From Paenibacillus sp. YPG26 (GTDB lineage Bacteria > Bacillota > Bacilli > Paenibacillales > Paenibacillaceae): 64,000 nucleotides of DNA. Location: the NCBI RefSeq assembly GCF_023704175.1, contig NZ_CP084530.1, positions 111,001 to 175,000 on the forward strand, given 5' to 3'. The number at the start of each line of letters is the position of its first letter. The stretch's first letter is position 1. Below the pieces are notes generated by a model. It worked only from the letters and a program-made list of their open reading frames with translations, searched no databases and had not been told where the DNA came from. A program made the translations under genes and the position numbers. Positions 1-64,000 of the stretch are shown one piece after another.

Positions 1-56
1 GTCATCTCCGTGATCCTGTCGTCTGTATTAGGGTTGGACATGTGCTCGTCGTTCAT
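1..56 (-). CDS. start of a minus-strand gene, unrecognised (partial)
   Basis: An ATG at position 56 (minus strand) is preceded by a strong AAGGAGG ribosome binding site with 8 bp spacing. The 18 visible codons begin MNDEHMSNPNTDDRITEM and run off the window edge. The fragment is hydrophilic with no signal peptide. It is too short to assign. It lies downstream of and co-oriented with the penicillin-binding protein gene, so the two could be co-transcribed. Confidence 0.6.
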   Translation of the reverse strand, partial: MNDEHMSNPNTDDRITEM

Positions 57-150
57 GATTGCTGCCTCCTTACTGAAACCGGTTCAAGTGGGTTACCTTC
101 ATGTTATATAACCCGGCCCATGGAGGCAAATCAGGAACAGAACAACCTTA

Positions 151-2214
151 TTACTTGTTCATCCACCAGCGCTTGAGGTCGCCCCACCACGAGCTGTCTT
201 TGGACTTTCCGTCCTTGGCCTCCGCCGGTGCGGGGGTGCCTTTGCCGCCATGATCACTGCAATACTCCTTCGGCTCGGTTCCCTTGATGAACATCTCAAG
301 GCGCTGGTTCGCCGCGCATTCCGCTGTGGCCAGCTTGCCGGACTGCGGGTCAACATACACACTAACGACCCCATCGGGGATAGGAAAAATCTTCGGCGGC
401 ACCTTCTCCAGCGCCTTCTCCGTGAACTGGGCGAAGATCGGCGCGGCTTTGCGCGACTCTGCGGTCTCCAGGATTTTGCCCTTGTCATAACCGACCCAGA
501 CCGCGGTGGACAGCTCGGGCGTGAAGCCGACGAGCCAGGCGTCGGTGTGGGTTGTGCCTGTTTTGCCGGCGACCGGACGCTTCATTACTGCGGATACGCG
601 GCTGCCCGTTCCTCCGGTCTCGAACACGCTCTCCATCAGATGCGTCATCACATAAGCGGCGGCGGGCTCGACAATCTGCTCCGGCGAAGGAGGCGTGTGC
701 TCGTAGAGGATGTCGCCGCCGCTGTCGGTGATTTTTATAATAGCGGTGGGCTCGACGCTCCGGCCCTGGTTGCTGATGACGGCGAAGGCCGACGCCATCT
801 CAAAAGGGCTCACCGGCGAAGTCCCAAGCGCGAGCGAGGGAACGGGCGCAAGCGGGCTGTCGATGCCCATGCGGCGCGCCATGTCGATGACATGATTCGT
901 CCCGACGGTCATGATCGTATTGACCGCGTAAATATTGTCGGATGCCGCGATCGCTTGGCGCATGTCGATCTCGCCGAAATACTTTTCCCCGAAGTTGCGC
1001 GGACTGTACGTCTTGCGGTTCCCGTCGTAGTGGAACAGGGTCGGCTCGCTGTTGAACATGCTGGCTTCGGTCATTTTGCGGGAAGAGAGGGCGGTCAGGT
1101 ACATAATCGGCTTGAACGAGGAGCCGGGCTGCCGCGTCTTGGCCAGGACATGGTTGTACTGGTTCTGTGTGTAATTCGTTCCACCGACAAAAGCCTTGAT
1201 ATACCCGTTACGCGGGTCGATCGACACCAGGGCGGCCTGCAGATCCGGGCTTCCGATGGTGCCTTCGGTGACGGCGGCTTCGGCGGCTTTTTGCGCCTCC
1301 ATATCCAGGGTGGAGTAGATCGTCAGGCCCCCGTGCTCCAGCAGACTCTCCTCAATGCCCAGCTGATTGATCACCATACTCCGGACATAATCGCGGAAAT
1401 AGGGAGCGTCATCCCCCGTGGTACGCTGGGAAGGCGATTTGAAGCTGAGCAGCTGCGCGTACGCATCATCGGCCTGCTGCCGGGTAATCGCGCCGGTCTC
1501 GACCATTGTCTTCAGCACGATACGCTGGCGGTCCTTGGCATTTTTCATAGAATTATACGGTGAATAGTAGGTCGGTCCCTTCGGGATTCCAGCAAGCATA
1601 GCACTCTCAGCAAGTGTTAAGGACTTGGCCGGCTTGCCAAAATACATCTCAGACGCCGCCTCAACGCCATACGCGCCGTGCCCGTAATACACTTCATTCA
1701 GATACATCTGGAGGATTTCGTCCTTGCTGTATTTCATCTCAAGCTGGGCGGTATACATTGCTTCCTTCGCCTTGCGGGTCCACGTCCGTTCGTGGGACAG
1801 ATACAGGTTGCGCGCAAGCTGCTGGGTCAGGGTGCTGGCTCCCTGAACGGTGTCCAGGTGCTCAATATTGACAAGCACGGCACGGGCCATGCCTTTGATA
1901 TCGAATCCGATATGGTTATAAAAATTGCGGTCCTCCACAGCCAAGGTGGCGTGAATGAGATCCGGCGCAATCTGATCCAGCTTCACGCTGATGCGGTTCT
2001 TCGCCCCGGAGGAAAAAGTCGCAATCGTCTCCCCGCTGATATCCACAAGCCGTGAATTCCGGTCGGAATCCGCTGTCGGCAGCGGCGTATTGGCAAGGTA
2101 GATCAAGGTTCCTGCGACAGCACAGATGCCCAGGACGGCAGTGATCAGGGAGATTCTAAGGAACAGCCGTAAGCCCTGGCGGGGTCTGCGGCCGCTTCGT
2201 GATAGTCGCTCCAT
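151..2214 (-). CDS. pbpG: class A penicillin-binding protein (bifunctional transglycosylase/transpeptidase)
   Basis: A 687-residue peptidoglycan synthase that polymerises lipid II and cross-links the glycan strands outside the membrane. A basic N-terminus is followed by one membrane segment (about residues 18-41). The glycosyltransferase domain contains EDRNFYNH, QGASTLTQQLARN and the RKAKE motif. The transpeptidase domain has SSFK (nucleophile Ser), SDN and GKTGTTHTD. The C-terminus is a charged tail ending in a Trp-rich stretch. Length matches B. subtilis PbpG (about 690 residues). The ATG start has GAAGGAGG 10-12 bp upstream. In B. subtilis pbpG adjoins speE-speB, which here lie at 41-43 kb, so the accessory region between them may be an insertion. 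The symbol rests on size and synteny; other class A paralogues are possible. Confidence 0.85.
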   Translation of the reverse strand: MERLSRSGRRPRQGLRLFLRISLITAVLGICAVAGTLIYLANTPLPTADSDRNSRLVDISGETIATFSSGAKNRISVKLDQIAPDLIHATLAVEDRNFYNHIGFDIKGMARAVLVNIEHLDTVQGASTLTQQLARNLYLSHERTWTRKAKEAMYTAQLEMKYSKDEILQMYLNEVYYGHGAYGVEAASEMYFGKPAKSLTLAESAMLAGIPKGPTYYSPYNSMKNAKDRQRIVLKTMVETGAITRQQADDAYAQLLSFKSPSQRTTGDDAPYFRDYVRSMVINQLGIEESLLEHGGLTIYSTLDMEAQKAAEAAVTEGTIGSPDLQAALVSIDPRNGYIKAFVGGTNYTQNQYNHVLAKTRQPGSSFKPIMYLTALSSRKMTEASMFNSEPTLFHYDGNRKTYSPRNFGEKYFGEIDMRQAIAASDNIYAVNTIMTVGTNHVIDMARRMGIDSPLAPVPSLALGTSPVSPFEMASAFAVISNQGRSVEPTAIIKITDSGGDILYEHTPPSPEQIVEPAAAYVMTHLMESVFETGGTGSRVSAVMKRPVAGKTGTTHTDAWLVGFTPELSTAVWVGYDKGKILETAESRKAAPIFAQFTEKALEKVPPKIFPIPDGVVSVYVDPQSGKLATAECAANQRLEMFIKGTEPKEYCSDHGGKGTPAPAEAKDGKSKDSSWWGDLKRWWMNK

Positions 2215-2279
2215 TGTGGGTAGTGCCTCCTTCTCTTTGGGACTTGGTGTGCGAAGCGGGACATAGGGTGATGGCTTCT

Positions 2280-2562
<283 letters not shown>

Positions 2563-2798
2563 TGGTGGTAGATAGTTAACAAGTAGTGGCTGACCCTGTC
2601 AGGTCTATTTTCTAGTATGGGAAAGTTTGGAGGAGTTATTCACTTTGTTTAACCGAGGACCGGGAAGAACGGGAAAGATCGGGAACTCTTTTTTGACGCA
2701 AAAGGTTGATAAGGGCGCAACTAGTGGGAGGTTTTTCCTGGGGGAATATAGAAGATTACACCTAGGGAGTGCAGCTAAGACTTGAGGAGTTGGAAGAA

Positions 2799-3146
2799 AT
2801 GAGTGAACGATTAAGCAAAGCCAGGCGCAGACTGATTGTGACGGCAAGATGGGTGCTGAATTATTGGGCTTACCTGCTCATACCTTATATTGCGGCGGGA
2901 ATCGGTTTGTATTATTGGGCTAACAACTACCTGGATGTGATCGTGTGGGTATCGGGGGCGGATGCAAGCGGGGGATGGAAGCATTTTATGTTATCTTTTG
3001 TGGGCATTCCTGTTCTGCTGCTGGCAGTTGCGTACTGGTTCGTGCCGCTGGTGGCCGTGGTTATTATGTATGCGGCTTGGAGGATCTCGGGAAGGAAGTC
3101 CGGAAGCCTGAGCATGAAAGGGTACCTGGATAAGTTATCTCAGTAG
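2799..3146 (+). CDS. small integral membrane protein, unknown
   Basis: About 115 residues from the ATG at 2799, which has GAGGAG upstream; an earlier in-frame start at 2769 is possible but lacks a good ribosome site. A basic amphipathic N-terminus (SERLSKARRRL) precedes two or three hydrophobic segments (about residues 20-42, 58-75 and 78-95) and a basic tail. No family motif is recognised. It is divergent from the PBP gene and followed 42 bp later by another short gene. Confidence 0.6.
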   Translation: MSERLSKARRRLIVTARWVLNYWAYLLIPYIAAGIGLYYWANNYLDVIVWVSGADASGGWKHFMLSFVGIPVLLLAVAYWFVPLVAVVIMYAAWRISGRKSGSLSMKGYLDKLSQ

Positions 3147-3188
3147 CAGAGAGTCATGGACAAATTTATTTGAGCAGGGGGATATTTT

Positions 3189-3392
3189 ATGAAGAAGAAC
3201 GAATTTATTGAATTCACAGCCCTTATTAACTATCTCAAAGAACTTGGCATCAATCCAGCAGAGTATCTGAGTCGGGAGGAATTGAAGAGATACACGGAGT
3301 TTGGAGCGGCATATGTAGGCATGCCAGGTGAGACGTTTAGAGATGAGCTGAAAGCCGTGATTATGGGGATGGCGGAGAGGCATTTGAGATAA
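3189..3392 (+). CDS. small soluble protein, unknown
   Basis: 67 residues starting at an ATG with a GGGGG site 8 bp upstream. It is helical and charged, with no membrane segment. The stretch LKELGINPAEYLSREELKRY suggests a compact helical protein. No family is recognised. It lies just downstream of a membrane-protein gene in the same direction. Confidence 0.5.
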   Translation: MKKNEFIEFTALINYLKELGINPAEYLSREELKRYTEFGAAYVGMPGETFRDELKAVIMGMAERHLR

Positions 3393-3669
3393 TTGTTGTA
3401 ATTTATTCTATGGATGGGACGGAGAGGAGCCATCGAGCCATTCACTGGCTCACACGGAGGCTGGGAGTTCAAGAGCGCATGTATTCAGAATCCAGATGGA
3501 TATATTCTTGTGTTGGGTGCTATGCGTGTGATTAGCGCGGAATAGGCCAATTATTTTAACAAGTATTGCTCTATTGTTAGCATGGGTTGAATGTTAGGCT
3601 CCTCCTCAAGCGAAAGGTTATTGGTATTTGGCATAGGACAACTGAAATGATTAGGACCAAAGGCATTGG

Positions 3670-3704
3670 GACAGATTCTCCGGGGGAGAACTGTCTCTTT
3701 TTTT
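3670..3704 (+). terminator. rho-independent terminator before the recombinase gene
   Basis: The inverted arms GACAGATTCTCC and GGAGAACTGTC are followed by a T-rich tract (TCTTTTTTT). It lies in the gap 3393-3792, which otherwise shows no gene, and would insulate the recombinase gene from upstream transcription. Confidence 0.75.
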
Positions 3705-3792
3705 GTTAGGCATAAGTGAAAGTTTGTGTTTTGTATAAATATGGAAGGTACTGAGCTGAGGCACATAGAAATATATAAGGAGTATGGTGTAA

Positions 3793-4926
3793 TTGCTAAG
3801 GATAAGCAGAGTTCAGGAACATTTAATGGTAAAAACAGACGGGTATCAAGCAGCGACCGTAGGGAAGCTCCGCAAAATCCCTGGGCGCTGCTGGATACAG
3901 GCCGAACTCGCCTGGAAGCTCCCGTATTGTGAGGAATCTGTGCGAATGCTGAGCGACATGTTCCCGGTAGAAGAAGTAGATATAGACCCACCGCTGCGCA
4001 AAGAGGAAAGGTTTCGAAGGTATTTTCCGTATGATGCTTCTGTGGCAAAGGAGATACGGGAATCTCAGAAGCTGTTCAGCCAACTGCTGACGCTTAAGGG
4101 GTTAAGTCCACAAACGAAGAAGGCTTACGAAGGGCATGTAAGGCGATTCTGCGAAGATGTGGCCGATGACTTTCTTGAATTGCAGACCAGGCATGTCCGG
4201 GACTATCTTCTTCAGCTCTTTAAGCTGGAGCGTTCTCATTCGTATATCAATCAAGCGATGAGCGCAATGAAGCTTTTTCTAAGTCAAGCTTATAAAAGAC
4301 CTGATCTGATCGTGAACCTTCCCAGACCGAGAAAGGAAAAGAAGCTGCCTCCCGTATTGTCTATGGAGGAGTTGAGGCTGATTTTTGGATCACTAAGCAA
4401 TTTGAAACACAGGATGATTCTTATGCTGACTTATTCAGCTGGGCTCCGTGTCGGGGAGGTTGTACGGCTGCGCCTGAACGATCTCGATCAGCAGCGGATG
4501 CTCGTTCATGTGCGGCAGGGGAAGGGCAAAAAAGACCGTATGACCCTGTTGTCGCACACAACTGGTGAATGTCTAGTACGTTATTTAGAGCGAGAACGGC
4601 CTTATGAGTGGCTCTTCCCAGGCGCTGAGCGGGATCGACCAATTACCGTGAGGAGTGTACAGCGGATATTTGAACGTGCTCTGCAGTCGGCCGGTATCCG
4701 GAAGCATGCAACCGTGCATACCTTAAGACATTCCTTCGCCACCCATCTGCTGGAGGCCGGGACGGATCTTCGCTACATTCAGGAGCTGCTGGGCCATGAG
4801 GACATCAAGACGACTCAGATCTACACCCACGTCTCCTCCAAGGAGGCCCGCCGTATCCAGAGCCCTCTGGATCGGTTGTATCCGGGCGGGATAGGTGACG
4901 CAGATACCCAAGGGAATGGGGATTAG
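3793..4926 (+). CDS. tyrosine recombinase, candidate integrase of the cassette array
   Basis: 377 residues from a TTG with AAGGAG 10 bp upstream; a TAA codon directly precedes it in frame. Residues about 3-57 form an extra N-terminal module with KIPGRCW and a following W-K-L-P, resembling the HARP-like 'iPGRxW...WxxP' pattern seen in some recombinases and in SMARCAL1-type proteins. Residues about 85-170 are a SAM-like core-binding domain. The catalytic domain shows Arg219 (AGLRVGE), Lys246 (GKGKKDR), HTLRH (His309, Arg312), LGH (His335) and nucleophile Tyr344 in QIYTHV. The end, RIQSPLDRL, resembles the SPLDxL tail of integron integrases, but the IntI-specific insertion before HxxR is absent. 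It lies immediately 5' of the attI-like core and array, in the same direction. Its specificity is inferred from position. A XerC/D-like role elsewhere cannot be excluded. Confidence 0.85.
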   Translation: MLRISRVQEHLMVKTDGYQAATVGKLRKIPGRCWIQAELAWKLPYCEESVRMLSDMFPVEEVDIDPPLRKEERFRRYFPYDASVAKEIRESQKLFSQLLTLKGLSPQTKKAYEGHVRRFCEDVADDFLELQTRHVRDYLLQLFKLERSHSYINQAMSAMKLFLSQAYKRPDLIVNLPRPRKEKKLPPVLSMEELRLIFGSLSNLKHRMILMLTYSAGLRVGEVVRLRLNDLDQQRMLVHVRQGKGKKDRMTLLSHTTGECLVRYLERERPYEWLFPGAERDRPITVRSVQRIFERALQSAGIRKHATVHTLRHSFATHLLEAGTDLRYIQELLGHEDIKTTQIYTHVSSKEARRIQSPLDRLYPGGIGDADTQGNGD

Positions 4927-4928
4927 GG

Positions 4929-4960
4929 CGACAGGTGTCGTGGATTTAGTGTTATACGCA
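4929..4960 (+). other. attI-like site: first recombination core of the array
   Basis: GTTATACGC starts at 4951, 25 bp after the recombinase stop codon. The same G/TTATACG-type core ends nearly every attC-like repeat downstream. A small palindrome, CGACA-GG-TGTCG (4929-4940), lies 10 bp to its left and could be a recombinase arm site. The crossover would fall between G4951 and T4952 by analogy with integrons. Confidence 0.6.
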
Positions 4961-5382
4961 ATTGCCCTTGAACCCCTGAAGAAGCCAACCCCATGAAATC
5001 GAATATTCGCTATGAAGCAGAATCATAGAAGAAAGAATCATAGTTTACTTCGTATTTAGAACGGCCGAGATCGGCACTAGGATCGAATTAACTATGATTT
5101 TTTTAGTGCATATGCGGATATCCGGGTGATTTCATGGGGCCGACCGATTCGCTAGACTTTCCTAATCCTTACTTGAATTCCTCAACCACTTTAACGGCGA
5201 AGCGTCCCGAGGAACATCGAAGAAGAAGGTTACTGGAGGTTCGAAGAAAGGGTTGGCAGGTAACCTGCATAGGGACGATCACGCCAACCGAGTGGTTTTG
5301 AAAGGCAGGAATTCAAGTTCAAAGCCAAGAAGGGATTAGGAAAGGCGAATCCGTTGGGGCAAACTCGAAGAAGAGGGCAACT
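4952..5382 (+). ncRNA. cassette 1: highly self-complementary element, possible structured RNA
   Basis: No convincing ORF. The stretch folds on paper into nested stems: 4951-4967 with 5375-5391 (17 bp, one mismatch); CCCCATGAAATC (4989-5000) with 5128-5139; CTATGA (5010-5015) with TCATAG (5023-5028); AATCATAG... (5036-5052) with 5084-5099, enclosing GCCGA/TCGGC; a long arm in which CTTTCCTAATCC (5157-5168) pairs with 5333-5344 and ACTTGAATTCCT (5171-5182) with 5307-5318; and inside it GGTTGGC/GCCAACC (5251-5257, 5283-5289) with GCAGG/CCTGC. Several stems carry non-matching internal loops, more like an RNA than a simple palindrome. I do not recognise a known RNA family. It could instead be a DNA folding element near attI. 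Confidence 0.55.
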
Positions 5383-5543
5383 GCGTATAACACCACATTC
5401 ACGCTGCGGGGCATACGCCCCTTGGTCTGCCGGGGAATCACAAGGAAGTATGTCCAGGCAGACAACTCTGCGAGACTAAGTCTTCGACCCGGCGCTAACG
5501 CGCCTTAAGCCTCTCGGGTTCGCGAATGCAAGAACGTTATACG
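5383..5543 (+). repeat. attC-like repeat 1
   Basis: Left arm GCGTATAAC-ACC-ACATTCACG; right arm CGCGAATGCAAGAACGTTATA, with core GTT at 5536. Internal hairpins are GGGGC-ATAC-GCCCC and GGTCTGCC...GGCAGAC plus a GGCGC-TAA-CGCGCC loop. The arms pair with a spacer between two boxes, as in attC sites. Confidence 0.8.
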
Positions 5544-5577
5544 ACATGGACGTAAAAAATGAAATTAGGTGAATTCG

Positions 5578-5940
5578 ATGAAGATTAAGGACCAGCAAAA
5601 TCTACTTTTTCAAAACTTATCAAATATCAAAAACTATTGGGTAAGCGAATCAACTAGCAGCTTATTACCTGAAGCCGATTTGATATGGTGTAATAACCCT
5701 GAACAAGTTCAAAGTTTAAGTGAAGTTCTAAATAATGATGAACTTCTCAATGCATTTAAAGACTATCAGAAAGAAATTATACAAGGTGTAATACATTCAA
5801 TACTTGTAATGTTTGATGGTGGGGATGCATTAGCTGAGAAGCTTAGAATTGAATTGATAAATGCTGAAACAAAAGAAATATTAAATGAGAATATAGCATT
5901 GCACGAAGATTTTATAGAGTTTTTAATTGACAATGAATGA
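5578..5940 (+). CDS. cassette 2 protein, unknown (small acidic)
   Basis: 120 residues from the ATG at 5578, with AGGTGA upstream; a GTG three codons earlier is an alternative. The protein is acidic and helical, with no membrane segment and the motif VMFDGGDALAEKLRIEL in the middle, a pattern common in small single-domain proteins of the immunity-protein type. Function unknown. It is the only gene of a unit bounded by attC-like repeats 1 and 2. A+T-rich relative to the housekeeping genes at 46-58 kb. Confidence 0.7.
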   Translation: MKIKDQQNLLFQNLSNIKNYWVSESTSSLLPEADLIWCNNPEQVQSLSEVLNNDELLNAFKDYQKEIIQGVIHSILVMFDGGDALAEKLRIELINAETKEILNENIALHEDFIEFLIDNE

Positions 5941-5970
5941 AATTGTAAGTTATTCGAAGTAGTCGTCCAC

Positions 5971-6157
5971 GTCATATAACACCGCATTACCGCAGCGGGC
6001 CTAACGGCCCTTGGTCGCTGGGGGAATTTACAGGGAAGCATATTCAGCGACACACCCGCACCACCTAAGCACAGTCGCGCCCATTCGGGAGCCAGGACAC
6101 CTGGCTCCATGCTACCTTTAAGGTTGTGGGGCGTCGGGAATGCAACAACGTTATAAG
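5971..6157 (+). repeat. attC-like repeat 2
   Basis: Left arm ATATAACACCGCATTACCG; right arm GGGAATGCAACAACGTTATA, core GTT at 6150. The flank CGTCCACGTCATATAAC is complementary to the start of the same cassette (GTTATACGACATGGACG at 5536). The interior has several short G+C-rich hairpins. Confidence 0.8.
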
Positions 6158-6217
6158 AAATTGGGGCAAACCCGATAGAAATCAAATTCAAATAAACACT
6201 AACAAGAGGTGGTACCC

Positions 6218-6694
6218 TTGTCACATGTCAGAGTTAGGTGTAGCGGTTTAATAATTAAAGATAATTCAATTCTTTTAGTTGAGTATGATGACAATGGAAT
6301 TCATTACAATCTACCAGGCGGAGGATTAGAACGTGGAGAAACAATAGTTGATGGTGTTACTCGAGAAGTCTATGAGGAAACTCGCTCGGAAGTCGAAGTC
6401 GGTGAATTAGCTCTAATTTATGAGTTTGCGCCCCATAAACAGTCAGGCGACTATAGTGTAAATGAAAGCCATGGATTACATCTTATATTTGAATGCAAAT
6501 TGATAAATAGTTCAATCCCCAAGCTTCCTCCGCAACCAGATCCTCACCAAGTCGCAGTTAAGTGGATTCCAGTGGATAAGTTAGAATCGATACTTTTAAT
6601 ACCGAATATCTCGGAACAAATAAAAGAATATGTAAACAATAGAAGAACTATAGCTCTGATTGAAGATCATCAATTAGAAAGATTGAAGTTATAA
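6218..6694 (+). CDS. cassette 3: NUDIX hydrolase
   Basis: About 158 residues from a TTG with AGAGGTGG 5 bp upstream; an earlier GTG at 6209 would overlap that ribosome site. The NUDIX box is complete (GGGLERGETIVDG followed by REVYEETRSEV), giving the Glu residues that bind divalent metal for nucleoside-diphosphate-linked substrates. The region before it forms the usual beta-strand entry (ILLVEYDDNGIHYNLPGGG). Substrate cannot be deduced. Single gene between attC-like repeats 2 and 3. Confidence 0.85.
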   Translation: MSHVRVRCSGLIIKDNSILLVEYDDNGIHYNLPGGGLERGETIVDGVTREVYEETRSEVEVGELALIYEFAPHKQSGDYSVNESHGLHLIFECKLINSSIPKLPPQPDPHQVAVKWIPVDKLESILLIPNISEQIKEYVNNRRTIALIEDHQLERLKL

Positions 6695-6732
6695 GAAGAG
6701 TAGAGAGTGAGTATTTCAAGGAAGGCCCCAAC

Positions 6733-6897
6733 TTCTTATAACACCATATTCATGCATCGGGCCATCCGGCCCTCGGTCCGACAGAGGGATTTCAGGGAAG
6801 TGGGGACAGCCGGACAACCCTGCACTGGCTAAGTCCGTCGGACCCGCGCTTGCGCGCTTAAGCCAGTGAGGGTTCGTGAATACAAGAGAGTTAGCTG
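6733..6897 (+). repeat. attC-like repeat 3
   Basis: Left arm CTTATAACACCATATTCATG; right arm TTCGTGAATACAAGAGAGTTAG, core GTT at 6890. The flank GGCCCCAACTTCTTATAAC is complementary to the start of its own cassette (GTTATAAGAAATTGGGGC at 6150). The interior carries ACCCTGCACTGGCTAAGTCC, shared with repeats 9, 11 and 14. Confidence 0.85.
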
Positions 6898-6935
6898 AAA
6901 TTGCTGAAATTTATCAAAAAGAGAGAAGGTAAAAA

Positions 6936-8120
6936 ATGAAAGGAATAATAAAGATAATAGAAGCAGTTCGATCAGAGAGTCCACTTTTGGAATTTTTTAG
7001 AGCAGGAATAAAACCGGAAGAAATAAAAGAACAAATTATTAGTGATTTCGATCAGTATTTTAGGAATAAAGATAACCTTTCCAAATATTCTATGACTTAT
7101 TTAGTCTCAGATTGGATTCTTTATAATAAATATCGTGATAATAGTTGGTTCAAACAAAAGTTATTAGAGTCATTGAATATGTATAGAGATGCTTCTAAAC
7201 GTGATGCATTTGCATGTCATGATATTTTTAAGCAATTAATTGATGACCAAATTGAGACAGGGAACCGATTTTGGAGTTTTGTTTTTACAGAGACTAATAA
7301 AAAAGATTTAGAAATATATGAATTTACTCAAATGACAATGAATGATATCGGTCGAATAGTCGAAGGATTGTTTAAGACATTGTTATTAGAATATATCTCT
7401 ATGTACAGATTATCAAAAGGTAAGAAGGTTGTTATAAGTGATATCAAAAAGTTGGATCTTGGAATAATAAATAATGAACTCATTCAAACCTCTGCTTTTC
7501 TCGATTTATTCTCAATTAGATCGTTAAAGCTATCTGATTGGAGAAACATTGCTTATCACCATAATTACTCAATTGAAAGCGATAAAATTAAATGTACTTA
7601 TGGTCCAAAAGATAATCGAAACACTATATTGCTAGAGAAAGATGAATTATGGGCTGTTTTGCTTGAAATATCAAGAATACTTGATTTGCTTAACCTCACC
7701 CATAAATTCTATTTTTATGATAATGACACTGAAATACTTCAGGGGTTTGATCCTGACTCTATTAGGGGAGAAGCAAGAACGGAAATTTGGTTTTTAACGT
7801 TCGCATCTGCGTTAGTTGCTCAAGGATTTGACATTATTTCATTTGAAACTAGCAAAGAAATTACAAAATTGATAGTTAGAGAAACTATTATTGATTCTGA
7901 TAAAAGAACTAGAGCGATACATTCTTCACAATTTACATACAATTTATGGTACTATACATCCTCGGTTAAATTGGAAGTTGAATATAGGGATTTAGAAAAC
8001 GTCCCATACTTAAGAGCATCTACAACAAATGAAATATGTGAAAAGATAGGAAGTAAAGAGAAGCCTTTCACTTATCTTGCTGAGTTTATTAACTTAGAGA
8101 TTTTAGAGAATGATGCTTGA
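6936..8120 (+). CDS. cassette 4 protein with a HEPN-like motif, unknown
   Basis: 394 residues from an ATG with AGAGAAGG upstream. The protein is largely helical, with no signal or membrane segment. Residues about 125-260 look like a HEPN-type helical bundle: helix MNDIGRIVEGLFKTLLLEYI, then SDWRNIAYHHNYS, giving Arg203-x4-His208, the pattern of HEPN ribonucleases. The C-terminal 130 residues are a mixed alpha/beta domain I do not recognise. A defence or stress RNase role is possible but unproven. It is the longest product in the array, and its own downstream repeat is truncated. Confidence 0.65.
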   Translation: MKGIIKIIEAVRSESPLLEFFRAGIKPEEIKEQIISDFDQYFRNKDNLSKYSMTYLVSDWILYNKYRDNSWFKQKLLESLNMYRDASKRDAFACHDIFKQLIDDQIETGNRFWSFVFTETNKKDLEIYEFTQMTMNDIGRIVEGLFKTLLLEYISMYRLSKGKKVVISDIKKLDLGIINNELIQTSAFLDLFSIRSLKLSDWRNIAYHHNYSIESDKIKCTYGPKDNRNTILLEKDELWAVLLEISRILDLLNLTHKFYFYDNDTEILQGFDPDSIRGEARTEIWFLTFASALVAQGFDIISFETSKEITKLIVRETIIDSDKRTRAIHSSQFTYNLWYYTSSVKLEVEYRDLENVPYLRASTTNEICEKIGSKEKPFTYLAEFINLEILENDA

Positions 8121-8137
8121 AGGTTTTTCATGGATGT

Positions 8138-8164
8138 CATTGATGAATACAAAACCGTTAGGTG
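8138..8164 (+). repeat. truncated attC-like remnant (repeat 4, right arm only)
   Basis: TGATGAATACAAAACCGTTAG keeps the right-arm pattern GAATACAA + ACCGTTA (core GTT at 8157), but the left arm and loops are missing. It marks the junction of cassettes 4 and 5. The cassette 5 start GTTAGGTGAAACCTTGG matches the complement of CCAAGGCATCCCATAAC at that cassette's own end (8699-8715). Confidence 0.6.
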
Positions 8165-8218
8165 AAACCTTGGAAAGCTTGTTAAAAACCAATTCGTTGC
8201 AAGTTCAAGGAGCAAATC

Positions 8219-8689
8219 ATGGATAAAGACGCATATTTTAAAAACCTTGAAGAAATCATAACTGACCCAATATTTATCGCCTCTTCAAAGGAAGATATTG
8301 ATGAAGATATCAGTAACAATATGTGGTGCATTTCATTAGAACAAGAATTGGCAAGTCAAATAAATATTAATGATTTTGTGAACTTCCTTAGTTCGGTAAT
8401 AGATAATCGACAAAACCAAATAAGAGCATTAAATGGACAGAATGGAATGACTTTTTATCTTTGGTTTGACTGGATGGCAAGCCAATTGAGGTTTAATTTA
8501 ATTTCTAATATTTATGATAAGCTACCTTTTTGGTGCGAACTTGAATTACTGGATAGAATGGAACCGATAATTGAGGAATTCTTGGCATATCCATTCTTGA
8601 ATGGGCTTCCAAGTGGAGGCTATTCTGATGGATCAGAAGAGAAACCGTATGTATTAAAAGTCTATATAAAGATATTGAATGTGGAGTAA
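8219..8689 (+). CDS. cassette 5 protein, unknown
   Basis: 156 residues from an ATG preceded by AAGGAGC. Acidic and helical, with aromatic patches (TFYLWFDWMASQLRFNL) and a Gly-rich turn SGGYSDGSEEKP near the C-terminus. Its size and composition resemble immunity-type proteins of contact systems, but no family is identified and no toxin gene lies beside it. Single gene between the truncated repeat 4 and repeat 5. Confidence 0.65.
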   Translation: MDKDAYFKNLEEIITDPIFIASSKEDIDEDISNNMWCISLEQELASQININDFVNFLSSVIDNRQNQIRALNGQNGMTFYLWFDWMASQLRFNLISNIYDKLPFWCELELLDRMEPIIEEFLAYPFLNGLPSGGYSDGSEEKPYVLKVYIKILNVE

Positions 8690-8698
8690 TCAGGATGT

Positions 8699-8854
8699 CC
8701 AAGGCATCCCATAACACCGTATTTACGCTGCAGGGCTATCGCCCCTCGGTTCCCGGATGTATAATAATGGAATAAGCTCAGACAACAAACGCCCCAGCCG
8801 AAGATAAGAGCTATCTAAGGCTGGGGCGTTTTGTGAATACAAGAACGATAATGA
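8699..8854 (+). repeat. attC-like repeat 5 with a terminator-like hairpin
   Basis: Left arm CCCATAACACCGTATTTACG; right arm TTTTGTGAATACAAGAACG with a mutated core GATA at 8847. Inside is a perfect 12-bp stem AACGCCCCAGCC / GGCTGGGGCGTT (8788-8799, 8819-8830). Related hairpins occur in repeats 15 and 17. Confidence 0.8.
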
Positions 8855-8888
8855 AACCCACTATAACTTACCTTTTGGAGAGCATCCA

Positions 8889-9281
8889 ATGATAAATAGT
8901 CTAGTTGAACTAAGGAATAACGATGAGTGTATTCAAGGAAGCTTTATTTATGCATTACATGAAGAAGATTGTTTTGATGAAAGATTGTATTGGAAATTCT
9001 ATAACTCTGTTTTGGAATTATCTATTTATTTTGGGGACAAGGAGCACGATCCCCAGATCACTAGAATGATAATTCATACACACAACTACTTTTTGAAGTC
9101 GTTGATATGGAGTTATTCGCCTAATGATGCAAGTCGTATTAAGAACTTACCGCATGACAAGTTACATCTTTATGTTGAGAGACTTTGTGTAAGGGTGGAG
9201 TATGGCTATTTTGAAAGACAGATTGTTGACGAAGAAGGTCTTAATGAAGATCTTATGAACCCGTATTACGAACTTAATTGA
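8889..9281 (+). CDS. cassette 6 protein, unknown
   Basis: 130 residues from an ATG with TTTGGAG 8 bp upstream. Acidic and helical, with no signal peptide. Motifs such as LYWKFYNSVLELSIYFG and MIIHTHNYFLKSLIWSYSP suggest a compact helical domain similar in size to immunity-type proteins. No family recognised. Single gene between repeats 5 and 6. Confidence 0.65.
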   Translation: MINSLVELRNNDECIQGSFIYALHEEDCFDERLYWKFYNSVLELSIYFGDKEHDPQITRMIIHTHNYFLKSLIWSYSPNDASRIKNLPHDKLHLYVERLCVRVEYGYFERQIVDEEGLNEDLMNPYYELN

Positions 9282-9307
9282 AAGCATATTCTAAGAAGAG
9301 TAAACAT

Positions 9308-9409
9308 CAGATAACCCCCGCACTCACACTGCGGGCCGCTGTCACATCTCTTGGTCCGCCCCATTGGGGCTTAAGGTTCTCGGCTCCGCGAACACCCAGA
9401 AAGTTACCC
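9308..9409 (+). repeat. attC-like repeat 6
   Basis: Left arm AGATAACCCCCGCACTCACAC; right arm CGCGAACACCCAGAAAGTTA with core GTT at 9403. Shorter than repeats 1-3. Hairpin CGCCCC-ATT-GGGGC lies inside. The arms are diverged but keep the AAC...GTT polarity. Confidence 0.7.
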
Positions 9410-9459
9410 CGAAAGCAAGGCAAGTTCTTTCTAATTAATAAATACTGGGAGGGATTACA

Positions 9460-10014
9460 ATGAAGATAGAAGATATATTTAGTGACCTACCTACCCTGGA
9501 AACCGAGCGAACAATTCTCAGGAAGATTGATCTTGAGGATATTCAAGATATTTATGCTTACTGTAGTGATGAAGAAGTATCAAAGTACACAACGTGGGAA
9601 GTTCACAGGAAAATAGAAGATACTAAAGGATTTGTTAATTATGTTCTAGGCAAGTACACCAACTGTCAACTCAGTCCCTGGGGAATCCAAGATAAGAATA
9701 CAGGTAAATTAATAGGCACTTGCGACTATGTGAATTGGGATATTGATAATTATAAGGCTGAAATTGGGTATGCATTGTCTAGGAAACATTGGGGACAGGG
9801 GTATATGACAGAATGCGTAAAAAAATTAATTGAATTTGGATTTGTAAGCATGAATCTGAATCGCATTGAAGCTAAATGTATTCTGGACAATATTGGTTCA
9901 TCCAGAGTTATGGAGAAATCAGGGATGAGACTAGAAGGGATTTTAAAAGAGTACATTTTTAATAAAGGAAATTTTCATGACATAAAAATATACTCCATAA
10001 TTAGGGAAAAGTAA
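9460..10014 (+). CDS. cassette 7: GNAT N-acetyltransferase, RimJ/RimL type
   Basis: 184 residues from an ATG with GGGAGG 7 bp upstream. It begins with the typical LETERTILRKIDLEDIQDIYAYCSDEEVSKYTTW. The acetyl-CoA loop follows as ALSRKHWGQGYMTE (R/Q-x-x-G-x-G/A type), then an AKCILDNIGSSRVMEKSGM element. The family acetylates protein N-termini or small amines; the substrate here is unknown. Single gene between repeats 6 and 7. Confidence 0.85.
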   Translation: MKIEDIFSDLPTLETERTILRKIDLEDIQDIYAYCSDEEVSKYTTWEVHRKIEDTKGFVNYVLGKYTNCQLSPWGIQDKNTGKLIGTCDYVNWDIDNYKAEIGYALSRKHWGQGYMTECVKKLIEFGFVSMNLNRIEAKCILDNIGSSRVMEKSGMRLEGILKEYIFNKGNFHDIKIYSIIREK

Positions 10015-10046
10015 GTTTAACTGATTAGTTTGAGAAGTCCTTGCCA

Positions 10047-10173
10047 TCGATAACATCGCATTCCCCAGAAGGCCTAACGGCACCTTCGCGTGATAAATTA
10101 CCGGTGAAGCGTATTTGAGCAGCTCACCACCTAACCATAGTACCAACTAGTCGGGAGTGCAGCTACGTTATGT
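10047..10173 (+). repeat. attC-like repeat 7
   Basis: Left arm CGATAACATCGCATTCC; right arm AGTGCAGCTACGTTATG with core GTT at 10167. Diverged, with internal hairpins around GAAGGCCTAACGGCACCTTC. It closes cassette 7. Confidence 0.65.
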
Positions 10174-10226
10174 GTAATTTGCAGATCCTTTTCTTTAATG
10201 CTTTTCCTAAGAAAGGTAGACATCGA

Positions 10227-10757
10227 ATGTTATCCTTATTACTAATTGTAGTTATTCTAATTATTCTTATGATTAAAAGACCTATATCGATTAAATCTTC
10301 TAAAATATTTTTATATTTGTCTAAATTATCATGGTATCAGAATCCATTCCTATGTGGTCTATTTGTTTCACTCGTGAATTTAATTCTATTTATATCTGTA
10401 ATCGGGTTATCTCTTTTATCAGTATTACTAAGTCTTGGATTTGTATGGATGCTTTTTCCTATTTTGGGTGTCGTAATAAATATATGGTTCTGGATACAGG
10501 TAGGAATGACATGGGGAGACCAAAATGAGGGAAGAATAGTAACTGCGTTAATTGGAGGTGCATTTTATTGGGTCGTATTTTTATTTTTTATTTATAGGTA
10601 TGTTACGCTAACTCCCCAATTTGAAGGTGACGATACTTTTATGACGGCTATTGGCTTATTTATGGGGATACTTATTTCTTTTATAGCTGGGGTATTATGC
10701 ATTTGGGCAATATTATATTGTTCAAGATTAATCAATAAAGACAGTAACTATGCCTAA
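10227..10757 (+). CDS. cassette 8: polytopic membrane protein, unknown
   Basis: 176 residues from the ATG at 10227, which has GAAAGG upstream; the ORF is open from 10170 but without a ribosome site. About five hydrophobic segments: residues 1-15, 40-70, 75-97, 110-130 and 142-165. Loops are short, one containing TWGDQNEGR. No transporter or enzyme motif is seen. Strongly A+T-rich. Single gene between repeats 7 and 8; its last codons overlap the left arm of repeat 8. Confidence 0.65.
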   Translation: MLSLLLIVVILIILMIKRPISIKSSKIFLYLSKLSWYQNPFLCGLFVSLVNLILFISVIGLSLLSVLLSLGFVWMLFPILGVVINIWFWIQVGMTWGDQNEGRIVTALIGGAFYWVVFLFFIYRYVTLTPQFEGDDTFMTAIGLFMGILISFIAGVLCIWAILYCSRLINKDSNYA

Positions 10758-10819
10758 CATCATATTCATGTATCGCAAACTTACGGGAGTGAGAATTGTT
10801 ATATACAACAACGTTAAGT
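10751..10819 (+). repeat. attC-like repeat 8 (short form)
   Basis: Left arm GCCTAACATCATATTCATG; right arm GTTATATACAACAACGTTAAG with core GTT at 10813. Only about 70 bp, with one small loop, so this is among the shortest near-complete copies. Confidence 0.65.
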
Positions 10820-10836
10820 GAAATTTGATTTAGTGA

Positions 10837-10941
10837 AAGAAAGTGGTAATTGGTCTAGGAAAAGCGGGATTTGTAATTGAGAGAATGATTGAGCAAACTG
10901 ATGAGACGATAACAGCGATATGGCCAAGAGAGCTAAGATGA
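10837..10941 (+). pseudogene. cassette 9: remnant coding fragment
   Basis: A 34-codon open stretch reading KKVVIGLGKAGFVIERMIEQ and ending ...IWPRELR before TGA, with no start codon or ribosome site. It looks like the C-terminal end of a deleted gene; the GLGKAG motif recalls a GNAT loop, but this is weak. It sits in a unit between repeat 8 and the partial repeat 9. Confidence 0.35.
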
Positions 10942-10954
10942 TACCTGTAACTTC

Positions 10955-11074
10955 CGTTCGGCAGAGGTATCTCGGAGGAAGCGGTAGCAACCGGATAACC
11001 CTGCACTGGCTAAGTCCTCGTGGGTCTTGCAATCCATAAGCAAGTGAAAGTTCATGGATACAACAACGTTAGAC
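10955..11074 (+). repeat. attC-like repeat 9 (left arm missing)
   Basis: Contains AACCCTGCACTGGCTAAGTCC, as in repeats 3 and 11, and a right arm TTCATGGATACAACAACGTTA with core GTT at 11068. The ATAACACC left arm is not found, consistent with a deletion that also removed most of cassette 9. Confidence 0.65.
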
Positions 11075-11111
11075 GAAATCGTTAGACAAAATCAGAAGAA
11101 AGGCTTAAAAA

Positions 11112-11681
11112 ATGAAATCAGAACACCATTTCACAGATAGTCTCGAATACTTGTCTCATGGGAGTACAAGACAGAAGGAAGTATATCAAATACTTACTGA
11201 GCTTAATATCTACGAAATGCTTAGCGACTTCTCACCAATTCTTGTTGGGACGATCCCTATACAAATAGATATTCCTGATAGTGATCTAGACATCATCTGT
11301 GAAGTTTATGACTTCAAAAGCTTTGGAGATCTACTGGATAGACATTTTAAGTCAATGAATCAATATAGTTCTTCGATTAAGACGGTAAATGAAGTGCCAA
11401 GAATCGTATGTAACTTCGAGTATAAGGGTTGGTTGATTGAAATATTTGGTCAACCAGTACCAACTCAAATGCAGAATGGATATAGGCATATGATAGTCGA
11501 GAATCGTATACTTGCCATTTGTGGGGACAAATGCAGACTTAAAATAAGAAACTTGAAAAAGTTAGGATTAAAGACTGAACCAGCATTTGGTGTATATCTA
11601 AATCTCAATGGTAATCCATATGATGTTCTCTTAGAAATGTACGAATGGAATGAGCAAAAACTAAAAAAATATTTGAGATGA
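11112..11681 (+). CDS. cassette 10: nucleotidyltransferase-fold protein, DUF4269-like
   Basis: 189 residues from an ATG with AGAAAGG upstream. N-terminal helices are followed by LVGTIPIQIDIPDSDLDIICEV, where Asp58 and Asp60 form the DxD metal site of the polymerase-beta-like nucleotidyltransferase fold, but the usual GS motif is replaced by GT. Later elements (FEYKGWLIEIFGQPVPTQ, NGYRHMIVENRIL) match the DUF4269 pattern as I remember it. Substrate unknown. Single gene between repeats 9 and 10. Confidence 0.7.
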   Translation: MKSEHHFTDSLEYLSHGSTRQKEVYQILTELNIYEMLSDFSPILVGTIPIQIDIPDSDLDIICEVYDFKSFGDLLDRHFKSMNQYSSSIKTVNEVPRIVCNFEYKGWLIEIFGQPVPTQMQNGYRHMIVENRILAICGDKCRLKIRNLKKLGLKTEPAFGVYLNLNGNPYDVLLEMYEWNEQKLKKYLR

Positions 11682-11691
11682 TTGCAGATAC

Positions 11692-11776
11692 ACATTAGCA
11701 CCACCCAACTGCATCGCGGCCATTCACTACGTTTGCTTAAGGTGGTGGAGACGTCGTGAACACGAAAAAGTAGCTG
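11692..11776 (+). repeat. attC-like repeat 10 (short, diverged)
   Basis: Left arm ACATTAGCACC and right arm CGTCGTGAACACGAAAAAGTAG; the core is mutated to GTA at 11770. CACCACCC...GGTGGTG forms an internal stem. Confidence 0.6.
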
Positions 11777-11840
11777 AAATGTGACAGGTCAAGTCTACGA
11801 AAACTATAAAAGAAGAATGAAAAGCGTAGGAGAGTGAATC

Positions 11841-12227
11841 ATGAAGGTTGCACATATAACAAGTATTATATGTAGTTTAATAATTGGTACTTCGTTAATC
11901 ATAGGTTGTTTGATAATTTCAACGAAAGATGTAACGGAAACTAAACAGGAATTAACTATTGCAAAAGAACAAGAGAAGTTCACTAACTCACCTTTACTTA
12001 ATATAAAACAAGCAGCTGAGTATCTTAATCTTAAAGAAGAACAAGTAACATATATTATCCAATCGGAACAGAATACATTAAATACGATGGGATCATTTAC
12101 AGGTGAGAGGTTTCCATATTTTAAAATCAATAACGAAATATTTATTAGTAAAACTGATTTGACAAAATGGTTAAAGGACGTTACTACACAGAGAAGAGAA
12201 TATACGGAAGGACTCGCAGTACATTAA
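11841..12227 (+). CDS. cassette 11: membrane-anchored excisionase-type HTH protein
   Basis: 128 residues from an ATG with GTAGGAGAG upstream. Residues about 5-28 are a hydrophobic anchor (IICSLIIGTSLIIGCLIIS). After a charged linker comes a MerR/excisionase-type winged helix: LLNIKQAAEYLNLKEEQVTY...FPYFKINNEIFISKTDLTKWL. Such domains bind DNA and, in excisionases, direct recombination. A membrane anchor on this fold is unusual. It may act on cassette DNA or be an unrelated sensor. Single gene between repeats 10 and 11. Confidence 0.65.
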   Translation: MKVAHITSIICSLIIGTSLIIGCLIISTKDVTETKQELTIAKEQEKFTNSPLLNIKQAAEYLNLKEEQVTYIIQSEQNTLNTMGSFTGERFPYFKINNEIFISKTDLTKWLKDVTTQRREYTEGLAVH

Positions 12228-12263
12228 AAAGTTCTGTAAAAGTTGATTCGAGAGGATCGCACA

Positions 12264-12413
12264 TCACATAACACCATATTCACGCATCGGCAAACGGGCC
12301 CCGTAACACCAGGTTGTTTCTGAGGAATTAGAAGCAGCCGGACAACCCTGAACTGGCTAAGTCCTTCGGACATGGGGCATGCGGTGAGGATTAGTGATAC
12401 AACAAAGTTAGAG
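12264..12413 (+). repeat. attC-like repeat 11
   Basis: Left arm CACATAACACCATATTCACG; right arm TTAGTGATACAACAAAGTTAG with core GTT at 12407. Interior ACCCTGAACTGGCTAAGTCC is shared with repeats 3, 9 and 14. Confidence 0.8.
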
Positions 12414-12511
12414 GAAGCCATCGCAGAATAAATTCCTAGAAACATTTAAAAATAGTTAATCAATAATACTGATGGGTACAAAAACCAATAAGTCACTGGA
12501 GGCAAACTATA

Positions 12512-12862
12512 ATGACCCCTATTTTAAACCAAATCGGTACTGTATTTATACCTGTAAGCAACATCGAGAAGGCACGTGATTGGTATTGTGATATATTGGG
12601 ACTTCCTGTCGACAGAGAGATACTATATGGACATTTGTATGTGGTGCCTATGAATGGAACTGGGATTGTTTTAGATAGCAAAATCTATTCAGAAGATAAT
12701 ATATTTAGGACTCCCGCATTTCACTTGAACACTAATAATATTGAAGAAGCTTATGAGTTTATGAAGTCAAAGAATGTGAACCTAACTACACAAATAGAAC
12801 ACAATCAGTGGTTTAACTTTAAAGACCCAGATGGAAATCAGTTAATGGTATGTAAGTGCTAA
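12512..12862 (+). CDS. cassette 12: VOC-superfamily (glyoxalase/bleomycin-resistance fold) protein
   Basis: 116 residues from an ATG with CTGGAGG 11 bp upstream. It has the VOC pattern: TVFIPVSNIEKARDWYCDILGLPVD, then a central GTGIVLDS strand, FHLNTNNIEEAYEFMKSK and the closing FKDPDGNQLMVCK, with a Glu replaced by Gln at the usual metal ligand. The fold binds metal and small molecules and includes isomerases, dioxygenases and drug-binding proteins. The substrate is unknown. Single gene between repeats 11 and 12. Confidence 0.85.
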   Translation: MTPILNQIGTVFIPVSNIEKARDWYCDILGLPVDREILYGHLYVVPMNGTGIVLDSKIYSEDNIFRTPAFHLNTNNIEEAYEFMKSKNVNLTTQIEHNQWFNFKDPDGNQLMVCKC

Positions 12863-12927
12863 AACAATTTGATAGAAGTGTAAATAGATAAATTAGTTTT
12901 CATAAGTAATTAGAAGGCGATGGCAAC

Positions 12928-13098
12928 ATCCAATACCGTATTCACGCATCGGGCCGACTTCGTCGACCTTTGGTCCGCCAGATAGATTTAGGGGAAGTGG
13001 AATCAGGCGGATACACCTATGGGTTAACTGCACTGACGCACAGCCGACCACTCTGTGAGCTCAAGTCTCTCGGCGTCGTGAATACGGTAACGTTGGAT
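12928..13098 (+). repeat. attC-like repeat 12
   Basis: Left arm ATCCAATACCGTATTCACG; right arm GTCGTGAATACGGTAACGTTG, core GTT at 13092. The arms pair almost perfectly over CGTATTCACG/CGTGAATACG. The flank CGATGGCAACATCC is complementary to its own cassette start (GGAAGCCATCG at 12413). Confidence 0.85.
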
Positions 13099-13123
13099 GA
13101 AATGACGGAATTTTATCTGAAAG

Positions 13124-14128
13124 TTGGTGCTCCTTTCGTTGTTTGAATTTAGTAGAATCAATACTAATGCTTTTGATGATCTTAATGAATACGTTATGAA
13201 GATTAAGAAGATTATATCTGCAACAGCAGCTTCAACCTATATTATCCATCATGATCGGATCGTGAATGAATGGTATTCCGGACTTCATGATACTAGCACA
13301 AACAGTCGGTTGGTTGATGAGAAATCCCAATTTAACATTGCTTCTATAAGAAAGACTTATTTGGGTTTTGCGGTAAGTCTAGCAATTTATGAAGGAAGAA
13401 TAAAAAGTCTAGATGACCCTGTTAGTGCTTATTGGAATGATATTGATAGCACGGTAACTATTCGCCATTTGTTAACACATACTCATGGTTTGGACAGCCA
13501 AAACAAATGTTTGTTTCCTCCGGGAACTTCGTGGAGCTATAACAATTCCGGTGTGAGTCTGCTAATAAAAATCATTCAAAAGTTATATGGAATACCATTA
13601 TCTGAATTATTAGAAGAACGGGTATTTTCACCTTGTGGATTTACGAGCACAGGTTGGAGAAAGAAAGAATCTGAACGGTTGGTTTGGATAAATGAAGAAT
13701 ATGTTGATGATCAAGGCAACGAGCCGAACTTATTTGTAAGTACGAAGGAACTGGCTTACTGGGGTTATTTACATATGAATAAAGGTTCCTTTAATGGTAA
13801 GCAAATCATTCCTCAAGGTGTATTTGAGCAAGCAACTACAATCATCAGTCCCCAAAGCTTAACGAAAGAATTGCCTCGTAGTGGATTTTTCTGGTCTGTA
13901 CAGGATGAACCGCGCTTAAAGGCAGAATTAGGTGATAAGTTGCCGAGAGGCTCGTATCAGTCTTTAGGTATAACTGGCTGTGTATGTCTTGTTATCCCTA
14001 CATATAAAACTGTTGCAATCAGAATGTATAATCAGATTGAACCGAATCCCAATAATTACGATTATATAACTGATATAAAAACATTTGGCAACCTATTATG
14101 CAGATGTATAGAAAAGTTTCGCATGTGA
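13124..14128 (+). CDS. cassette 13: serine beta-lactamase-fold hydrolase (class C / esterase-like)
   Basis: 334 residues from a GTG at 13124, which has no strong ribosome site, so the start is uncertain. No signal peptide is evident, unlike secreted beta-lactamases. Ser74-I-R-Lys77 is the nucleophile motif (SIRK), Tyr139-Asn-Asn141 the YxN motif, and HLLTHTHGL the usual following element. This family includes class C beta-lactamases, DD-peptidases and esterases; a cytoplasmic esterase or peptidase is the safer reading. Single gene between repeats 12 and 13. Confidence 0.8.
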   Translation: MVLLSLFEFSRINTNAFDDLNEYVMKIKKIISATAASTYIIHHDRIVNEWYSGLHDTSTNSRLVDEKSQFNIASIRKTYLGFAVSLAIYEGRIKSLDDPVSAYWNDIDSTVTIRHLLTHTHGLDSQNKCLFPPGTSWSYNNSGVSLLIKIIQKLYGIPLSELLEERVFSPCGFTSTGWRKKESERLVWINEEYVDDQGNEPNLFVSTKELAYWGYLHMNKGSFNGKQIIPQGVFEQATTIISPQSLTKELPRSGFFWSVQDEPRLKAELGDKLPRGSYQSLGITGCVCLVIPTYKTVAIRMYNQIEPNPNNYDYITDIKTFGNLLCRCIEKFRM

Positions 14129-14150
14129 TTGTAGGATGTCGATTACTTCA

Positions 14151-14284
14151 GCTAACGATGCATTCACGCTGCGGGGCTTACGCCCTTTGGTCGTCCGAGT
14201 ATAATTACCGACTAACCGCATCGCTTCCTGCTCCTGATGGAGCCTTAAGACGGGGGACATCGGGAGTAGAAGAGCATTATATGC
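14151..14284 (+). repeat. attC-like repeat 13
   Basis: Left arm GCTAACGATGCATTCACG; right end GAAGAGCATTATATGCAAT with core ATT instead of GTT at 14276. GCGGGGCTTACGCCC hairpin inside. The reading frame upstream of the next gene runs through it without a start site. Confidence 0.7.
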
Positions 14285-14328
14285 AATACCCCGAAACCCT
14301 TTTATTGTGGGAACAGAGGAGTGGTGAA

Positions 14329-14979
14329 TTGATTAAAGCAGTAGTCTTCGATCTCGATGGAACACTATTGGACCGAGATACCTCTCTAAAACAATTTGTT
14401 TTGAATCAACACGATCGAATAGAAGCTTTACACTCAGTCGATAAAGTTGAATATGCAGCTCGATTTATTGAGTTGGACAGCAAAGGCTATATCTGGAAGG
14501 ACAAGGTGTACTTTTCTCTTATTAATGAATATAGAATTAGTGGAGTTTCTGCGGATGATCTGTTAGCAGATTATATAAAGAATTTTAGGTATCATTGTAC
14601 TCCGTTTCCAAATCTAAAGCAGTTGTTAGACTTTATTACTTCCAAAGAGGTTAGGATAGCTATGATTACGAATGGGTTTGGTGATTTTCAACTAGGCAAT
14701 GTTGACGCTTTAGGGATCAGTGACTATTTTGAGTTCATCATGGTATCGGAGCTTGAGGGAATCAGGAAACCGGATGAAGAGATTTTTAGGAGAGCGCTTA
14801 GCAGGCTAGGTATTAAAGCTTCTGAAGCCATCTATGTAGGAGATCATCCTGATAACGATGTAAAAGCAAGTATGCGTGCCGGGATGAAGGGAATCTGGAA
14901 GTCAGATTCGTATTATAAGGACGATTTTAATCGTGATGGGGTTATATACGATTTACTGGACTTAAAGAGTCTCTTGTAG
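14329..14979 (+). CDS. cassette 14: HAD-superfamily hydrolase
   Basis: 216 residues from a TTG at 14329, with GAGGAGTGG just upstream; the frame is open from 14098 but that part crosses attC-like repeat 13. Motif I is VVFDLDGTLLDRD (nucleophile Asp), motif II MITNGF, motif III the Lys in EGIRKPD, and motif IV YVGDHPDNDVKA. The helical cap is type C1. These are phosphatases of small phosphorylated metabolites. Single gene between repeats 13 and 14. Confidence 0.85.
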   Translation: MIKAVVFDLDGTLLDRDTSLKQFVLNQHDRIEALHSVDKVEYAARFIELDSKGYIWKDKVYFSLINEYRISGVSADDLLADYIKNFRYHCTPFPNLKQLLDFITSKEVRIAMITNGFGDFQLGNVDALGISDYFEFIMVSELEGIRKPDEEIFRRALSRLGIKASEAIYVGDHPDNDVKASMRAGMKGIWKSDSYYKDDFNRDGVIYDLLDLKSLL

Positions 14980-15002
14980 GTTGATTTGGTGAAGTGGGGT
15001 GC

Positions 15003-15152
15003 ATCATATAAGGCCGCATTCACGCATCGGGCTGCAGTTACGTCTCTTAGTCCGCATACAGGAATTTCAAAGAGGTTGAACCAGACCCTGCACTGGTTAA
15101 ACACACTGTGGCCGTTCTCTTCGGCCCTTGAAACTGCAGCAACATTATACGA
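15003..15152 (+). repeat. attC-like repeat 14
   Basis: Left arm ATCATATAAGGCCGCATTCACG; right arm CTGCAGCAACATTATACGAC with core ATT at 15144. Flank GGGGTGCATCATATAA is complementary to its own cassette start (TTATATGCAATACCCC at 14277). Contains ACCCTGCACTGGTTAA. Confidence 0.75.
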
Positions 15153-15224
15153 CATACTTCTAATGCCTTTCAGTGCTTAAATATAAAAGAACCGTGATAT
15201 ACTTTTATTGGAGGTGGAAAGTTA

Positions 15225-15515
15225 ATGTCAATTCATTCATTGATTGAATCGAATCATAATACAATACTTAATATAGCCAAATCGAATGGGGCAAAGAAAA
15301 TTAGCTTATTCGGTTCTGCTGCTCGAGGAGAAGATCATGCAGAGAGTGATATTGACTTTTTAATTGAATTTGAGGAGAATAGGTCTCTTTTTGACTTAAT
15401 AAGGCTTAAGAATCAACTAGAGGATCTTTTAAATAAACCAGTAGACATCGTAACGGAGAATTCAGTCCATTGGAAGATGAAGGATCATATTTTAAGCGAG
15501 GCCATACAATTATGA
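15225..15515 (+). CDS. mntA: cassette 15a: MntA-type minimal nucleotidyltransferase antitoxin
   Basis: 96 residues from an ATG with TTGGAGGTGG upstream. LFGSAARGE (Gly30-Ser31) and ESDIDFLIEF (Asp42, Asp44) are the catalytic motifs of the minimal nucleotidyltransferase fold. In the HepT/MntA systems MntA adds AMP to HepT and thereby neutralises it. The stop codon overlaps the next ATG (ATGA), typical of a translationally coupled toxin-antitoxin pair. Both lie in one cassette between repeats 14 and 15. Confidence 0.85.
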   Translation: MSIHSLIESNHNTILNIAKSNGAKKISLFGSAARGEDHAESDIDFLIEFEENRSLFDLIRLKNQLEDLLNKPVDIVTENSVHWKMKDHILSEAIQL

Positions 15516-15841
15516 GGGATGATAAAGTCTATCTAACCCATGTGCTAGAATGCATTCAGTATATATTTGAATATACACAAACGGGGAAAGAAGAGTTTTT
15601 TAAACAAAGAATAATTCAGGACGCAGTAGTCAGAAATCTTGAGATTATTGGAGAAGCAACAAAGAATATTTCAAAAGAATTTAGAAGTCAAAATCCAGAC
15701 ATCCCGTGGCGTGAAATGGCAGGCTTACGGGATGTTTTAATTCATGACTATTTTGGCGTAGATAACCATATTGTATGGAGCGTTGTAAAGAACGAATTGC
15801 CTGGATTACTAAAACAAATTGAAGAGCTTTTGAAAGCATAA
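15512..15841 (+). CDS. hepT: cassette 15b: HepT-like HEPN toxin (DUF86)
   Basis: 109 residues from the ATG at 15512 overlapping the mntA stop. The HEPN ribonuclease motif RDVLIHDY gives Arg73-x4-His78-x-Tyr80, the exact RX4HXY signature where the partner antitoxin modifies Tyr. Upstream helices IIQDAVVRNLEIIGEATKNIS match the DUF86 family. Predicted role: RNase toxin held in check by MntA. Two-gene cassettes of this kind can stabilise large cassette arrays. Confidence 0.9.
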   Translation: MRDDKVYLTHVLECIQYIFEYTQTGKEEFFKQRIIQDAVVRNLEIIGEATKNISKEFRSQNPDIPWREMAGLRDVLIHDYFGVDNHIVWSVVKNELPGLLKQIEELLKA

Positions 15842-15857
15842 CTCGAAGAAGAGAGGT

Positions 15858-15912
15858 ACATCGTGCATCGCGGTCGCCCTTCGTGCTTAAGGGGGGAGTA
15901 GCGTAAACACAA
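15858..15912 (+). repeat. degenerate attC-like remnant (15, left)
   Basis: TACATCGTGCATCGCGGTCG...GCTTAAGGGGGGAGTAG then CGTAAACACAAAA resembles a worn short attC-like copy like repeat 10, directly abutting the next one. Tandem remnants suggest a lost cassette. Confidence 0.45.
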
Positions 15913-16108
15913 AAAACCGTATTCACGCTGCAGGCTATCACCTCTCGATTACGAAGTGTATAATCATGGAAGAAGCTCAGACAACAAACGACCCAGCCTA
16001 AGATAAGAGCTATCTAAGGCTGGGTCGTTTGTTGATGGCATTTTACAAGAAATCGGTGAGAGAAAGTTAAGATCCACTTGGACATTGTGAATTTGATAAC
16101 GTTATACG
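15913..16108 (+). repeat. attC-like repeat 15 with a terminator-like hairpin
   Basis: Left arm AAAACCGTATTCACGCTGC; right end CATTGTGAATTTGATAACGTTATA, core GTT at 16101. It carries ACGACCCAGCC...GGCTGGGTCGT, a hairpin variant of that in repeat 5, with matching GATAAGAGCT in the loop. Confidence 0.7.
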
Positions 16109-16142
16109 CTATACCTGAAACTGAAGGAGGAAAGCGATATAC

Positions 16143-16568
16143 ATGAACATAAAATTCTATGATAATCTCTTGTCCGCAGATGATTATTTATTTATCCATC
16201 AAGCAATGAACTATGATCTTGAACCCAGGGAGCAGATAGAGCAAGCATTATCAAGAAGTATACGTACAGTCACAGCTAAAGACGGCGATAAAATAGTTGG
16301 AATGGGCCGGCTAGTGGGTGATGGTCTTATGTACTGTTATATTCAAGATGTTCGTGTCTTGCCGTACTATCAAAATAAAGGTATAGGAAAGGCCATAATT
16401 AACAGAATGATAGAGTATGCTCGCCAAAATGGATTGCCTAACACAGTTATAACTATTGGTTTATCATCAGCAAAAGGGGCTGAGCGCTTTTATGAAAACT
16501 TGGGTTTTATCAAACAACCATGCCATGATATGGGCCATGGGATGTATATAGATATGGAAATTGATTAG
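16143..16568 (+). CDS. cassette 16: GNAT N-acetyltransferase
   Basis: 141 residues from an ATG with GGAGGAAAG upstream. It has a standard GNAT fold: IVGMGRLVGDG, YIQDVRVLPYYQNKGIGKAI (acetyl-CoA loop Q-N-K-G-I-G-K), and a C-terminal ERFYENLGF motif. Substrate unknown. Single gene between repeat 15 and the remnant repeat 16. Confidence 0.85.
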   Translation: MNIKFYDNLLSADDYLFIHQAMNYDLEPREQIEQALSRSIRTVTAKDGDKIVGMGRLVGDGLMYCYIQDVRVLPYYQNKGIGKAIINRMIEYARQNGLPNTVITIGLSSAKGAERFYENLGFIKQPCHDMGHGMYIDMEID

Positions 16569-16594
16569 TAATTGATTAGAGAATGCTTCACCCG

Positions 16595-16621
16595 ATGCAG
16601 TAACAGTTGGTTACGTTGGAT
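16595..16621 (+). repeat. attC-like remnant 16 (collapsed)
   Basis: CCGATGCAGTAACAGTTGGTTACGTTGG retains GTAAC-AGTTG-GTTAC and a core GTT at 16615 but lacks the arms and loops, suggesting a near-complete internal deletion of an attC-like site. Confidence 0.45.
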
Positions 16622-16657
16622 ATGTAATATTCAACTGAAAAAAAGGGGAGATATCGT

Positions 16658-17131
16658 GTGGGAATGTCAGATTATTATAAGAAACTTCGAGAGAAGATTG
16701 GAAATCAGTTGCTTTTTATGCCAGCAGTAGCAGGTATCATAAGAAATGAACAAGGTGAAATTCTTTTTGGTAGGAAGCACAAAGAAGAAAACTGGGGCTT
16801 AATCGCCGGGGCTATCGAGATTGGAGAAACTCCTGCCCAAGCTATGATAAGAGAAGCATGGGAGGAGACTGGACTCAGAATTGAACCTGAAAGAATCATT
16901 GGGGTATATGGGGGAGAAGAGAGGCGTTTTACATATAGGAATGGTCACCAAGTTGAGTACTTAACAATCGTGTTTGATTGCAAAATCATGGAAGGGCGGC
17001 TAAACCCAAATAATGAAGAGATGAAGGATCTAAAATTCTTTTTTGAAGACCAAATACCATATATTTCAAACAAATACCCGAAAAACATATTTAGTTCAGA
17101 GCAAGGAGATAGAGCACATTTCGAAAGATGA
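16658..17131 (+). CDS. cassette 17: NUDIX hydrolase
   Basis: 157 residues from a GTG with AAAAGGGGAG 7 bp upstream; an ATG two codons on is an alternative. The NUDIX box is intact: GAIEIGETPAQAM then REAWEETGLRI. An N-terminal strand FMPAVAGIIRNEQGEILFGR precedes it. Members hydrolyse nucleoside diphosphate derivatives. The order and spacing resemble ADP-ribose or related pyrophosphatases, but the substrate is not deducible. Single gene between remnant 16 and repeat 17. Confidence 0.85.
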   Translation: MGMSDYYKKLREKIGNQLLFMPAVAGIIRNEQGEILFGRKHKEENWGLIAGAIEIGETPAQAMIREAWEETGLRIEPERIIGVYGGEERRFTYRNGHQVEYLTIVFDCKIMEGRLNPNNEEMKDLKFFFEDQIPYISNKYPKNIFSSEQGDRAHFER

Positions 17132-17147
17132 ATTGAAGAGGCTAGTT

Positions 17148-17298
17148 TACATTATATAGCCCTATACTCAAATCTAAAGGCTATCGTCCCTCGATTGCGA
17201 AGTGTATAATCATGGAAGAAGCTCAGATAACAAACGACCCAGCCTAAGATAAGAGCTTTCTAAGGCTGGGTCGTTTCGTGAATGCAAAGACGTTATAA
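17148..17298 (+). repeat. attC-like repeat 17 with a terminator-like hairpin
   Basis: Right arm CGTGAATGCAAAGACGTTATA, core GTT at 17292; the left arm is diverged (TTACATTATATAGCCC). Inside, ACGACCCAGCC...GGCTGGGTCGT and GTATAATCATGGAAGAAGCTC are nearly identical to repeat 15. Confidence 0.7.
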
Positions 17299-17365
17299 GA
17301 AATTGGATTTTACATATTATAGATAATCGCAATCTCCATTGATTGTGAGTGAGGGAGAAATGTAA

Positions 17366-18253
17366 ATGAAACCAGTACTTAGAACATATGACCATACTTA
17401 TTATGACATTGTTTGTGATTTTCTAATCGAATTGTCCAAAGAAAATAGTAAATATATCAATTGGAACTGGGCACGTTGGGAATGGATGATGTATCATCCT
17501 GAGTTTAATAATGACTTGATTGATAATATAGGATTATGGTTCTGTAATGATGAATTGGTTGGTATGGCAACCTTTGACCACTACTTTGGAGAAGCATGTA
17601 TTGCTGTTAAGAGTGGTCATATAGAACTTGAGAAAGAAGCATTAGAATATGCTCTTTCTACTTTTAGCGACGAGAATGGTCTAGGCATTGCAATAAATGA
17701 TGCTGATATACATTCTATTGAGTTATTACGTAACTATGGCTTTGTAAAAAAGGAGGGAAATATCGAAAATATACTTGAACTTAATCTTGAGGAAATCAGC
17801 TTCGACTATACTCTTCCACCAGAAATTATAATAAAAAGTCTAAATCCAGAGACGGATTTGCATAAACATCACAGAACTTTATGGAAAGGATTCGATAACG
17901 GCGGTGATGCGGATCTTCCCTGTGATGAAATCACCATGAATAAGCAGAAAAGAATGCTGTCAGCACCACATTTAAATACATACCTGCACACGGTTGCAGA
18001 AAATGAAGAAGGTGAGTATGTTGCCTACTGTGGATGCTGGTACAATGCGAAAACGGATTATGCTTATGTGGAACCCATCTGTACAATTCCTTCCTATCGA
18101 GGAAAGGGACTGGGTAAAGCGGTGCTTTTGGAAGCACTGAAGAGATGCAATGATCTAGGTGCTAAAAAGACATATGTTATTTCTGACTCCGCTTTTTATA
18201 AGGCATTAGGCTTTAATCAATATTCACGGTATACATTCTACTGGCATCAATAG
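17366..18253 (+). CDS. cassette 18: tandem GNAT acetyltransferase
   Basis: 295 residues from an ATG with GAGGGAG upstream. Two GNAT-like halves: residues about 1-140 with a degenerate acetyl-CoA site (LLRNYGF at its end), and residues about 160-295 with a clear site, YVEPICTIPSYRGKGLGKAV, and closing SDSAFYKALGF. Only the second half is likely catalytic. Two-domain GNATs of this size are common in Firmicutes. Substrate unknown. Single gene between repeats 17 and 18. Confidence 0.85.
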   Translation: MKPVLRTYDHTYYDIVCDFLIELSKENSKYINWNWARWEWMMYHPEFNNDLIDNIGLWFCNDELVGMATFDHYFGEACIAVKSGHIELEKEALEYALSTFSDENGLGIAINDADIHSIELLRNYGFVKKEGNIENILELNLEEISFDYTLPPEIIIKSLNPETDLHKHHRTLWKGFDNGGDADLPCDEITMNKQKRMLSAPHLNTYLHTVAENEEGEYVAYCGCWYNAKTDYAYVEPICTIPSYRGKGLGKAVLLEALKRCNDLGAKKTYVISDSAFYKALGFNQYSRYTFYWHQ

Positions 18254-18290
18254 GATGTTGAGCTAACTAGCAACCCGTAGAAGGCGCAGA

Positions 18291-18357
18291 CATCTAATAA
18301 CACTGCCTTCTCGCATCGGGCCCGGTGAAGGTTTCGTTGAATGCAAGAACGCTAACT
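18291..18357 (+). repeat. attC-like repeat 18 (short form)
   Basis: Left arm ATCTAATAACACTGCCTTCTCG; right arm TCGTTGAATGCAAGAACGCTAA, core GCT at 18351. Contains the CGCATCGGGCCCGGTGAAGG segment seen in other copies. About 65 bp. Confidence 0.7.
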
Positions 18358-18395
18358 GCGATTGCTGCAAAAAAAATTCTATGTGAGGTGTATCA

Positions 18396-18989
18396 ATGAA
18401 GTCAGTCTCTCCGATGGATGCTTACCTTCAGGCATCCGAGCACATTGATTACTATGATGATCAAATTCAAGCTCTTATTCGCTCATTTAATCAAAATAAT
18501 GAAATCGAAAAAGTTACAGCAGTATTTCATTTTGTACGGGACAAGATTCATCATTCATATGACATTGATTCCACGAACGTAACTAGGACAGCATCGGAAG
18601 TTCTACAACAAGGACATGGGATCTGTTATGCTAAATCGCATTTGTTTGCGGCTCTTTTGCGGGGAATGGGCATACCCTCCGGGATTTGTTATCAGAGACT
18701 GACACTTTATGATCAACCGGAAGACGGCCACTGCATACATGCGTTGAACACTGTATATCTAAGGGATCTGAACAAATGGATAAGACTTGATGCAAGGGGT
18801 AACAAGAAAGGGATAGATGCTCAGTTTTCTATTGATGAAGAGAAATTAGCTTTTCCCATCAGGGAGGAATGTGGCGAGAGAGACTATTGGATCAACTATG
18901 CCGAACCCCATCCGGAAATTATCAAGACACTTGCAACCTATTCAGACTGTATTGAGATGTACCAACAAGGATTACCGGATCAATTGTAA
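18396..18989 (+). CDS. cassette 19: transglutaminase-like cysteine protease-fold protein
   Basis: 197 residues from an ATG with GTGAGG upstream. The catalytic triad of the transglutaminase-like fold is visible: Cys in GHGICYAKSHLFAALLRGMGIPS, His in DGHCIHALNTVYL, and Asp in WIRLDARGN. Proteins of this short cytosolic type act as peptidases or amidases; the substrate is unknown. Single gene between repeats 18 and 19. Confidence 0.85.
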   Translation: MKSVSPMDAYLQASEHIDYYDDQIQALIRSFNQNNEIEKVTAVFHFVRDKIHHSYDIDSTNVTRTASEVLQQGHGICYAKSHLFAALLRGMGIPSGICYQRLTLYDQPEDGHCIHALNTVYLRDLNKWIRLDARGNKKGIDAQFSIDEEKLAFPIREECGERDYWINYAEPHPEIIKTLATYSDCIEMYQQGLPDQL

Positions 18990-19009
18990 GAGCAGTTCAG
19001 GAAAGGCTG

Positions 19010-19151
19010 CAGCATCTGATAAAAAAATATGTGCACGCCTGGGTGGATCAGCTGCCTCGCCCTGCCCCACCTAACCGGGAGTCTTAGATAAGGTTATCTG
19101 TGCTTCCCTCACCCTTGAGGGGGAAGATTCGTGAATGCAAGAATTTTGCTG
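19010..19151 (+). repeat. attC-like repeat 19 (diverged, last recognisable copy)
   Basis: Right arm GATTCGTGAATGCAAGAA then TTTTGCTG with a lost GTT core near 19144; left side CATCTGATAAAA. Flank GGCTGCAGCATCTGATAA is complementary to its own cassette start (GCGATTGCTGC at 18358). CCCTTGAGGG hairpin inside. Confidence 0.6.
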
Positions 19152-19183
19152 AAAGAACCGGAATCTAAAAGGGGCTGCTGTAA

Positions 19184-19801
19184 ATGAACAATATGTTCCT
19201 ACAACACGTTACTAATTATTTAATAAATAAATATAAGTGTCATACCCTTATTTTGTATGGATCCTATGTTACTGGAGACTTTACTGAGGATAGTGACTTA
19301 GACGTAGTTGGTTTTACAGATAAAGTTAGTAGTCCAAATGATAACCATGTGCTGAACAACGTTCAACTAGATGCATGGATATACAATACGAATGAAATGA
19401 ACGATCCAGAGAAATTCTTGCACATTAGAGATGGATATATACTTTTGGATGAAAGAGACTCGGGGAAGCTGCTGCTTGAAAGAATTGATCATGTATACAA
19501 CAAAGGCCCAGTAAAAACTGATTTGCTTGAAATTGAATTTTTGAAGAAATGGCTGATCAAGATGCAAGACCGCTCATTAAAAGGTGGTATTGAAGGGGAT
19601 TTTAGATATCACTGGTTGCTAAATGACAGCCTGGAGATTTACTTTAAAATAATAAATAAATGGTATCTAGGCCCTAAGAAGTCACTTCAATGGCTTAAAA
19701 CAGAGGATCCAAAGGCGTATGAGCTGTTCTCTAGGGCATTAAATAGAAGCGCAAAAAATAAAGATGTTGAGAATCTGATAAAGCATATCACAGAGAGCTG
19801 A
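19184..19801 (+). CDS. nucleotidyltransferase-domain protein
   Basis: 205 residues from an ATG with AAAGGGG upstream. LILYGSYVTGDFTEDSDLDVVGF has the GS motif (Gly26-Ser27) and DxD (Asp38, Asp40) of the polymerase-beta-like nucleotidyltransferases. The C-terminal half is a helical domain (YHWLLNDSLEIYFKIINKWYLG) as in aminoglycoside-type or kanamycin-like transferases. A small-molecule AMP-transferase role is plausible. It follows repeat 19 but no attC-like repeat follows it, so it is either the last cassette or a fixed gene. Confidence 0.8.
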   Translation: MNNMFLQHVTNYLINKYKCHTLILYGSYVTGDFTEDSDLDVVGFTDKVSSPNDNHVLNNVQLDAWIYNTNEMNDPEKFLHIRDGYILLDERDSGKLLLERIDHVYNKGPVKTDLLEIEFLKKWLIKMQDRSLKGGIEGDFRYHWLLNDSLEIYFKIINKWYLGPKKSLQWLKTEDPKAYELFSRALNRSAKNKDVENLIKHITES

Positions 19802-19918
19802 ATGGTTATATCTGTCGCAAGCAGCTGGAGAGGAAAAGGCATAGGCAAGGAACTGTTGAAACAAGGCATTGAATGGGCGAGAACAAGAGAAGGCGATCTT
19901 TTGGTATTACAACTTTGA
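19802..19918 (+). pseudogene. GNAT fragment
   Basis: 38 codons starting at an ATG that directly follows the previous stop: MVISVASSWRGKGIGKELL then KQGIEWARTREGDLLVLQL. The R-G-K-G-I-G-K loop is the GNAT acetyl-CoA motif, but both the N-terminal strands and the C-terminal half are missing. Most likely the remnant of a deleted acetyltransferase gene. Confidence 0.65.
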
Positions 19919-20005
19919 AGAGAAAGTATGAAGGCAGCGCTAGACGACTTTCAAGTTGAACAACTCGCAAGTTTTATATCCTAGTTACTGACAGGAGAGA
20001 GAAGC

Positions 20006-20659
20006 TTGATTAACGCCGTTATTTTCGATATGGATGGAACACTGTTTCAGACTAATAAAATCTTGGAATTACCACTAGAGGAGACATTTTCCATATTAAG
20101 GGCGCGCGATGAGTGGTCGTGTAAAACGCCAACCGAAAAGTATCGTGACATTATGGGAGTGCCTTTGTCTGTTGTATGGGAAACGTTAATGCCGGACCAT
20201 TCCACCGAGATCAGACGGAGTGCGAACGAGATCTTCCTGAGAAAATTAGTTATAAATATTAATCTTGGGAAGGGTGCGCTGTATCCCCATGTCAAAGAAA
20301 TCTTTGATTATCTGAAAGGAAAGGGCTGCTCCATATATATTGCAAGCAACGGATTAATTGAGTATCTCAATGCCATAGTAGATTACTATAAATTAGATAG
20401 TTGGGTGACAGAGACTTTTAGTATCCAGCAGATAGAGACTCAAGATAAGGCTGACTTAGTAAGTCATATCCTAGAAAGACATCATATTATCAGTGCTGCA
20501 GTAATTGGTGACAGGCTCTCTGATATCAATGCTGCAAAAAGTAATGGTTTAAAATCTGTTGGTTGCCGATTTGACTTTGCTAAGGAAGATGAGCTTGCAC
20601 AAGCGGATGTTATCATTAATGACTTACTTGAATTAAAGACTATATTGAAGTTTGGTTAG
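20006..20659 (+). CDS. HAD-superfamily hydrolase
   Basis: 217 residues from a TTG with GGAGAGAG upstream. Motif I VIFDMDGTLFQT, motif II YIASNG, motif III Lys in QDKADL, motif IV VIGDRLSDINAAK. The cap is C1 helical, as in beta-phosphoglucomutase/phosphoglycolate-phosphatase-like enzymes. Substrate unknown. The next GNAT gene follows within 20 bp, so both are probably in one transcript. Confidence 0.85.
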   Translation: MINAVIFDMDGTLFQTNKILELPLEETFSILRARDEWSCKTPTEKYRDIMGVPLSVVWETLMPDHSTEIRRSANEIFLRKLVININLGKGALYPHVKEIFDYLKGKGCSIYIASNGLIEYLNAIVDYYKLDSWVTETFSIQQIETQDKADLVSHILERHHIISAAVIGDRLSDINAAKSNGLKSVGCRFDFAKEDELAQADVIINDLLELKTILKFG

Positions 20660-20675
20660 GAAAGGTGAATCCCAG

Positions 20676-21164
20676 ATGCAAATAGTCAAAGTAGAGACAA
20701 CTCAAAAATTGATACTAAAACATTTGATAGCACTCTTTCTTCATGATTTATCCGAATTTAATCCGGGTCAAGAACTCAATCAGAAGAATGGATTGTTTGA
20801 ATTTGATGAATTTGAGTGGTTTTTTGAGAAGGATGGATTAACACCTTATTTTATAATTTATGATAATCATATAGTTGGTTTTATACTGATTCAAAGTGAT
20901 CCATTTATAAATCCTGAGCTGTATGATTATCTGGTTAATTCCTTTTTTATTCTCAAGAAATATCGTAAAAGAGGTATAGGCAAACAAGCGGCACATCAGT
21001 TATTCCAACGGTTACCTGGAAGATATGTCATTGGCCAACTTTCTAATAATGATCCTGCTATAGCATTTTGGAAGAGTGTATATCATCATTACGGCGTCGA
21101 ATATGAGGAAAAAGAAGAGTTAGATGAAGGTCTCATTGTGAAATATCAGTATTTCAGTGTTTAA
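20676..21164 (+). CDS. GNAT N-acetyltransferase
   Basis: 162 residues from the ATG at 20676, with AAAGGTGA 8 bp upstream; the frame is open from 20652. Pattern: FIIYDNHIVGFILIQSD, SFFILKKYRKRGIGKQAAHQLFQ (acetyl-CoA loop R-K-R-G-I-G-K) and AIAFWKSVYHHYG. Substrate unknown. Closely follows the HAD gene. Confidence 0.85.
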   Translation: MQIVKVETTQKLILKHLIALFLHDLSEFNPGQELNQKNGLFEFDEFEWFFEKDGLTPYFIIYDNHIVGFILIQSDPFINPELYDYLVNSFFILKKYRKRGIGKQAAHQLFQRLPGRYVIGQLSNNDPAIAFWKSVYHHYGVEYEEKEELDEGLIVKYQYFSV

Positions 21165-21203
21165 TTTGAAAGAACAATAAATCAAAAAGAGAGGTGAGTT
21201 CAA

Positions 21204-21311
21204 CTGACCTTTTCAATATCGATAGCTGTCATTCAACTGATAAGCATTGGATTAGTGATTTTGGCAGGGTACATCGTGTACAAAGTTATCAAAGCATTTA
21301 ACAAGAGATAG
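21204..21311 (+). CDS. small single-pass membrane peptide
   Basis: 35 codons: TFSISIAVIQLISIGLVILA then GYIVYKVIKAFNKR. One hydrophobic helix with a basic C-terminus. GAGAGGTGAG lies 8 bp upstream of a CTG codon, the only plausible start; no ATG, GTG or TTG fits. It sits between the GNAT and histidine phosphatase genes. It could be a real small gene or a fortuitous ORF. Confidence 0.4.
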   Translation: MTFSISIAVIQLISIGLVILAGYIVYKVIKAFNKR

Positions 21312-21410
21312 TAGGGACAAAGCTAATCAAAGCCATGAGCAGCAACCACATTAATTCGTTCAAGGTATATCAAATAGTGAAATTTCTACATTTACTTCTG
21401 AGGTGTCACC

Positions 21411-21974
21411 ATGATAATTGGATTGGTAAGACATTATAAGGTGCTTATTAATACACCAGGTTACTGGATGACATCCGCTGAATTTCGTGAGTGGATTGAT
21501 CTGTACAACAATTCAAGTATCGATTGCACAACCCCTACGAATACGGATGTTAGCTGGGATGCTTGTTATTCCAGTAATATGACAAGGGCAATACATACGG
21601 CGGGGACTATTCACCAAGGTGACATCATTATAACCGAAGAGTTAAGGGAAATAGATATTAGACCTTTTTTTAATCGAAACCTAAAGCTGCATCTAAATAT
21701 GTGGTTGATCTTGGGGAGAGTAGGTTGGATACTTAGACACCGCTCTCAGGAAGATAAAATACTCACCATGGATAGGGCGAAGAAGATAATTACTATGATT
21801 GAGGATAGACACGAGAAAAATGAGAAGGTGTTGATAGTAACACATGGGGCCTTTATGACGGTGCTCAGACGTGAGCTCATAAATAGGGGTTACAAAGGCG
21901 GCAGCTTCACAAAACCGGTAAATGGCAAGATATATAAATTCTCAAAGAGAAGAAATTCGGTGACAAAGTCTTGA
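21411..21974 (+). CDS. histidine phosphatase superfamily protein
   Basis: 187 residues from an ATG with GAGGTG upstream. It opens MIIGLVRHYKV, with RH as the catalytic histidine motif (the usual RHG/RHA is RHY here), then SSNMTRAIHTAGTI, EELREIDIRPF and the second His in VTHGAFMTVL. The family carries out phosphate transfer from small molecules or proteins. The end, near TTCGTGAATG, vaguely recalls an attC right arm but shows no core. Confidence 0.8.
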   Translation: MIIGLVRHYKVLINTPGYWMTSAEFREWIDLYNNSSIDCTTPTNTDVSWDACYSSNMTRAIHTAGTIHQGDIIITEELREIDIRPFFNRNLKLHLNMWLILGRVGWILRHRSQEDKILTMDRAKKIITMIEDRHEKNEKVLIVTHGAFMTVLRRELINRGYKGGSFTKPVNGKIYKFSKRRNSVTKS

Positions 21975-22046
21975 GGGGTTCGTGAATGACCTGGCACATT
22001 CGCACTATTACTTTGAGAAAGTATGTAAGTGGAGAGGACTGTTACT

Positions 22047-22571
22047 TTGATTAATTCAGCAGAGTTATTGTGGAGAAACATTATCACAAAGGGAACACGC
22101 AGCAATGAGCATTTTAAAGATCAATTGTGCTTACAACCAGGTGCTAGTGATGAAGACTTCCAGCTCATCGAAACAACTATGGACATAACGATCCCCAAGG
22201 AAATGAAAGAGTTCTATAAGATTTATAATGGACAGGAGTGGAAAATAGGGGGAGAGTGTTTTGCGAGGAATTTAACGCTCTCTCCAATAAGGAAGATTAT
22301 TGATGACTGGCTGTTTTTACAGGAGGAATTTGAGCCCGATGATCTGGAACCCGAGATTGATCGTGAGATCAAGCCTTATCTCTGGAATCCGAGGTGGATT
22401 CCGATTGCTGACAATGGTGCCGGGGATTATCTTTGCTTGGATACAGATCCATCGGATGTAGGAAGGATAGGGCAAGTGTTATATTTTTGGCATGACTGGG
22501 GACAACGTTCTGTTGAAGCACAGAGTTTTTTTGAATTTCTCCAGATTTGTTTGGAGGAAGACGACAACTGA
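22047..22571 (+). CDS. SMI1/KNR4-family protein
   Basis: About 174 residues from a TTG at 22047, with GGAGAGG upstream. The SUKH/SMI1-KNR4 pattern is clear: CLQPGASDEDFQLIETTMDI, TIPKEMKEFYKIYNGQEW, then WIPIADNGAGDYLCLDTDPS and a closing FFEFLQICLEE. In bacteria this superfamily contains many immunity proteins of toxin systems; no toxin gene is next to it here. Function inferred from family only. Confidence 0.85.
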   Translation: MINSAELLWRNIITKGTRSNEHFKDQLCLQPGASDEDFQLIETTMDITIPKEMKEFYKIYNGQEWKIGGECFARNLTLSPIRKIIDDWLFLQEEFEPDDLEPEIDREIKPYLWNPRWIPIADNGAGDYLCLDTDPSDVGRIGQVLYFWHDWGQRSVEAQSFFEFLQICLEEDDN

Positions 22572-22693
22572 ATGTAAAGGGTATCGCCCGAACATGACGA
22601 AATGTATAAGGGTGAATTTTACTTAATAAAACCTGCCAGGAGCAAGACTGGGCCGTGTTCAATAGTTCATACATAATTAATAGGAGCGGGATC

Positions 22694-23095
22694 ATGAATA
22701 TCACAATCAAAGAAACAAAGGATATCGATAAGCAAGCCATACAGGAACTGTTCCACTCCGTGGACTGGAAGTCAGGGGATTATCCAGAAGATCTTAGACA
22801 AGCCATGGCTAACTCACATTCGGTGATCACGGCATGGGATAATAACAAGTTAGTGGGTCTGATCAATGCTCTGTCTGACGGCGTCATGACGGTATACTTC
22901 CATTACATGTTAGTTCATCGGGATTATCAATCATCAGGGATTGGGAAAAGGATGATGGAAGCCATGCTTCAGCGGTATTCCAGTATCAAGACCAAAGTGC
23001 TTATTTCCTATGAGAGTGCGGAAGAATTCTATCATATATTCGGATTTAAGCCGGAGGCGGGAACTACAGCTATGTTCATATCAGATGTGGTGTAG
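22694..23095 (+). CDS. GNAT N-acetyltransferase
   Basis: 133 residues from the ATG at 22694, preceded by AGGAGCGGG; the ORF is open from 22655. GNAT elements: NKLVGLINALSDG, YFHYMLVHRDYQSSGIGKRM (acetyl-CoA loop) and SAEEFYHIFGF. Substrate unknown. It is the last plus-strand gene before the convergent response regulator gene. Confidence 0.85.
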   Translation: MNITIKETKDIDKQAIQELFHSVDWKSGDYPEDLRQAMANSHSVITAWDNNKLVGLINALSDGVMTVYFHYMLVHRDYQSSGIGKRMMEAMLQRYSSIKTKVLISYESAEEFYHIFGFKPEAGTTAMFISDVV

Positions 23096-23111
23096 ACTTC
23101 TCATAAACGAA

Positions 23112-23152
23112 AGAAAATAAACCCGCTCCCAGGCTAAAACCAAGGGCGGGTG
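23112..23152 (-). terminator. terminator between convergent genes
   Basis: ACCCGCTCCC...GGGCGGGT stem; on the minus strand it is followed by TTTATTTTC, so it most likely ends the response regulator transcript. Confidence 0.65.
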
Positions 23153-23262
23153 GTGTGCCTACGCGACTTAGAGGGAAATGAGACATCCAAGCCAGTTACA
23201 TTGATCAAGTGTTCGCAGCCTTTGGCTCCTCTACTACGTGCCAAGCCCCAACAATATCGTAT

Positions 23263-24387
23263 CTACTCCAGCGCCAAATAGCTCTTCGCCTTGCCGAACA
23301 GCCTCTTGAGCCGGGGGCCTGGGCTCACATCCAGTTCCTGCCGGAGCATCATCTCCAGGTCGTAGTAATGCCGGACTGCCTCGCTGAGCCGTCCGAGCTG
23401 TAAGTAAATCTTGATCACTTCACACGAAATGTCTTCCCGTAGAGGCTCTGTCTTCACGATTTCGTTGAAATAATAGAGGGCCTCCCGGGGCTGATGCTGC
23501 TCCAAATGGAACTTGGCAGCTTGTTCAAGCACCTCGATATACTGAAGCTCAAGCTGTCTGGCCTTGCCAATCGACCACTCGTAGCCCTTTCCTTTCAATA
23601 AAGGACCTGTATACAGGGAGGCCGCCTTTCTAAACAATTCCGCTCCATATTCCTTCGGTCCCAGCCGGACTTGGCTGACCAGCGCTTCAAACTCGTACAA
23701 ATCGCAGCAGAGGCCGCTCCTCTCAATCCGGATCTGGGTCCGGTCCGCGTGAAAACGGTTACCATCCCCGGCAGCATTCATCGCTTTGCGGATATAATAC
23801 AGGGTTGAGTTCAAGTTCTTCCATGCTTTCTCAGGCTCCAGCCCATCCCAGAACGTATCAATGACCTCATCGCGGCTGACTGTGCCTTGGCAGACAAGAA
23901 AGGCAAATAGCTCCTCCGTTTTGGGGCTCCTCAGCTTCAATACTTCCCGGTCAGCCTGGTTGCCGTTGCCGTAGACTTTCAGTCCATCAAATAGCCGGAT
24001 GGCGAGTCCCTGTTTAGCCGGATGAGTACCCTTTCGCTTATGGAACTTATCTAATGTTTTTGCGACTCGCTCAGAGGTAACAGGTTTCAGGAGATAGTCA
24101 AGCGCGCCCCGCTCAAATGCCTGAACCGCATAATGATCATACTCGGTAACGAACACCACTTCCAAATCCTCGTCCAGTCGTTGCAGCAGTTCGGATAGCT
24201 CCATCCCGCTGATCTCCGGCATTGTGATGTCCAGAAAGGCGATATCGACTTTGTTGTTGTGGGCATATTCATAAGCTTCGTAGGGGTTCAAAAAGGTATG
24301 GCAGCCTTCGATCTCCCCGCTTTCCTGCAGAATCCTACACAGTCGTCTGCCCGCCAAAGCTTCATCGTCTACGATCATGGCTCTCAT
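23263..24387 (-). CDS. response regulator with SARP-type (BTAD) output, orphan
   Basis: 374 residues from an ATG. Residues 1-120 are a receiver domain: VDDEA, phosphoacceptor Asp53 in FLDITMPE, and the Lys in DYLLKPV. Residues about 128-225 are an OmpR-like winged helix (LKVYGNGNQADREVLKLRSPKTEELFAFLV). Residues about 230-374 are a bacterial transcriptional activator domain rich in TPR-like helices (ALYYFNEIVKTEPLREDISCEVIKIYLQLGR). Such proteins activate transcription on phosphorylation. No histidine kinase gene is adjacent. The upstream end of the gene is followed by 300 bp of noncoding DNA. Codon use is host-like, unlike the array. Confidence 0.9.
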   Translation of the reverse strand: MRAMIVDDEALAGRRLCRILQESGEIEGCHTFLNPYEAYEYAHNNKVDIAFLDITMPEISGMELSELLQRLDEDLEVVFVTEYDHYAVQAFERGALDYLLKPVTSERVAKTLDKFHKRKGTHPAKQGLAIRLFDGLKVYGNGNQADREVLKLRSPKTEELFAFLVCQGTVSRDEVIDTFWDGLEPEKAWKNLNSTLYYIRKAMNAAGDGNRFHADRTQIRIERSGLCCDLYEFEALVSQVRLGPKEYGAELFRKAASLYTGPLLKGKGYEWSIGKARQLELQYIEVLEQAAKFHLEQHQPREALYYFNEIVKTEPLREDISCEVIKIYLQLGRLSEAVRHYYDLEMMLRQELDVSPGPRLKRLFGKAKSYLALE

Positions 24388-24627
24388 TCGATCATCATCT
24401 CCAGTCGGGCTTGGTAGCTATACGATTCCCCTGCTCAGAGTGCTCATTAAGCCAAGCAATATCGCATTCTCATCAAGAGGGCGAATCGCCATAACGGGAT
24501 GGGACTCAATAACATATTGTACCAAATCCGGGCTCCCGAAACGGGAATCACAGCAAGGATGCGGACAAGAGTTGGCTTTTTGACGAAATATCCATTTCCG
24601 TCATTGAATCTGCCGTGTTATGTATAA
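24388..24627. other. noncoding gap upstream of the response regulator
   Basis: No supported gene. On the minus strand a 36-codon open stretch reads SPDLVQYVIESHPVMAIRPL and ends in ...LMSTLSRGIV, which could be a decayed C-terminal fragment, but there is no start or ribosome site. The promoter of the response regulator should lie here. Confidence 0.35.
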
Positions 24628-24658
24628 AGCCCGCCTTGTCCAGGACAAGACGGGCTTA
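24628..24658 (-). terminator. terminator of the SLH-protein gene
   Basis: AAGCCCGCCTTGTCC/GGACAAGACGGGCTT inverted arms; on the minus strand TTTAT follows. It lies 38 bp past the stop of the SLH-domain gene. Confidence 0.75.
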
Positions 24659-24695
24659 GAGCTAAGATGTAACTTGAACCTGGTAACAGGTCACT

Positions 24696-27600
24696 CTAGA
24701 TCAAACCGGATTTCTGAAGCAGCCGCTGTAAAATCTGAGCTACCTCGGCCCGGGTAATCTCGGACGTTGGTGCCAGCTCGGCAGCGCTTCTTCCTGTAAC
24801 TACGCCGGCTTGAAGGGAATCCGCCACGCCCTTCTTAGCCCATGCAGCTATCTTATCCGCATCACGGTACGCAGCTAATGCTTGTGATGCATCCTGGGAC
24901 GGGAGCTTCTTATCCAGTGCCGTAATCTTCATGGCTTTGGCTAAGATCGTCATGGCCTGTTCCCGGGTGATGGCATCGTTAGGGCGGAAATTGCCGTCCT
25001 CGAAGCCTTGGATCAGGTTGTTGGTGTACGCTGTCTGAATAACACCACTGTACCAGTCCGTATTTTTCACATCCTTGAAGGAAGCGCTAGAAGCTTCTGG
25101 AGCCAGCCCAAGGCCGCGGACCATGATAGCTGCGAATTCAGCCCGGGTAATACTTTGATTTGGACTAAACTTGCCATCGCCCTTACCTTCGATTACCATC
25201 CGGGAGCCCATGTCATTGACTGCATTCTTCGCCCAGTGATTGACCACATCGCTGAACTCGCGCGGGTGCCATACCACAGAGTACGTGCTGTTGGTCAAGC
25301 TGTTAATGACCGCATAGTATTTGCCGCTAACTTGTGTGACCCGAGTCGGTACATGACGTACCGTACCGTCTGGATCGACGATGACCCCTGTCGTAATCTT
25401 GTTCGGATCTACACCGTCCGGAAGTGCAACCCTTCTCTCCACATAAGCATCAAAATCTTCAACCTCAACCGTCTTGTTATCCAAAGTGGCTTGTACGGTA
25501 AAGTTGAGCGGAGGTGCTATAAGAGTGAAGGCGCCTTTCGCAGCCGCACTCTCTACGGTACGTGTCATTTCGGTTGTTGGAGCCGCCACTTCAATTCTCA
25601 ATTTGATGGCCGCAAGGTCGATAGCTTGACCAAATTGTTTTGAAATCGCATCGATATTGATCTGATTCGCAGGGAGAGTGTATTCCGCTCGCTCGGTCTG
25701 AAGCTTAAGGACAGCCTGCAGGTTCTCCATGTTTTTGACCATCCGTCCGTTCAATTCGCCCACGATCACATCGCTCTTCGAATTTACAGGAATGGTTACG
25801 ACTGCACCGCGTCCTTCGGAAGCGAGTCGTTCTTCAAGCTTTTTCTGATCCACTTCAATTGTGGTGACCGTCTGGCTGCTGCGTTTGCTTTCTGTTGCAG
25901 TTCCGGCTTGCTCAGCTTTTCCATTCACCAGTACGCTCACGCCACTGGAACCTGTGTTGCCACCGGAATTGCCGGTGCTTCCACCGTTATTGCCGCCAGT
26001 GTTCCCTCCGTTGTTGCCGCCAGTGTTCCCGCCGTTGTCACCACCAGTGTTCCCGCCGTTGTCACCACCTGAGGAACCATCTTCCGTCATCGAACGGGCG
26101 ATAATGATATTTTGGTCATTGCGATTTTGCTGCATCACATAAATAGTTTGGCCGCTCACTGCCAATTCTCTAGGATAAATAAACTTGTAGGAATCGTCGA
26201 GATTCGTCCAGTCGAACGTTTGCTGGTTGTTGATTACACCCTGCCAGACAAAGCCGTTATTATCTGGGGAATTACCCGCCAGTAAGTAAATTTCATTCTT
26301 CGCTCCCAAAGCTATTGTTGCTTCATACTTGACATCTGGTGTAGAGCCTCCCGTCAGTTCTTGACGCGCTAAAGTCGTAGTTCCGTCACTAACGATGAGC
26401 TCCCCGTTATATTTATCATTTAAGCCGATAAGATAAATCTTTCCGTCACGCACCGTAAAATCCGTTATACCTAATATTGCAACGTTAGGCGTTACGTCGC
26501 TCCACTGCGTACCATTCCATTTCAGTAACAAATCTCTTGTAGCTGAGCCTCTCTCCCCACCGCTATAGACCGCCGTCACTTTTTGATAGATGGTCCCATT
26601 GTCCACTGCGATTTTACTATATTCGTATCCGGTGAATTCGCCCAGCTGCTCAGAATTGGCCGGGGCCAGTTCCTCAGGGACCGGAGCTGTGCTGATGACC
26701 TCCCACTGCGTACCATTCAGCTTTAATACCTGGTGGAGAGTCTCGCTATCGTTACCCTCTAGCCAATATTGTCTATATACATAAACGTTATCTTTATCCA
26801 CCTCGAAATTAACAATCCTGCTGTATTCTAGATTTTCGATTTCAGGAAATGACGGTAAAGCTGTGAACGCAGTGTCCTTTGTTCCTATCTTTTCAAGGAC
26901 TTCGCCAGTTTCAGATTCACCAAGGGTGTAGATCGTTCCGTCAGTTCCAACCCGGAAGCTATGTGCACGGAACGGATTCTCTTCCGATCCAGACCAAATC
27001 TGCTGCCATGCCGATTGCTTCTTGACGACGAGGTCGATTTGGCGATTTTTATCAACCTCGTTGCGCTTGCCTGCTACGGTCAGCTTAACAGCGGTATCGG
27101 AGCCTGACTTTGGCGCACGCTGTACAGTGGCTTCTCCTTTAGAGGCGTCCAGCTTAACTGCTTGGTTGTTGCTCGTCCAAGTCAGGCTTGTCCCGAAGTC
27201 CCCTGCAACATTCACCCCGAAATCACCGGTGACCCATTGCAGATAATCATCCTCTGCCGTGAAATTGATCACAGGATCGTAAATGGCTTCAGTTACTGCT
27301 TCCTCATCTGACATGATGCCCGGATGGAACACAGCAACATCGGACTCACCCTTGTAGATATTTTCCGTTACTGAACTGCTATTGGAGATGCTCCCCACAC
27401 CCAGCCAATGTCCAGGTGTCCCGGCCAGATTAAACAACCAATCCAAGTTGAATGGAGCGGATTCGTCAGTTACCTGTAGGTTAGACGGAGTTACGGCATT
27501 AATAGTATAAATGGAGGTCTGCTCCCCATTCATCCCAATGGAGTACACATTAGGAGATGACTCAACAATGTTGCTTGCCGGGTTGGCGTCACTAGGCCCA

Positions 27601-28679
27601 AAGCGGGTGGCCCAGAGGAAGTCGCTGTTTTGGTCGTATTTTGCCAAAAAGGTTGTACCTTCTCCAGCAGCTAACTGTCCTGAATCAGAGCCCGTGGTGC
27701 CTAGGACTACAAATCCACCATTTGATGGGGAAATGTTGACCAAATCCTCCCGTTCTACGTCTCCCAAGGATTGCGGAGTATCCATAAGTTGCCCTGTAGT
27801 CTTATTAATTTCTGCCAGGAACAAATCATAGCTGCTGCTGTTGTCAACACTATGGAAATTGAATTGATTAAAGTCATTTTGGGTTGAAGCGGTGCCCCCC
27901 GCTACTACATACCTGTCCTCCAGTTCAACCACGCCTCGAGCGAACTCTCGGGTATTGCCGTCAATCACATTCGTCCACTCGATCTCTCCATTATCAGCAT
28001 TCAGCTTCATAACGAAGGCGCTCGAATTTTGGTCCAAACGAATGTTGTTCTCAGGCTTGTATTTATTTAAGCCTGCGAAGTCTCCATCGTTCGATTGGGT
28101 CTCCCCGACAATGATCAGGCCGGTGTGATCAGCACTCTCGATGACCTGGTTAATGGCATCTAGACCCGTTCCGCCAATGGCCACGCTCCATTTCTTGTTA
28201 CCGTCCGCATCTAGTTTGAGAACAGTACCATCGTCGCTCTCTGAACTGGAGCCAACATTTCCTGAACTAACGATCACATACCCACCGTCAGAGGTAGGTT
28301 TAATAGCTTTATTACTATATGAGCTTCGAATATGAGTTGATTTGGCCCACTGCAACACATGACTGGAGTTATACTTAACCAGGACGTCCACCTTATCATC
28401 ATCATCTATCTCTTTCTTGGAAAGAACACCTGTTAGATTGCGGTCATACGAACCTGATCCCAACAGCACAGCATAACTGCCATCCTTATTCACAGCGGTA
28501 TCCACAATCCGCTCCTCACCCGAACCGCCGAATGTCTTGATCGTATTTTGCACCTCGATCTCACCGGATGGGGACAAGTCCTCAGACTGGGCAAAGGCCG
28601 ACACCGGAGCCAATCCCTGCAGCGGCAGCGCCAGTCCCATTGCCAGGCACAATGATAGTACTTTCTTACTTTTCATCAT
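24696..28679 (-). CDS. large secreted S-layer-homology (SLH) surface protein
   Basis: About 1327 residues from the ATG at 28679, with GAGGAAG upstream; the longer frame to 28853 has no ribosome site. A signal peptide (MMKSKKVLSLCLAMGLALPL..., cleavage near AFAQ) precedes several hundred residues of beta-propeller-like repeats on a conserved theme of DGGYVIVSSG and SDDGTVLKLDADG-like turns. A Gly/Asn-rich linker of GGNTGGN-type repeats follows near residue 880, then a mixed domain. Three C-terminal SLH domains (FSDVVNHWAKNAV, FKDVKNTDWYSGVI, YRDADKIAAWAKKGV) anchor it to the cell wall. It is a surface-exposed protein of unknown ligand or substrate. The gene is monocistronic. Confidence 0.9.
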   Translation of the reverse strand: MMKSKKVLSLCLAMGLALPLQGLAPVSAFAQSEDLSPSGEIEVQNTIKTFGGSGEERIVDTAVNKDGSYAVLLGSGSYDRNLTGVLSKKEIDDDDKVDVLVKYNSSHVLQWAKSTHIRSSYSNKAIKPTSDGGYVIVSSGNVGSSSESDDGTVLKLDADGNKKWSVAIGGTGLDAINQVIESADHTGLIIVGETQSNDGDFAGLNKYKPENNIRLDQNSSAFVMKLNADNGEIEWTNVIDGNTREFARGVVELEDRYVVAGGTASTQNDFNQFNFHSVDNSSSYDLFLAEINKTTGQLMDTPQSLGDVEREDLVNISPSNGGFVVLGTTGSDSGQLAAGEGTTFLAKYDQNSDFLWATRFGPSDANPASNIVESSPNVYSIGMNGEQTSIYTINAVTPSNLQVTDESAPFNLDWLFNLAGTPGHWLGVGSISNSSSVTENIYKGESDVAVFHPGIMSDEEAVTEAIYDPVINFTAEDDYLQWVTGDFGVNVAGDFGTSLTWTSNNQAVKLDASKGEATVQRAPKSGSDTAVKLTVAGKRNEVDKNRQIDLVVKKQSAWQQIWSGSEENPFRAHSFRVGTDGTIYTLGESETGEVLEKIGTKDTAFTALPSFPEIENLEYSRIVNFEVDKDNVYVYRQYWLEGNDSETLHQVLKLNGTQWEVISTAPVPEELAPANSEQLGEFTGYEYSKIAVDNGTIYQKVTAVYSGGERGSATRDLLLKWNGTQWSDVTPNVAILGITDFTVRDGKIYLIGLNDKYNGELIVSDGTTTLARQELTGGSTPDVKYEATIALGAKNEIYLLAGNSPDNNGFVWQGVINNQQTFDWTNLDDSYKFIYPRELAVSGQTIYVMQQNRNDQNIIIARSMTEDGSSGGDNGGNTGGDNGGNTGGNNGGNTGGNNGGSTGNSGGNTGSSGVSVLVNGKAEQAGTATESKRSSQTVTTIEVDQKKLEERLASEGRGAVVTIPVNSKSDVIVGELNGRMVKNMENLQAVLKLQTERAEYTLPANQINIDAISKQFGQAIDLAAIKLRIEVAAPTTEMTRTVESAAAKGAFTLIAPPLNFTVQATLDNKTVEVEDFDAYVERRVALPDGVDPNKITTGVIVDPDGTVRHVPTRVTQVSGKYYAVINSLTNSTYSVVWHPREFSDVVNHWAKNAVNDMGSRMVIEGKGDGKFSPNQSITRAEFAAIMVRGLGLAPEASSASFKDVKNTDWYSGVIQTAYTNNLIQGFEDGNFRPNDAITREQAMTILAKAMKITALDKKLPSQDASQALAAYRDADKIAAWAKKGVADSLQAGVVTGRSAAELAPTSEITRAEVAQILQRLLQKSGLI

Positions 28680-28925
28680 CTTCCTCCTATTCGTAGATGT
28701 TGATATGGGCAGAAGGGATATGGAAATACCCTCCATACATGTACCGATTATACAAACCAGCAATAAACAAAAAATAAACAAATACAGAAAAATAGAGCAT
28801 TTTTGACAAAAAGATCGCCGCCGGGTATGCATCAGCAGTGGATACACGGTCAATCTGCGATTGTACGTAGATGTAAATAAAGGTAAAATATTACTGACTA
28901 TAAGTACACCAACGGAGGGGTTAAC

Positions 28926-29273
28926 GTGTCTAAACCGAAGGACTCGATCAGATCAGGCTGGGCGTGGATACTGGTATGTTTAGGTTTACTGATATTAGGA
29001 TGTAATCATCTGTATGGATATTCGCTGTTAGATAGCTTTTTGGAGCTAGTCGGGATTGGCAGTTGGACTAAGGCAGGACAGACGGGGTGGCACATCACAT
29101 CGCTTATAATACTTCCCCTGTTATTACTAAGCATGATCCAGGCTTCCCGATGCTTGCGAGAGCGATATCCCGGGATATTCAACGTATTGTTTATTTCCTC
29201 ACTGCTGTGGAATGCGGCGTACCCCGCGCTAACCAAGGGAATTATCAATGTAAGTGAGCTCATCGCAAATTAG
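28926..29273 (+). CDS. small membrane protein, unknown
   Basis: 115 residues from a GTG with GGAGGGG 7 bp upstream. Three hydrophobic segments: about residues 12-28, 48-66 and 85-100. No conserved motif is recognised. Divergent from the SLH gene; first of a long series of plus-strand single genes up to 40.8 kb. Confidence 0.65.
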   Translation: MSKPKDSIRSGWAWILVCLGLLILGCNHLYGYSLLDSFLELVGIGSWTKAGQTGWHITSLIILPLLLLSMIQASRCLRERYPGIFNVLFISSLLWNAAYPALTKGIINVSELIAN

Positions 29274-29333
29274 CCGGGGAGAGTAACTCAAATAATAGAG
29301 GTTCTTGCAAGCTCATGAACGAGGGAGATAGGT

Positions 29334-29924
29334 ATGTACCGTAAAATCCTAGGTTGGTCAATAGCCCTGATAGCAGTGCTAATGCTGATAACTTACTTTT
29401 TGATGAACAACTCAGGGTTCTATATTACAGAAGATAGGGCTCTTAGAGGTTCCTATCCCTATACAGAGGGTGAAGTGGTATTCAAGAAAGCATACAAAGA
29501 TAAAAATATAATAGTCTGGAAGACTCCCAGCGGCAGCTTCGCTAAAGTAATAGAACCCATGTGGGGAATCTTCTACTATGTATCTCAATCAGCTCAGTTA
29601 TCTCCCATAAGATCAATGACGTGGAGAGAAGGGGACTTGGAACGGACCTGGTCGGCAAGTCTAAATTCCAATGAAAAGTATGAAACCGTACTGGCGGCGC
29701 GGTCGGATAACCCTGAGATTAAGAGAGTAGTTGTAAGCAATGATAATATTGACAATGCATCTGAAGATCTTGAAGAGATAAAAAAGAACTCTACGGTATT
29801 TATCGAATTGAAACTGGAAAATGGCACTGCGGCTTCTTGGGTAGAATTAGATCCACAGAATACTGGAGAATTTGTATTTAGAGGTATTAATGAGAAGGGG
29901 AAAATAGTTACTTTGGTGAGATAA
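29334..29924 (+). CDS. membrane-anchored protein, unknown
   Basis: 196 residues from an ATG with GAGGGAG upstream. One N-terminal anchor (ILGWSIALIAVLMLITYFLM), then a soluble extracytoplasmic domain of about 160 residues with beta-strand character (VVFKKAYKDKNIIVWKTPSG). The C-terminal part, WVELDPQNTGEFVFRGINEKG, looks like a small beta domain. No catalytic motif. Function unknown. Confidence 0.7.
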   Translation: MYRKILGWSIALIAVLMLITYFLMNNSGFYITEDRALRGSYPYTEGEVVFKKAYKDKNIIVWKTPSGSFAKVIEPMWGIFYYVSQSAQLSPIRSMTWREGDLERTWSASLNSNEKYETVLAARSDNPEIKRVVVSNDNIDNASEDLEEIKKNSTVFIELKLENGTAASWVELDPQNTGEFVFRGINEKGKIVTLVR

Positions 29925-29987
29925 GAGCTCTTGCCGCAACTAAGAATAGAACGCTTGGGAAAATCATAACAAAACAGGAGAGCTGAG

Positions 29988-30440
29988 ATGTTTAGGAATC
30001 CTTTTTTCCATAATAAGTATATAAACATAGTGATCTTTGCAGGTTGTTTGGTTTACGCATTGATCATGATTAAATTACTGTTTTTACGTGGTGATTCGTA
30101 CTATTACAGAACTGCATACAGGTATAACCTGGTGCCTTTTGAGACCATTCAGCAGTATGTGCTCCACCGGCAAGATTATAACCCAGACACATGGGTGAAA
30201 AATCTGCTTGGTAACATTATTTTATTCATACCGTTGGGTGTAATATTTCCGCTGCTAAGCCGAAGGTACCTTAGAGTCCTTCCCTTCACCCGAATTGTAG
30301 TCCTTGTCTTATTGACAGTTGAGCTGATCCAGCTATTTACGAGGGTTGGGAGCTTCGATGTGGACGACATAATATTGAATACATTCGGTGCACTAATTGG
30401 ATTCGGAGCAACGGCAACATTGGTGAGTATCCCTATTTAA
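29988..30440 (+). CDS. VanZ-family membrane protein
   Basis: 150 residues from an ATG with AGGAGAG upstream. It shows the VanZ pattern: LVPFETIQQYV, NLLGNIILFIPLGVIFPLLSRR, and VELIQLFTRVGSFDVDDIILNTFGALIGF, with four membrane segments. VanZ-like proteins lower sensitivity to lipoglycopeptides such as teicoplanin in some bacteria; in most species the role is unknown. Confidence 0.85.
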   Translation: MFRNPFFHNKYINIVIFAGCLVYALIMIKLLFLRGDSYYYRTAYRYNLVPFETIQQYVLHRQDYNPDTWVKNLLGNIILFIPLGVIFPLLSRRYLRVLPFTRIVVLVLLTVELIQLFTRVGSFDVDDIILNTFGALIGFGATATLVSIPI

Positions 30441-30531
30441 AGACAAGTCTTCCTTAGAGGGTTAGCCCGTTCACCGATTGGATCATGGACAAGAAGCTCA
30501 AGGGATAGAATTCGAGGTATAAGGGTGAAGT

Positions 30532-30951
30532 ATGAAGATCAAAAATAGTGTCGAGTGCTGGATTGTATCCAACAATCAAGTATTACTACTAGAAGTAGAT
30601 AAAGGAAAAGGGCACCCAAAGTTTTTACAACCGGTCACTGGCGGGATTGAACCTGGTGAGAACAGCTTGATTGCTGTGTGTAGAGAGATTTATGAAGAGA
30701 CAGGATTACATGTAAGGCCAAATGAGTTGGAGCAGATAATAAATGGATACCAAGTATATATTCAAGAAGAACTCCTGAAGATTATTAAAGATGTATTTAT
30801 TCTAAGATTGGAAAAGCCATTTGAGGTTTGTATTTCAAGCGAGCATACAGGATACAGTTGGGTACATTCCACTAAAGTGAACAAACTACTATATTGGGAT
30901 AGCAATAAAGAGACATATACAATCATAGAAAGCCGATTGCAGGGGAATTAG
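30532..30951 (+). CDS. NUDIX hydrolase
   Basis: 139 residues from an ATG with AAGGGTG upstream. NUDIX box: GGIEPGENSLIAVC then REIYEETGLHV. It opens with VECWIVSNNQVLLLEVDKGKGHPKFLQPVTGG, a pattern shared with dihydroneopterin triphosphate or nucleotide pyrophosphatases of similar size. Substrate unknown. A second NUDIX gene follows 38 bp later. Confidence 0.8.
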   Translation: MKIKNSVECWIVSNNQVLLLEVDKGKGHPKFLQPVTGGIEPGENSLIAVCREIYEETGLHVRPNELEQIINGYQVYIQEELLKIIKDVFILRLEKPFEVCISSEHTGYSWVHSTKVNKLLYWDSNKETYTIIESRLQGN

Positions 30952-30989
30952 GGGGCCTGAGAAGTAATATTAGAAGGGACTGAGGAGCA

Positions 30990-31415
30990 GTGAAACGAGT
31001 CGATGTAGTGTACTCTTTAATAACAGACCAATCCCAATCTAAGATTCTAGCGGTCAATAACATAGAACGTTCGAGCTGGTCTCTCCCTGGGGGAGCCGTT
31101 GAACCAAATGAGTCATTAGAGCAAGCGGCTGTTCGGGAGGCGAAGGAAGAGACAGGGCTCGATGTCAGGGTCCACGGTATTGTGGCCGTTAATGAGTGTA
31201 GATTTCTAGAGTTGGGAGAACATGCTGTTTTTATCACATTCAGAGCCGAAATTATAGGTGGGAACGAGGAAATATTAAGGCCAGACGAAATCTCTGAGAT
31301 TGCTTGGATAGATATTGAGCGGGCCGATGAGCTCATGTCCTATTATAGGGGCGGCTTTAGAAGCTTGATTAACGGCAATGAAATTACATACTTTAATCAA
31401 GGCGACAGGCTCTAA
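30990..31415 (+). CDS. NUDIX hydrolase
   Basis: 141 residues from a GTG with TGAGGAG 3-4 bp upstream. The NUDIX box is intact: GGAVEPNESLEQAAV then REAKEETGLDV. The end has EILRPDEISEIAWIDIERAD, common in ADP-ribose or 8-oxo-dGTP-type family members. It follows another NUDIX gene; they are different in sequence, so not a recent duplication. Confidence 0.8.
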   Translation: MKRVDVVYSLITDQSQSKILAVNNIERSSWSLPGGAVEPNESLEQAAVREAKEETGLDVRVHGIVAVNECRFLELGEHAVFITFRAEIIGGNEEILRPDEISEIAWIDIERADELMSYYRGGFRSLINGNEITYFNQGDRL

Positions 31416-31440
31416 TTTATCCGCAAGGGAGGGGAGCACC

Positions 31441-31785
31441 ATACGCAAATTCACTCTAATAACTAGCGTTACCGTGTTTATTGTGGCAGCTTTATTCTAT
31501 TTCGGAATAGTAATCAATCATAAGAACCTGGGTGAAGTTAAGGCACTGATGGAGGAGCATATAATTGACAAGGGGAATTCAAAGGGCGAGTTCAATGTGG
31601 AGGTTGAACACCATTGGGAGAATAAGCTGTTTGGATATAATCCTTACCGTATAAGTGTTAAATATATGGATGAGCAAGACGTCGATTATTACTACGAGTA
31701 TGATGAAGATGCGAATAAAGTCAATTCTAGCGGAATTGGGGCCATAAACGGCAAGGAAGATAAGAACTTCAAGCATATGGAATGA
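31441..31785 (+). CDS. DUF3139-like small membrane-anchored protein
   Basis: About 114 residues. The best ribosome site (AAGGGAGGGG, 6 bp) points to an ATA codon at 31441; the nearest in-frame ATG (31378) lies inside the previous gene, so the true start is uncertain. N-terminal anchor FTLITSVTVFIVAALFYFGI, then an extracytoplasmic domain with FNVEVEHHWENKLFGYNPYRISV and DYYYEYDEDANKV, resembling the DUF3139 family. Function unknown. Confidence 0.55.
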   Translation: MRKFTLITSVTVFIVAALFYFGIVINHKNLGEVKALMEEHIIDKGNSKGEFNVEVEHHWENKLFGYNPYRISVKYMDEQDVDYYYEYDEDANKVNSSGIGAINGKEDKNFKHME

Positions 31786-31806
31786 TATAAGGGAGTGTTT
31801 CCACCA

Positions 31807-31926
31807 ATGGGCAATAACTTTTACAAAATATTAGGTTCCCTATTCATGGCATTAAGCGCCATCCTGCACACGTTGGAGCGAATCACAGCGCATATATCCT
31901 CGGCTCTGATTATAGCTCTTGATTGA
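31807..31926 (+). CDS. small peptide gene, unknown
   Basis: 39 residues from an ATG with AAGGGAGTG 11 bp upstream: MGNNFYKILGSLFMALSAI then LHTLERITAHISSALIIALD. An amphipathic or membrane-associated helix. It could be a small regulatory or membrane peptide. It lies between the DUF3139-like gene and a membrane-protein gene. Confidence 0.4.
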   Translation: MGNNFYKILGSLFMALSAILHTLERITAHISSALIIALD

Positions 31927-31978
31927 TTTTGTGATTCTGGTATTCGGTTTCCCGAGAAGAAGCTAGGTCGGGCATGAG

Positions 31979-32434
31979 ATGAGGTTCTCTTTTAAAATCA
32001 GACTTGCCGCCGCTTGTCTCACTCCCATATTATTCTCACTGATCGCGAGCCTCTGCTTTATGAATGAAACGTATGACTTCAGATTTTATTTTATAGCTTT
32101 TTTAATTTATAGTACTCTGCCTATTCTTATCCTGGGTCTGGCCTTGTCTATCCTAATAGGGGCAGTAGTTGACCGACTGGGACTCAGGAGCAAGGCACTT
32201 CATATGGTGGTCATCCTCCTTGCCTATGCGGCTGCCGGGTTCATTGGGACATTTATTTATACTGCTGCTGTAATGCTGCCAAGGGGGCTGGCACCGGGTT
32301 GGGAGGATGTAAGGCCTCTGTCCGTGTTTGGAATCACCGCCGCTCTGTTATTTGCGATAATTGAGTATGTATTAGACTTGTTCACCAAGAACCAACAGGT
32401 CAAAAGAAGAGAGGGGGCTGAGCAGTGTGAATGA
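31979..32434 (+). CDS. membrane protein, unknown
   Basis: 151 residues from an ATG; the ribosome site is weak, so the start is tentative. Four hydrophobic segments (about residues 6-22, 34-60, 70-95, 115-137) with short loops. No family motif. Its stop overlaps the start of the next gene by 8 bp, suggesting translational coupling. Confidence 0.6.
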   Translation: MRFSFKIRLAAACLTPILFSLIASLCFMNETYDFRFYFIAFLIYSTLPILILGLALSILIGAVVDRLGLRSKALHMVVILLAYAAAGFIGTFIYTAAVMLPRGLAPGWEDVRPLSVFGITAALLFAIIEYVLDLFTKNQQVKRREGAEQCE

Positions 32435-32645
32435 GAACAAGACACATGCGTTTAATGATCTCCCAGCGGGCTTGGCCAAGCCTGCTATAAGGGCGCTCAC
32501 CCATGCGGGACTGCTGAACCTTGAACAGATCTCCAGAAGGAGCGAGAATGAGATTAAGCAATTGCACGGAATCGGGCCTAACGCGCTTAAGCTGATTCGT
32601 GCTGCCTTAGAGAACAAGGGGCTTGCCTTCTCTGAAGACAAGTGA
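32427..32645 (+). CDS. small RNA-polymerase-alpha-CTD-like helix-hairpin-helix protein
   Basis: 72 residues from a GTG overlapping the previous stop. The sequence NDLPAGLAKPAIRALTHAGL then EQISRRSENEIKQLHGIGPNALKLI is the fold of the alpha C-terminal domain: a helix-hairpin-helix with GIGPNA. Small stand-alone copies occur widely in Firmicutes; they may bind DNA. Role unknown. Confidence 0.75.
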   Translation: MNENKTHAFNDLPAGLAKPAIRALTHAGLLNLEQISRRSENEIKQLHGIGPNALKLIRAALENKGLAFSEDK

Positions 32646-32702
32646 ACCTGTATATCCAGTTGAAATTGGCACCCTTATTTAAGACCCAAATAAGTACACT
32701 TG

Positions 32703-32745
32703 AACCAGCCTGGAATCCGAATAATCCTGAGGGCTGGTTTATTTC
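32703..32745 (+). terminator. rho-independent terminator
   Basis: AACCAGCC...GGCTGGTT stem with a T-rich tail TTTATTTCC after the alpha-CTD-like gene. Confidence 0.75.
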
Positions 32746-32817
32746 CTTAAAAAAACCGCCCCAACCCATTCAAGCAGGATTAATGGCATAGGCAGGGCGA
32801 AATCATAAGGAGGATCT

Positions 32818-33378
32818 ATGAAATTTGTCATTATTTTTGGGCCGCAGGCTGTCGGCAAAATGACCGTTGGACATGAACTGGAGCGACTGACAGGGCTGAA
32901 GCTTTTTCACAATCATATGACGATTGAGTTGGTGAATCCCTTCTTCGATTATGGTACGGCTGCAGGGGCACGTCTGGTCAGCTTGTTCCGCCGGGAGATA
33001 TTTGAGGAGATGGCCAAGAGCGGCCAGGCGGGTATGATTTTCACATATGTGTGGGCATTTGACCTGAAGTCTGATTGGGATTATGTCGAGGAGATTAGCC
33101 ATATCTTTGAATCCAGAGGCGGCACTGTGTATTTGGTTGAGCTTGAAGCGGATCTTGGGGCAAGGCTTGAGCGTAACAAGAGTCCACACCGATTGCTGCA
33201 TAAGCCAACCAAGCGGAACTTCGAGCGATCTGAACAGGATCTGATAACAACCGCCGAGAGATACAGGCTCAATTCCCGCGAAGGTGAGATTAATAAGGAG
33301 AATTACCTCAGAATCAACAACACGAGGATTAGCCCTGCGGAGACGGCTCAGATTATTAAGGATAAGTTCCAGCTATAG
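32818..33378 (+). CDS. P-loop NTPase, kinase-like (shikimate/adenylate-kinase-like fold)
   Basis: 186 residues from an ATG with AAGGAGG 6 bp upstream. VIIFGPQAVGKMTVGHELERL is a Walker A motif (GPQAVGKM), then FHNHMTIELVNPFFDYG and a later lid-like region with KSPHRLLHKPTKRNFERS. Such short P-loop proteins phosphorylate small molecules. The substrate is unknown. Confidence 0.75.
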   Translation: MKFVIIFGPQAVGKMTVGHELERLTGLKLFHNHMTIELVNPFFDYGTAAGARLVSLFRREIFEEMAKSGQAGMIFTYVWAFDLKSDWDYVEEISHIFESRGGTVYLVELEADLGARLERNKSPHRLLHKPTKRNFERSEQDLITTAERYRLNSREGEINKENYLRINNTRISPAETAQIIKDKFQL

Positions 33379-33507
33379 CCGCAGCATGGATTCGCCTGAA
33401 TTCATCAAAATGACTTAATTTCAGATCGGTCTGTGGTCATTCTGGGGTCTGCGCTTCGCGCAGGCTCGTGTATAATCGTGGAAACTGATCAGGAAGAGGG
33501 TTATGGT

Positions 33508-33963
33508 ATGAATAATAAGAATAAGCAGCGGTCGGGATGGTTATCTGTTCTCCAACTAATTCTGGGAATCGGAGCCTTGTTCGGCGGGGCCTCGCTAATG
33601 ATTGATCCGACTGGGGCGCTTCTGGGAATGTCTCTCTCTATGCTGGATAGATCTCCTTTTCCGAACTATCTCATCCCGGGCGTTATGCTGCTCGCTGTCC
33701 TTGGGATCATGCCTATCATCATCTCGTTAGGTCTTATCATTCGATGGAAATGGAGGCTGGCCGACAAACTCAATGTTTTCCACAACATGCACTGGTCCTG
33801 GTCCTTTTCGTTATACTCAGGCTTCGCCCTCATTATATGGATTGCCATTCAGGTCTACATAATAAATGCATGTTCAATCATACATCTCGTCTATATTTTG
33901 CTAGGGCTGGTCATACAGGTAGTCACCTTGTTACCTGGAACACAGAGAAAGTATAGAATCTAG
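33508..33963 (+). CDS. membrane protein, unknown
   Basis: 151 residues from the ATG at 33508, with AGGAAGAGGG upstream; the frame is open from 33433. Four hydrophobic segments (about residues 13-33, 53-75, 90-115, 120-140). No motif recognised. Confidence 0.6.
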   Translation: MNNKNKQRSGWLSVLQLILGIGALFGGASLMIDPTGALLGMSLSMLDRSPFPNYLIPGVMLLAVLGIMPIIISLGLIIRWKWRLADKLNVFHNMHWSWSFSLYSGFALIIWIAIQVYIINACSIIHLVYILLGLVIQVVTLLPGTQRKYRI

Positions 33964-34032
33964 AGCCGGCACCTATTCAGGGCCTTTCCAGAAGTAAAAG
34001 GGACACGAAGCAACTTTACCGGAGGTGGGTCC

Positions 34033-34764
34033 ATGAACCGAATTGCAATTATATCCGACATTCACGGGAATATTCCAGCCCTTCAGGCTGTTCTTGAAGA
34101 TATTCGTCAGCGCGGCGTCAGCACGATTTACTGCCTGGGCGATCTTATCGGGAAGGGGCCGGGCGGTCATGTGGCGGTGGATGTGATTAAGGCAAGCTGT
34201 GAACAGGTGGTGCGGGGGAACTGGGATGATTTTATTGGAAAAGAAACCACCAACGACGCATTAAAGTGGCATCAGGCTCAACTGGGACCGGAACGATTGG
34301 AATATCTGGGCACGCTCCCCTTCTCCATCGAATTCCTGATGAGCGGCAGATATGTTCGGCTGTTCCACGCCTCTCCAAGAAGTCTATATGAGCGCATCCA
34401 GCCTTGGGACAGCTACGAAAGCCGCCTCTCGCTGTGTGAAGGATCTGAGCTGTGCAAGGACCCGAGGGCGGCCGATGTGATCGGGTATGGGGACATCCAC
34501 AACGCCTATCTCCAGCATCTGAATGGGAAGACACTGTTCAATACCGGAAGCGTAGGGAATCCGCTGGATCTGACCAGTGCTTCCTATGTAATACTGGAAG
34601 GCGAGGTCGGCAGCCAGGATGCGGCCGATCTGAATATTCAGTTCATAAGGGTGACTTATGATATTGAGGCGGCTATTCAGGAGGCTGTTGATGCCGGGAT
34701 GCCGCTGCTGAATGAATATATTCAGGAGCTCAGAACTGCGAAGTACAGAGGGATTACCACATAA
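34033..34764 (+). CDS. metallophosphoesterase (calcineurin-like fold)
   Basis: 243 residues from an ATG with GGAGGTGG 5 bp upstream. Metal ligands are in IISDIHGNIPAL (Asp, His), YCLGDLIGKGPG (Asp), GNWDD (Asn-Asp), VIGYGDIHNAYL (His) and TLFNTGSVGNP. The last is the DHH-like closing loop of the YfcE/diadenosine-tetraphosphatase-like group. Substrate unknown. The next gene follows within 15 bp. Confidence 0.85.
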   Translation: MNRIAIISDIHGNIPALQAVLEDIRQRGVSTIYCLGDLIGKGPGGHVAVDVIKASCEQVVRGNWDDFIGKETTNDALKWHQAQLGPERLEYLGTLPFSIEFLMSGRYVRLFHASPRSLYERIQPWDSYESRLSLCEGSELCKDPRAADVIGYGDIHNAYLQHLNGKTLFNTGSVGNPLDLTSASYVILEGEVGSQDAADLNIQFIRVTYDIEAAIQEAVDAGMPLLNEYIQELRTAKYRGITT

Positions 34765-34778
34765 TAGGAGTGCCGCCA

Positions 34779-35429
34779 ATGACGACCACCGAAATGCTTG
34801 ATATTTTTGATCAGGATATGAACCATCTGGGGACGGCCAGCCGCCAGGAAGCACATGCCCAGGGCTTGTGGCATCAGACTTTTCACTGCTGGGTTCTGAA
34901 TCCATCAGCCGAGCGGGGGCCGAGCCTTCTGCTGCAGCTGCGCCACAAGAATAAGGATACATTCCCGGGCATGCTTGATACCTCATGCGCCGGACATCTC
35001 TTGGCTGGGGAGACGATACAGGACGGGGTGCGGGAGCTGGAGGAGGAGCTTGGGCTGTCCGTCTCCCTGAGCGACCTCCTTTATTGCGGCCGTGTGGCCG
35101 AGGAATATGTGCTATCCGAACGGCTCATTGACCGCGAGTTCAATCACATTTTTGTATATGCATGTGATAAGCCGCTCCAGGAGTATCATTTTCAACTGAG
35201 TGAGATTTCGGGCCTGTTCATGGTCAATCTTCGGGAGTTCGAGAAGCTTCTGGCCGGTGGACGCACGACCATTTCGGCTGCAGGTGTCCTGCACGATGAG
35301 CTTGAGGGAGTGACTAGCCCGGTGGTGCGGGAGATCGGCAGAGAGGATATCGCACTGAATTCGCCGGAGTACTTCGAGCTGCTTTTTAACACGATTGATG
35401 AGCGCATTATCAAAAGTAGAGGACGCTAG
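34779..35429 (+). CDS. NUDIX hydrolase, isopentenyl-diphosphate-isomerase-like N-terminus
   Basis: 216 residues from the ATG at 34779, with AGGAG 8 bp upstream. MLDIFDQDMNHLGTASRQEAHAQGLWH is the start common to NUDIX proteins related to isopentenyl-diphosphate isomerase, followed by GHLLAGETIQDGV then RELEEELGLSV (NUDIX box). Related proteins act on nucleotide or prenyl diphosphates; the exact reaction is not known. The metallophosphoesterase gene lies 15 bp upstream, so both are likely co-transcribed. Confidence 0.8.
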   Translation: MTTTEMLDIFDQDMNHLGTASRQEAHAQGLWHQTFHCWVLNPSAERGPSLLLQLRHKNKDTFPGMLDTSCAGHLLAGETIQDGVRELEEELGLSVSLSDLLYCGRVAEEYVLSERLIDREFNHIFVYACDKPLQEYHFQLSEISGLFMVNLREFEKLLAGGRTTISAAGVLHDELEGVTSPVVREIGREDIALNSPEYFELLFNTIDERIIKSRGR

Positions 35430-35453
35430 ACTTTACAAGAAAGGAGCCGGACC

Positions 35454-36035
35454 ATGGGTATCTCCAAGCTGACCGAGGAACAAATCTACGAGTATGATGT
35501 GAACGTCAAGTTCTATAACAACACACGGGTTGTTGTAGATACCGAGATCACTCCCATATACTGCACAGCTTGCAGCAATCAGACGGGAGGCATGTACCAC
35601 TACGATGGATCAAGGTATGGACAGGTCGGGACGGTGATCTGTGACGTCTGCCATGCGGAGATATTGTGCACCGATGATGACAATTACAGGTACCAAATTC
35701 ACCTGAGTACCAAGGACTACAACAGACCCTTACATACGGATCAGGAGCCCGGCAACAGGTACCGCAAGATAACCCTTGATTTCTCCGCGCTCTATCTGCT
35801 AAGCGAAGCTGTATTTGAGACTCTGACTCAAAAAGGGTTCGATCTCTCTGAACTCGGGGCTTACACGCAGTTAAGCTCTATTAATCACTTGGTCCGGGAG
35901 CAATACGCTCGGCCGGTTCCTGAACTGAATCTATACCTGGACTCCAAGATCAGACGGGTGCCCCCGGTTGTACTGGAATGGTATCAGATTCTGAACGAGC
36001 TGGAGATTGCTGAATTTACGAGCCTTACTACCTAA
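35454..36035 (+). CDS. zinc-ribbon-containing protein, unknown
   Basis: 193 residues from an ATG with AAAGGAG upstream. Four cysteines, YCTACSN and ICDVCHAEIL (CxxC...CxxC), make a plausible zinc ribbon at residues about 38-65. The rest is alpha-helical, unassigned. No recognised domain. It follows the NUDIX gene closely. Confidence 0.65.
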   Translation: MGISKLTEEQIYEYDVNVKFYNNTRVVVDTEITPIYCTACSNQTGGMYHYDGSRYGQVGTVICDVCHAEILCTDDDNYRYQIHLSTKDYNRPLHTDQEPGNRYRKITLDFSALYLLSEAVFETLTQKGFDLSELGAYTQLSSINHLVREQYARPVPELNLYLDSKIRRVPPVVLEWYQILNELEIAEFTSLTT

Positions 36036-36052
36036 CCAAAGGAGAAGCGGAC

Positions 36053-36601
36053 ATGGATCAGCAGTGGAGAATAGCACCTTATGAGCCGCAGTGGTGGACG
36101 GGTCTGTTTGTTAATTTGGGAACCAGGCTTAGAGCCTCCCTGGGAAGTACCGCACTACGAATAGATCATGTGGGATCTACATCTGTTGTGGGCTTGGACG
36201 CGAAGCCGATCATAGATATTCAGATCTCGGTGCAGAATTTCGACGTTGAATCCGATTATAAGTCTGCCATTGAAAGATTAGGTTATAAGCTTCGTGAGGA
36301 GAATACGGATAAGACCAAGAAGTATTTCCGGGAACTACCTGGACATAGAAGGACACATATCCATGTAAGACAAGCAGGCAGCTTCTCGGAGCAGATGACC
36401 CTGCTTTTTCGCGATTACTTAAGAGTTCACCCGGAGGATTGCTCCAGATACGTCCAGGAGAAGCATCGTCTGATGGGATTGTACAATAACGAACGATCTA
36501 AGTATGTAGAGGGAAAAGGTCCTATTGTATGGGATATTCTGCGCCAAGCTCATATATGGTCACAGACAACCGGGTGGAGACCTGGCAGAACGGATGCATG
36601 A
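36053..36601 (+). CDS. GrpB-family nucleotidyltransferase-like protein
   Basis: 182 residues from an ATG with AAAGGAGAAG upstream. The GrpB (UPF0157) pattern is seen: IAPYEPQWW, LRIDHVGSTSVVGLDAKPIIDIQISV, and RTHIHVRQAGS, ending LRDYLRVHPEDCSRY. The GSTSV..KPIID motif is the nucleotidyltransferase active site in this family. The cellular role is unknown. Confidence 0.85.
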   Translation: MDQQWRIAPYEPQWWTGLFVNLGTRLRASLGSTALRIDHVGSTSVVGLDAKPIIDIQISVQNFDVESDYKSAIERLGYKLREENTDKTKKYFRELPGHRRTHIHVRQAGSFSEQMTLLFRDYLRVHPEDCSRYVQEKHRLMGLYNNERSKYVEGKGPIVWDILRQAHIWSQTTGWRPGRTDA

Positions 36602-36763
36602 ACTATAGTGGAAGATGGATTGCGGTGGGAACCTAGGCTTGGGAATAGAAAATGCCTAATAGACTTGTTAATCCACAGGCCCAGTCTGAGAGAGATTATG
36701 AGGCGGGCCCGTGTTGTACTAGGAGCAGTAAGCGCTGGTTAACTTCTAAGAGAGGGGTCGCTT

Positions 36764-37225
36764 ATGAAGCTAATGCCTGACTATGCGCAGGTCCTGATCG
36801 TAGGCGTTATCTTTCGCGGGACCTGGAATTGGTATATTACGGAGAGAGAATACTGGTTCCTCAACACGGAGATGGAGGACCGGTTCGGTATCGAAATCCT
36901 GGATGAAAATACTGCGGAAGCCTTTTTAACCCGAATCGAAGATCTTAAGGTATCTACGCTTGAGCTGGCACAGACTTTGAATGACCTGAGGGACGCGTTC
37001 AAAAGCTATGACGAGGTGCTGGAATTCATTCCTGCGATTTATGTGAACTTTGACGAGAAGGTGCTCTACTCTCTATTCCCTGAACCGATGTCATTTGAGG
37101 ATTATGTCCCTGATGGGTGGACGGGAGAGTACAAGGATTTTCTTGATGAGGTGCCTGAGCAAGAACAATATTGGGCAGCAGGGGGACAGCATTTCTTCAA
37201 TGAAATGTGGGACAGGTTTAAGTAA
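36764..37225 (+). CDS. unknown protein
   Basis: 153 residues from an ATG with AGAGAGGGG upstream. Acidic, with EFIPAIYVNFDEKVLYSLFPEPMSFEDYVPDGW in the middle, a signature seen in small SMI1- or immunity-like proteins, but no family is identified. The stop lies 17 bp before the next gene. Confidence 0.6.
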   Translation: MKLMPDYAQVLIVGVIFRGTWNWYITEREYWFLNTEMEDRFGIEILDENTAEAFLTRIEDLKVSTLELAQTLNDLRDAFKSYDEVLEFIPAIYVNFDEKVLYSLFPEPMSFEDYVPDGWTGEYKDFLDEVPEQEQYWAAGGQHFFNEMWDRFK

Positions 37226-37241
37226 AGACGATTGGCGGGGA

Positions 37242-37583
37242 GTGATTTCAATCAAGCTGCTGTTCATTTGTAGTCGGAATAAATGGAGAAGCCTGACGGC
37301 TGAGAAAGTCTTTGAGCAGTACAGCATGTATCAAGTGAGGTCCGCGGGGACTGAAGAGAACGCGAGAATTAAAGTAACGGCAGGCCACATTGGGTGGGCT
37401 GACCTTGTTTTTGTGATGGAGACCAAGCATGCGCGCAGACTCCAAGAGAAGTTCGGCCCGGGCCTCACCGGCAAAAGAATAATCTGGCTGGATATTCCAG
37501 ACGATTATCCTTTTATGAATGAGGAACTGGTCGAAATTCTGAAAGCAAGAGTCTCGGAATATATCGAAGTGCCGGGTTGGTGA
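37242..37583 (+). CDS. low-molecular-weight phosphotyrosine-phosphatase-like protein
   Basis: About 114 residues. KLLFICSRNKWRSLTAEKVFEQY carries the short signature Cys-x5-Arg (CSRNKWR; a P-loop with Arg at the end), then AGHIGWADLVFVMETKHARRL and IPDDYPFMNEEL. This matches the small LMW-PTP-like family. Start: GTG at 37242 has GGCGGGG too close; the ATC at 37251 gives the usual MKLLFICS-like start with a GGGGAGTG site at better distance, so an unusual start is possible. Confidence 0.7.
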   Translation: MISIKLLFICSRNKWRSLTAEKVFEQYSMYQVRSAGTEENARIKVTAGHIGWADLVFVMETKHARRLQEKFGPGLTGKRIIWLDIPDDYPFMNEELVEILKARVSEYIEVPGW

Positions 37584-37601
37584 CTCCTTGTGCTTAAAGC
37601 G

Positions 37602-37871
37602 TTACCTGGCATAGAAACAGAGTAATACAACTAGCAAATATGAAGCAGCGCCGATGATCCTTATAGGGTGGTTCCACTTGTACTCATGCAGCGGCGACAC
37701 CCTGTTGACAATCTCGCCGAACAAGAAGGATCCTAAGATGAATATAATGGCTTTAGACAAGAAGTGATCCCACACCCGGGTTAAATCCGTGATGTCCCAA
37801 TAGAAAAGCGACCATAAATAACCGAGAAACCCATTAAGCACAATGGACCAAAACAGATCTTTTGGCTTCAT
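37602..37871 (-). CDS. small membrane protein, unknown
   Basis: 89 residues from the ATG at 37871 with AGGCGGTG upstream. Two or three hydrophobic segments (residues about 5-25, 35-55, 68-87). Convergent with the phosphatase-like gene; only 18 bp separate the stops. The upstream region 37872-38117 has palindromes but no gene. Confidence 0.55.
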   Translation of the reverse strand: MKPKDLFWSIVLNGFLGYLWSLFYWDITDLTRVWDHFLSKAIIFILGSFLFGEIVNRVSPLHEYKWNHPIRIIGAASYLLVVLLCFYAR

Positions 37872-37980
37872 GACTACATCACCGCCTGAAGATAATTTGT
37901 AAGTCATAGTATAAGAACACCGGAAAGCGGTGTTTTGTTGGTGTTTTTTTAAGATGGAGAGCATCTGGCGTGCACAAATT

Positions 37981-38030
37981 ACCCCTTCCAATCCCTGTGA
38001 TGTATAATATTGGAAGGGTGTTTTCTTTTT
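37981..38030 (+). terminator. hairpin with T-tract upstream of the YdcF-family gene
   Basis: ACCCCTTCCAAT and ATTGGAAGGGTG form a 12-bp stem, then TTTTCTTTTT. TATAAT lies in the loop, so either a terminator or a promoter-containing palindrome. Confidence 0.55.
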
Positions 38031-38117
38031 AGAGACGCTCACTTCCGATTTAATAACCGCAGCGGAATCGACCTATACATGAACAGAACAAGACCCCCTT
38101 GCTGGAAGGAGCAGCGC

Positions 38118-38858
38118 ATGAAGTTCGTCCCGAGAAATGAACGCGGCACATCTTATCTGGAATTATCGATCGCCCTTGCCGCTTTGCTGATGGCATTACT
38201 CTTTAGAAACAACTTCGCCATCGCGTTGATATGTGGCGTGGTCTTTGCCGTCATCATCCTAAGAAGGATTGATTTCAAGAAGCACGTAATTCTAAAGCGA
38301 GCATTGATTGCTTGCTCTGTCCTGCTGTTAGTCTCCTTTGTGATTGTAGAGTCCTTTGTACTGTCAGACTTCGGCACAGATGACCGTGCGGTAACCGATG
38401 CCGATTATGTTGTAATTCTTGGATCGGGCCTCAAGGGAACACGGCTGTCACTAACCTTGAAGCAGCGGCTGGATGCAAGCCTGCTTTATGTGAACCAGCA
38501 CCCGGAGATCCCTATTATCGTATCCGGAGGCCAAGGACCGGGGGAGGACATAACCGAGGCGGCAGCCATGAAGAAGTATCTTGTCAGCCAAGGGGTCGCG
38601 GGAGACCGAATCAAGCTGGAGGATAAATCGACAAGCACGAAGGAGAACTTGTCTTTCTCCAAGAAGCTAATGCAGCGCAGTGAAAGCAGCCGCCCTAAGA
38701 TCATCATTGTCACCAGTGACTATCATTTGTTCAGAGCCAAATATATTGCGGCGACACTCGGCTATGAAGCCTATGGCATATCGGGGGATTCTCCCCTATA
38801 TCTTAAGCCGATCAACATGATCCGAGAGTACCTGGCCGTGATCAAGGCTTTGTTGTAG
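38118..38858 (+). CDS. YdcF/ElyC-family (DUF218) membrane protein
   Basis: 246 residues from the ATG at 38118 with AAGGAGC upstream. Three N-terminal hydrophobic segments, then an extracytoplasmic DUF218 domain: ADYVVILGSGLKGTRLSLTL, RLDASLLYVNQHPEIPIIVSGGQG, EDITEAAAMKKYLVSQGV and SDYHLFRAKYIAATLGY. Family members act in cell-envelope or vancomycin-related functions; the enzymatic reaction is unclear. Confidence 0.85.
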   Translation: MKFVPRNERGTSYLELSIALAALLMALLFRNNFAIALICGVVFAVIILRRIDFKKHVILKRALIACSVLLLVSFVIVESFVLSDFGTDDRAVTDADYVVILGSGLKGTRLSLTLKQRLDASLLYVNQHPEIPIIVSGGQGPGEDITEAAAMKKYLVSQGVAGDRIKLEDKSTSTKENLSFSKKLMQRSESSRPKIIIVTSDYHLFRAKYIAATLGYEAYGISGDSPLYLKPINMIREYLAVIKALL

Positions 38859-38974
38859 ATCGTAGTGCCTTCTCCGGTTGCTTAAGTACTAACTCTACTG
38901 CCATGCAACGCGAACCGGAACACATTCATGGTCTGGGACCACTGATTATTTCCCGTGGAACGAGGTGAACAACA

Positions 38975-39289
38975 ATGGATCAGGTAGTTAAACAGGAGAG
39001 AGCCAAAGTCCTGTACAAGCTGACGCTGATACTAAGCGCATTCAGCAGCGTTCTAATCCTCTCTCTTCATACACTCAAGTGGGTCATCCATGATGAATGG
39101 GCCCTATTCATGACAGTGCCGCTGTTGCTGCTCGGCTACGTTTTCTTCTGCGGATCTCTATTGTTCTCTGGACTATATTTCATATTTAGCCGTTACCACT
39201 CTACCTGGCTGCTAAGAGCTTTGCCCCTAATAGTTGGGTTACTGGCCTTAGCCATAGTACAGGTTACTCCCTATGCCCCTCATAACTAG
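38975..39289 (+). CDS. small membrane protein, unknown
   Basis: 104 residues from an ATG with CGAGGTG upstream. Three hydrophobic segments (about residues 13-30, 42-66, 80-97) and a basic N-terminus. No family recognised. Confidence 0.6.
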   Translation: MDQVVKQERAKVLYKLTLILSAFSSVLILSLHTLKWVIHDEWALFMTVPLLLLGYVFFCGSLLFSGLYFIFSRYHSTWLLRALPLIVGLLALAIVQVTPYAPHN

Positions 39290-39357
39290 AAGGCCAGTTA
39301 ATCAACCCGGCCATCCATTAGATCAGCTGGAGATTGCCAACACAAGGAGTGTGTAAC

Positions 39358-39882
39358 ATGGGAGCGATTATCGAAATTATGGAGCTCCACAATTTGGAGC
39401 CATCAGCCTTAGAGCAGTTGTCGGATTTACTCGTGCGCATCGTAGAGGGAGGCGCCTCCATTGGCTTTCTTTCGCCGCTTGAATTCGGGGAAGCTGCTAC
39501 ATACTGGAAGCAGGTGATCGGACGGGGCGTGAAGCTGTGGATCGCGACCCGGGATGATCAGGTTCTCGGTACCGTTCAGCTTCATTTAGCCGGGAAAAAG
39601 AACGCTTCTCACCGGGCTGAGGTCGCCAAATTAATGGTTCATCCAGACCACCGAAGAAGCGGCGTAGCCCGCCTGCTTATGAAGACCCTGGAGGAAGCTG
39701 CGCGGGAAGAAGGAAGGTTTCTGCTGGTGCTGGACACCAGAGAGGGAGATTCCTCTAATGACCTGTACAAGTCATTAGGCTATATCGAAGCAGGCCGTAT
39801 CCCCGAGTTCGCACAGTCGGCGGGGGGAACTTTAGATACTACGGTTTTATATTACAAGAAGCTTAAATATGGAAAGAACTAA
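39358..39882 (+). CDS. GNAT N-acetyltransferase
   Basis: 174 residues from the ATG at 39358 with AAGGAG upstream; the frame is open from 39334. LWIATRDDQVLGTVQLHL, EVAKLMVHPDHRRSGVARLLM (acetyl-CoA loop) and DLYKSLGYIEAG define a GNAT. Similar sequences include phosphinothricin- or amino-acid-type acetyltransferases. Substrate unknown. Confidence 0.85.
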   Translation: MGAIIEIMELHNLEPSALEQLSDLLVRIVEGGASIGFLSPLEFGEAATYWKQVIGRGVKLWIATRDDQVLGTVQLHLAGKKNASHRAEVAKLMVHPDHRRSGVARLLMKTLEEAAREEGRFLLVLDTREGDSSNDLYKSLGYIEAGRIPEFAQSAGGTLDTTVLYYKKLKYGKN

Positions 39883-39970
39883 AGAAATGGCCGATTGAAT
39901 TTAAGCTAACACTTGTTGTGTATAACATGGTCGCGCAATCCCGATCAAAGCCATATAGGTGGTGAAGGAA

Positions 39971-40525
39971 TTGAAGCATATCTATTTTATCCGTCACGCG
40001 GCAGCAGCAGGCCAGGAGCCTGAGGCTCCGCTCACTGAGGCAGGAGAGGCCCAAGCTATGCAGCTGGCCAGTTTCCTTAAAGACCGAGGGATCGAGTACA
40101 TAGTCTCAAGCCCTTACGTTAGAGCAGTTGAGACCATACGCCCATTAAGCGGGCTTGCCCATATTAGGATTCACACGGATGACCGTCTGAAGGAGAGAGT
40201 ACTCAGTCCAGCTCCGCTTGAGAATTGGATGGAGCTGCTTGAGCGGACCTATGCTGAGGAGGACTTTGTTCTTGAAGGCGGCGAGTCTACTGCGGAGGCT
40301 GCAGGCAGAGGGGTGGCTGTTCTTGAGGAACTTCTGACAAGGACGGAGAGAACATTAGCCATGGTAACACATGGTGTACTATTATCCTTGTTAATCAGAC
40401 ACTATCAACTGGACTTTGGCTTTGAGGAATGGAGGAGGTTATCTAATCCTGACGTGTATTTACTTGAGGTAAGCGGCAGCCATGCTCACTTGCAGCGGGT
40501 ATGGGGGACTATAATCCAACTATAA
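39971..40525 (+). CDS. histidine phosphatase family protein
   Basis: About 184 residues from a TTG at 39971 with AGGTGG 8 bp upstream; a GTG at 39959 is possible. IYFIRHAAA carries the catalytic RH motif, LTEAGEAQAMQLASFL and YIVSSPYVRAVETI follow, and VTHGVLLSLLI gives the second His. This resembles phosphoglycerate-mutase-type phosphatases of unknown substrate. Confidence 0.8.
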   Translation: MKHIYFIRHAAAAGQEPEAPLTEAGEAQAMQLASFLKDRGIEYIVSSPYVRAVETIRPLSGLAHIRIHTDDRLKERVLSPAPLENWMELLERTYAEEDFVLEGGESTAEAAGRGVAVLEELLTRTERTLAMVTHGVLLSLLIRHYQLDFGFEEWRRLSNPDVYLLEVSGSHAHLQRVWGTIIQL

Positions 40526-40625
40526 CCGGAGCCTAGACTAACGGAGAGCCGCTCTGACATAACAATCATCAAGTTTTGTGTTGAACGAAGCTCCTATTTC
40601 TAACAACTAACAAAGGGGGATACAA

Positions 40626-40751
40626 ATGTCGCCAAAACTATTGAAAGTTACTATATTGTTAGTTGTCATAGGGTTCATTATGTGGCTTGGTTATCAAACG
40701 ATCCACAATTTTGCTGAAAATTTAGGAAGTAGTTATAAGCAAATTGGATAA
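40626..40751 (+). CDS. small single-pass membrane protein
   Basis: 41 residues from an ATG with AAAGGGGG upstream: one hydrophobic helix (LLKVTILLVVIGFIMWLGY) and a short soluble tail. A plausible genuine small gene, function unknown. Confidence 0.5.
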   Translation: MSPKLLKVTILLVVIGFIMWLGYQTIHNFAENLGSSYKQIG

Positions 40752-41111
40752 TTAACAAGACTATAACCAAGTCATTAAATGTCGTGGTGGAAGAGAACCG
40801 GGGCAGATATTCAGGAAATACAGCAACGTGGAAATTCGTATACAAAGTTCAAAAGCTTAAATAAGGGAACTAACGTTCAGATTGGCCCGTGTTCGCAGCT
40901 TGCTGTGTACATGGGTCATTTGCATTTTCTGGGTCCATTTTACATCACCATGACATAGGTCGCATCCAGGGTCATCTTGTGTTATTATACAATTTGTTTG
41001 GTACAATATAGGAAGTGAAGCTTTCGCGAGAAGTGTAACTGGAGAACCCGTTTTGGTTAGGGGCTTTATATGGCGGCTAAACACTATTCTGACGGAAAGA
41101 AGGTATATACG

Positions 41112-41939
41112 ATGGAATTGTGGTTTACTGAGAAACAGACTCCGGCGTTCGGCATTACAGCGAAGATCCGGGAAACGTTGGTTACGGAGAAGACAGATTT
41201 TCAAGATTTGGCGATGATTGACACTGAGGAATTTGGACGTATGCTCGTCCTGGACGGCATGGTCATGACTACGATCAAAGATGAATTCGTCTATCATGAA
41301 ATGGTCGCGCATCCGGCGCTGTTCACCCATCCTAATCCAAAGCACGTGCTCGTTGTGGGCGGTGGAGATGGCGGGGTTATCCGTGAAGTTCTCAAGCACC
41401 CTGGTGTAGAGAAAGCGGTACTCGTTGAGATCGACGGCAAGGTTATCGAATACTCGAAGCAATACCTGCCTGAAATTGCCGGTGAGCTGGACAACCCTCG
41501 TGTAGAGGTTCTGGTGAATGACGGATATATGCATATTATCGAAAATAAAAATAAATACGATGTCATCATGGTGGATTCCACGGAACCTGTGGGCCCTGCG
41601 GCTCCGCTGTTCGAGCGTGGCTTCTACCAAGGCATCCATGAAGCTCTGAAGGAAGATGGTATCTTCGTCGCTCAGACGGACAACCCTTGGTTCAAGGCTG
41701 ACCTGATCCAGAAGGTCAACAAAGACGTGAAGGAGATCTTCCCGATCGTTCGTGTATACGGTGCGAACATCCCTACTTACCCAAGTGGTCTGTGGACGTT
41801 CACGCTTGGAAGCAAAACCCATGATCCGCTGCAAGTGGACGAGACTCAAATTCCTGAGATCGATACGAAATATTACACACCGCGCCTGCACAAGGCCGCG
41901 TTCGTGCTTCCTAAATTCGTTGAAGATCTGGTGAAATAG
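41112..41939 (+). CDS. speE: spermidine synthase (polyamine aminopropyltransferase)
   Basis: 275 residues from the ATG at 41112 with AAGAAGG upstream; the frame is open from 41070 but family members begin MELWxTEKQ. It transfers aminopropyl from decarboxylated S-adenosylmethionine to putrescine. Motifs: [47 protein letters not shown] and QTDNPWF, all highly similar to B. subtilis SpeE. It is followed within 12 bp by speB, which supplies putrescine. Confidence 0.97.
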
Positions 41940-41951
41940 GAGGCTGTTCAT

Positions 41952-42821
41952 ATGAAATTGGATCAAGCCTATTCCGGCAATGTCTTCATCTGCAGCTCCG
42001 ACAATTATGAAGAGTCCAAAGCGGTCATCTACGGGATGCCGATGGACTTCACGGTCAGCTACCGTCCGGGCTCCCGGTTCGGCCCAGCCCGTATCCGCCA
42101 GGCTTCCGTAGGACTTGAAGAATACAGCCCATACCTGGATAAAAGCATTGTCGATATGACCTATTTCGACGCAGGCGATCTGCTGCTGCCATTCGGCAAC
42201 GCAGCCCGCAGCCTTGAGGTCATCGGGGAATATGTGCGCGGCCTGCTGGCTGACGGCAAATTCCCGATCGGTCTCGGCGGCGAGCATCTCGTCTCCTGGC
42301 CGATCTTCCAGGAAGTGTACGCCAAGTATCCGGATCTGGCCCTCATTCATATCGACGCGCATGCAGACCTGCGCGAGAACTATGAAGGCGAGCCGCTGTC
42401 CCACTCCACCCCTGTGCGTAAGGCAGCTGAACTTATGGGCGGGAAGAATATCTACCAATTCGGAATCCGTTCCGGCTCCAAGGAAGAGTTTCTGTATGGA
42501 CGCGAGAACATCAACTTCTATCCGTTTGAAGTTGCGGCTCCGCTCAAGCAGGCTCTGCCGAAGATTGGCCGTCGTCCTGTCTATGTAACCATTGATATCG
42601 ACGTGCTTGATCCTTCTGCAGCACCGGGTACAGGTACCGCAGAAGCAGGCGGAATCACATCCAAAGAGCTTCTCGAAGCCGTGCATTTGATCGCCGGCTC
42701 CGATGTGAACGTAGTGGGCTGTGACCTGGTAGAGGTGGCGCCGATCTACGATCCAACAGAACAGACTCAGATTGTTGCCGCCAAGCTGATCCGTGAAATG
42801 CTGCTTGGATTTGTGAAATAA
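41952..42821 (+). CDS. speB: agmatinase
   Basis: 289 residues from an ATG with AGGAGG upstream. It hydrolyses agmatine to putrescine and urea. Ureohydrolase metal ligands: GGEHLVSWPIF (His), LIHIDAHADLR (Asp-x-His-x-Asp) and VYVTIDIDVLDPSAAPGTGT (Asp-x-Asp). Located directly after speE in one operon for polyamine synthesis. Confidence 0.95.
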   Translation: MKLDQAYSGNVFICSSDNYEESKAVIYGMPMDFTVSYRPGSRFGPARIRQASVGLEEYSPYLDKSIVDMTYFDAGDLLLPFGNAARSLEVIGEYVRGLLADGKFPIGLGGEHLVSWPIFQEVYAKYPDLALIHIDAHADLRENYEGEPLSHSTPVRKAAELMGGKNIYQFGIRSGSKEEFLYGRENINFYPFEVAAPLKQALPKIGRRPVYVTIDIDVLDPSAAPGTGTAEAGGITSKELLEAVHLIAGSDVNVVGCDLVEVAPIYDPTEQTQIVAAKLIREMLLGFVK

Positions 42822-42847
42822 TTTGGGTTAATCTAGATGAATAAGAT

Positions 42848-42895
42848 AAGCACCCCATTCCGAGCCAGAAATATGACTTGGAATGGGGTGCTTTT
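42848..42895. terminator. bidirectional terminator between speB and the convergent radical SAM gene
   Basis: AAGCACCCCATTCC/GGAATGGGGTGCTT, 14-bp perfect stem, with TTTT at the plus-strand end. Confidence 0.85.
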
Positions 42896-42908
42896 GCATA
42901 ACAGGAAT

Positions 42909-44051
42909 CTAGAACGGGAAGGACAGCTGCTCTGCCTCCAACTGAATCTCATCCTTCGTGACAGCAGCAGCGGGAGCCGGGAATCTGCCTGCCTTCACGG
43001 CTGGGGGCACAGGCGCGGGATTCTTCGGCTTCTCCGGAAGAAGCTTGCCGTCCTCTCCCGCTCCAACCACTCCCGCCTCAACCTCAACCTCAACCTCAAC
43101 CTCAACCTCAACCTCAACCTCAATCCCAACCTCAATCCCAACCCCAACCCCAACCCCAACCGCTCCAGTTCCTCCAGGGAGCCCGGATAACCTATGCTTA
43201 CGGAGTAAGCGGCTGGACATTTCTGTGAACCTGTCGATATATCGACGATCGGCATAATGTCCCTGCCCGTACAAATCTACGTAAGCAGGGACGAGCTCCG
43301 GATAATGGGTACGAAGTGTACTCATATACCAGGCCTTAACATCCCTGGATAGGCGCAAAAGGGATACCATGGCGAATGCGGCACCGCGTTCCTTGGCAGC
43401 CGAGAGCAGGGCATCCATACTATCCTCGGAATCGGATAGCAGCGGTAGCACAGGCGCCGCGAAGATTCCTGTGTGAATGCCGCTCTCGGCCAGCTTGTGC
43501 ACGGTCTCCAGCCTCATCTGGGGATGCGGGGAGGCGGGCTCCAGGCGGCGGATAAGCTCCGCATCCAGTGAATTGAGACTGATGTTCATGGATAGATCGC
43601 TCATTTGGGTCAGGATATCCAGATCCCTCACCACAAGCGGCGATCGGGTAGTAATGCTGGTTCTGATCCGGTACTTGGCCAGCAGCTTGAGACAATCACG
43701 GGTCAGCTGGGCCTTTGCCTCAATCGGCTGGTAAGGATCTGTAGCTGTTCCAATCGTAACCTGACCAATATGTCTTCGCATCGCTTCGATATCGTACCCG
43801 AACTTTCCCGCCATCCGGGATAGTTGGCCCTCCAGTGCTTCAGGTGCATTCTGCTTCAGAACAATATGATGCTGGAACTCATCTTCAGCGCCCCGCCCGA
43901 TGAAGGACTGAAAGGCCCGGGCATAACAGAAGCTGCACCCATGGGCGCAGCCCCGGTAGGGATTGATGGACCAGTCGAAGGGCATCCGCTCTTCTTTTAC
44001 CCGGTTAAGTGTCTGCTTGGTATTCACATGCTCGTAGGTAGTCTCAGGCAC
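42909..44051 (-). CDS. radical SAM protein, spore-photoproduct-lyase-like (Rv2578c family)
   Basis: 380 residues from a GTG with GGAGGAG upstream. INPYRGCAHGCSFCYARAFQ carries the CxxxCxxC [4Fe-4S] motif, then IGTATDPYQPIEAKAQLTRDCL and TRSPLVVRDLD typical of the small SPL/Rv2578c subgroup. The radical SAM part ends near residue 280. A repeat-coded segment follows (about residues 300-330: alternating Gly-Val, then Glu-Val) with a Pro-rich tail ending EAEQLSFPF. The repeat length suggests variability between isolates. The physiological reaction is not known. Confidence 0.8.
   Translation of the reverse strand: MPETTYEHVNTKQTLNRVKEERMPFDWSINPYRGCAHGCSFCYARAFQSFIGRGAEDEFQHHIVLKQNAPEALEGQLSRMAGKFGYDIEAMRRHIGQVTIGTATDPYQPIEAKAQLTRDCLKLLAKYRIRTSITTRSPLVVRDLDILTQMSDLSMNISLNSLDAELIRRLEPASPHPQMRLETVHKLAESGIHTGIFAAPVLPLLSDSEDSMDALLSAAKERGAAFAMVSLLRLSRDVKAWYMSTLRTHYPELVPAYVDLYGQGHYADRRYIDRFTEMSSRLLRKHRLSGLPGGTGAVGVGVGVGIEVGIEVEVEVEVEVEVEVEAGVVGAGEDGKLLPEKPKNPAPVPPAVKAGRFPAPAAAVTKDEIQLEAEQLSFPF
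43076..43170. repeat. in-frame hexanucleotide repeat inside the radical SAM gene
   Basis: On the plus strand CCTCAA repeats, then TCCCAA and CCCCAA variants, about 15 units. On the coding strand this gives (Glu-Val)n and (Gly-Val)n. Each unit is 6 bp, so changes in number keep the frame. Confidence 0.9.
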
Positions 44052-44080
44052 GATACGGATCTCCTCCTTCGGGGTGAGGT

Positions 44081-44110
44081 ATTATATATTAATTGACCTT
44101 GTTAACAAGG
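44081..44110 (-). promoter_or_regulatory. probable promoter and palindromic operator of the radical SAM gene
   Basis: On the minus strand TTGTTA (44103-44108) and TATAAT (44081-44086) are 16 bp apart. The perfect palindrome CCTTGTTAACAAGG (44097-44110) covers the -35. About 60 bp further upstream CAAACATCTGTTCG (44172-44185) is one mismatch from the Gram-positive LexA box (CGAAC-N4-GTTCG). Confidence 0.45.
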
Positions 44111-44467
44111 CACGGCATATGATTCAAATTAGGATATTACATACAGTGCGTCAGCAGTACATCCATTATACCAAACATCTGTTCGCATTTAAAATGTTTT
44201 TTCGCCCATATCGACTGTCCGGCTCACCAGGTGTCAAGAACTGCTGTATAGATCAGCAATCCGGCTCAACAGAGGCTTCTTATCTAAGCCATCCTTACTT
44301 AAGCCCTCCTTATCAGATCCCTGCTTAACAGAATTGCTATGCGGGTTCCAGCTATTATTGATTCTCCCAATGAATGGGTAAAATTATATATGGTGCTTAT
44401 AAGACAACGTTACTGATATTTGTACGATCTTCTTTATAGATTAGATACGAGAGGGAGGTAGCATCTA
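44111..44467. other. intergenic gap before the propeller-protein gene
   Basis: No gene supported. GAGGGAGGTAG precedes the start at 44468. Several direct short repeats of CTTA (as in CCTTACTTAAGCCC) occur, with no clear meaning. Confidence 0.4.
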
Positions 44468-45676
44468 ATGACAATACGACATTTCAAATCTGCTGTGCTT
44501 ACAGCAGCGGCCCTTGTCCTATCCATCGGGATTGGCAGTAGTACGGCTGTAATCGAGAAATCCGAGGCAGCCGCTGCATCCGCACCCTGCCAGAGCGGAG
44601 ATCATGGACTGCTTAAGAGTCTCCAGAAGAAGCACGCGGCAGAAGACCAGGACCCGCTTCATATTACAGATATTGCTTTTCTGAATGATACAACGGGGCG
44701 GGCTGCGGGAAATGGCTTTCTCATCGGTACGTCTAACGGAGGTTGCAACTGGCAGGAGATCTATACAGGACAGTGGCAGTTCGAGCAAATGGTATTCCCG
44801 GACAACGTGAACGGTTGGGCCTTGGCCCGTATATCTCCCGGAGGTCCGGTCAAGCTAATCGCAACGAAGGACGGAGGCTCGCGCTGGAGCATAATCGGCA
44901 CCTCAGGCCAGCAATTCAAGAAGATTGATGTGCTGGGGACGAATCACATTGTGGGATATACCTCGAACGGAGCCTATAAATCCCTGAATGGAGGCACAAC
45001 CTGGACACAGATCAAGACACCGGTAAATACCCGGGCAGCTGTCTTCACGGATCAGACAGCCCGTACGGGATGGTCGCTGACGGTTCATCCAGGTATCGGT
45101 TATAAGCTCCACAAGACAACCAGTGGCGGTGCCAGCTGGAGCACGAGGCTGACCATTCCATTCGGGACTCCTTATGGAGGTGAGCTGTACAGCCAAGGAA
45201 GCCAAGTGTGGGCTCTTGTATACGGGGGGACCGGCATGTCCCAGGTATCTTACGCTTTGTACGGCAGTCATGACAGCGGCGCTCACTGGAACCGTGTCAT
45301 CGCACAGAGTACGGCAGGCGGGGGACCCGCCCCCGGCAGGGGGCCTGCACTTGCTAACAAAGGGCCGGCCAGCCCTGGTGGGCATCCGGGAAATATGAAG
45401 CTGATCGGGAATAGTACGGCTTACCTTGCGGGAGGTTCTCCGGCTGGAGGCAAGGTGGGGGTTGGGCGTTCTTTTGACGGCGGCCGTTCGTGGAGCAATG
45501 TTCCCGCTGTACTGGGCGGGTATGATGCCCGGATCTCCTTCCCTTCACAGAAGACAGGATGGCTCGCGGTTACAAGTGCGACACAGACAGCGGTCTATGT
45601 CACCCATGATGGCGGAGTCTCGTGGAATAAGAGATTCTCACTGCCTGACGCTGTCTCAGCCATGTCTCAGAAGTAA
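44468..45676 (+). CDS. secreted beta-propeller protein, sialidase/YCF48-like
   Basis: 402 residues from an ATG with GGGAGG 6-7 bp upstream. Signal peptide (basic residues then LTAAALVLSIGIG). The body is built of repeats of the 'T-x-D-G-G-x-x-W' type: NGGCNWQEI, KDGGSRWSIIG, LNGGTTWTQI, SGGASWSTRL, DSGAHWNRVI, FDGGRSWSNV, HDGGVSWNKRF. These are blades of an Asp-box (BNR) or YCF48-like propeller. A low-complexity Gly/Pro-rich insertion lies near residue 285. Exported, binding role likely. Confidence 0.8.
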   Translation: MTIRHFKSAVLTAAALVLSIGIGSSTAVIEKSEAAAASAPCQSGDHGLLKSLQKKHAAEDQDPLHITDIAFLNDTTGRAAGNGFLIGTSNGGCNWQEIYTGQWQFEQMVFPDNVNGWALARISPGGPVKLIATKDGGSRWSIIGTSGQQFKKIDVLGTNHIVGYTSNGAYKSLNGGTTWTQIKTPVNTRAAVFTDQTARTGWSLTVHPGIGYKLHKTTSGGASWSTRLTIPFGTPYGGELYSQGSQVWALVYGGTGMSQVSYALYGSHDSGAHWNRVIAQSTAGGGPAPGRGPALANKGPASPGGHPGNMKLIGNSTAYLAGGSPAGGKVGVGRSFDGGRSWSNVPAVLGGYDARISFPSQKTGWLAVTSATQTAVYVTHDGGVSWNKRFSLPDAVSAMSQK

Positions 45677-45713
45677 CGGAACCGATCTTATTCTCATTAA
45701 AAATGGACGACGA

Positions 45714-45745
45714 GGACCCTCCTTCTGACAAGGAGGGTTCTTCTA
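45714..45745 (+). terminator. terminator after the propeller gene
   Basis: GGACCCTCCTT/AAGGAGGGTTC stem followed by TTCT; no further T tract. Confidence 0.6.
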
Positions 45746-45919
45746 TACGGCTAACACCTGCAGAATGGGCAAAATCCCCTTCTCCCATTGAACTGTTCGT
45801 GCGAACTGGATATAGTATATGGAATGAAGATGGCAGAGGTTAAAGGGAAGGTGTGAAGTACTCGTTTCTTTAGCTCATGCCATATAGTACAATAGATAGA
45901 ACAGATTGGAGTAGTGACC

Positions 45920-46372
45920 ATGCCGGACTACACACCCGCATCCATTACATTGACAAGCCTGCAGGATGGGGCCGAGACGGTTCAGAGCTACCAGGGCCAG
46001 GTGTTCAACTCAGGCAGTGGAATCTTCCTCAAGTATGAGGAACAAGGTCAAGGGCCTACAGGCGAAGAGGTTACCCGGGTCACCGTCTTAATCACCCCAG
46101 GCGAGCTGAAGCTCATCCGGCACGGATCAGTCGAATCGTCACAGTCCTTTCAGGAGGGACGAAGGCTTCCGGGTTATTACCGGGCGGCTTACACGTCTTT
46201 TAACTTGTCCACACAGACCCATAGTCTAACCTTGAATCTGGATGGATTATCGGGGACCGCCAGGTGGAAATATGATCTGTACGTCTATGATGAATTAGCT
46301 GGACAGTTCGACATCAGTTTACATATACAGGAGGAAGTTGGACATGACACACAATCCATTAGAGGAAATTAA
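45920..46372 (+). CDS. ywiB: DUF1934 family protein (YwiB-like)
   Basis: 150 residues from the ATG at 45920 (GGAG upstream). It has a beta-barrel-type pattern: GQVFNSGSGIFLKYEEQGQGPTGE, VTRVTVLITPGELKLIRHG, TQTHSLTLNLDGLSGTARWKYDL. It is lipocalin-like in length. In B. subtilis ywiB is likewise next to argS. Its stop overlaps the argS start region by 29 bp. Role unknown. Confidence 0.8.
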   Translation: MPDYTPASITLTSLQDGAETVQSYQGQVFNSGSGIFLKYEEQGQGPTGEEVTRVTVLITPGELKLIRHGSVESSQSFQEGRRLPGYYRAAYTSFNLSTQTHSLTLNLDGLSGTARWKYDLYVYDELAGQFDISLHIQEEVGHDTQSIRGN

Positions 46373-48023
46373 CCAGAAGGTAATTGAAGCCATCACGGCG
46401 GCAATCCTGGCTGCGGGACTCGTAACCAAGGAAGAGCTCCCTGCGATCAAGCTCGAAGTACCTAAGGAGAAGACCCATGGCGATCTGGCCACTAATGCGG
46501 CGATGCAGCTGACCAAGATTGCGAAGAAGAATCCCCGTCAGATTGCCGAGGCCATTCTTGAGCATTTGGACTATAGCAGCGCTTCTATTGAAAAAGCCGA
46601 GATCGCCGGTCCGGGGTTCATTAACTTCACCTTGACCAAGAGTTATCTCTATCCCGTTCTTGAGCAGGTTTATGCGCAAGGGGAAGACTATGGCCGGATT
46701 AATCTTGGCCAAGGCCAGAAGATTCAAGTTGAATTCGTCAGTGCGAATCCGACAGGCAGCCTGCATTTGGGGCACGCGCGCGGCGCGGCCGTAGGAGATG
46801 CCCTATGCAACCTGCTCGAACATGCCGGATATGACGTAACCCGCGAATATTATATCAATGATGCCGGTAATCAGGTTGCTAACCTGGCGAAGTCCATTGA
46901 AGCCCGCTATCTGCAGGAGCTTGGCCAGTCTGCCGAGATGCCGGAGGATGGTTATCACGGTGAAGATATCAAAGGCTTTGCCAAAGAATTAGTGGCCGAT
47001 CAAGGGGATTCTCTTCTGTCCCGGACACCTGGTGAACGCGCAGCATTCCTGCGCAAGTACGGCTTGGACAAAGAGCTGGACAAGATCAAGCGCGACTTGA
47101 GCCGTTTCCGGGTTCATTTTGACAGCTGGTTCAGCGAGACCTCCCTGTATGAGAACGGGCAGGTGGAAGCTTCGCTTCAGGAGCTTAAGGACAAAGGCCA
47201 GACCTTTGAGCTTGACGGAGCTACCTGGCTTAGAACGACCGATTACGGCGACGATAAAGACCGCGTACTCGTGAAGAATGACGGCACGTATACGTACCTC
47301 ACGCCGGACATTTCTTATCACCGCAACAAGTTCAACCGCGGCTATGACCGTATGATCAATATTTTTGGAGCTGACCACCACGGGTACATCCCACGTCTCA
47401 AAGCCGCTATGGCAGGCCTGGGCAAAGACCCGGACAAGCTGACGGTTCTGATTGCCCAAATGGTCAGCCTGTTCCAGGACGGGGAGAAAGTAAAAATGTC
47501 CAAGCGGACAGGTAAAGCAGTTACCATGGTCGACCTGATGGACGAGGTAGGCGTAGACGCGATCCGTTACTTCTTCACGATGCGCAGCATGGACTCGCAT
47601 CTGGACTTTGATATGGATCTCGCGGTATCGACCTCCAACGAGAACCCGGTCTACTATGTGCAGTACGCACATGCGCGGATCTGCAGTGTCTTCCGTCAAG
47701 CTGAAGAGCAGGGAATTGCTATTCCAGCTCCGGCTGATGTAGACCTGACGAAGCTGACCGCCGAGCATGAATATGCGCTGCTCCGCAAGATCGGCGAGCT
47801 GCCTGAAGAGATTGAGACAGCGGCTGTTAACTTTGCGCCGCACCGTCTTGTGCGCTATGTGTATGAACTTGCCTCCTTGTTCCACAGCTATTACAGAGCC
47901 GAGCGCGTCATCACCGAAGACGCGCAGCAGACCGCGGCGCGCCTCGTGCTGCTCGGCGCTACCCGCCGTGTAATCGCGCGCGTACTCGCGCTCATCGGCG
48001 TAGAAGCCCCAGACCGCATGTAG
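46344..48023 (+). CDS. argS: arginyl-tRNA synthetase
   Basis: 559 residues from the ATG at 46344, preceded by AGGAGGAAG. It charges tRNA-Arg with arginine. Class I signature: SANPTGSLHLGHARG (HIGH-like HLGH) and VKMSKRTGKAV (KMSK). It has the N-terminal Add-1 domain of ArgRS and an anticodon-binding helical C-terminus. Length close to B. subtilis ArgS (556). It overlaps the upstream DUF1934 gene, indicating co-expression. Confidence 0.97.
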   Translation: MTHNPLEEINQKVIEAITAAILAAGLVTKEELPAIKLEVPKEKTHGDLATNAAMQLTKIAKKNPRQIAEAILEHLDYSSASIEKAEIAGPGFINFTLTKSYLYPVLEQVYAQGEDYGRINLGQGQKIQVEFVSANPTGSLHLGHARGAAVGDALCNLLEHAGYDVTREYYINDAGNQVANLAKSIEARYLQELGQSAEMPEDGYHGEDIKGFAKELVADQGDSLLSRTPGERAAFLRKYGLDKELDKIKRDLSRFRVHFDSWFSETSLYENGQVEASLQELKDKGQTFELDGATWLRTTDYGDDKDRVLVKNDGTYTYLTPDISYHRNKFNRGYDRMINIFGADHHGYIPRLKAAMAGLGKDPDKLTVLIAQMVSLFQDGEKVKMSKRTGKAVTMVDLMDEVGVDAIRYFFTMRSMDSHLDFDMDLAVSTSNENPVYYVQYAHARICSVFRQAEEQGIAIPAPADVDLTKLTAEHEYALLRKIGELPEEIETAAVNFAPHRLVRYVYELASLFHSYYRAERVITEDAQQTAARLVLLGATRRVIARVLALIGVEAPDRM

Positions 48024-48161
48024 CCGACACACCATCGGCTCATGCGGCCAATGCCCGCCCAGCCGGCAATCCGCCGGCCAGTGCGGCAAGCCAAGCCGCC
48101 GCGGCTTCGCCCGCCAGGCTGCCCCTGCGGCTGCGGCAGCATTTGCCGCCGCAGCAACAGC
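48024..48161. other. G+C-rich short gap after argS
   Basis: Dense GCC and GCA repeats (CCGCCGGCC, GGCTGCGGCAG). No ORF with a ribosome site; probably noncoding. Confidence 0.5.
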
Positions 48162-48200
48162 AAGGCCCCGCCCCGGAATCCCCGGGCGGGGCCTTATTTG
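48162..48200 (+). terminator. argS terminator
   Basis: AAGGCCCCGCCCC/GGGCGGGGCCTT stem with TATTTG tail. Confidence 0.75.
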
Positions 48201-48237
48201 CGCCGCAAGCCGCCGTCCTGCTTCCGGCACCTTTGCC

Positions 48238-48550
48238 CTCGCGCCCGGCTGACCGCCGCCGCCCTCGGCTGACCGCCGCCGCCCTTGGCTGACCGCCGCC
48301 GCTCTCGGCTGACCGCCGCCGCCCGGCTGACCGCCGCCGCCCGGCTGACCGCCGCCGCCCGGCTGACCGCCGCCGCCCGGCTGACCGCCGCCGCCCGGCT
48401 GACCGCCGCCGCTCTCGGCTGACCGCCGCCGCCCGGCTGACCGCCGCCGCCTGGCTGACCGCCGCCGCTCTCAGCTGACCGCCGCCGCCCTCGGCTGACC
48501 ACCGCCGCCCGGCTGACCGCCGTTGCCCTCGGCTGACCGCCGCCGCCCAG
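48238..48550. repeat. minisatellite: 18- and 20-bp units GCTGACCGCCGCCGCC(CG/CTCG)
   Basis: About 16 near-identical units, most of 18 bp (ending CCCG), some of 20 bp (ending CTCTCG or CCCTCG). The mix of lengths breaks any reading frame, so it is probably noncoding. It lies between the argS terminator and the 3' end of the subtilase gene. Confidence 0.9.
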
Positions 48551-48556
48551 CGGGGC

Positions 48557-49702
48557 TCAAGGAGCCCCCCGCTTGATCAGCCGCATCGCGTTCACCTCTA
48601 CGGGCGCCAGCCCGCCGCGGGAATGCTTCCGGGCCGTGAGCACCGGCCGGGCGCTCTTGCGCAGCAGCAGCTTGATCTCTGCCGGTGCAAGACCCGGCCG
48701 GAGAGCAAGCAGCAGCGCAATGGAGCCGCTGACATGCGACGTGGCCATCGAGGTGCCGTTCATTTCCTTATGTCTGCCTCCGAGCCAGGAGGAGTAGATC
48801 TTTTCGCCCGGAGCGTAGATATCAACATGCGGGCCGCTGTTGCTGAAGCGGGCGATCCTGCGGCTCCGGTCGGTGGCTCCGACCGAGATCGTCTGCGGAT
48901 AACGGGCTGGATAATCCACGCTGCGGCTTTTATTGTCGTTACCGGCAGACGCGACAACGACCACTCCGGCCTGGAGTGCTTTATTGACTACATTGAACAG
49001 GGATTTGTTCTTGGATTTCATGCCAAAGCTCATATTAATAATATCCACCTGATTTCGGACACACCAATCAATACCCAGGATAATATCCGAGACATAGGCC
49101 GCTCCATTATGATCGAAGGCCTTGACCGGGTAGATTGTGGCCCGGGGGGCAACCCCCAGTATTCCCTGCATGCCGCCCGCACCTGCAATGGTTCCTGTGA
49201 TATGAGTGCCATGACCGTTATCATCATGGGGAAGCATGTTGGGGTTGAGGAGATTCACGCCTCTGGCCAGAGAATGGCGCAGGTCGGGGTGGCTGAAGTC
49301 AGCTCCCGTATCGATGACGGCGATCCGAACCTGATAGCCGGTTGAGGAAGACCAGACGTCAGGAGCCTGAATATGACGCACTCCCCAGGGAATTTCGGGG
49401 GTATTCATCATGCCGCTTGCGGGCACAGCATGGACGCTGATCTGGGCATCAGGCTCGGGAATAAGGCCTTTCCTGCAGCTCTGGGGAAGGTCCGTGAGGG
49501 AGAATGGGCAGATGAAGGCGTGCAGCAGGGAGGAGCTGCGGATCTGACGCATTTGAGGGATTGAGCGCTTCATCCGGTTAAGCTGTTTGAGGCATTCCTG
49601 ATAAGCCGCCGGACGGGCGAACCGGATAATGGTCCGCTGCTCCTTTGGCGCAGCACTCCCGGTTTTTTCCTGAATGAAATTTAGGAATCGGGCATAGTCC
49701 AT
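48557..49702 (-). CDS. subtilisin-like serine protease (peptidase S8), no signal peptide seen
   Basis: 381 residues from an ATG with AAAAGGGG upstream. Catalytic triad: Asp131 in VIDTGADFSHPDL, His164 in NGHGTHITGTIAG, Ser318 in NGTSMATSHVSG; oxyanion Asn255 in ASAGNDN. The first 100 residues are a propeptide-like region with no signal peptide, so it may be cytosolic or released in an unusual way, or the real N-terminus may differ. The 3' end meets the minisatellite. Confidence 0.9.
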   Translation of the reverse strand: MDYARFLNFIQEKTGSAAPKEQRTIIRFARPAAYQECLKQLNRMKRSIPQMRQIRSSSLLHAFICPFSLTDLPQSCRKGLIPEPDAQISVHAVPASGMMNTPEIPWGVRHIQAPDVWSSSTGYQVRIAVIDTGADFSHPDLRHSLARGVNLLNPNMLPHDDNGHGTHITGTIAGAGGMQGILGVAPRATIYPVKAFDHNGAAYVSDIILGIDWCVRNQVDIINMSFGMKSKNKSLFNVVNKALQAGVVVVASAGNDNKSRSVDYPARYPQTISVGATDRSRRIARFSNSGPHVDIYAPGEKIYSSWLGGRHKEMNGTSMATSHVSGSIALLLALRPGLAPAEIKLLLRKSARPVLTARKHSRGGLAPVEVNAMRLIKRGAP

Positions 49703-49944
49703 TGCGAGCAGCCCCTTTTGGCAAAGCGTGTTGTAGAAATATTGTATGAATGCTGCCGCGGACAGGAGTGGGTAACATGCCCCCTACACCGGGAAATAGG
49801 CAGGGGACAGATTTATTTGTAGATAGATGCAATCATCCGTGTCAAAATCGGGAATAACACATAGGATGTGAAGAGAGCCGGAACCGGCTTTCAGCTTGCG
49901 ATTTCTGAAGATCGCGAATTACTCTTCAGAGAGCGGATACAGTC

Positions 49945-49979
49945 AAAAAGGCGGAGAGCGATGCTCTCCGTCTTTTCCT
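49945..49979 (+). terminator. hairpin with T-rich tail between the subtilase and rpoE
   Basis: CGGAGAGC-GAT-GCTCTCCG then TCTTTTCCTT. Lies in the 460-bp gap 49703-50165, which otherwise shows no gene. Confidence 0.6.
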
Positions 49980-50165
49980 TGAGCGTGACATCACAGGCTG
50001 CCACGGGCCGCTCACTTCCTTCATAATCCAGCAGGGGATTTCGTCCAAATAAACTTGCATTTTGCTGCCAAATAGGTTTTACTTATGTGTGATAAAGAAC
50101 AGAATGGATGAATGGGGGTTCCCCCCAACTTCTGCTTGAAACATTGTGTGAGAGGACGTGTGTAA

Positions 50166-50717
50166 GTGAGTACACCGCTCAATTTGAAGTTTGATCCGGA
50201 GAAAGTGCACGAAATTCCGATGGTCGACTTGGCCTTTATGATTTTGAAAGCGGCAAATACGCCATACTACTACCGTGATTTGATGAACGAGGTAGCCAAG
50301 CTCCGCGGCATGTCGGAAGCCGAGATTAATGATGCCATTGCCCAGTTATATACTGAGATTAATATCGACGGCCGTTTTGCCTGTGTAGGTACGAATCTTT
50401 GGGGACTCAAGCGCTGGTACCCAATCGAGCGTTCCGAAGATCCGGTAGCGAATTCCAAGCGTCCGCGCATTATTAACGATGAAGATGATGATGAGGATGA
50501 CTTCGTAGAAGAGGAAGAGACCTACGCGTCCGACGATGATGACGATTACGAGGCCGTTGATGAAGACGGTGAGGATGAACTGTTCCCGGATGAAGAAGAT
50601 GACGCCGATGTGGAAGACGAAGAGATTCTGGACGGCGAAGATCTGGATGAAGATGAGGATGAAGACTCCGAGGATTCCGATGATGAAGACGCAGAGGATG
50701 ACCTCGAAGATAAGTAG
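50166..50717 (+). CDS. rpoE: RNA polymerase delta subunit
   Basis: 183 residues from a GTG at 50166. The N-terminal HARE-HTH domain (residues about 10-90: VDLAFMILKAANTPYYYRDLMNEVAKL... WGLKRWYPI) binds RNA polymerase; the C-terminal half is almost entirely Asp and Glu, a disordered acidic tail that displaces nucleic acid and speeds recycling. Position before pyrG as in B. subtilis. Confidence 0.95.
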   Translation: MSTPLNLKFDPEKVHEIPMVDLAFMILKAANTPYYYRDLMNEVAKLRGMSEAEINDAIAQLYTEINIDGRFACVGTNLWGLKRWYPIERSEDPVANSKRPRIINDEDDDEDDFVEEEETYASDDDDDYEAVDEDGEDELFPDEEDDADVEDEEILDGEDLDEDEDEDSEDSDDEDAEDDLEDK

Positions 50718-50772
50718 TCTCTCACGGATATAAGCCTGTCCGCCATGTTCCCAAATCGCCCTGCTGCGTTAC

Positions 50773-50882
50773 TTGACAGGGGGGGCGGTTACAGGTAAAC
50801 TATTGCTTGGGCTTATGATTCAGACCTATAAATATGATCAATTTTAAAAAGTGCCCCGTCTTGTTCGGGTGTCACTTTTTTT
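50773..50882 (+). promoter_or_regulatory. pyrG promoter with GGGC initiation and leader terminator (CTP attenuation)
   Basis: TTGACA (50773-50778), 17 bp, TAAACT (50796-50801), then 7 bp to GGGC at 50809. The leader ends in a hairpin AAAAAGTG...CACTTTTT with a CCCCG/CGGG stem (50846-50880). In B. subtilis pyrG a GGGC start allows extra G residues to be added when CTP is low, and the G-tract blocks the terminator. The C-rich stem here could pair with such G runs. Experiment needed for this strain. Confidence 0.75.
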
Positions 50883-50909
50883 GTTTTTTACGTGCCTTTT
50901 TGAGGGTGA

Positions 50910-52619
<1,710 letters not shown>

Positions 52620-52667
52620 TCCTGTATCAACTTGTTTCTAAAAAGTGAAAATAACCTCCCGGAATTA

Positions 52668-52696
52668 GCAGGAATTTCAAATTTTTGGGCGAATAT
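52668..52696 (+). promoter_or_regulatory. sigma-H type promoter of spo0F
   Basis: GCAGGAATT (RNAGGAWWW) at 52668-52676 and GGCGAATAT (RNNGAATWW) at 52688-52696, 11 bp apart, fit the B. subtilis sigma-H consensus. In B. subtilis spo0F also has a sigma-H promoter. Confidence 0.6.
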
Positions 52697-52769
52697 CTAA
52701 CACATCAGGCTGCTCGGCACTGGCGGTATTTGCAAGATGATTAGAGGATTTCGGGAGGGTTGTGTTTGA

Positions 52770-53144
52770 ATGGATAAGAAGCTTCTGATCGTTGATGACC
52801 AGAATGGTATCCGGATTTTGTTAATGGAAGTATTCAGCAGCGAGGGCTATACGACATATCAAGCAGCAAATGGCAAGCTTGCTTTAGAGATTGTGCGCAG
52901 TGAATCACCGGATCTGGTCCTGCTGGATATGAAGATTCCGGGCATGGACGGATTGGAGATTTTGAAGCATATCAAGGCTGCGAACCCTGACATTAAAGTC
53001 ATCATGATGACGGCTTATGGCGAGCTTGATATGATCAAGGAAGCGACAGAGCTTGGCGCTTTGATGCATTTCACGAAGCCGTTTGATATCGATGAGATGC
53101 GCATGGCCGTGAATATGCAGCTGAAAGGCGGCGCAATGATCTAG
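52770..53144 (+). CDS. spo0F: sporulation phosphorelay response regulator
   Basis: 124 residues from an ATG with GGGAGGG upstream. A stand-alone receiver domain: VDDQ (Asp9/Asp10), phosphoacceptor Asp53 in [11 protein letters not shown], Thr in MMTAYG and Lys in HFTKPF. Spo0F carries phosphate from sporulation kinases to Spo0B. Gene order pyrG-spo0F-fbaA is the same as in B. subtilis, which supports the name. Confidence 0.95.
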
Positions 53145-53171
53145 GACTCCGGGAACGGAGTCCTTTTTTTT
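53144..53171 (+). terminator. spo0F terminator
   Basis: GGACTCC-GGGAAC-GGAGTCC stem and TTTTTTTT, directly on the stop codon. Confidence 0.9.
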
Positions 53172-53283
53172 GTCACGATTAGGCTCCAAAGGTGGTTTAG
53201 TATTTTGTCGATTATGTGGTATAATATGTAGGTGTGAGAATCGGGTAGTAAGTTATGTAGACCACTTTTAGGAGGACGAAACC

Positions 53284-54138
53284 ATGCCATTAGTATCCAT
53301 GAAAGAAATGTTGAACAAAGCACTTGAGGGGAAATATGCTGTAGGACAATACAATATTAACAACCTTGAGTGGACCCAAGCGATTCTGGCTGCCGCAGAA
53401 GAAGAGAAGTCACCAGTTATCCTTGGCGTATCCGAAGGCGCTGCACGCCACATGGGCGGTTTCTACACTATTGTTAAGATGGTAGAAGGTCTTATCCATG
53501 ATATGAAGATTACAGTTCCTGTAGCTATCCATCTTGACCATGGATCAAGCTTTGAGAAGTGTAAGGAAGCTATCGACGCTGGTTTCACTTCTGTAATGAT
53601 CGATGCTTCACATGGTCCTATCGAGCACAATATCGAGACTTCCAAGAAAGTTGTTGAATATGCTCACTCCAAGGGTGTTTCTGTTGAAGCAGAAGTAGGT
53701 CTTGTAGGTGGACAAGAGGACGATGTTGTAGCTGATGTGATGTATGCGAAGCTTGATGACTGCGTTCGTATCGTCAAAGAGACAGGCATCGATACTCTGG
53801 CTCCAGCACTTGGATCTGTACACGGACCATACAAAGGTGAACCAAACCTTGGTTTTGCTGAGATGGAAGAAATCCGCGACGCGGTTAACATTCCATTGGT
53901 TCTTCATGGCGGTACAGGCATCCCGACTCATGACATCAAGAAAGCGATCTCCCTGGGTACTTCCAAGATCAACGTGAACACTGAGAACCAAATCGAGTTC
54001 ACTAAAGCGGTTCGCGAAGTGCTTGCCGCTAAGCCGGAAGCTTATGACCCGCGTACATACATCGTACCAGGTCGCGAAGCAATCAAACAAACCGTAATCG
54101 GCAAGATCCGCGAGTTCGGTTCCAACAACCAAGCTTAA
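53284..54138 (+). CDS. fbaA: fructose-1,6-bisphosphate aldolase, class II
   Basis: 284 residues from an ATG with AGGAGGA upstream. Cleaves fructose-1,6-bisphosphate in glycolysis using zinc. Zinc and substrate residues: [24 protein letters not shown] (His), [15 protein letters not shown] and [17 protein letters not shown]. The protein fits the family length. Confidence 0.97.
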
Positions 54139-54154
54139 TAGTAGCTTCAGTTAT

Positions 54155-54193
54155 AGAAGAGGGATTTCGCCTGAGCGGAGTTCCTCTTCTTTG
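54155..54193 (+). terminator. fbaA terminator-like hairpin
   Basis: AGAAGAGGGATTTCG...CGGAGTTCCTCTTCT stem then TT; it has no long T tract. Confidence 0.65.
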
Positions 54194-54289
54194 CGTTCAA
54201 GATAGACAAAGGTGCTTTTATGAGGCAGAAGTGGTATCATGGAAAGGAATTGTCAGAATTATTTTGCCTGCAGGAGGAACCTCACTTTG

Positions 54290-55543
54290 ATGGAAAAATT
54301 AATGATCAGCGGCGGACGCCCGCTTAAGGGAACCGTTCAGATCAGCGGGGCCAAGAACAGTGCGATTGCGCTTCTGCCAGCAGCGATTCTAGCTGAATCG
54401 GAAGTCGTTCTGGACAATTTGCCAGAACTCAGCGATGTAGCTGTATTTACTGAAATTCTTGAAGATTTGGGTGCGAGCGTAACTTGGTCCGGGAATCAGA
54501 TCAGGATTGACCCAAGCACAATCAAATCTATTCCTATGCCTAATGGGCCTGTGAAGAAACTCCGGGCTTCATATTATATGATGGGAGCTCTGCTCGGCCG
54601 GTTTGGTGAAGCTACGATTGGACTTCCAGGAGGGTGTAATTTTGAACCCCGTCCGATTGACCAGCATATCAAAGGTTTTGAAGCGCTCGGCGCTACAGTA
54701 ACGAATGAGCATGGATCGATTCATTTGTATGCCAAGGAACTTACCGGAGCGAAGATATATCTGGATGTGTCCAGTGTGGGCGCCACGATTAATATTATGC
54801 TGGCTGCGGCCAGAGCTAAGGGATCTACGATTATTGAGAATGCTGCCAAGGAACCTGAAATTATAGATGTGGCTACTCTGCTTAATTCCATGGGTGCGAT
54901 TATTAAAGGAGCCGGGACCGAGACGATCCGCATTGAAGGCGTACGGGAGATGCACGGATGTCGGCATTCGATTATCCCTGACCGGATTCAGGCGGGGACT
55001 TATATGATTGCTGCGGCGGCAACCCGTGGTAATGTTCTTATTGATAATGTGATTCCCAAGCATTTGGAAGCTCTGACTGCCAAGCTGATTGAAATGGGCG
55101 TAACGGTTGAGGAGCTGGATGAATCCATCCGCGTTATCGGCGCTGCTTCTTACGGGCATGCTGATGTCAAGGCACTGATCTACCCTGGATTTCCTACGGA
55201 TCTGCAGTCGCCCATGACAAGTCTGTTAACCCAGACAGAAGGGGTCAGTGTGCTTAGCGATTTTGTATACAGCAACCGGTTCAAGCACGTTCCTGAGCTT
55301 GTGCGTATGGGCGCCAAGATTCGCGTTGAGGGTCGGTCTGCAATCATTGAAGGCGGCAAGCTTAACGCGGCCAAGGTGAAGGCGGCTGACCTGAGAGCAG
55401 GTGCAGCGCTGGTTATTGCCGGACTTACCGTAGAGGAAGGTATAACCGAGGTCTCTGGTGTTGAGTTCATTGATCGGGGATATGATCATCTTGTCACTAA
55501 TCTGCGTGAGCTTGGCGCGGACGTTTGGCGGCAGACCGAATAG
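54290..55543 (+). CDS. murA: UDP-N-acetylglucosamine 1-carboxyvinyltransferase
   Basis: 417 residues from the ATG at 54290 (GGAGGAAC upstream); an ORF start at 54239 lacks a good site. First committed step of peptidoglycan synthesis: adds enolpyruvate to UDP-GlcNAc. [17 protein letters not shown], catalytic Cys116 in [16 protein letters not shown], and [10 protein letters not shown] are family motifs. In B. subtilis the murA paralogue at this place (murAB/murZ) lies between fbaA and rho, fitting the order here. Confidence 0.95.
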
Positions 55544-55567
55544 TTCTCGGATAGTTTTAAGGAATCG

Positions 55568-55603
55568 ACAGGAGCAGCCGCTTAAGAGCCGGTCTGCTCC
55601 TGT
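55568..55603 (+). terminator. murA downstream hairpin
   Basis: ACAGGAGCAG/CTGCTCCTGT 10-bp stem, weak T content after it. In the 310-bp gap 55544-55852 I see no gene. Confidence 0.55.
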
Positions 55604-55852
55604 AAGATTGCTTCAGTGTAGCCCTCTAAGGAAGATTTTTGTTCTAGTCCGCATAACTCCCCCCACTACGGGTATAACTATTCTATAACTCTTAAGTTGT
55701 TATCATAGATTTAACCATTCATAGAATCATGCTCCATCTCTTCGGATTGGAACTTCTTATTACCCTCGTGTATTACTCTGGCTAATATTTTCTTATCTTT
55801 CATTTCCGGCTTGTATGACATTGAATTATAAATTGAATAGGTGGTTAATTAC

Positions 55853-57178
55853 ATGGATCTTCAGATTGCTGATTTGGAAGACAAGAAGCTGACGGATTTG
55901 TACAAGCTTGCCAAGCAGTATCAAATTCCGTATTACGGACAGCTCAAGAAGAAAGAACTGATTTTTGCTATACTACGCGCTCAAGCCGAGCAGAGCGGTC
56001 TTATGTTCATGGAGGGTGTGCTTGAGATTCTGCCGGAAGGCTACGGGTTCCTGCGTCCCATCAACTATTTGCCAAGTACGGAGGATATTTATATTTCCGC
56101 ATCCCAAATTCGCAAGTTCGATCTGCGGACCGGTGATCTGGTATCCGGTAAATGCCGTACGCCGAAGGAGAACGAGCGTTATTTCGGTCTGCTTCAAGTT
56201 AATGCCGTCAACGGTGAGGACCCGGGACAGGCTTCCGAACGTCTTCATTTCCCGGCATTAACGCCGCTGTATCCTCAGAAGAAGCTTTCGCTTGAGACCT
56301 CGCCTACCTCGTTGTCAACCCGGATTATGGACCTGCTTGCTCCGGTTGGACTTGGACAGCGCGGACTCATCGTGGCGCCTCCGAAGGCTGGTAAGACCTT
56401 GCTGCTTAAGGAGATTGCGAACAGTATTTCTACCAATAACCCGGACATTTCTTTGTTTGTGCTGCTTATTGATGAGCGCCCGGAGGAAGTCACGGATATG
56501 CAGCGTTCGGTAAAAGGAGAGGTTATCGCCTCCACCTTCGACGAGCTCCCTGAGAACCACATCAAGGTGGCCGAGCTTGTGCTGCAGCGCGCCCTGCGCC
56601 TTGTCGAACATAAGAAAGACGTGGTCATTCTTATGGATAGTATTACCCGGCTTGCCCGTGCGTACAATCTCGTTGTTCCGCCATCTGGACGGACACTCAG
56701 CGGGGGTATTGACCCGGCTGCGTTCCACCGGCCGAAGCGGTTCTTCGGGTCTGCGCGGAATGTGGAGGAAGGCGGCAGTCTGACGATTCTCGCCACCGCA
56801 CTTGTGGATACCGGCTCGCGGATGGACGATATTATTTATGAAGAGTTCAAAGGCACAGGGAACATGGAGCTTCATCTGGACCGGAAGCTGGCTGAACGGC
56901 GTATCTTCCCGGCGATCGACATCCGGCGCTCGGGTACCCGCCGCGAAGAGGTGCTTCTCACGAAGGAAGAGCTGGATACGATCTGGTCTATTCGCAAGAA
57001 TATGAATGAGAGTTATGATTTTGTGGAGGGATTCCTCAAGAAGCTGCGTGATTCCAAGACGAATGAAGAATTCCTGGCCTCGTTTGATACGGCTGGCAAT
57101 GCTCCGGCATCTACTGCGTCCGGCAGTTCAGGCCCGCGCCGTTCCAGTCGTCAAGCACCATCCCCTTTAAGCACTTAA
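55853..57178 (+). CDS. rho: transcription termination factor Rho
   Basis: 441 residues from the ATG at 55853 with AGGTGG 8 bp upstream. The N-terminal RNA-binding domain ([32 protein letters not shown]) is followed by an ATPase: [20 protein letters not shown] (Walker A), [29 protein letters not shown] (Walker B) and the Q/R-loops. The C-terminus carries a Ser/Ala-rich tail of about 30 residues. Transcription-stopping motor; monocistronic or part of a longer unit with the next gene. Confidence 0.97.
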
Positions 57179-57231
57179 CACACAGCTTGGCGGTCTGATT
57201 GCAGAACTACTAAGCTATAGAGGAGAACAAC

Positions 57232-58509
57232 ATGTATTTGGTATATGCGGATGAACAAGGAAATGTATTCGATCATCCTTCCCTGTACGGGCTCGCCCGG
57301 AGTGGGGATATGATCGTTGAGATTATGGAAGATGAGCTGATCCCTCTGCCTGATGGGGCTACGCTGGTCGGTCTGCCGAGCACCCGTCCGGTGGGTCTTG
57401 ATCCTGAGAGTGGAGAGATGCAGGCCCTTCCCGGCAACGTGCAAGCGGTGGGAGCACTGCTTCCGCAGGGCTTTACACGTCTATGCTTGCCTGGTTATGT
57501 GAAGACGGACAAGGAGTATAAGCTGCCTCTGTTCGGTTATTCTGCGGTAGTGTGGAGTGAAGGGAAGTTCTATGTGACAGCGCGTCTAACTGACGACCCT
57601 GAGAAATGGAACCCGCTGAACTGCGACCCCCTGGAGCTTAAGAGCCAAGTGAAGCGGATGAGAGAAGAATATCCAGAGAACCGGCTCTATGAGCATCTCT
57701 CGAACTGTGCACTCGGCTATGAGTGTCTAACAGCCTCGAACACCTTCCTGAACCGCTGGGAAGGCGCGGTACCCGTGTCGTATTCCTGCAATGCGGGCTG
57801 TTTTGGATGTATTTCCGAGCAGCCGGATGACAGCGGATTTGTCTCACCGCAGACACGGATGAATTTCCGCCCTAGAACCGAGGAGATCGTAGAAGTAATG
57901 CTTGAGCATCTGAAGACGCCGGAGTCCATTATCAGCTTTGGGCAGGGATGTGAGGGTGAACCTTCTACACAAGCCAAGCTGATTATTGATGCGATCCGCC
58001 AGGTCCGTGACATCACGGATATGGGATATATTAATATCAACACAAATGCGGGCCTGAGCGATCACATTCGTGGCATTGTGGATGCAGGGCTTGATCTGAT
58101 GCGCGTCAGTACCATCAGTGCTTTGGATGACCACTATAACGCATACTACAAGCCGAGAGGGTATACTCTTGCGAATGTAGAGAAGTCTCTTCGTTATGCT
58201 TCGGACCAAGGTGTCTACACTTCGATTAACTATCTGATTTTCCCTGGTGTTACTGACCGTGAAGAAGAGATCGAGGCGATGATCGAATTCGCTAGACGCA
58301 CCAAGCTTCGGTTGATTCAGTGGCGCAACCTGAATATCGATCCCGAGAGTTATCTAGGGCTGATCCCCAAAGCCAAGGGTGACATTCTTGGCATGAAGCA
58401 GGCGATCGAGATATTCCAAGAGGAGCTGCCGGATGTCGTGATGGGGTCTTACTCTCATGTGCCGCCAGCTGAGCTTAAGCGGTTCAAGAACGGTATCCGC
58501 AACGCTTAA
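57232..58509 (+). CDS. radical SAM protein of unknown reaction, located between rho and rpmE
   Basis: 425 residues from an ATG with AGAGGAG upstream. An N-terminal domain of about 150 residues (LVYADEQGNVFDHPSLYGLARSGD...) precedes the radical SAM core: SYSCNAGCFGCISEQ (CxxxCxxC), then FGQGCEGEPSTQAKLI, RIVDAGLDLMRVS and YLIFPGVTDREEEIEAM. I do not recognise the substrate. Position between rho and rpmE is unusual compared with B. subtilis, where rpmE directly follows rho. Confidence 0.8.
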   Translation: MYLVYADEQGNVFDHPSLYGLARSGDMIVEIMEDELIPLPDGATLVGLPSTRPVGLDPESGEMQALPGNVQAVGALLPQGFTRLCLPGYVKTDKEYKLPLFGYSAVVWSEGKFYVTARLTDDPEKWNPLNCDPLELKSQVKRMREEYPENRLYEHLSNCALGYECLTASNTFLNRWEGAVPVSYSCNAGCFGCISEQPDDSGFVSPQTRMNFRPRTEEIVEVMLEHLKTPESIISFGQGCEGEPSTQAKLIIDAIRQVRDITDMGYININTNAGLSDHIRGIVDAGLDLMRVSTISALDDHYNAYYKPRGYTLANVEKSLRYASDQGVYTSINYLIFPGVTDREEEIEAMIEFARRTKLRLIQWRNLNIDPESYLGLIPKAKGDILGMKQAIEIFQEELPDVVMGSYSHVPPAELKRFKNGIRNA

Positions 58510-58516
58510 TAAGCAA

Positions 58517-58546
58517 TTGCAATTATTGGTCTGACTATGGTACAAT
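58517..58546 (+). promoter_or_regulatory. rpmE promoter
   Basis: TTGCAA (58517-58522), 18 bp, TACAAT (58541-58546), 60 bp before the rpmE start. Confidence 0.65.
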
Positions 58547-58607
58547 CATAGTTGGTTATTATAACTCTGGGTACGCATGAGACTCAGGGCGGAAAGAGGT
58601 GAAAGTC

Positions 58608-58805
58608 ATGAATCAAGCTATTCAACCGAAATATCACGTGACTACTGTTACTTGCGCATGCGGTAATAAGTTCGAAACAGGATCTGTTCAAGAGGATCTT
58701 CGCGTGGAGATTTGCTCCGCTTGCCACCCGTTCTTCACAGGCAAACAGAAATTCCTGGATGCTGGCGGCCGCGTTGATAAATTTAAGAAGAAATACGGAA
58801 TCTAA
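58608..58805 (+). CDS. rpmE: 50S ribosomal protein L31
   Basis: 65 residues from the ATG at 58608 with AAAGAGGTG upstream; a GTG three codons earlier would sit on this site. Zinc-binding form: [12 protein letters not shown] (Cys-x-Cys) and [11 protein letters not shown] (CxxC). Length and sequence match L31. Confidence 0.97.
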
Positions 58806-58842
58806 TACGATCATCTGCCCTGCAGCCTGATCGATATATGTC

Positions 58843-58874
58843 AATCCCCTCTGATTCGTCAGAGGGGATTTTTC
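58843..58874 (+). terminator. rpmE terminator
   Basis: CCCCTCTGA-TTCG-TCAGAGGGG stem then ATTTTTCTT. Confidence 0.85.
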
Positions 58875-59062
58875 TTGTGTTTAAAGGATAAATAATTCAA
58901 TTAATAGCATAATGGACGTTACCATGTTAGAAGCTTGGATACGTTCAAAGTAAGATGGATTTCTATATAATTGAAGTATAGACTGTGTGAATGGTTTCAT
59001 GCCCCAGCAAGTGGCTGTCAGAATCCAAACGTTCAATTCTATAGTTCATTCCGTATAATTAC

Positions 59063-60319
59063 TTAGTTTTCTGTGAGCTCAATCGACTCGTTGATTTTGT
59101 CCCATACGTTCTGTTTGCCGAATCCAAGTCTCCAGAAGGCGAGACCTTTCAGACCATATCGTTTGGCCAGACCAACCTTGGTATTCACCGTATGCTCATT
59201 CTCGCTGTACAAGTTCACACCCAGTACAAGCTTGTCCTTGGGAACTGATTTAAGCGCGAGCTTGATGGCATTATCTACTTGATCCGCCGGTTGGGGGAGC
59301 TTCTCATTCGTATAGGCATAAGCCATAATAATAAGTTCGTCCGCCAGCTCACCCAGCTTCTTATAGTCATAACCGTGGTAAGCTCCATTAAGCGGTGGGA
59401 GGGCAAGCGACAGCTTTAGACCCGCGGCATGTGCTGCATGCGCAGTCTCTTGGACAAAGTTGTTGTATGAAGCCTGCACGGCTTTGGCGTCACCTGTCAG
59501 GCCTAGTCCTTCCAGGTCAAGGAGAACGCCTTTAAATTTACTTTTAACCGCCGTATCTATGATTTGCTTGATGGCATTTTCGCGCGCCGTTTGGTCCTCT
59601 ACGATCTTAGTCAGCTCTCCCTTGGTGTCTCCGGAGAAGACGAGCAGATAGGGGAGTGTCCCCGCCGCGGCAGTGTCAATAACCAGACTTTCAGGTGTGA
59701 CCTCGCCAGCTGGCTTTGGCCATCTGAAATCTGTTCCCGAAGTGGTGAAAGCGCCTGTGGCGTCAATTCGGCTCCATCCGAACCCTACAGCATCAAAGTC
59801 AGGAATCATAGCGGATTCGCTGTATGAGTTCATTGCGTAGAAAGCCAGTGTGTAGAGTTTCTCGCGGGGTGATCCAATAGTTACGGTGTTCGACGGCCCG
59901 TCCCATTTCACTGCGGCTCCGAACTGCTGGCTGAAGAAGCTGAGTGGAATCATCGTGGTGCCGCCAATCGTCTGCGGAGGCAGTGCGATAGCTACCTTTT
60001 GACCATTTACCAGAGCATTCTTGCTGCCGAGTGTTAAGGTTACTCTCTTGGTTACTCCGCTTGTGGTCTTGACAGCTGTGATCGACTTCGATTTCTCATT
60101 CCAGTTCACGGTTACTCCAAGAGCCTCGGAGATGGCCCGAAAAGGGACCAGGGTTGTTCCCTTGACAATCGCCGGCTGGGTTGGAAAAGGAAGCGGATAA
60201 CCGTCAAGTAAGATATTTACTTTGCCGGCGGCGCTGGCCGGGCTGGTTCCTAGTCCTCCGAATGCTGAGATCGCCAGGGTCAGGCCAAGAATAGCTTTTG
60301 TCTTCTTAAAAGGATTCAT
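59063..60319 (-). CDS. secreted GH18-like protein with copper-amine-oxidase-N domain
   Basis: 418 residues from an ATG. Signal peptide (KKTKAILGLTLAISAFGGLG...ASAA). Residues about 33-150 form a copper amine oxidase N-terminal-like (stalk) domain: VNILLDGYPLPFPTQPAIV, GTTLVPFRAISEALGVTVNW and MIPLSFFSQQFGAAVKW. Residues about 155-410 form a glycoside-hydrolase-18-like barrel with FKGVLLDLEGLGLTGD in place of the usual DGxDxDxE; the acid Glu seems to be kept. Such proteins cleave or bind peptidoglycan or chitin, often in spores. Activity is uncertain because of the altered motif. Confidence 0.8.
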   Translation of the reverse strand: MNPFKKTKAILGLTLAISAFGGLGTSPASAAGKVNILLDGYPLPFPTQPAIVKGTTLVPFRAISEALGVTVNWNEKSKSITAVKTTSGVTKRVTLTLGSKNALVNGQKVAIALPPQTIGGTTMIPLSFFSQQFGAAVKWDGPSNTVTIGSPREKLYTLAFYAMNSYSESAMIPDFDAVGFGWSRIDATGAFTTSGTDFRWPKPAGEVTPESLVIDTAAAGTLPYLLVFSGDTKGELTKIVEDQTARENAIKQIIDTAVKSKFKGVLLDLEGLGLTGDAKAVQASYNNFVQETAHAAHAAGLKLSLALPPLNGAYHGYDYKKLGELADELIIMAYAYTNEKLPQPADQVDNAIKLALKSVPKDKLVLGVNLYSENEHTVNTKVGLAKRYGLKGLAFWRLGFGKQNVWDKINESIELTEN

Positions 60320-60543
60320 TATACCAATTAGCCACCTTCCTTAGGGTACTTGCTAGCTTAAACATCAGAGCTCCCGCTTACATTAGTGTCGCCGCTGAAT
60401 ATTATTGAGTGCGGCACGAAGATTTCGAATATGTTATTCAGGCACTCTATTAATTATATCAATAGTTTAGTATAAATTGGAATATATAGTTATATTTGAA
60501 ATGTGGATTGCGTCGGGCTATTTTGTTAACTTCCTCCAACTGT

Positions 60544-60572
60544 TTGCATTTTGTACAAGCTTGAGATATACT
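60544..60572 (+). promoter_or_regulatory. promoter of the SRP RNA gene
   Basis: TTGCAT (60544-60549), 17 bp, TATACT (60567-60572), about 8 bp before the start of the RNA. Confidence 0.7.
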
Positions 60573-60579
60573 TATTTTC

Positions 60580-60856
60580 ACCGTGCTAGATGGGGAGGTA
60601 GCGGTGCCCTGTAACTCGCAATCCGCTGTAGCGAGGTTGAATTCCTATTAGAGGTCTTGCTGATGTGAGGTTTGGTTCTTGCAGTCAATGTTGACGGCTG
60701 GGTCCTCCGCAATGAGTAACTGTGAACCTGGTCAGGTCCGGAAGGAAGCAGCCATAAGCAGTCCCACTCTTGTGCCGGAGGGTGGCCTAGCCCGAGTTGA
60801 TCTGCAAGGGTGCCGCTTGGATCGCAATGATCGATAATAGGTGCACGGTACACCTA
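60580..60856 (+). ncRNA. scr: signal recognition particle RNA (scRNA, large Bacillus type)
   Basis: About 275 nt with GTGCTAGATGGGGAGGTAGC at the 5' end and the conserved GGTCAGGTCCGGAAGGAAGC loop region at 60735-60754. The 3' end GTGCACGGTACAC pairs with the 5' GTGCTA region. The Alu-type 5' part and the S domain are both visible. Located upstream of dnaX as in B. subtilis. Acts in co-translational membrane targeting with Ffh. Confidence 0.95.
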
Positions 60857-60866
60857 TAGCTAACAT

Positions 60867-60904
60867 GAACATCTTTGCCCTGACAGGTGAAGATGTTTTT
60901 TTGT
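60867..60904 (+). terminator. scr terminator
   Basis: AACATCTT...GAAGATGTTTTTTT stem-loop with T run. Confidence 0.8.
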
Positions 60905-61018
60905 CGGCTTTTTCCCTGTTTTCAGTCGATTAAAAAGTTTTTCTCGTCCAAGGAGTATAGTATAATAGAGGTATGCGTTTCATGTAATTAACGGGAAGTC
61001 TGAAAGAAGGTGCCGCAA

Positions 61019-62770
61019 GTGGAACATATCGCGCTGTACCGCGCATGGCGGCCGCAGTCGTTTCAAGATATGGTAGGTCAGCAGCACATTATCCGGACGC
61101 TTCAGAATGCGATCCGGGAGAACCGGTTGTCTCATGCTTACTTGTTCAGTGGGCCTCGGGGAACCGGGAAGACAAGTGCTGCGAAGATATTAGCCAAGGC
61201 CGTGAACTGTGAGAGTGGACCGGCGGCTGAGCCTTGTAATGAGTGTGAATCCTGCAGACGCATTACAGCGGGAGCTGTAATGGACGTGCTCGAGATAGAT
61301 GCGGCCTCCAACCGGGGGGTCGAAGAGATAAGGGACCTGCGTGAGAAGGTGAAGTATGCGCCAACGGAGGTCCGGCACAAGGTATATATCATAGATGAGG
61401 TTCACATGCTGACGACGGAAGCGTTCAATGCGCTGCTTAAGACACTGGAGGAGCCGCCTCCGCATGTGATGTTTATTCTGGCTACAACGGAGCCTCACCG
61501 ACTTCCGGCCACGGTGATTTCGCGATGTCAGCGGTTCGACTTTCGCAGGGTATCCCTGGAGAAGCAGAGCGACAGGCTGAAGCTGATTTGCGAACAGGAG
61601 AAGATCACCGCCGATGATGAGGCCATACAGTATATTGCCCGGCTATCAGATGGCGGAATGCGGGATGCGTTAAGCATACTGGATCAGATCTCTTCTTTTA
61701 CCGATGGACATGTCTCTTATGAACAAGCACTGGCCATGACCGGCGGTATTCCATCACGCCAATTCGCCGAGCTTGCCGAGGCTCTGTCGCGGGGAGATAT
61801 CGGCGGCGTGCTGCAGATGATTGAAGCATTTATGCAGGAAGGCAAGAGTGCGGATAAATGTATGGAGAATCTGCTCTACTACTTCCGTGACCTGCTGATG
61901 ATCAAGATGGTACCCAAGGCTGGGCACATGACGGAGCGGGTTCTGGATGCGCGGGATTTTGAAGAAATGGCGAAAGCCTTTACAAAGCCGCAGCTGTTCG
62001 GTATTATCGACACGTTGAATCATTATCAGACCGAGATGAAGTATGCGGCACAGCCGCAAATGCTTTTTGAGGTTGCTCTGCTCAAGTTATGCAGCATTGC
62101 CCAGGAAGATTCGCCAAGCCTATCGGCCCAGGCCTCGGCTCCTGACAAGAGTGCGGATGCCTCCGAGGTTCAGCAGCTTAGACGCCAGCTGTTAGAGCTT
62201 GAGAAGAAGCTGGATCAAGCGCTCAAGAATGGCTTGTCTTCTGGTGCTGGCGGTTCCGACTCTTCGGGCCCGTCCCGCTCACAAGCCAGCAGGTCTCCTT
62301 CGCCCAGAATCTCGTCACTTGCGAAGATTCCATCGAATATTGACCAGTATATTGCTCAGCGCAGTTCGCCGGAATTCATCACGATTCAGAATAAGTGGAA
62401 TCAGATCCTGCAGCGTGTGAAGGAGGAGAAGGTTACGATTCACGCCTGGTTCATGAATGGGGAACCTGTCTCCATGCTGGATCACAACGTGCTTGTAGCT
62501 TTCAAGAACGACATTCACCGTGAGACCACGGAGAAACCGGCTAACAAAGAAGTGATTGAGCGTATATTAGAGCAGCAGCTCGGAGGCCCTTTCCGTCTTG
62601 TCAGCATGATGCAGAAGGATTGGAATGAGGCTATCCAGGGTGCGGGGACCCCGTCACCAGAGCCCTTTGAGCTGGAACCGGGTCCTGGTGAAGGCGGAGC
62701 AAGCAAGGAACCGTGGGTGGATGAGGCGCTTCAGATGTTTGGAGATGACCTTGTAGTTATCAAAGAGTAA
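61019..62770 (+). CDS. dnaX: DNA polymerase III subunit gamma/tau
   Basis: 583 residues from the GTG at 61019 with AGAAGG 8 bp upstream; a GTG at 61010 is too close. Clamp-loader ATPase: [17 protein letters not shown] (Walker A), a CxxxxxxxxCxxCxxC zinc-binding stretch, [17 protein letters not shown] (Walker B-like DEVH) and SRCQRFDF. The C-terminal tau-specific part is Ser-rich then helical. Followed 31 bp later by ebfC. Confidence 0.97.
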
Positions 62771-62801
62771 CTTTATATACCAATCTAAAGGAGTGTTGAC
62801 G

Positions 62802-63113
62802 GTGAATAATATGAACCAGATGATGAAGCAAGTGAAGAAAATGCAGGAGCAAATGCTGAAAGCTCAGGAGGAGCTTGGTGATAAAGTCATGGAGGGTACC
62901 TCCGGTGGCGGCGTTGTGAATGTGAAGGTTAACGGCCACAAGAAAGTTCTATCTATTGATATTAAGCCAGAGGCTGTAGATCCGGACGATGTGGAAATGC
63001 TTCAGGATTTGATCCTGACCGCAGTTAATGATGCTCTTGCCAAAGCTGAAGAATTGGCTAACCAGGATATGGGCAAATTCACAGGCGGTATGAAAATTCC
63101 AGGATTGTTCTAA
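62802..63113 (+). CDS. ebfC: YbaB/EbfC nucleoid-associated protein
   Basis: 103 residues from a GTG at 62802, with AAAGGAG 8 bp upstream. [23 protein letters not shown] forms a coiled-coil start, and [21 protein letters not shown] is typical of the family. Conserved neighbour of recR and dnaX. Binds DNA as a dimer, role in nucleoid or recombination. Confidence 0.93.
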
Positions 63114-63140
63114 TCATAATATTGAAGGAGCACGCTTAAT

Positions 63141-63740
63141 TTGTATTATCCCGAACCGATCGCTAAGCTGATCGATGCATTTACGCACCTGCCGGGAATT
63201 GGGCCGAAGACTGCGGCCCGGCTTGCTTTCCATGTGCTGCGTATGAAAGACGATGATGTTGTCGATTTCGCTAAAGCGCTGGTCAGTGTGAAGCGGAATC
63301 TTCATTACTGCTCCATCTGCTGTAACATTACCGATACCGATCCATGCCGGATTTGTCAGGATAAGAGCCGTGATGCTTCTGTAATCTGCGTAGTTCAGGA
63401 ATCAAGAGATTTAGTGGCTATGGAGAGAACGAAGGAATTTGACGGGTACTATCATGTCCTGCAAGGCGCCATCTCTCCGATGGAGGGGATTGGCCCGGAT
63501 GAGATTAGGCTTAAGGAATTGTTGGGGCGTCTGAGTGATGAGCGGGTACAGGAATTGATTTTGGCGACCAATCCGAATATTGAGGGCGAAGCTACAGCGA
63601 TGTATATTTCACGCCTGGTTAAGCCTTTCGGCATTCGGGTGACAAGAATTGCACACGGGCTGCCTGTGGGCGGCGATTTGGAATATGCAGATGAGATTAC
63701 GCTGTCCAAAGCCCTTGAAGGACGCCGTGAGCTTAGCTGA
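63141..63740 (+). CDS. recR: recombination mediator protein RecR
   Basis: 199 residues from a TTG at 63141 with GAAGGAG upstream. HhH ([20 protein letters not shown]), zinc finger ([16 protein letters not shown]), and a TOPRIM-like domain with [21 protein letters not shown]. Acts with RecF and RecO in loading RecA at gaps. The order dnaX-ebfC-recR is conserved in Firmicutes. Confidence 0.97.
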
Positions 63741-63778
63741 CGCCTGCAGTGCAGCACAGAATAGACTATATACTATTT

Positions 63779-63808
63779 GAGGAAGCCTCTTTGAAGGCTT
63801 CTTTTTTT
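63779..63808 (+). terminator. recR terminator
   Basis: GAAGCCT-CTTTGA-AGGCTTC stem with TTTTTTT. Confidence 0.85.
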
Positions 63809-63928
63809 GTGTTCTAAGTTTGTCCCTATCCCGATATGTATGGAGTAAATGAACGTGAAGAGGTGGGTGCAGCTTGGGTGCATATCAGGCCCAAGGCCGC
63901 CTGTTTGCGCCTTTGGAGGTAGGGAAGC

Positions 63929-64000
63929 ATGGATCTATTGAACAGATGGACAGATAAGATTAAGAGGCAGCAGGAGCTGGATCGGGATTTTCAACGCAAG
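63929..64000 (+). CDS. start of a YaaL-like (DUF2508) gene (partial)
   Basis: 24 codons, MDLLNRWTDKIKRQQELDRD..., run off the window end. TGGAGG lies 8-10 bp upstream. Charged and coiled-coil-like. Position after recR fits yaaL (DUF2508) in B. subtilis; the fragment is too short for more. Confidence 0.6.
   Translation, partial: MDLLNRWTDKIKRQQELDRDFQRK

What the first reader, a model, noticed from the sequence alone, without database searches (positions are those of the whole stretch)
3793..19200. Integron-like cassette array in a Firmicute
A tyrosine recombinase gene is followed by about 20 short plus-strand units, mostly one gene each, separated by related 70-190 bp imperfect inverted repeats ending in a GTT core (AACGTTATA). 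The units carry unrelated small functions typical of integron cassettes (GNAT, NUDIX, nucleotidyltransferase, toxin-antitoxin, immunity-like unknowns). They are visibly more A+T-rich than the housekeeping genes nearby. Integrons are best known in Proteobacteria and a few other phyla; I know of no well-described array in Paenibacillus-type bacteria. The layout is also non-classical: the array lies 3' of the integrase and in the same direction.
Basis: partly seen in the sequence, partly recalled or inferred. Interest (0 to 1): 0.95.

Follow-up and report, generated by a model that had tools for sequence, protein, structure and literature searches.

The report
Gene-capture array lacking integron's signature domain
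A bacterium of the phylum Bacillota (likely Paenibacillus family) carries a recombinase gene followed by about 18 short gene cassettes, most ending in a related repeat; related species hold quite different cassettes between nearly identical flanking DNA, and because the enzyme lacks the domain held to be essential for integrons, this is likely a sister lineage of integrons that would capture genes through folded single-stranded DNA.

Summary
Repeat-end profiles built from other genomes' rows find 11 R'' and 8 R' ends (E<0.01) at 5370-18321, all on the + strand, none elsewhere in the 64 kb. The recombinase family is found in 57 of 295 family-level and 22 of 398 phylum-level genomes. All 32 fetched family-level loci with at least 1375 bp downstream carry such arrays 3' of the gene. 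There is an attI-like site. Cassette heads and tails are complementary within a cassette. Near-identical cassettes sit in unrelated surroundings with breaks at ACG|TTA. Four sister species share recombinase, attI and right flank but differ over about 5-9 kb of cassettes. A 96-nt class of sites folds as a cloverleaf with strong compensatory change. The enzyme lacks the IntI-specific I2 domain (66-70 versus 107-112 residues), yet its clade is sister to IntI and shares the SPxD tail; it carries a HARP-like N-terminal domain. So it works like an integron but fails IntI membership. I read it as an overlooked I2-less sister system, which makes 'attC before I2?' testable. Recombination activity itself is untested.

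The parts
3793..4926 (+). Tyrosine recombinase, 377 aa (TTG start as listed): HARP-like N-terminal domain, core-binding domain, catalytic domain without the IntI I2 insert, SPLD near the C-terminus
   Evidence: integrase_gron 205.6 bits (cut-off 265), XerA_Arch 211.7 (cut-off 220)
3793..4000 (+). HARP-like N-terminal domain (about the first 65-70 residues), absent from the two IntI proteins aligned
   Evidence: each weak, same answer
4922..4954 (+). attI-like simple site; crossover inferred at the G|TTA of 4951|4952
   Evidence: head 16/16 complementary to the first tail; a comparable head 89-152 nt after the matched recombinase end in 28 of 32 other loci
4952..5536 (+). First cassette; no + strand ORF of 70 aa or more within it
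5388..5539 (+). attC-like site S1
   Evidence: both ends E<1e-8
5569..5940 (+). Cassette gene, unknown function
5977..6153 (+). attC-like site S2
6209..6694 (+). Cassette gene, NUDIX; its cassette is 83% identical to one in L094
6739..6893 (+). attC-like site S3
6936..8120 (+). Cassette gene, unknown function (394 aa)
8144..8160 (+). S4, R' end only (R'' end not recognised)
   Evidence: R' profile E 0.038
8219..8689 (+). Cassette gene, unknown function
8712..8847 (+). attC-like site S5; its terminal stem is 83% identical to that of S15
8889..9281 (+). Cassette gene, unknown function
9315..9408 (+). Degenerate site S6
   Evidence: R'' profile E 0.17
9460..10014 (+). Cassette gene, GNAT
10052..10170 (+). 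Degenerate site S7
   Evidence: E 0.25 and 0.17
10170..10757 (+). Cassette gene, unknown function
10755..10816 (+). Short attC-like site S8
   Evidence: E 2.4e-4 and 9.7e-4
11038..11071 (+). S9, R' end
   Evidence: R' E 8e-8; R'' not recognised
11112..11681 (+). Cassette gene, DUF4269
11750..11774 (+). Degenerate R' end S10
   Evidence: E 0.96
11841..12227 (+). Cassette gene, HTH_17 match below the curated cut-off
12269..12410 (+). attC-like site S11
   Evidence: R'' E 2.7e-9; R' end not found by the profile, read by eye
12512..12862 (+). Cassette gene, glyoxalase
12931..13095 (+). attC-like site S12
   Evidence: E 6.7e-6 and 2.5e-8
13124..14128 (+). Cassette gene, beta-lactamase fold
14154..14279 (+). 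attC-like site S13
   Evidence: R'' E 2.5e-7, R' E 1.1
14329..14979 (+). Cassette gene, HAD hydrolase
15009..15147 (+). attC-like site S14
   Evidence: R'' E 1e-4, R' E 0.37
15225..15841 (+). Cassette gene pair: nucleotidyltransferase and HepT-like (toxin-antitoxin type)
15908..16104 (+). attC-like site S15
   Evidence: R'' E 0.002, R' E 2.6
16143..16568 (+). Cassette gene, GNAT (no clear site follows it)
16658..17131 (+). Cassette gene, NUDIX
17178..17295 (+). Site S17 (terminal stem, 91% identical to that of S15, and R' end; R'' not recognised)
   Evidence: R' E 1e-7; family D3
17366..18253 (+). Cassette gene, GNAT
18298..18354 (+). Short attC-like site S18
   Evidence: E 3.8e-5 and 0.028
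18396..18989 (+). Cassette gene, transglutaminase-like
19126..19149 (+). Degenerate R' end S19, last recognisable site
   Evidence: E 0.028
19184..23095 (+). Further small genes (nucleotidyltransferase, HAD, others not scanned) without recognisable sites: possible decayed distal array

Best explanation
This is an array of gene cassettes beside a tyrosine recombinase that lacks the IntI-specific I2 domain, and it likely works as an integron: the enzyme is predicted to insert circular cassettes at an attI-like site just 3' of its own gene and to shuffle them through sites that would fold as single-stranded hairpins. Shown by comparison: the array is linked to this recombinase family; cassettes are discrete units bounded at ACG|TTA; the platform stays while cassettes turn over in sister species; the 96-nt class of sites and the L stem in general are under selection to fold; the enzyme's clade is sister to IntI. 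Inferred: this recombinase is the catalyst; the folded strand is the bottom strand; cassettes enter preferentially at attI (older, more decayed ones lie distally); excision gives circles whose head and tail pair to complete the R stem. Speculative: the HARP-like N-terminal domain reads the folded DNA in place of I2. In the window itself the distal sites are decayed, so much of this copy may no longer move.
For: Window sites found with other genomes' rows. Linkage: 32 of 40 fetched loci have sites, the 8 without end within 1 kb of the matched gene; the 314 same-strand elements all lie downstream, and opposite-strand ends are 4 of 670 at E<0.01. Head/tail complementarity in 280 cassettes 0.85-0.89 at the three variable positions against 0.33-0.48 shuffled and 0.41-0.52 within a site. 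attI-like sites. 61 full-length cassette pairs at 80% identity or more, 17 between loci; of the 61 I inspected 11 (7 between loci), identity changing at ACG|TTA. Sister-species turnover. Folding: unbiased covariation; cloverleaf 135 double-change cells against 46.3 (sd 5.3), 0 of 500 shuffles. Phylogeny: IntI + family + 2 plasmid rows 99/97, IntI 100/99, family + 2 rows 94/92. SPxD tail 32 of 34 family, 2 of 2, 12 of 15 IntI, 0 of 10 others. Covariance model: of 18 genomes counted as lacking the recombinase 9 have no site, 6 have 1-5, 3 have 12-17, and two of those three hold a broken or partial copy beside the sites; 0 of 18 distant Bacillota genomes.
Against: No recombination was observed; everything is comparative. 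Other genomes' profile rows were gathered with a window-seeded profile. All 18 recombinase genomes that matched the covariance model (7-46 sites each) had supplied sites to it, so that match is by construction. The bottom-strand case is modest: fold energy lower in 63 of 73; non-Watson-Crick cells favour bottom wobble 62 to 33 in the cloverleaf set, but only 131 to 108 in the head/tail stem, and the 282 to 84 in the L stem rests largely on one column. IntI1 and VchIntIA need extrahelical bases for attC x attC recombination (PMC2727003, passages), which these stems lack, so either another reader exists or the reaction differs. Head/tail match against rank is not significant pooled (rho -0.10, p 0.10), though negative in 20 of 21 loci. 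No clear promoter excess. No LexA box with one mismatch or fewer in 41 upstream regions; a looser pattern hit 1 of 41. Of 15 phylum-level loci with 2.6 kb or more downstream, 3 (L135, L140, L145) gave no clear array. The cloverleaf model barely sees the window's own sites (best 15.1 bits, E 0.16): they are of other lengths.
Confidence: 0.8

Rival explanations
1. A true integron lineage whose integrase once had I2 and lost it; the system descends from ordinary integrons.
For: Family is sister to IntI and shares the SPxD tail. A survey notes that the insert is not fully conserved within its 'integron-like' subgroup (PMC8138268, passages).
Against: All 34 family and both plasmid rows lack I2, as do the outgroups, so one gain on the IntI branch needs fewer steps than gain plus loss. 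The family is a clade beside IntI, not inside it; but only 15 IntI rows, mostly close to class 1 or from virus contigs, were in the tree.
Confidence: 0.2
2. Ordinary double-stranded Xer/dif-like recombination between the simple L'-R' ends; the long inverted repeats fold for another reason or not at all.
For: The R' end reads like a dif-type half-site pair by eye (dif layout recalled; consensus); direct-repeat R' ends alone could exchange cassettes.
Against: Compensatory changes in the L stem and in all three arms and the unbiased L-stem covariation show selection on the folded form.
Confidence: 0.15
3. The repeats are structured RNA elements (for example attenuators) spread between genes, unrelated to recombination.
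For: Compensatory folding is also expected of RNA; the sites lie between genes on one strand.
Against: No Rfam family at the gathering score in the arrays of window, L076, L073, L083 and only sub-threshold matches in L091. Cassette boundaries fall inside the element and head/tail pairing is within the cassette, not within the element, which RNA function does not explain.
Confidence: 0.03

Closest known systems
Integrons with IntI and attC/attI (class 1-3 and sedentary chromosomal)
   Same: Tyrosine recombinase + attI + array of one-gene cassettes with palindromic AAC...GTT sites; crossover at the G|TT core; cassette ends complementary (three class 1 cassettes checked show 9, 12 and 13 nt); branched terminal structures are known in large attC (PMC2727003, passages).
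   Different: No I2 domain; no bulged base in the 8-bp L stem of the 96-nt class; HARP-like N-terminal domain; gene upstream of and codirectional with the array; head motif GTTANNNGAAAT rather than GTTRRRY; separate clade; scattered through Bacillota, where TIGR02249 above cut-off was found in 1 of 249 genomes.
Reverse-orientation integrons of Spirochaetota (PMC9668308 passages; PMC3607928 search listing only)
   Same: Integrase codirectional with cassettes (the paper says 'reverse orientation').
   Different: Those are IntI, which that paper defines by the additional domain.
'Integron-like' subgroup of simple tyrosine recombinases (PMC8138268, passages)
   Different: In the passages I read, no cassette arrays or folded sites are linked to insert-less members.
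OTH-22-1 motif, attC-like structured DNA (PMC8632094, passages)
   Same: Predicted single-stranded attC variant with RYYYAAC end in several phyla.
   Different: No recombinase or cassette evidence in the passages read; I could not compare its consensus with these sites.
XerCD/dif and pdif modules (recalled)
   Same: Related catalytic domain; half-site resemblance by eye.
   Different: Short double-stranded sites and host Xer enzymes; here a dedicated enzyme (other Xer-type hits of 27-39% identity lie elsewhere in the genome) and 57-197 nt sites in the window.

Membership tests
Integron | Tyrosine recombinase gene next to the array | tested here: met
   R219, K244, H309, R312, H335, Y344 among the invariant columns (residue roles recalled)
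Integron | IntI-specific additional (I2) domain | tested here: not met
   66-70 residues between GKGxKDR and HTLRHSF in 34 of 34 family rows, 107-112 in 15 of 15 IntI rows
Integron | Recombinase falls inside the IntI clade | tested here: not met
   sister clade; IntI 100/99, family+2 94/92
Integron | attI site adjacent to the recombinase gene | tested here: met
   conserved simple site at the start of the first cassette; identity of sister species ends 3-11 nt past its G
Integron | attC sites with paired outer R and L boxes and a variable terminal structure | tested here: met
Integron | GTTRRRY / RYYYAAC core consensus | tested here: not met
   GTTA 97-99% but the next base is T in 60% of 223 rows
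Integron | Extrahelical bases in the L stem | tested here: not met
   ungapped 8-bp stem, 96.7% of cells paired, in the 73 sites of the 96-nt class; one diagonal in the wider set. A conserved unpaired CTG follows the stem and may be a landmark.
Integron | Bottom strand is the folded substrate | tested here: inconclusive
   lean that way
Integron | Cassettes move as units with a fixed crossover | tested here: met
   (by comparison, not observed)
Integron | Cassette promoter Pc | tested here: inconclusive
   7 promoter-like matches against 4.6 (sd 2.0) expected in 3400-6300
Integron | Recombination catalysed by this enzyme | not testable with these tools
   needs an assay
XerCD/dif modules | short double-stranded dif-type site as the whole target (recalled definition) | tested here: not met
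   attC-like sites with conserved fold

The most novel reading that the evidence does not exclude
A living pre-I2 branch of the integrons: cassette capture through folded single-stranded attC arose before IntI gained I2, and this branch, spread through Bacillota with kin in Bacteroidota, reads the folded sites with a HARP-like domain and has no extrahelical bases. It would be the missing intermediate that the integron field has asked for.
Probability: 0.5. Interest if true: 0.96.

Novelty: new variant of a known kind. Interest (0 to 1): 0.92.

Why it matters
The I2 domain is described as necessary for cassette capture and not found in any other protein, with a stated lack of intermediates (PMC7790495, passages), and its origin as a chicken-and-egg paradox (PMC4792948, passage). 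A large I2-less sister family with foldable sites and cassette turnover between species makes that order of events testable, would help explain why surveys report very few integrons in Firmicutes (PMC9024848, passages), and opens a largely unexplored pool of cassette genes.

Tried and rejected
LexA/SOS control: no box with one mismatch or fewer in 41 upstream regions, one looser hit. Claim that long head/tail matching is unique to this system: dropped, class 1 cassettes show it too. Pooled rank-decay correlation: not significant; only the within-locus sign is used. Structured RNA: no Rfam match in the arrays searched. True IntI in Bacillota as the explanation: 1 of 249 genomes. PADLOC on 8 cassette proteins: the nucleotidyltransferase matched PDC-S09 strongly and PDC-M05A weakly, one other protein had a marginal match, six none. 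Full-model Foldseek could not separate XerA from IntI (pTM 0.51). Tree rows L005, L004 and L047 (a 50-aa fragment and very long branches) were dropped; the fragment L005 fell inside the family. Genome names of G handles are not given, so 'Paenibacillus family' is inferred from named protein hits.
Full report
Observation. The window holds a 377-aa tyrosine recombinase (3793-4926) and, 3' of it on the same strand, small A+T-rich genes separated by related imperfect inverted repeats. I rebuilt profiles of the two repeat ends from other genomes' rows only (231 R'' and 209 R'; 11 and 14 window rows removed) and searched the whole 64 kb: 11 R'' and 8 R' hits at E<0.01, all on the + strand between 5370 and 18321, none outside. 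The rows had been gathered with a window-seeded profile, so this is not fully independent. Head/tail pairs of 13 of 16 or more number 14 in 4900-20000 against 1 in each of two equal control stretches, both scoring 13. Four of the 14 score above 13; they start at 4951, 5536, 6150 and 8157, that is at the attI-like site and at sites S1, S2 and S4. The other closures in this genome are decayed: 2-12 of 16 where they could be scored.

Family and linkage. At E<=1e-80 the recombinase has a match in 57 of 295 genomes of its family, 11 of 19 genera; at E<=1e-70 in 22 of 398 genomes of its phylum, 19 of 267 genera; both counts include this genome. I fetched 40 of the 57 family-level places outside this genome. 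Sites were found in 32 of 40; the other 8 end 155-974 bp after the matched gene, while every locus with sites has at least 1375 bp. Elements were assembled from same-strand hits only; all 314 in these loci lie 3' of the gene. Opposite-strand ends were 2 of 339 R'' and 2 of 331 R' hits at E<0.01; one weak R' hit lay upstream of the gene in L112 (E 0.013). Of 20 phylum-level loci, 12 had at least one head/tail pair at 15 or 16 of 16 (L134, L136, L137, L139, L143, L144, L146-L149, L151, L152); L135 had one 15/16 pair off the head pattern; L140 and L145 had none at 15; five have under 900 bp downstream. Profiles gave nothing at E<1 in the 35 distant-recombinase loci that could be oriented (3 of 38 could not) nor in three plasmid loci.

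Covariance model. A model of the 96-nt sites matched 18 of 18 chosen genomes with the recombinase (7-46 sites each); all 18 had supplied sites to the model, so this shows abundance, not independent presence. Of 18 genomes counted as lacking the enzyme at 1e-80, 9 had no site, 6 had 1-5 and 3 had 12-17. Of these three, G193 has a copy with one stop and G038 a 105-residue fragment, both beside sites, and G152 none at E<=1e-50. It matched 0 of 18 distant Bacillota genomes.

Cassettes are closed units. In 280 cassettes the head after G|TT and the tail before R'' AAC of the same cassette are complementary over about 17 nt: 0.85-0.89 at the three variable positions, 0.69-0.85 at positions 11-16, against 0.33-0.48 and 0.27-0.49 after shuffling; within one site the values are near the shuffled ones. 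Position 10 is nearly always A opposite C, which on the bottom strand is a T.G wobble. Yardstick, with site positions from my own crude search: three class 1 cassettes show 9, 12 and 13 paired nt from the core, three Pseudoalteromonas candidates 7, 4 and 5, so long closure matching is shared with some integrons. Using the first tail as bait, the matching head lies after a conserved simple site 3' of the recombinase: among 33 sequences 28 heads lie 89-152 nt after the matched gene end, the window at 28, three at 261-1311, and L103 gave only 11/16. This is the attI-like site.

Movement. Among 284 cassettes there are 61 full-length pairs at 80% identity or more, 17 between loci. I inspected 11 of the 61, 7 of them between loci. 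In all 11 the stretch from 300 to 61 nt left of the cassette is unrelated (57-93 of 240 identical, ungapped) and in ten also the stretch to its right (54-76 of 240); L080/L090 share the right-hand neighbour (230 of 240). Because ACG and TTA are conserved, the crossover is bracketed to that core, not fixed to a base. L080, L087, L090 and L102 are 94-97% identical through the recombinase to 3-11 nt past the attI G, then differ over about 4.7-8.8 kb, apart from one cassette shared by L090 and L102 and a last cassette shared by L080, L087 and L090, then are 92-98% identical on the right. In 20 of 21 sequences with six or more cassettes the head/tail match declines away from attI; the pooled correlation is not significant.

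Folding. In 322 distinct elements, mutual information over all 43 x 46 column pairs puts an L-stem pair first and others of the same anti-diagonal 4th, 7th and 11th; several non-complementary pairs rank as high, as relatedness would give. Of 88 sites of 94-108 nt, 73 are exactly 96 nt. They fold as a cloverleaf, an 8-bp L stem with three arms. Pairs form in 95.7% of cells; 135 cells and 14 pairs carry changes on both sides, against 46.3 (sd 5.3) and 7.7 (sd 1.2), none of 500 shuffles as high; sliding the partner destroys the signal. Further pair types are less striking (32 against 29.5, 21 of 500 as high). Bottom-strand folding is favoured but not proved: lower energy in 63 of 73; wobble on the bottom strand 62 against 33 (16 pairs lean that way, 4 the other), but 131 against 108 in the head/tail stem. 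The L stem has no bulge. The window's own sites are of other lengths and score poorly with this model.

The enzyme. NCBIfam scores are below every curated cut-off listed, best XerA_Arch 211.7 of 220 and integrase_gron 205.6 of 265 in two stretches. Between GKGxKDR and HTLRHSF it has the Xer-like length: 66-70 residues in 34 family rows, 65-66 in two plasmid relatives (one Chryseobacterium, one Acinetobacter), 107-112 in 15 IntI rows. In a 58-row tree, with columns filled in under 30% of rows left out (15 IntI rows alone cannot reach that), IntI is one clade (100/99), the family 87/92, family plus the two relatives 94/92, and all these against seven Xer-type or other rows 99/97. Long outgroup branches and a narrow IntI sample limit this. 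The SPxD tail is in 32 of 34, 2 of 2, 12 of 15 and 0 of 10 rows. The N-terminal domain is HARP-like by three weak but agreeing lines: Pfam HARP in 9 of 17 members at E<=1, best 3e-5, below its cut-off and not in the window protein itself; best PDB profile match 4o66 at E 0.034; best Foldseek match 4o66, the SMARCAL1 HARP 'substrate recognition domain', probability 0.77, E 0.28. HARP is described as five strands packed on two helices and important for fork reversal (PMC4666394, one passage); the full-length model has five strands and two helices before residue 65, the shorter domain model fewer strands.

Known work. IntegronFinder 2.0 reports one complete integron in Firmicutes, Limnochorda pilosa, and a few CALIN (PMC9024848, passages). 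Two papers use the additional domain to define IntI (PMC9668308, PMC2426708, passages). Nine paper searches on integrons gave, in the rows listed, no description of I2-less cassette arrays in Bacillota; not all matching papers were listed, the library holds open-licence papers only, and preprints are not held. Nearest prior hints are PMC8138268 and PMC8632094.

Verdict. It works like an integron; by the I2 definition and by clade it is not a member. I call it a new variant, likely a sister lineage. Whether it is ancestral in type or derived is the open point.

Noticed in passing
L153:12984-20810: Chryseobacterium plasmid: a side-clade recombinase followed by four copies of a long palindromic repeat between small, mostly codirectional genes, three of the four R'-like ends reading GTTANNNG: a likely Bacteroidota counterpart.
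   Followed up: partly
L154:8001-8708: A recombinase of the same side clade lies directly before tet(X3) between two ISVsa3 copies on an Acinetobacter plasmid; possibly a remnant of such a platform. Described only.
   Followed up: no
G140:C1:3486522-3505402: A second long series of cloverleaf sites far from the recombinase-linked array in the same genome, CALIN-like unless a diverged enzyme lies nearby.
   Followed up: no
window 8733-8841, 15932-16040, 17178-17286: Two of these terminal stems are 83% and 91% identical to the third; by eye a similar stem ends cassettes in L093, L094, L097 and L099, so terminal structures themselves may spread.
   Followed up: partly
L096:4749-11136: Run of similar 605-634 nt cassettes (84-99% identical pairwise in the listed pairs), with one gap: a local amplification.
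   Followed up: no
L182:5698-11918: Caballeronia plasmid: a recombinase 47% identical to the catalytic part of the window's stands before three further integrase genes in a row.
   Followed up: no
window 60581-60848: Bacterial large SRP RNA on the + strand.
   Followed up: no
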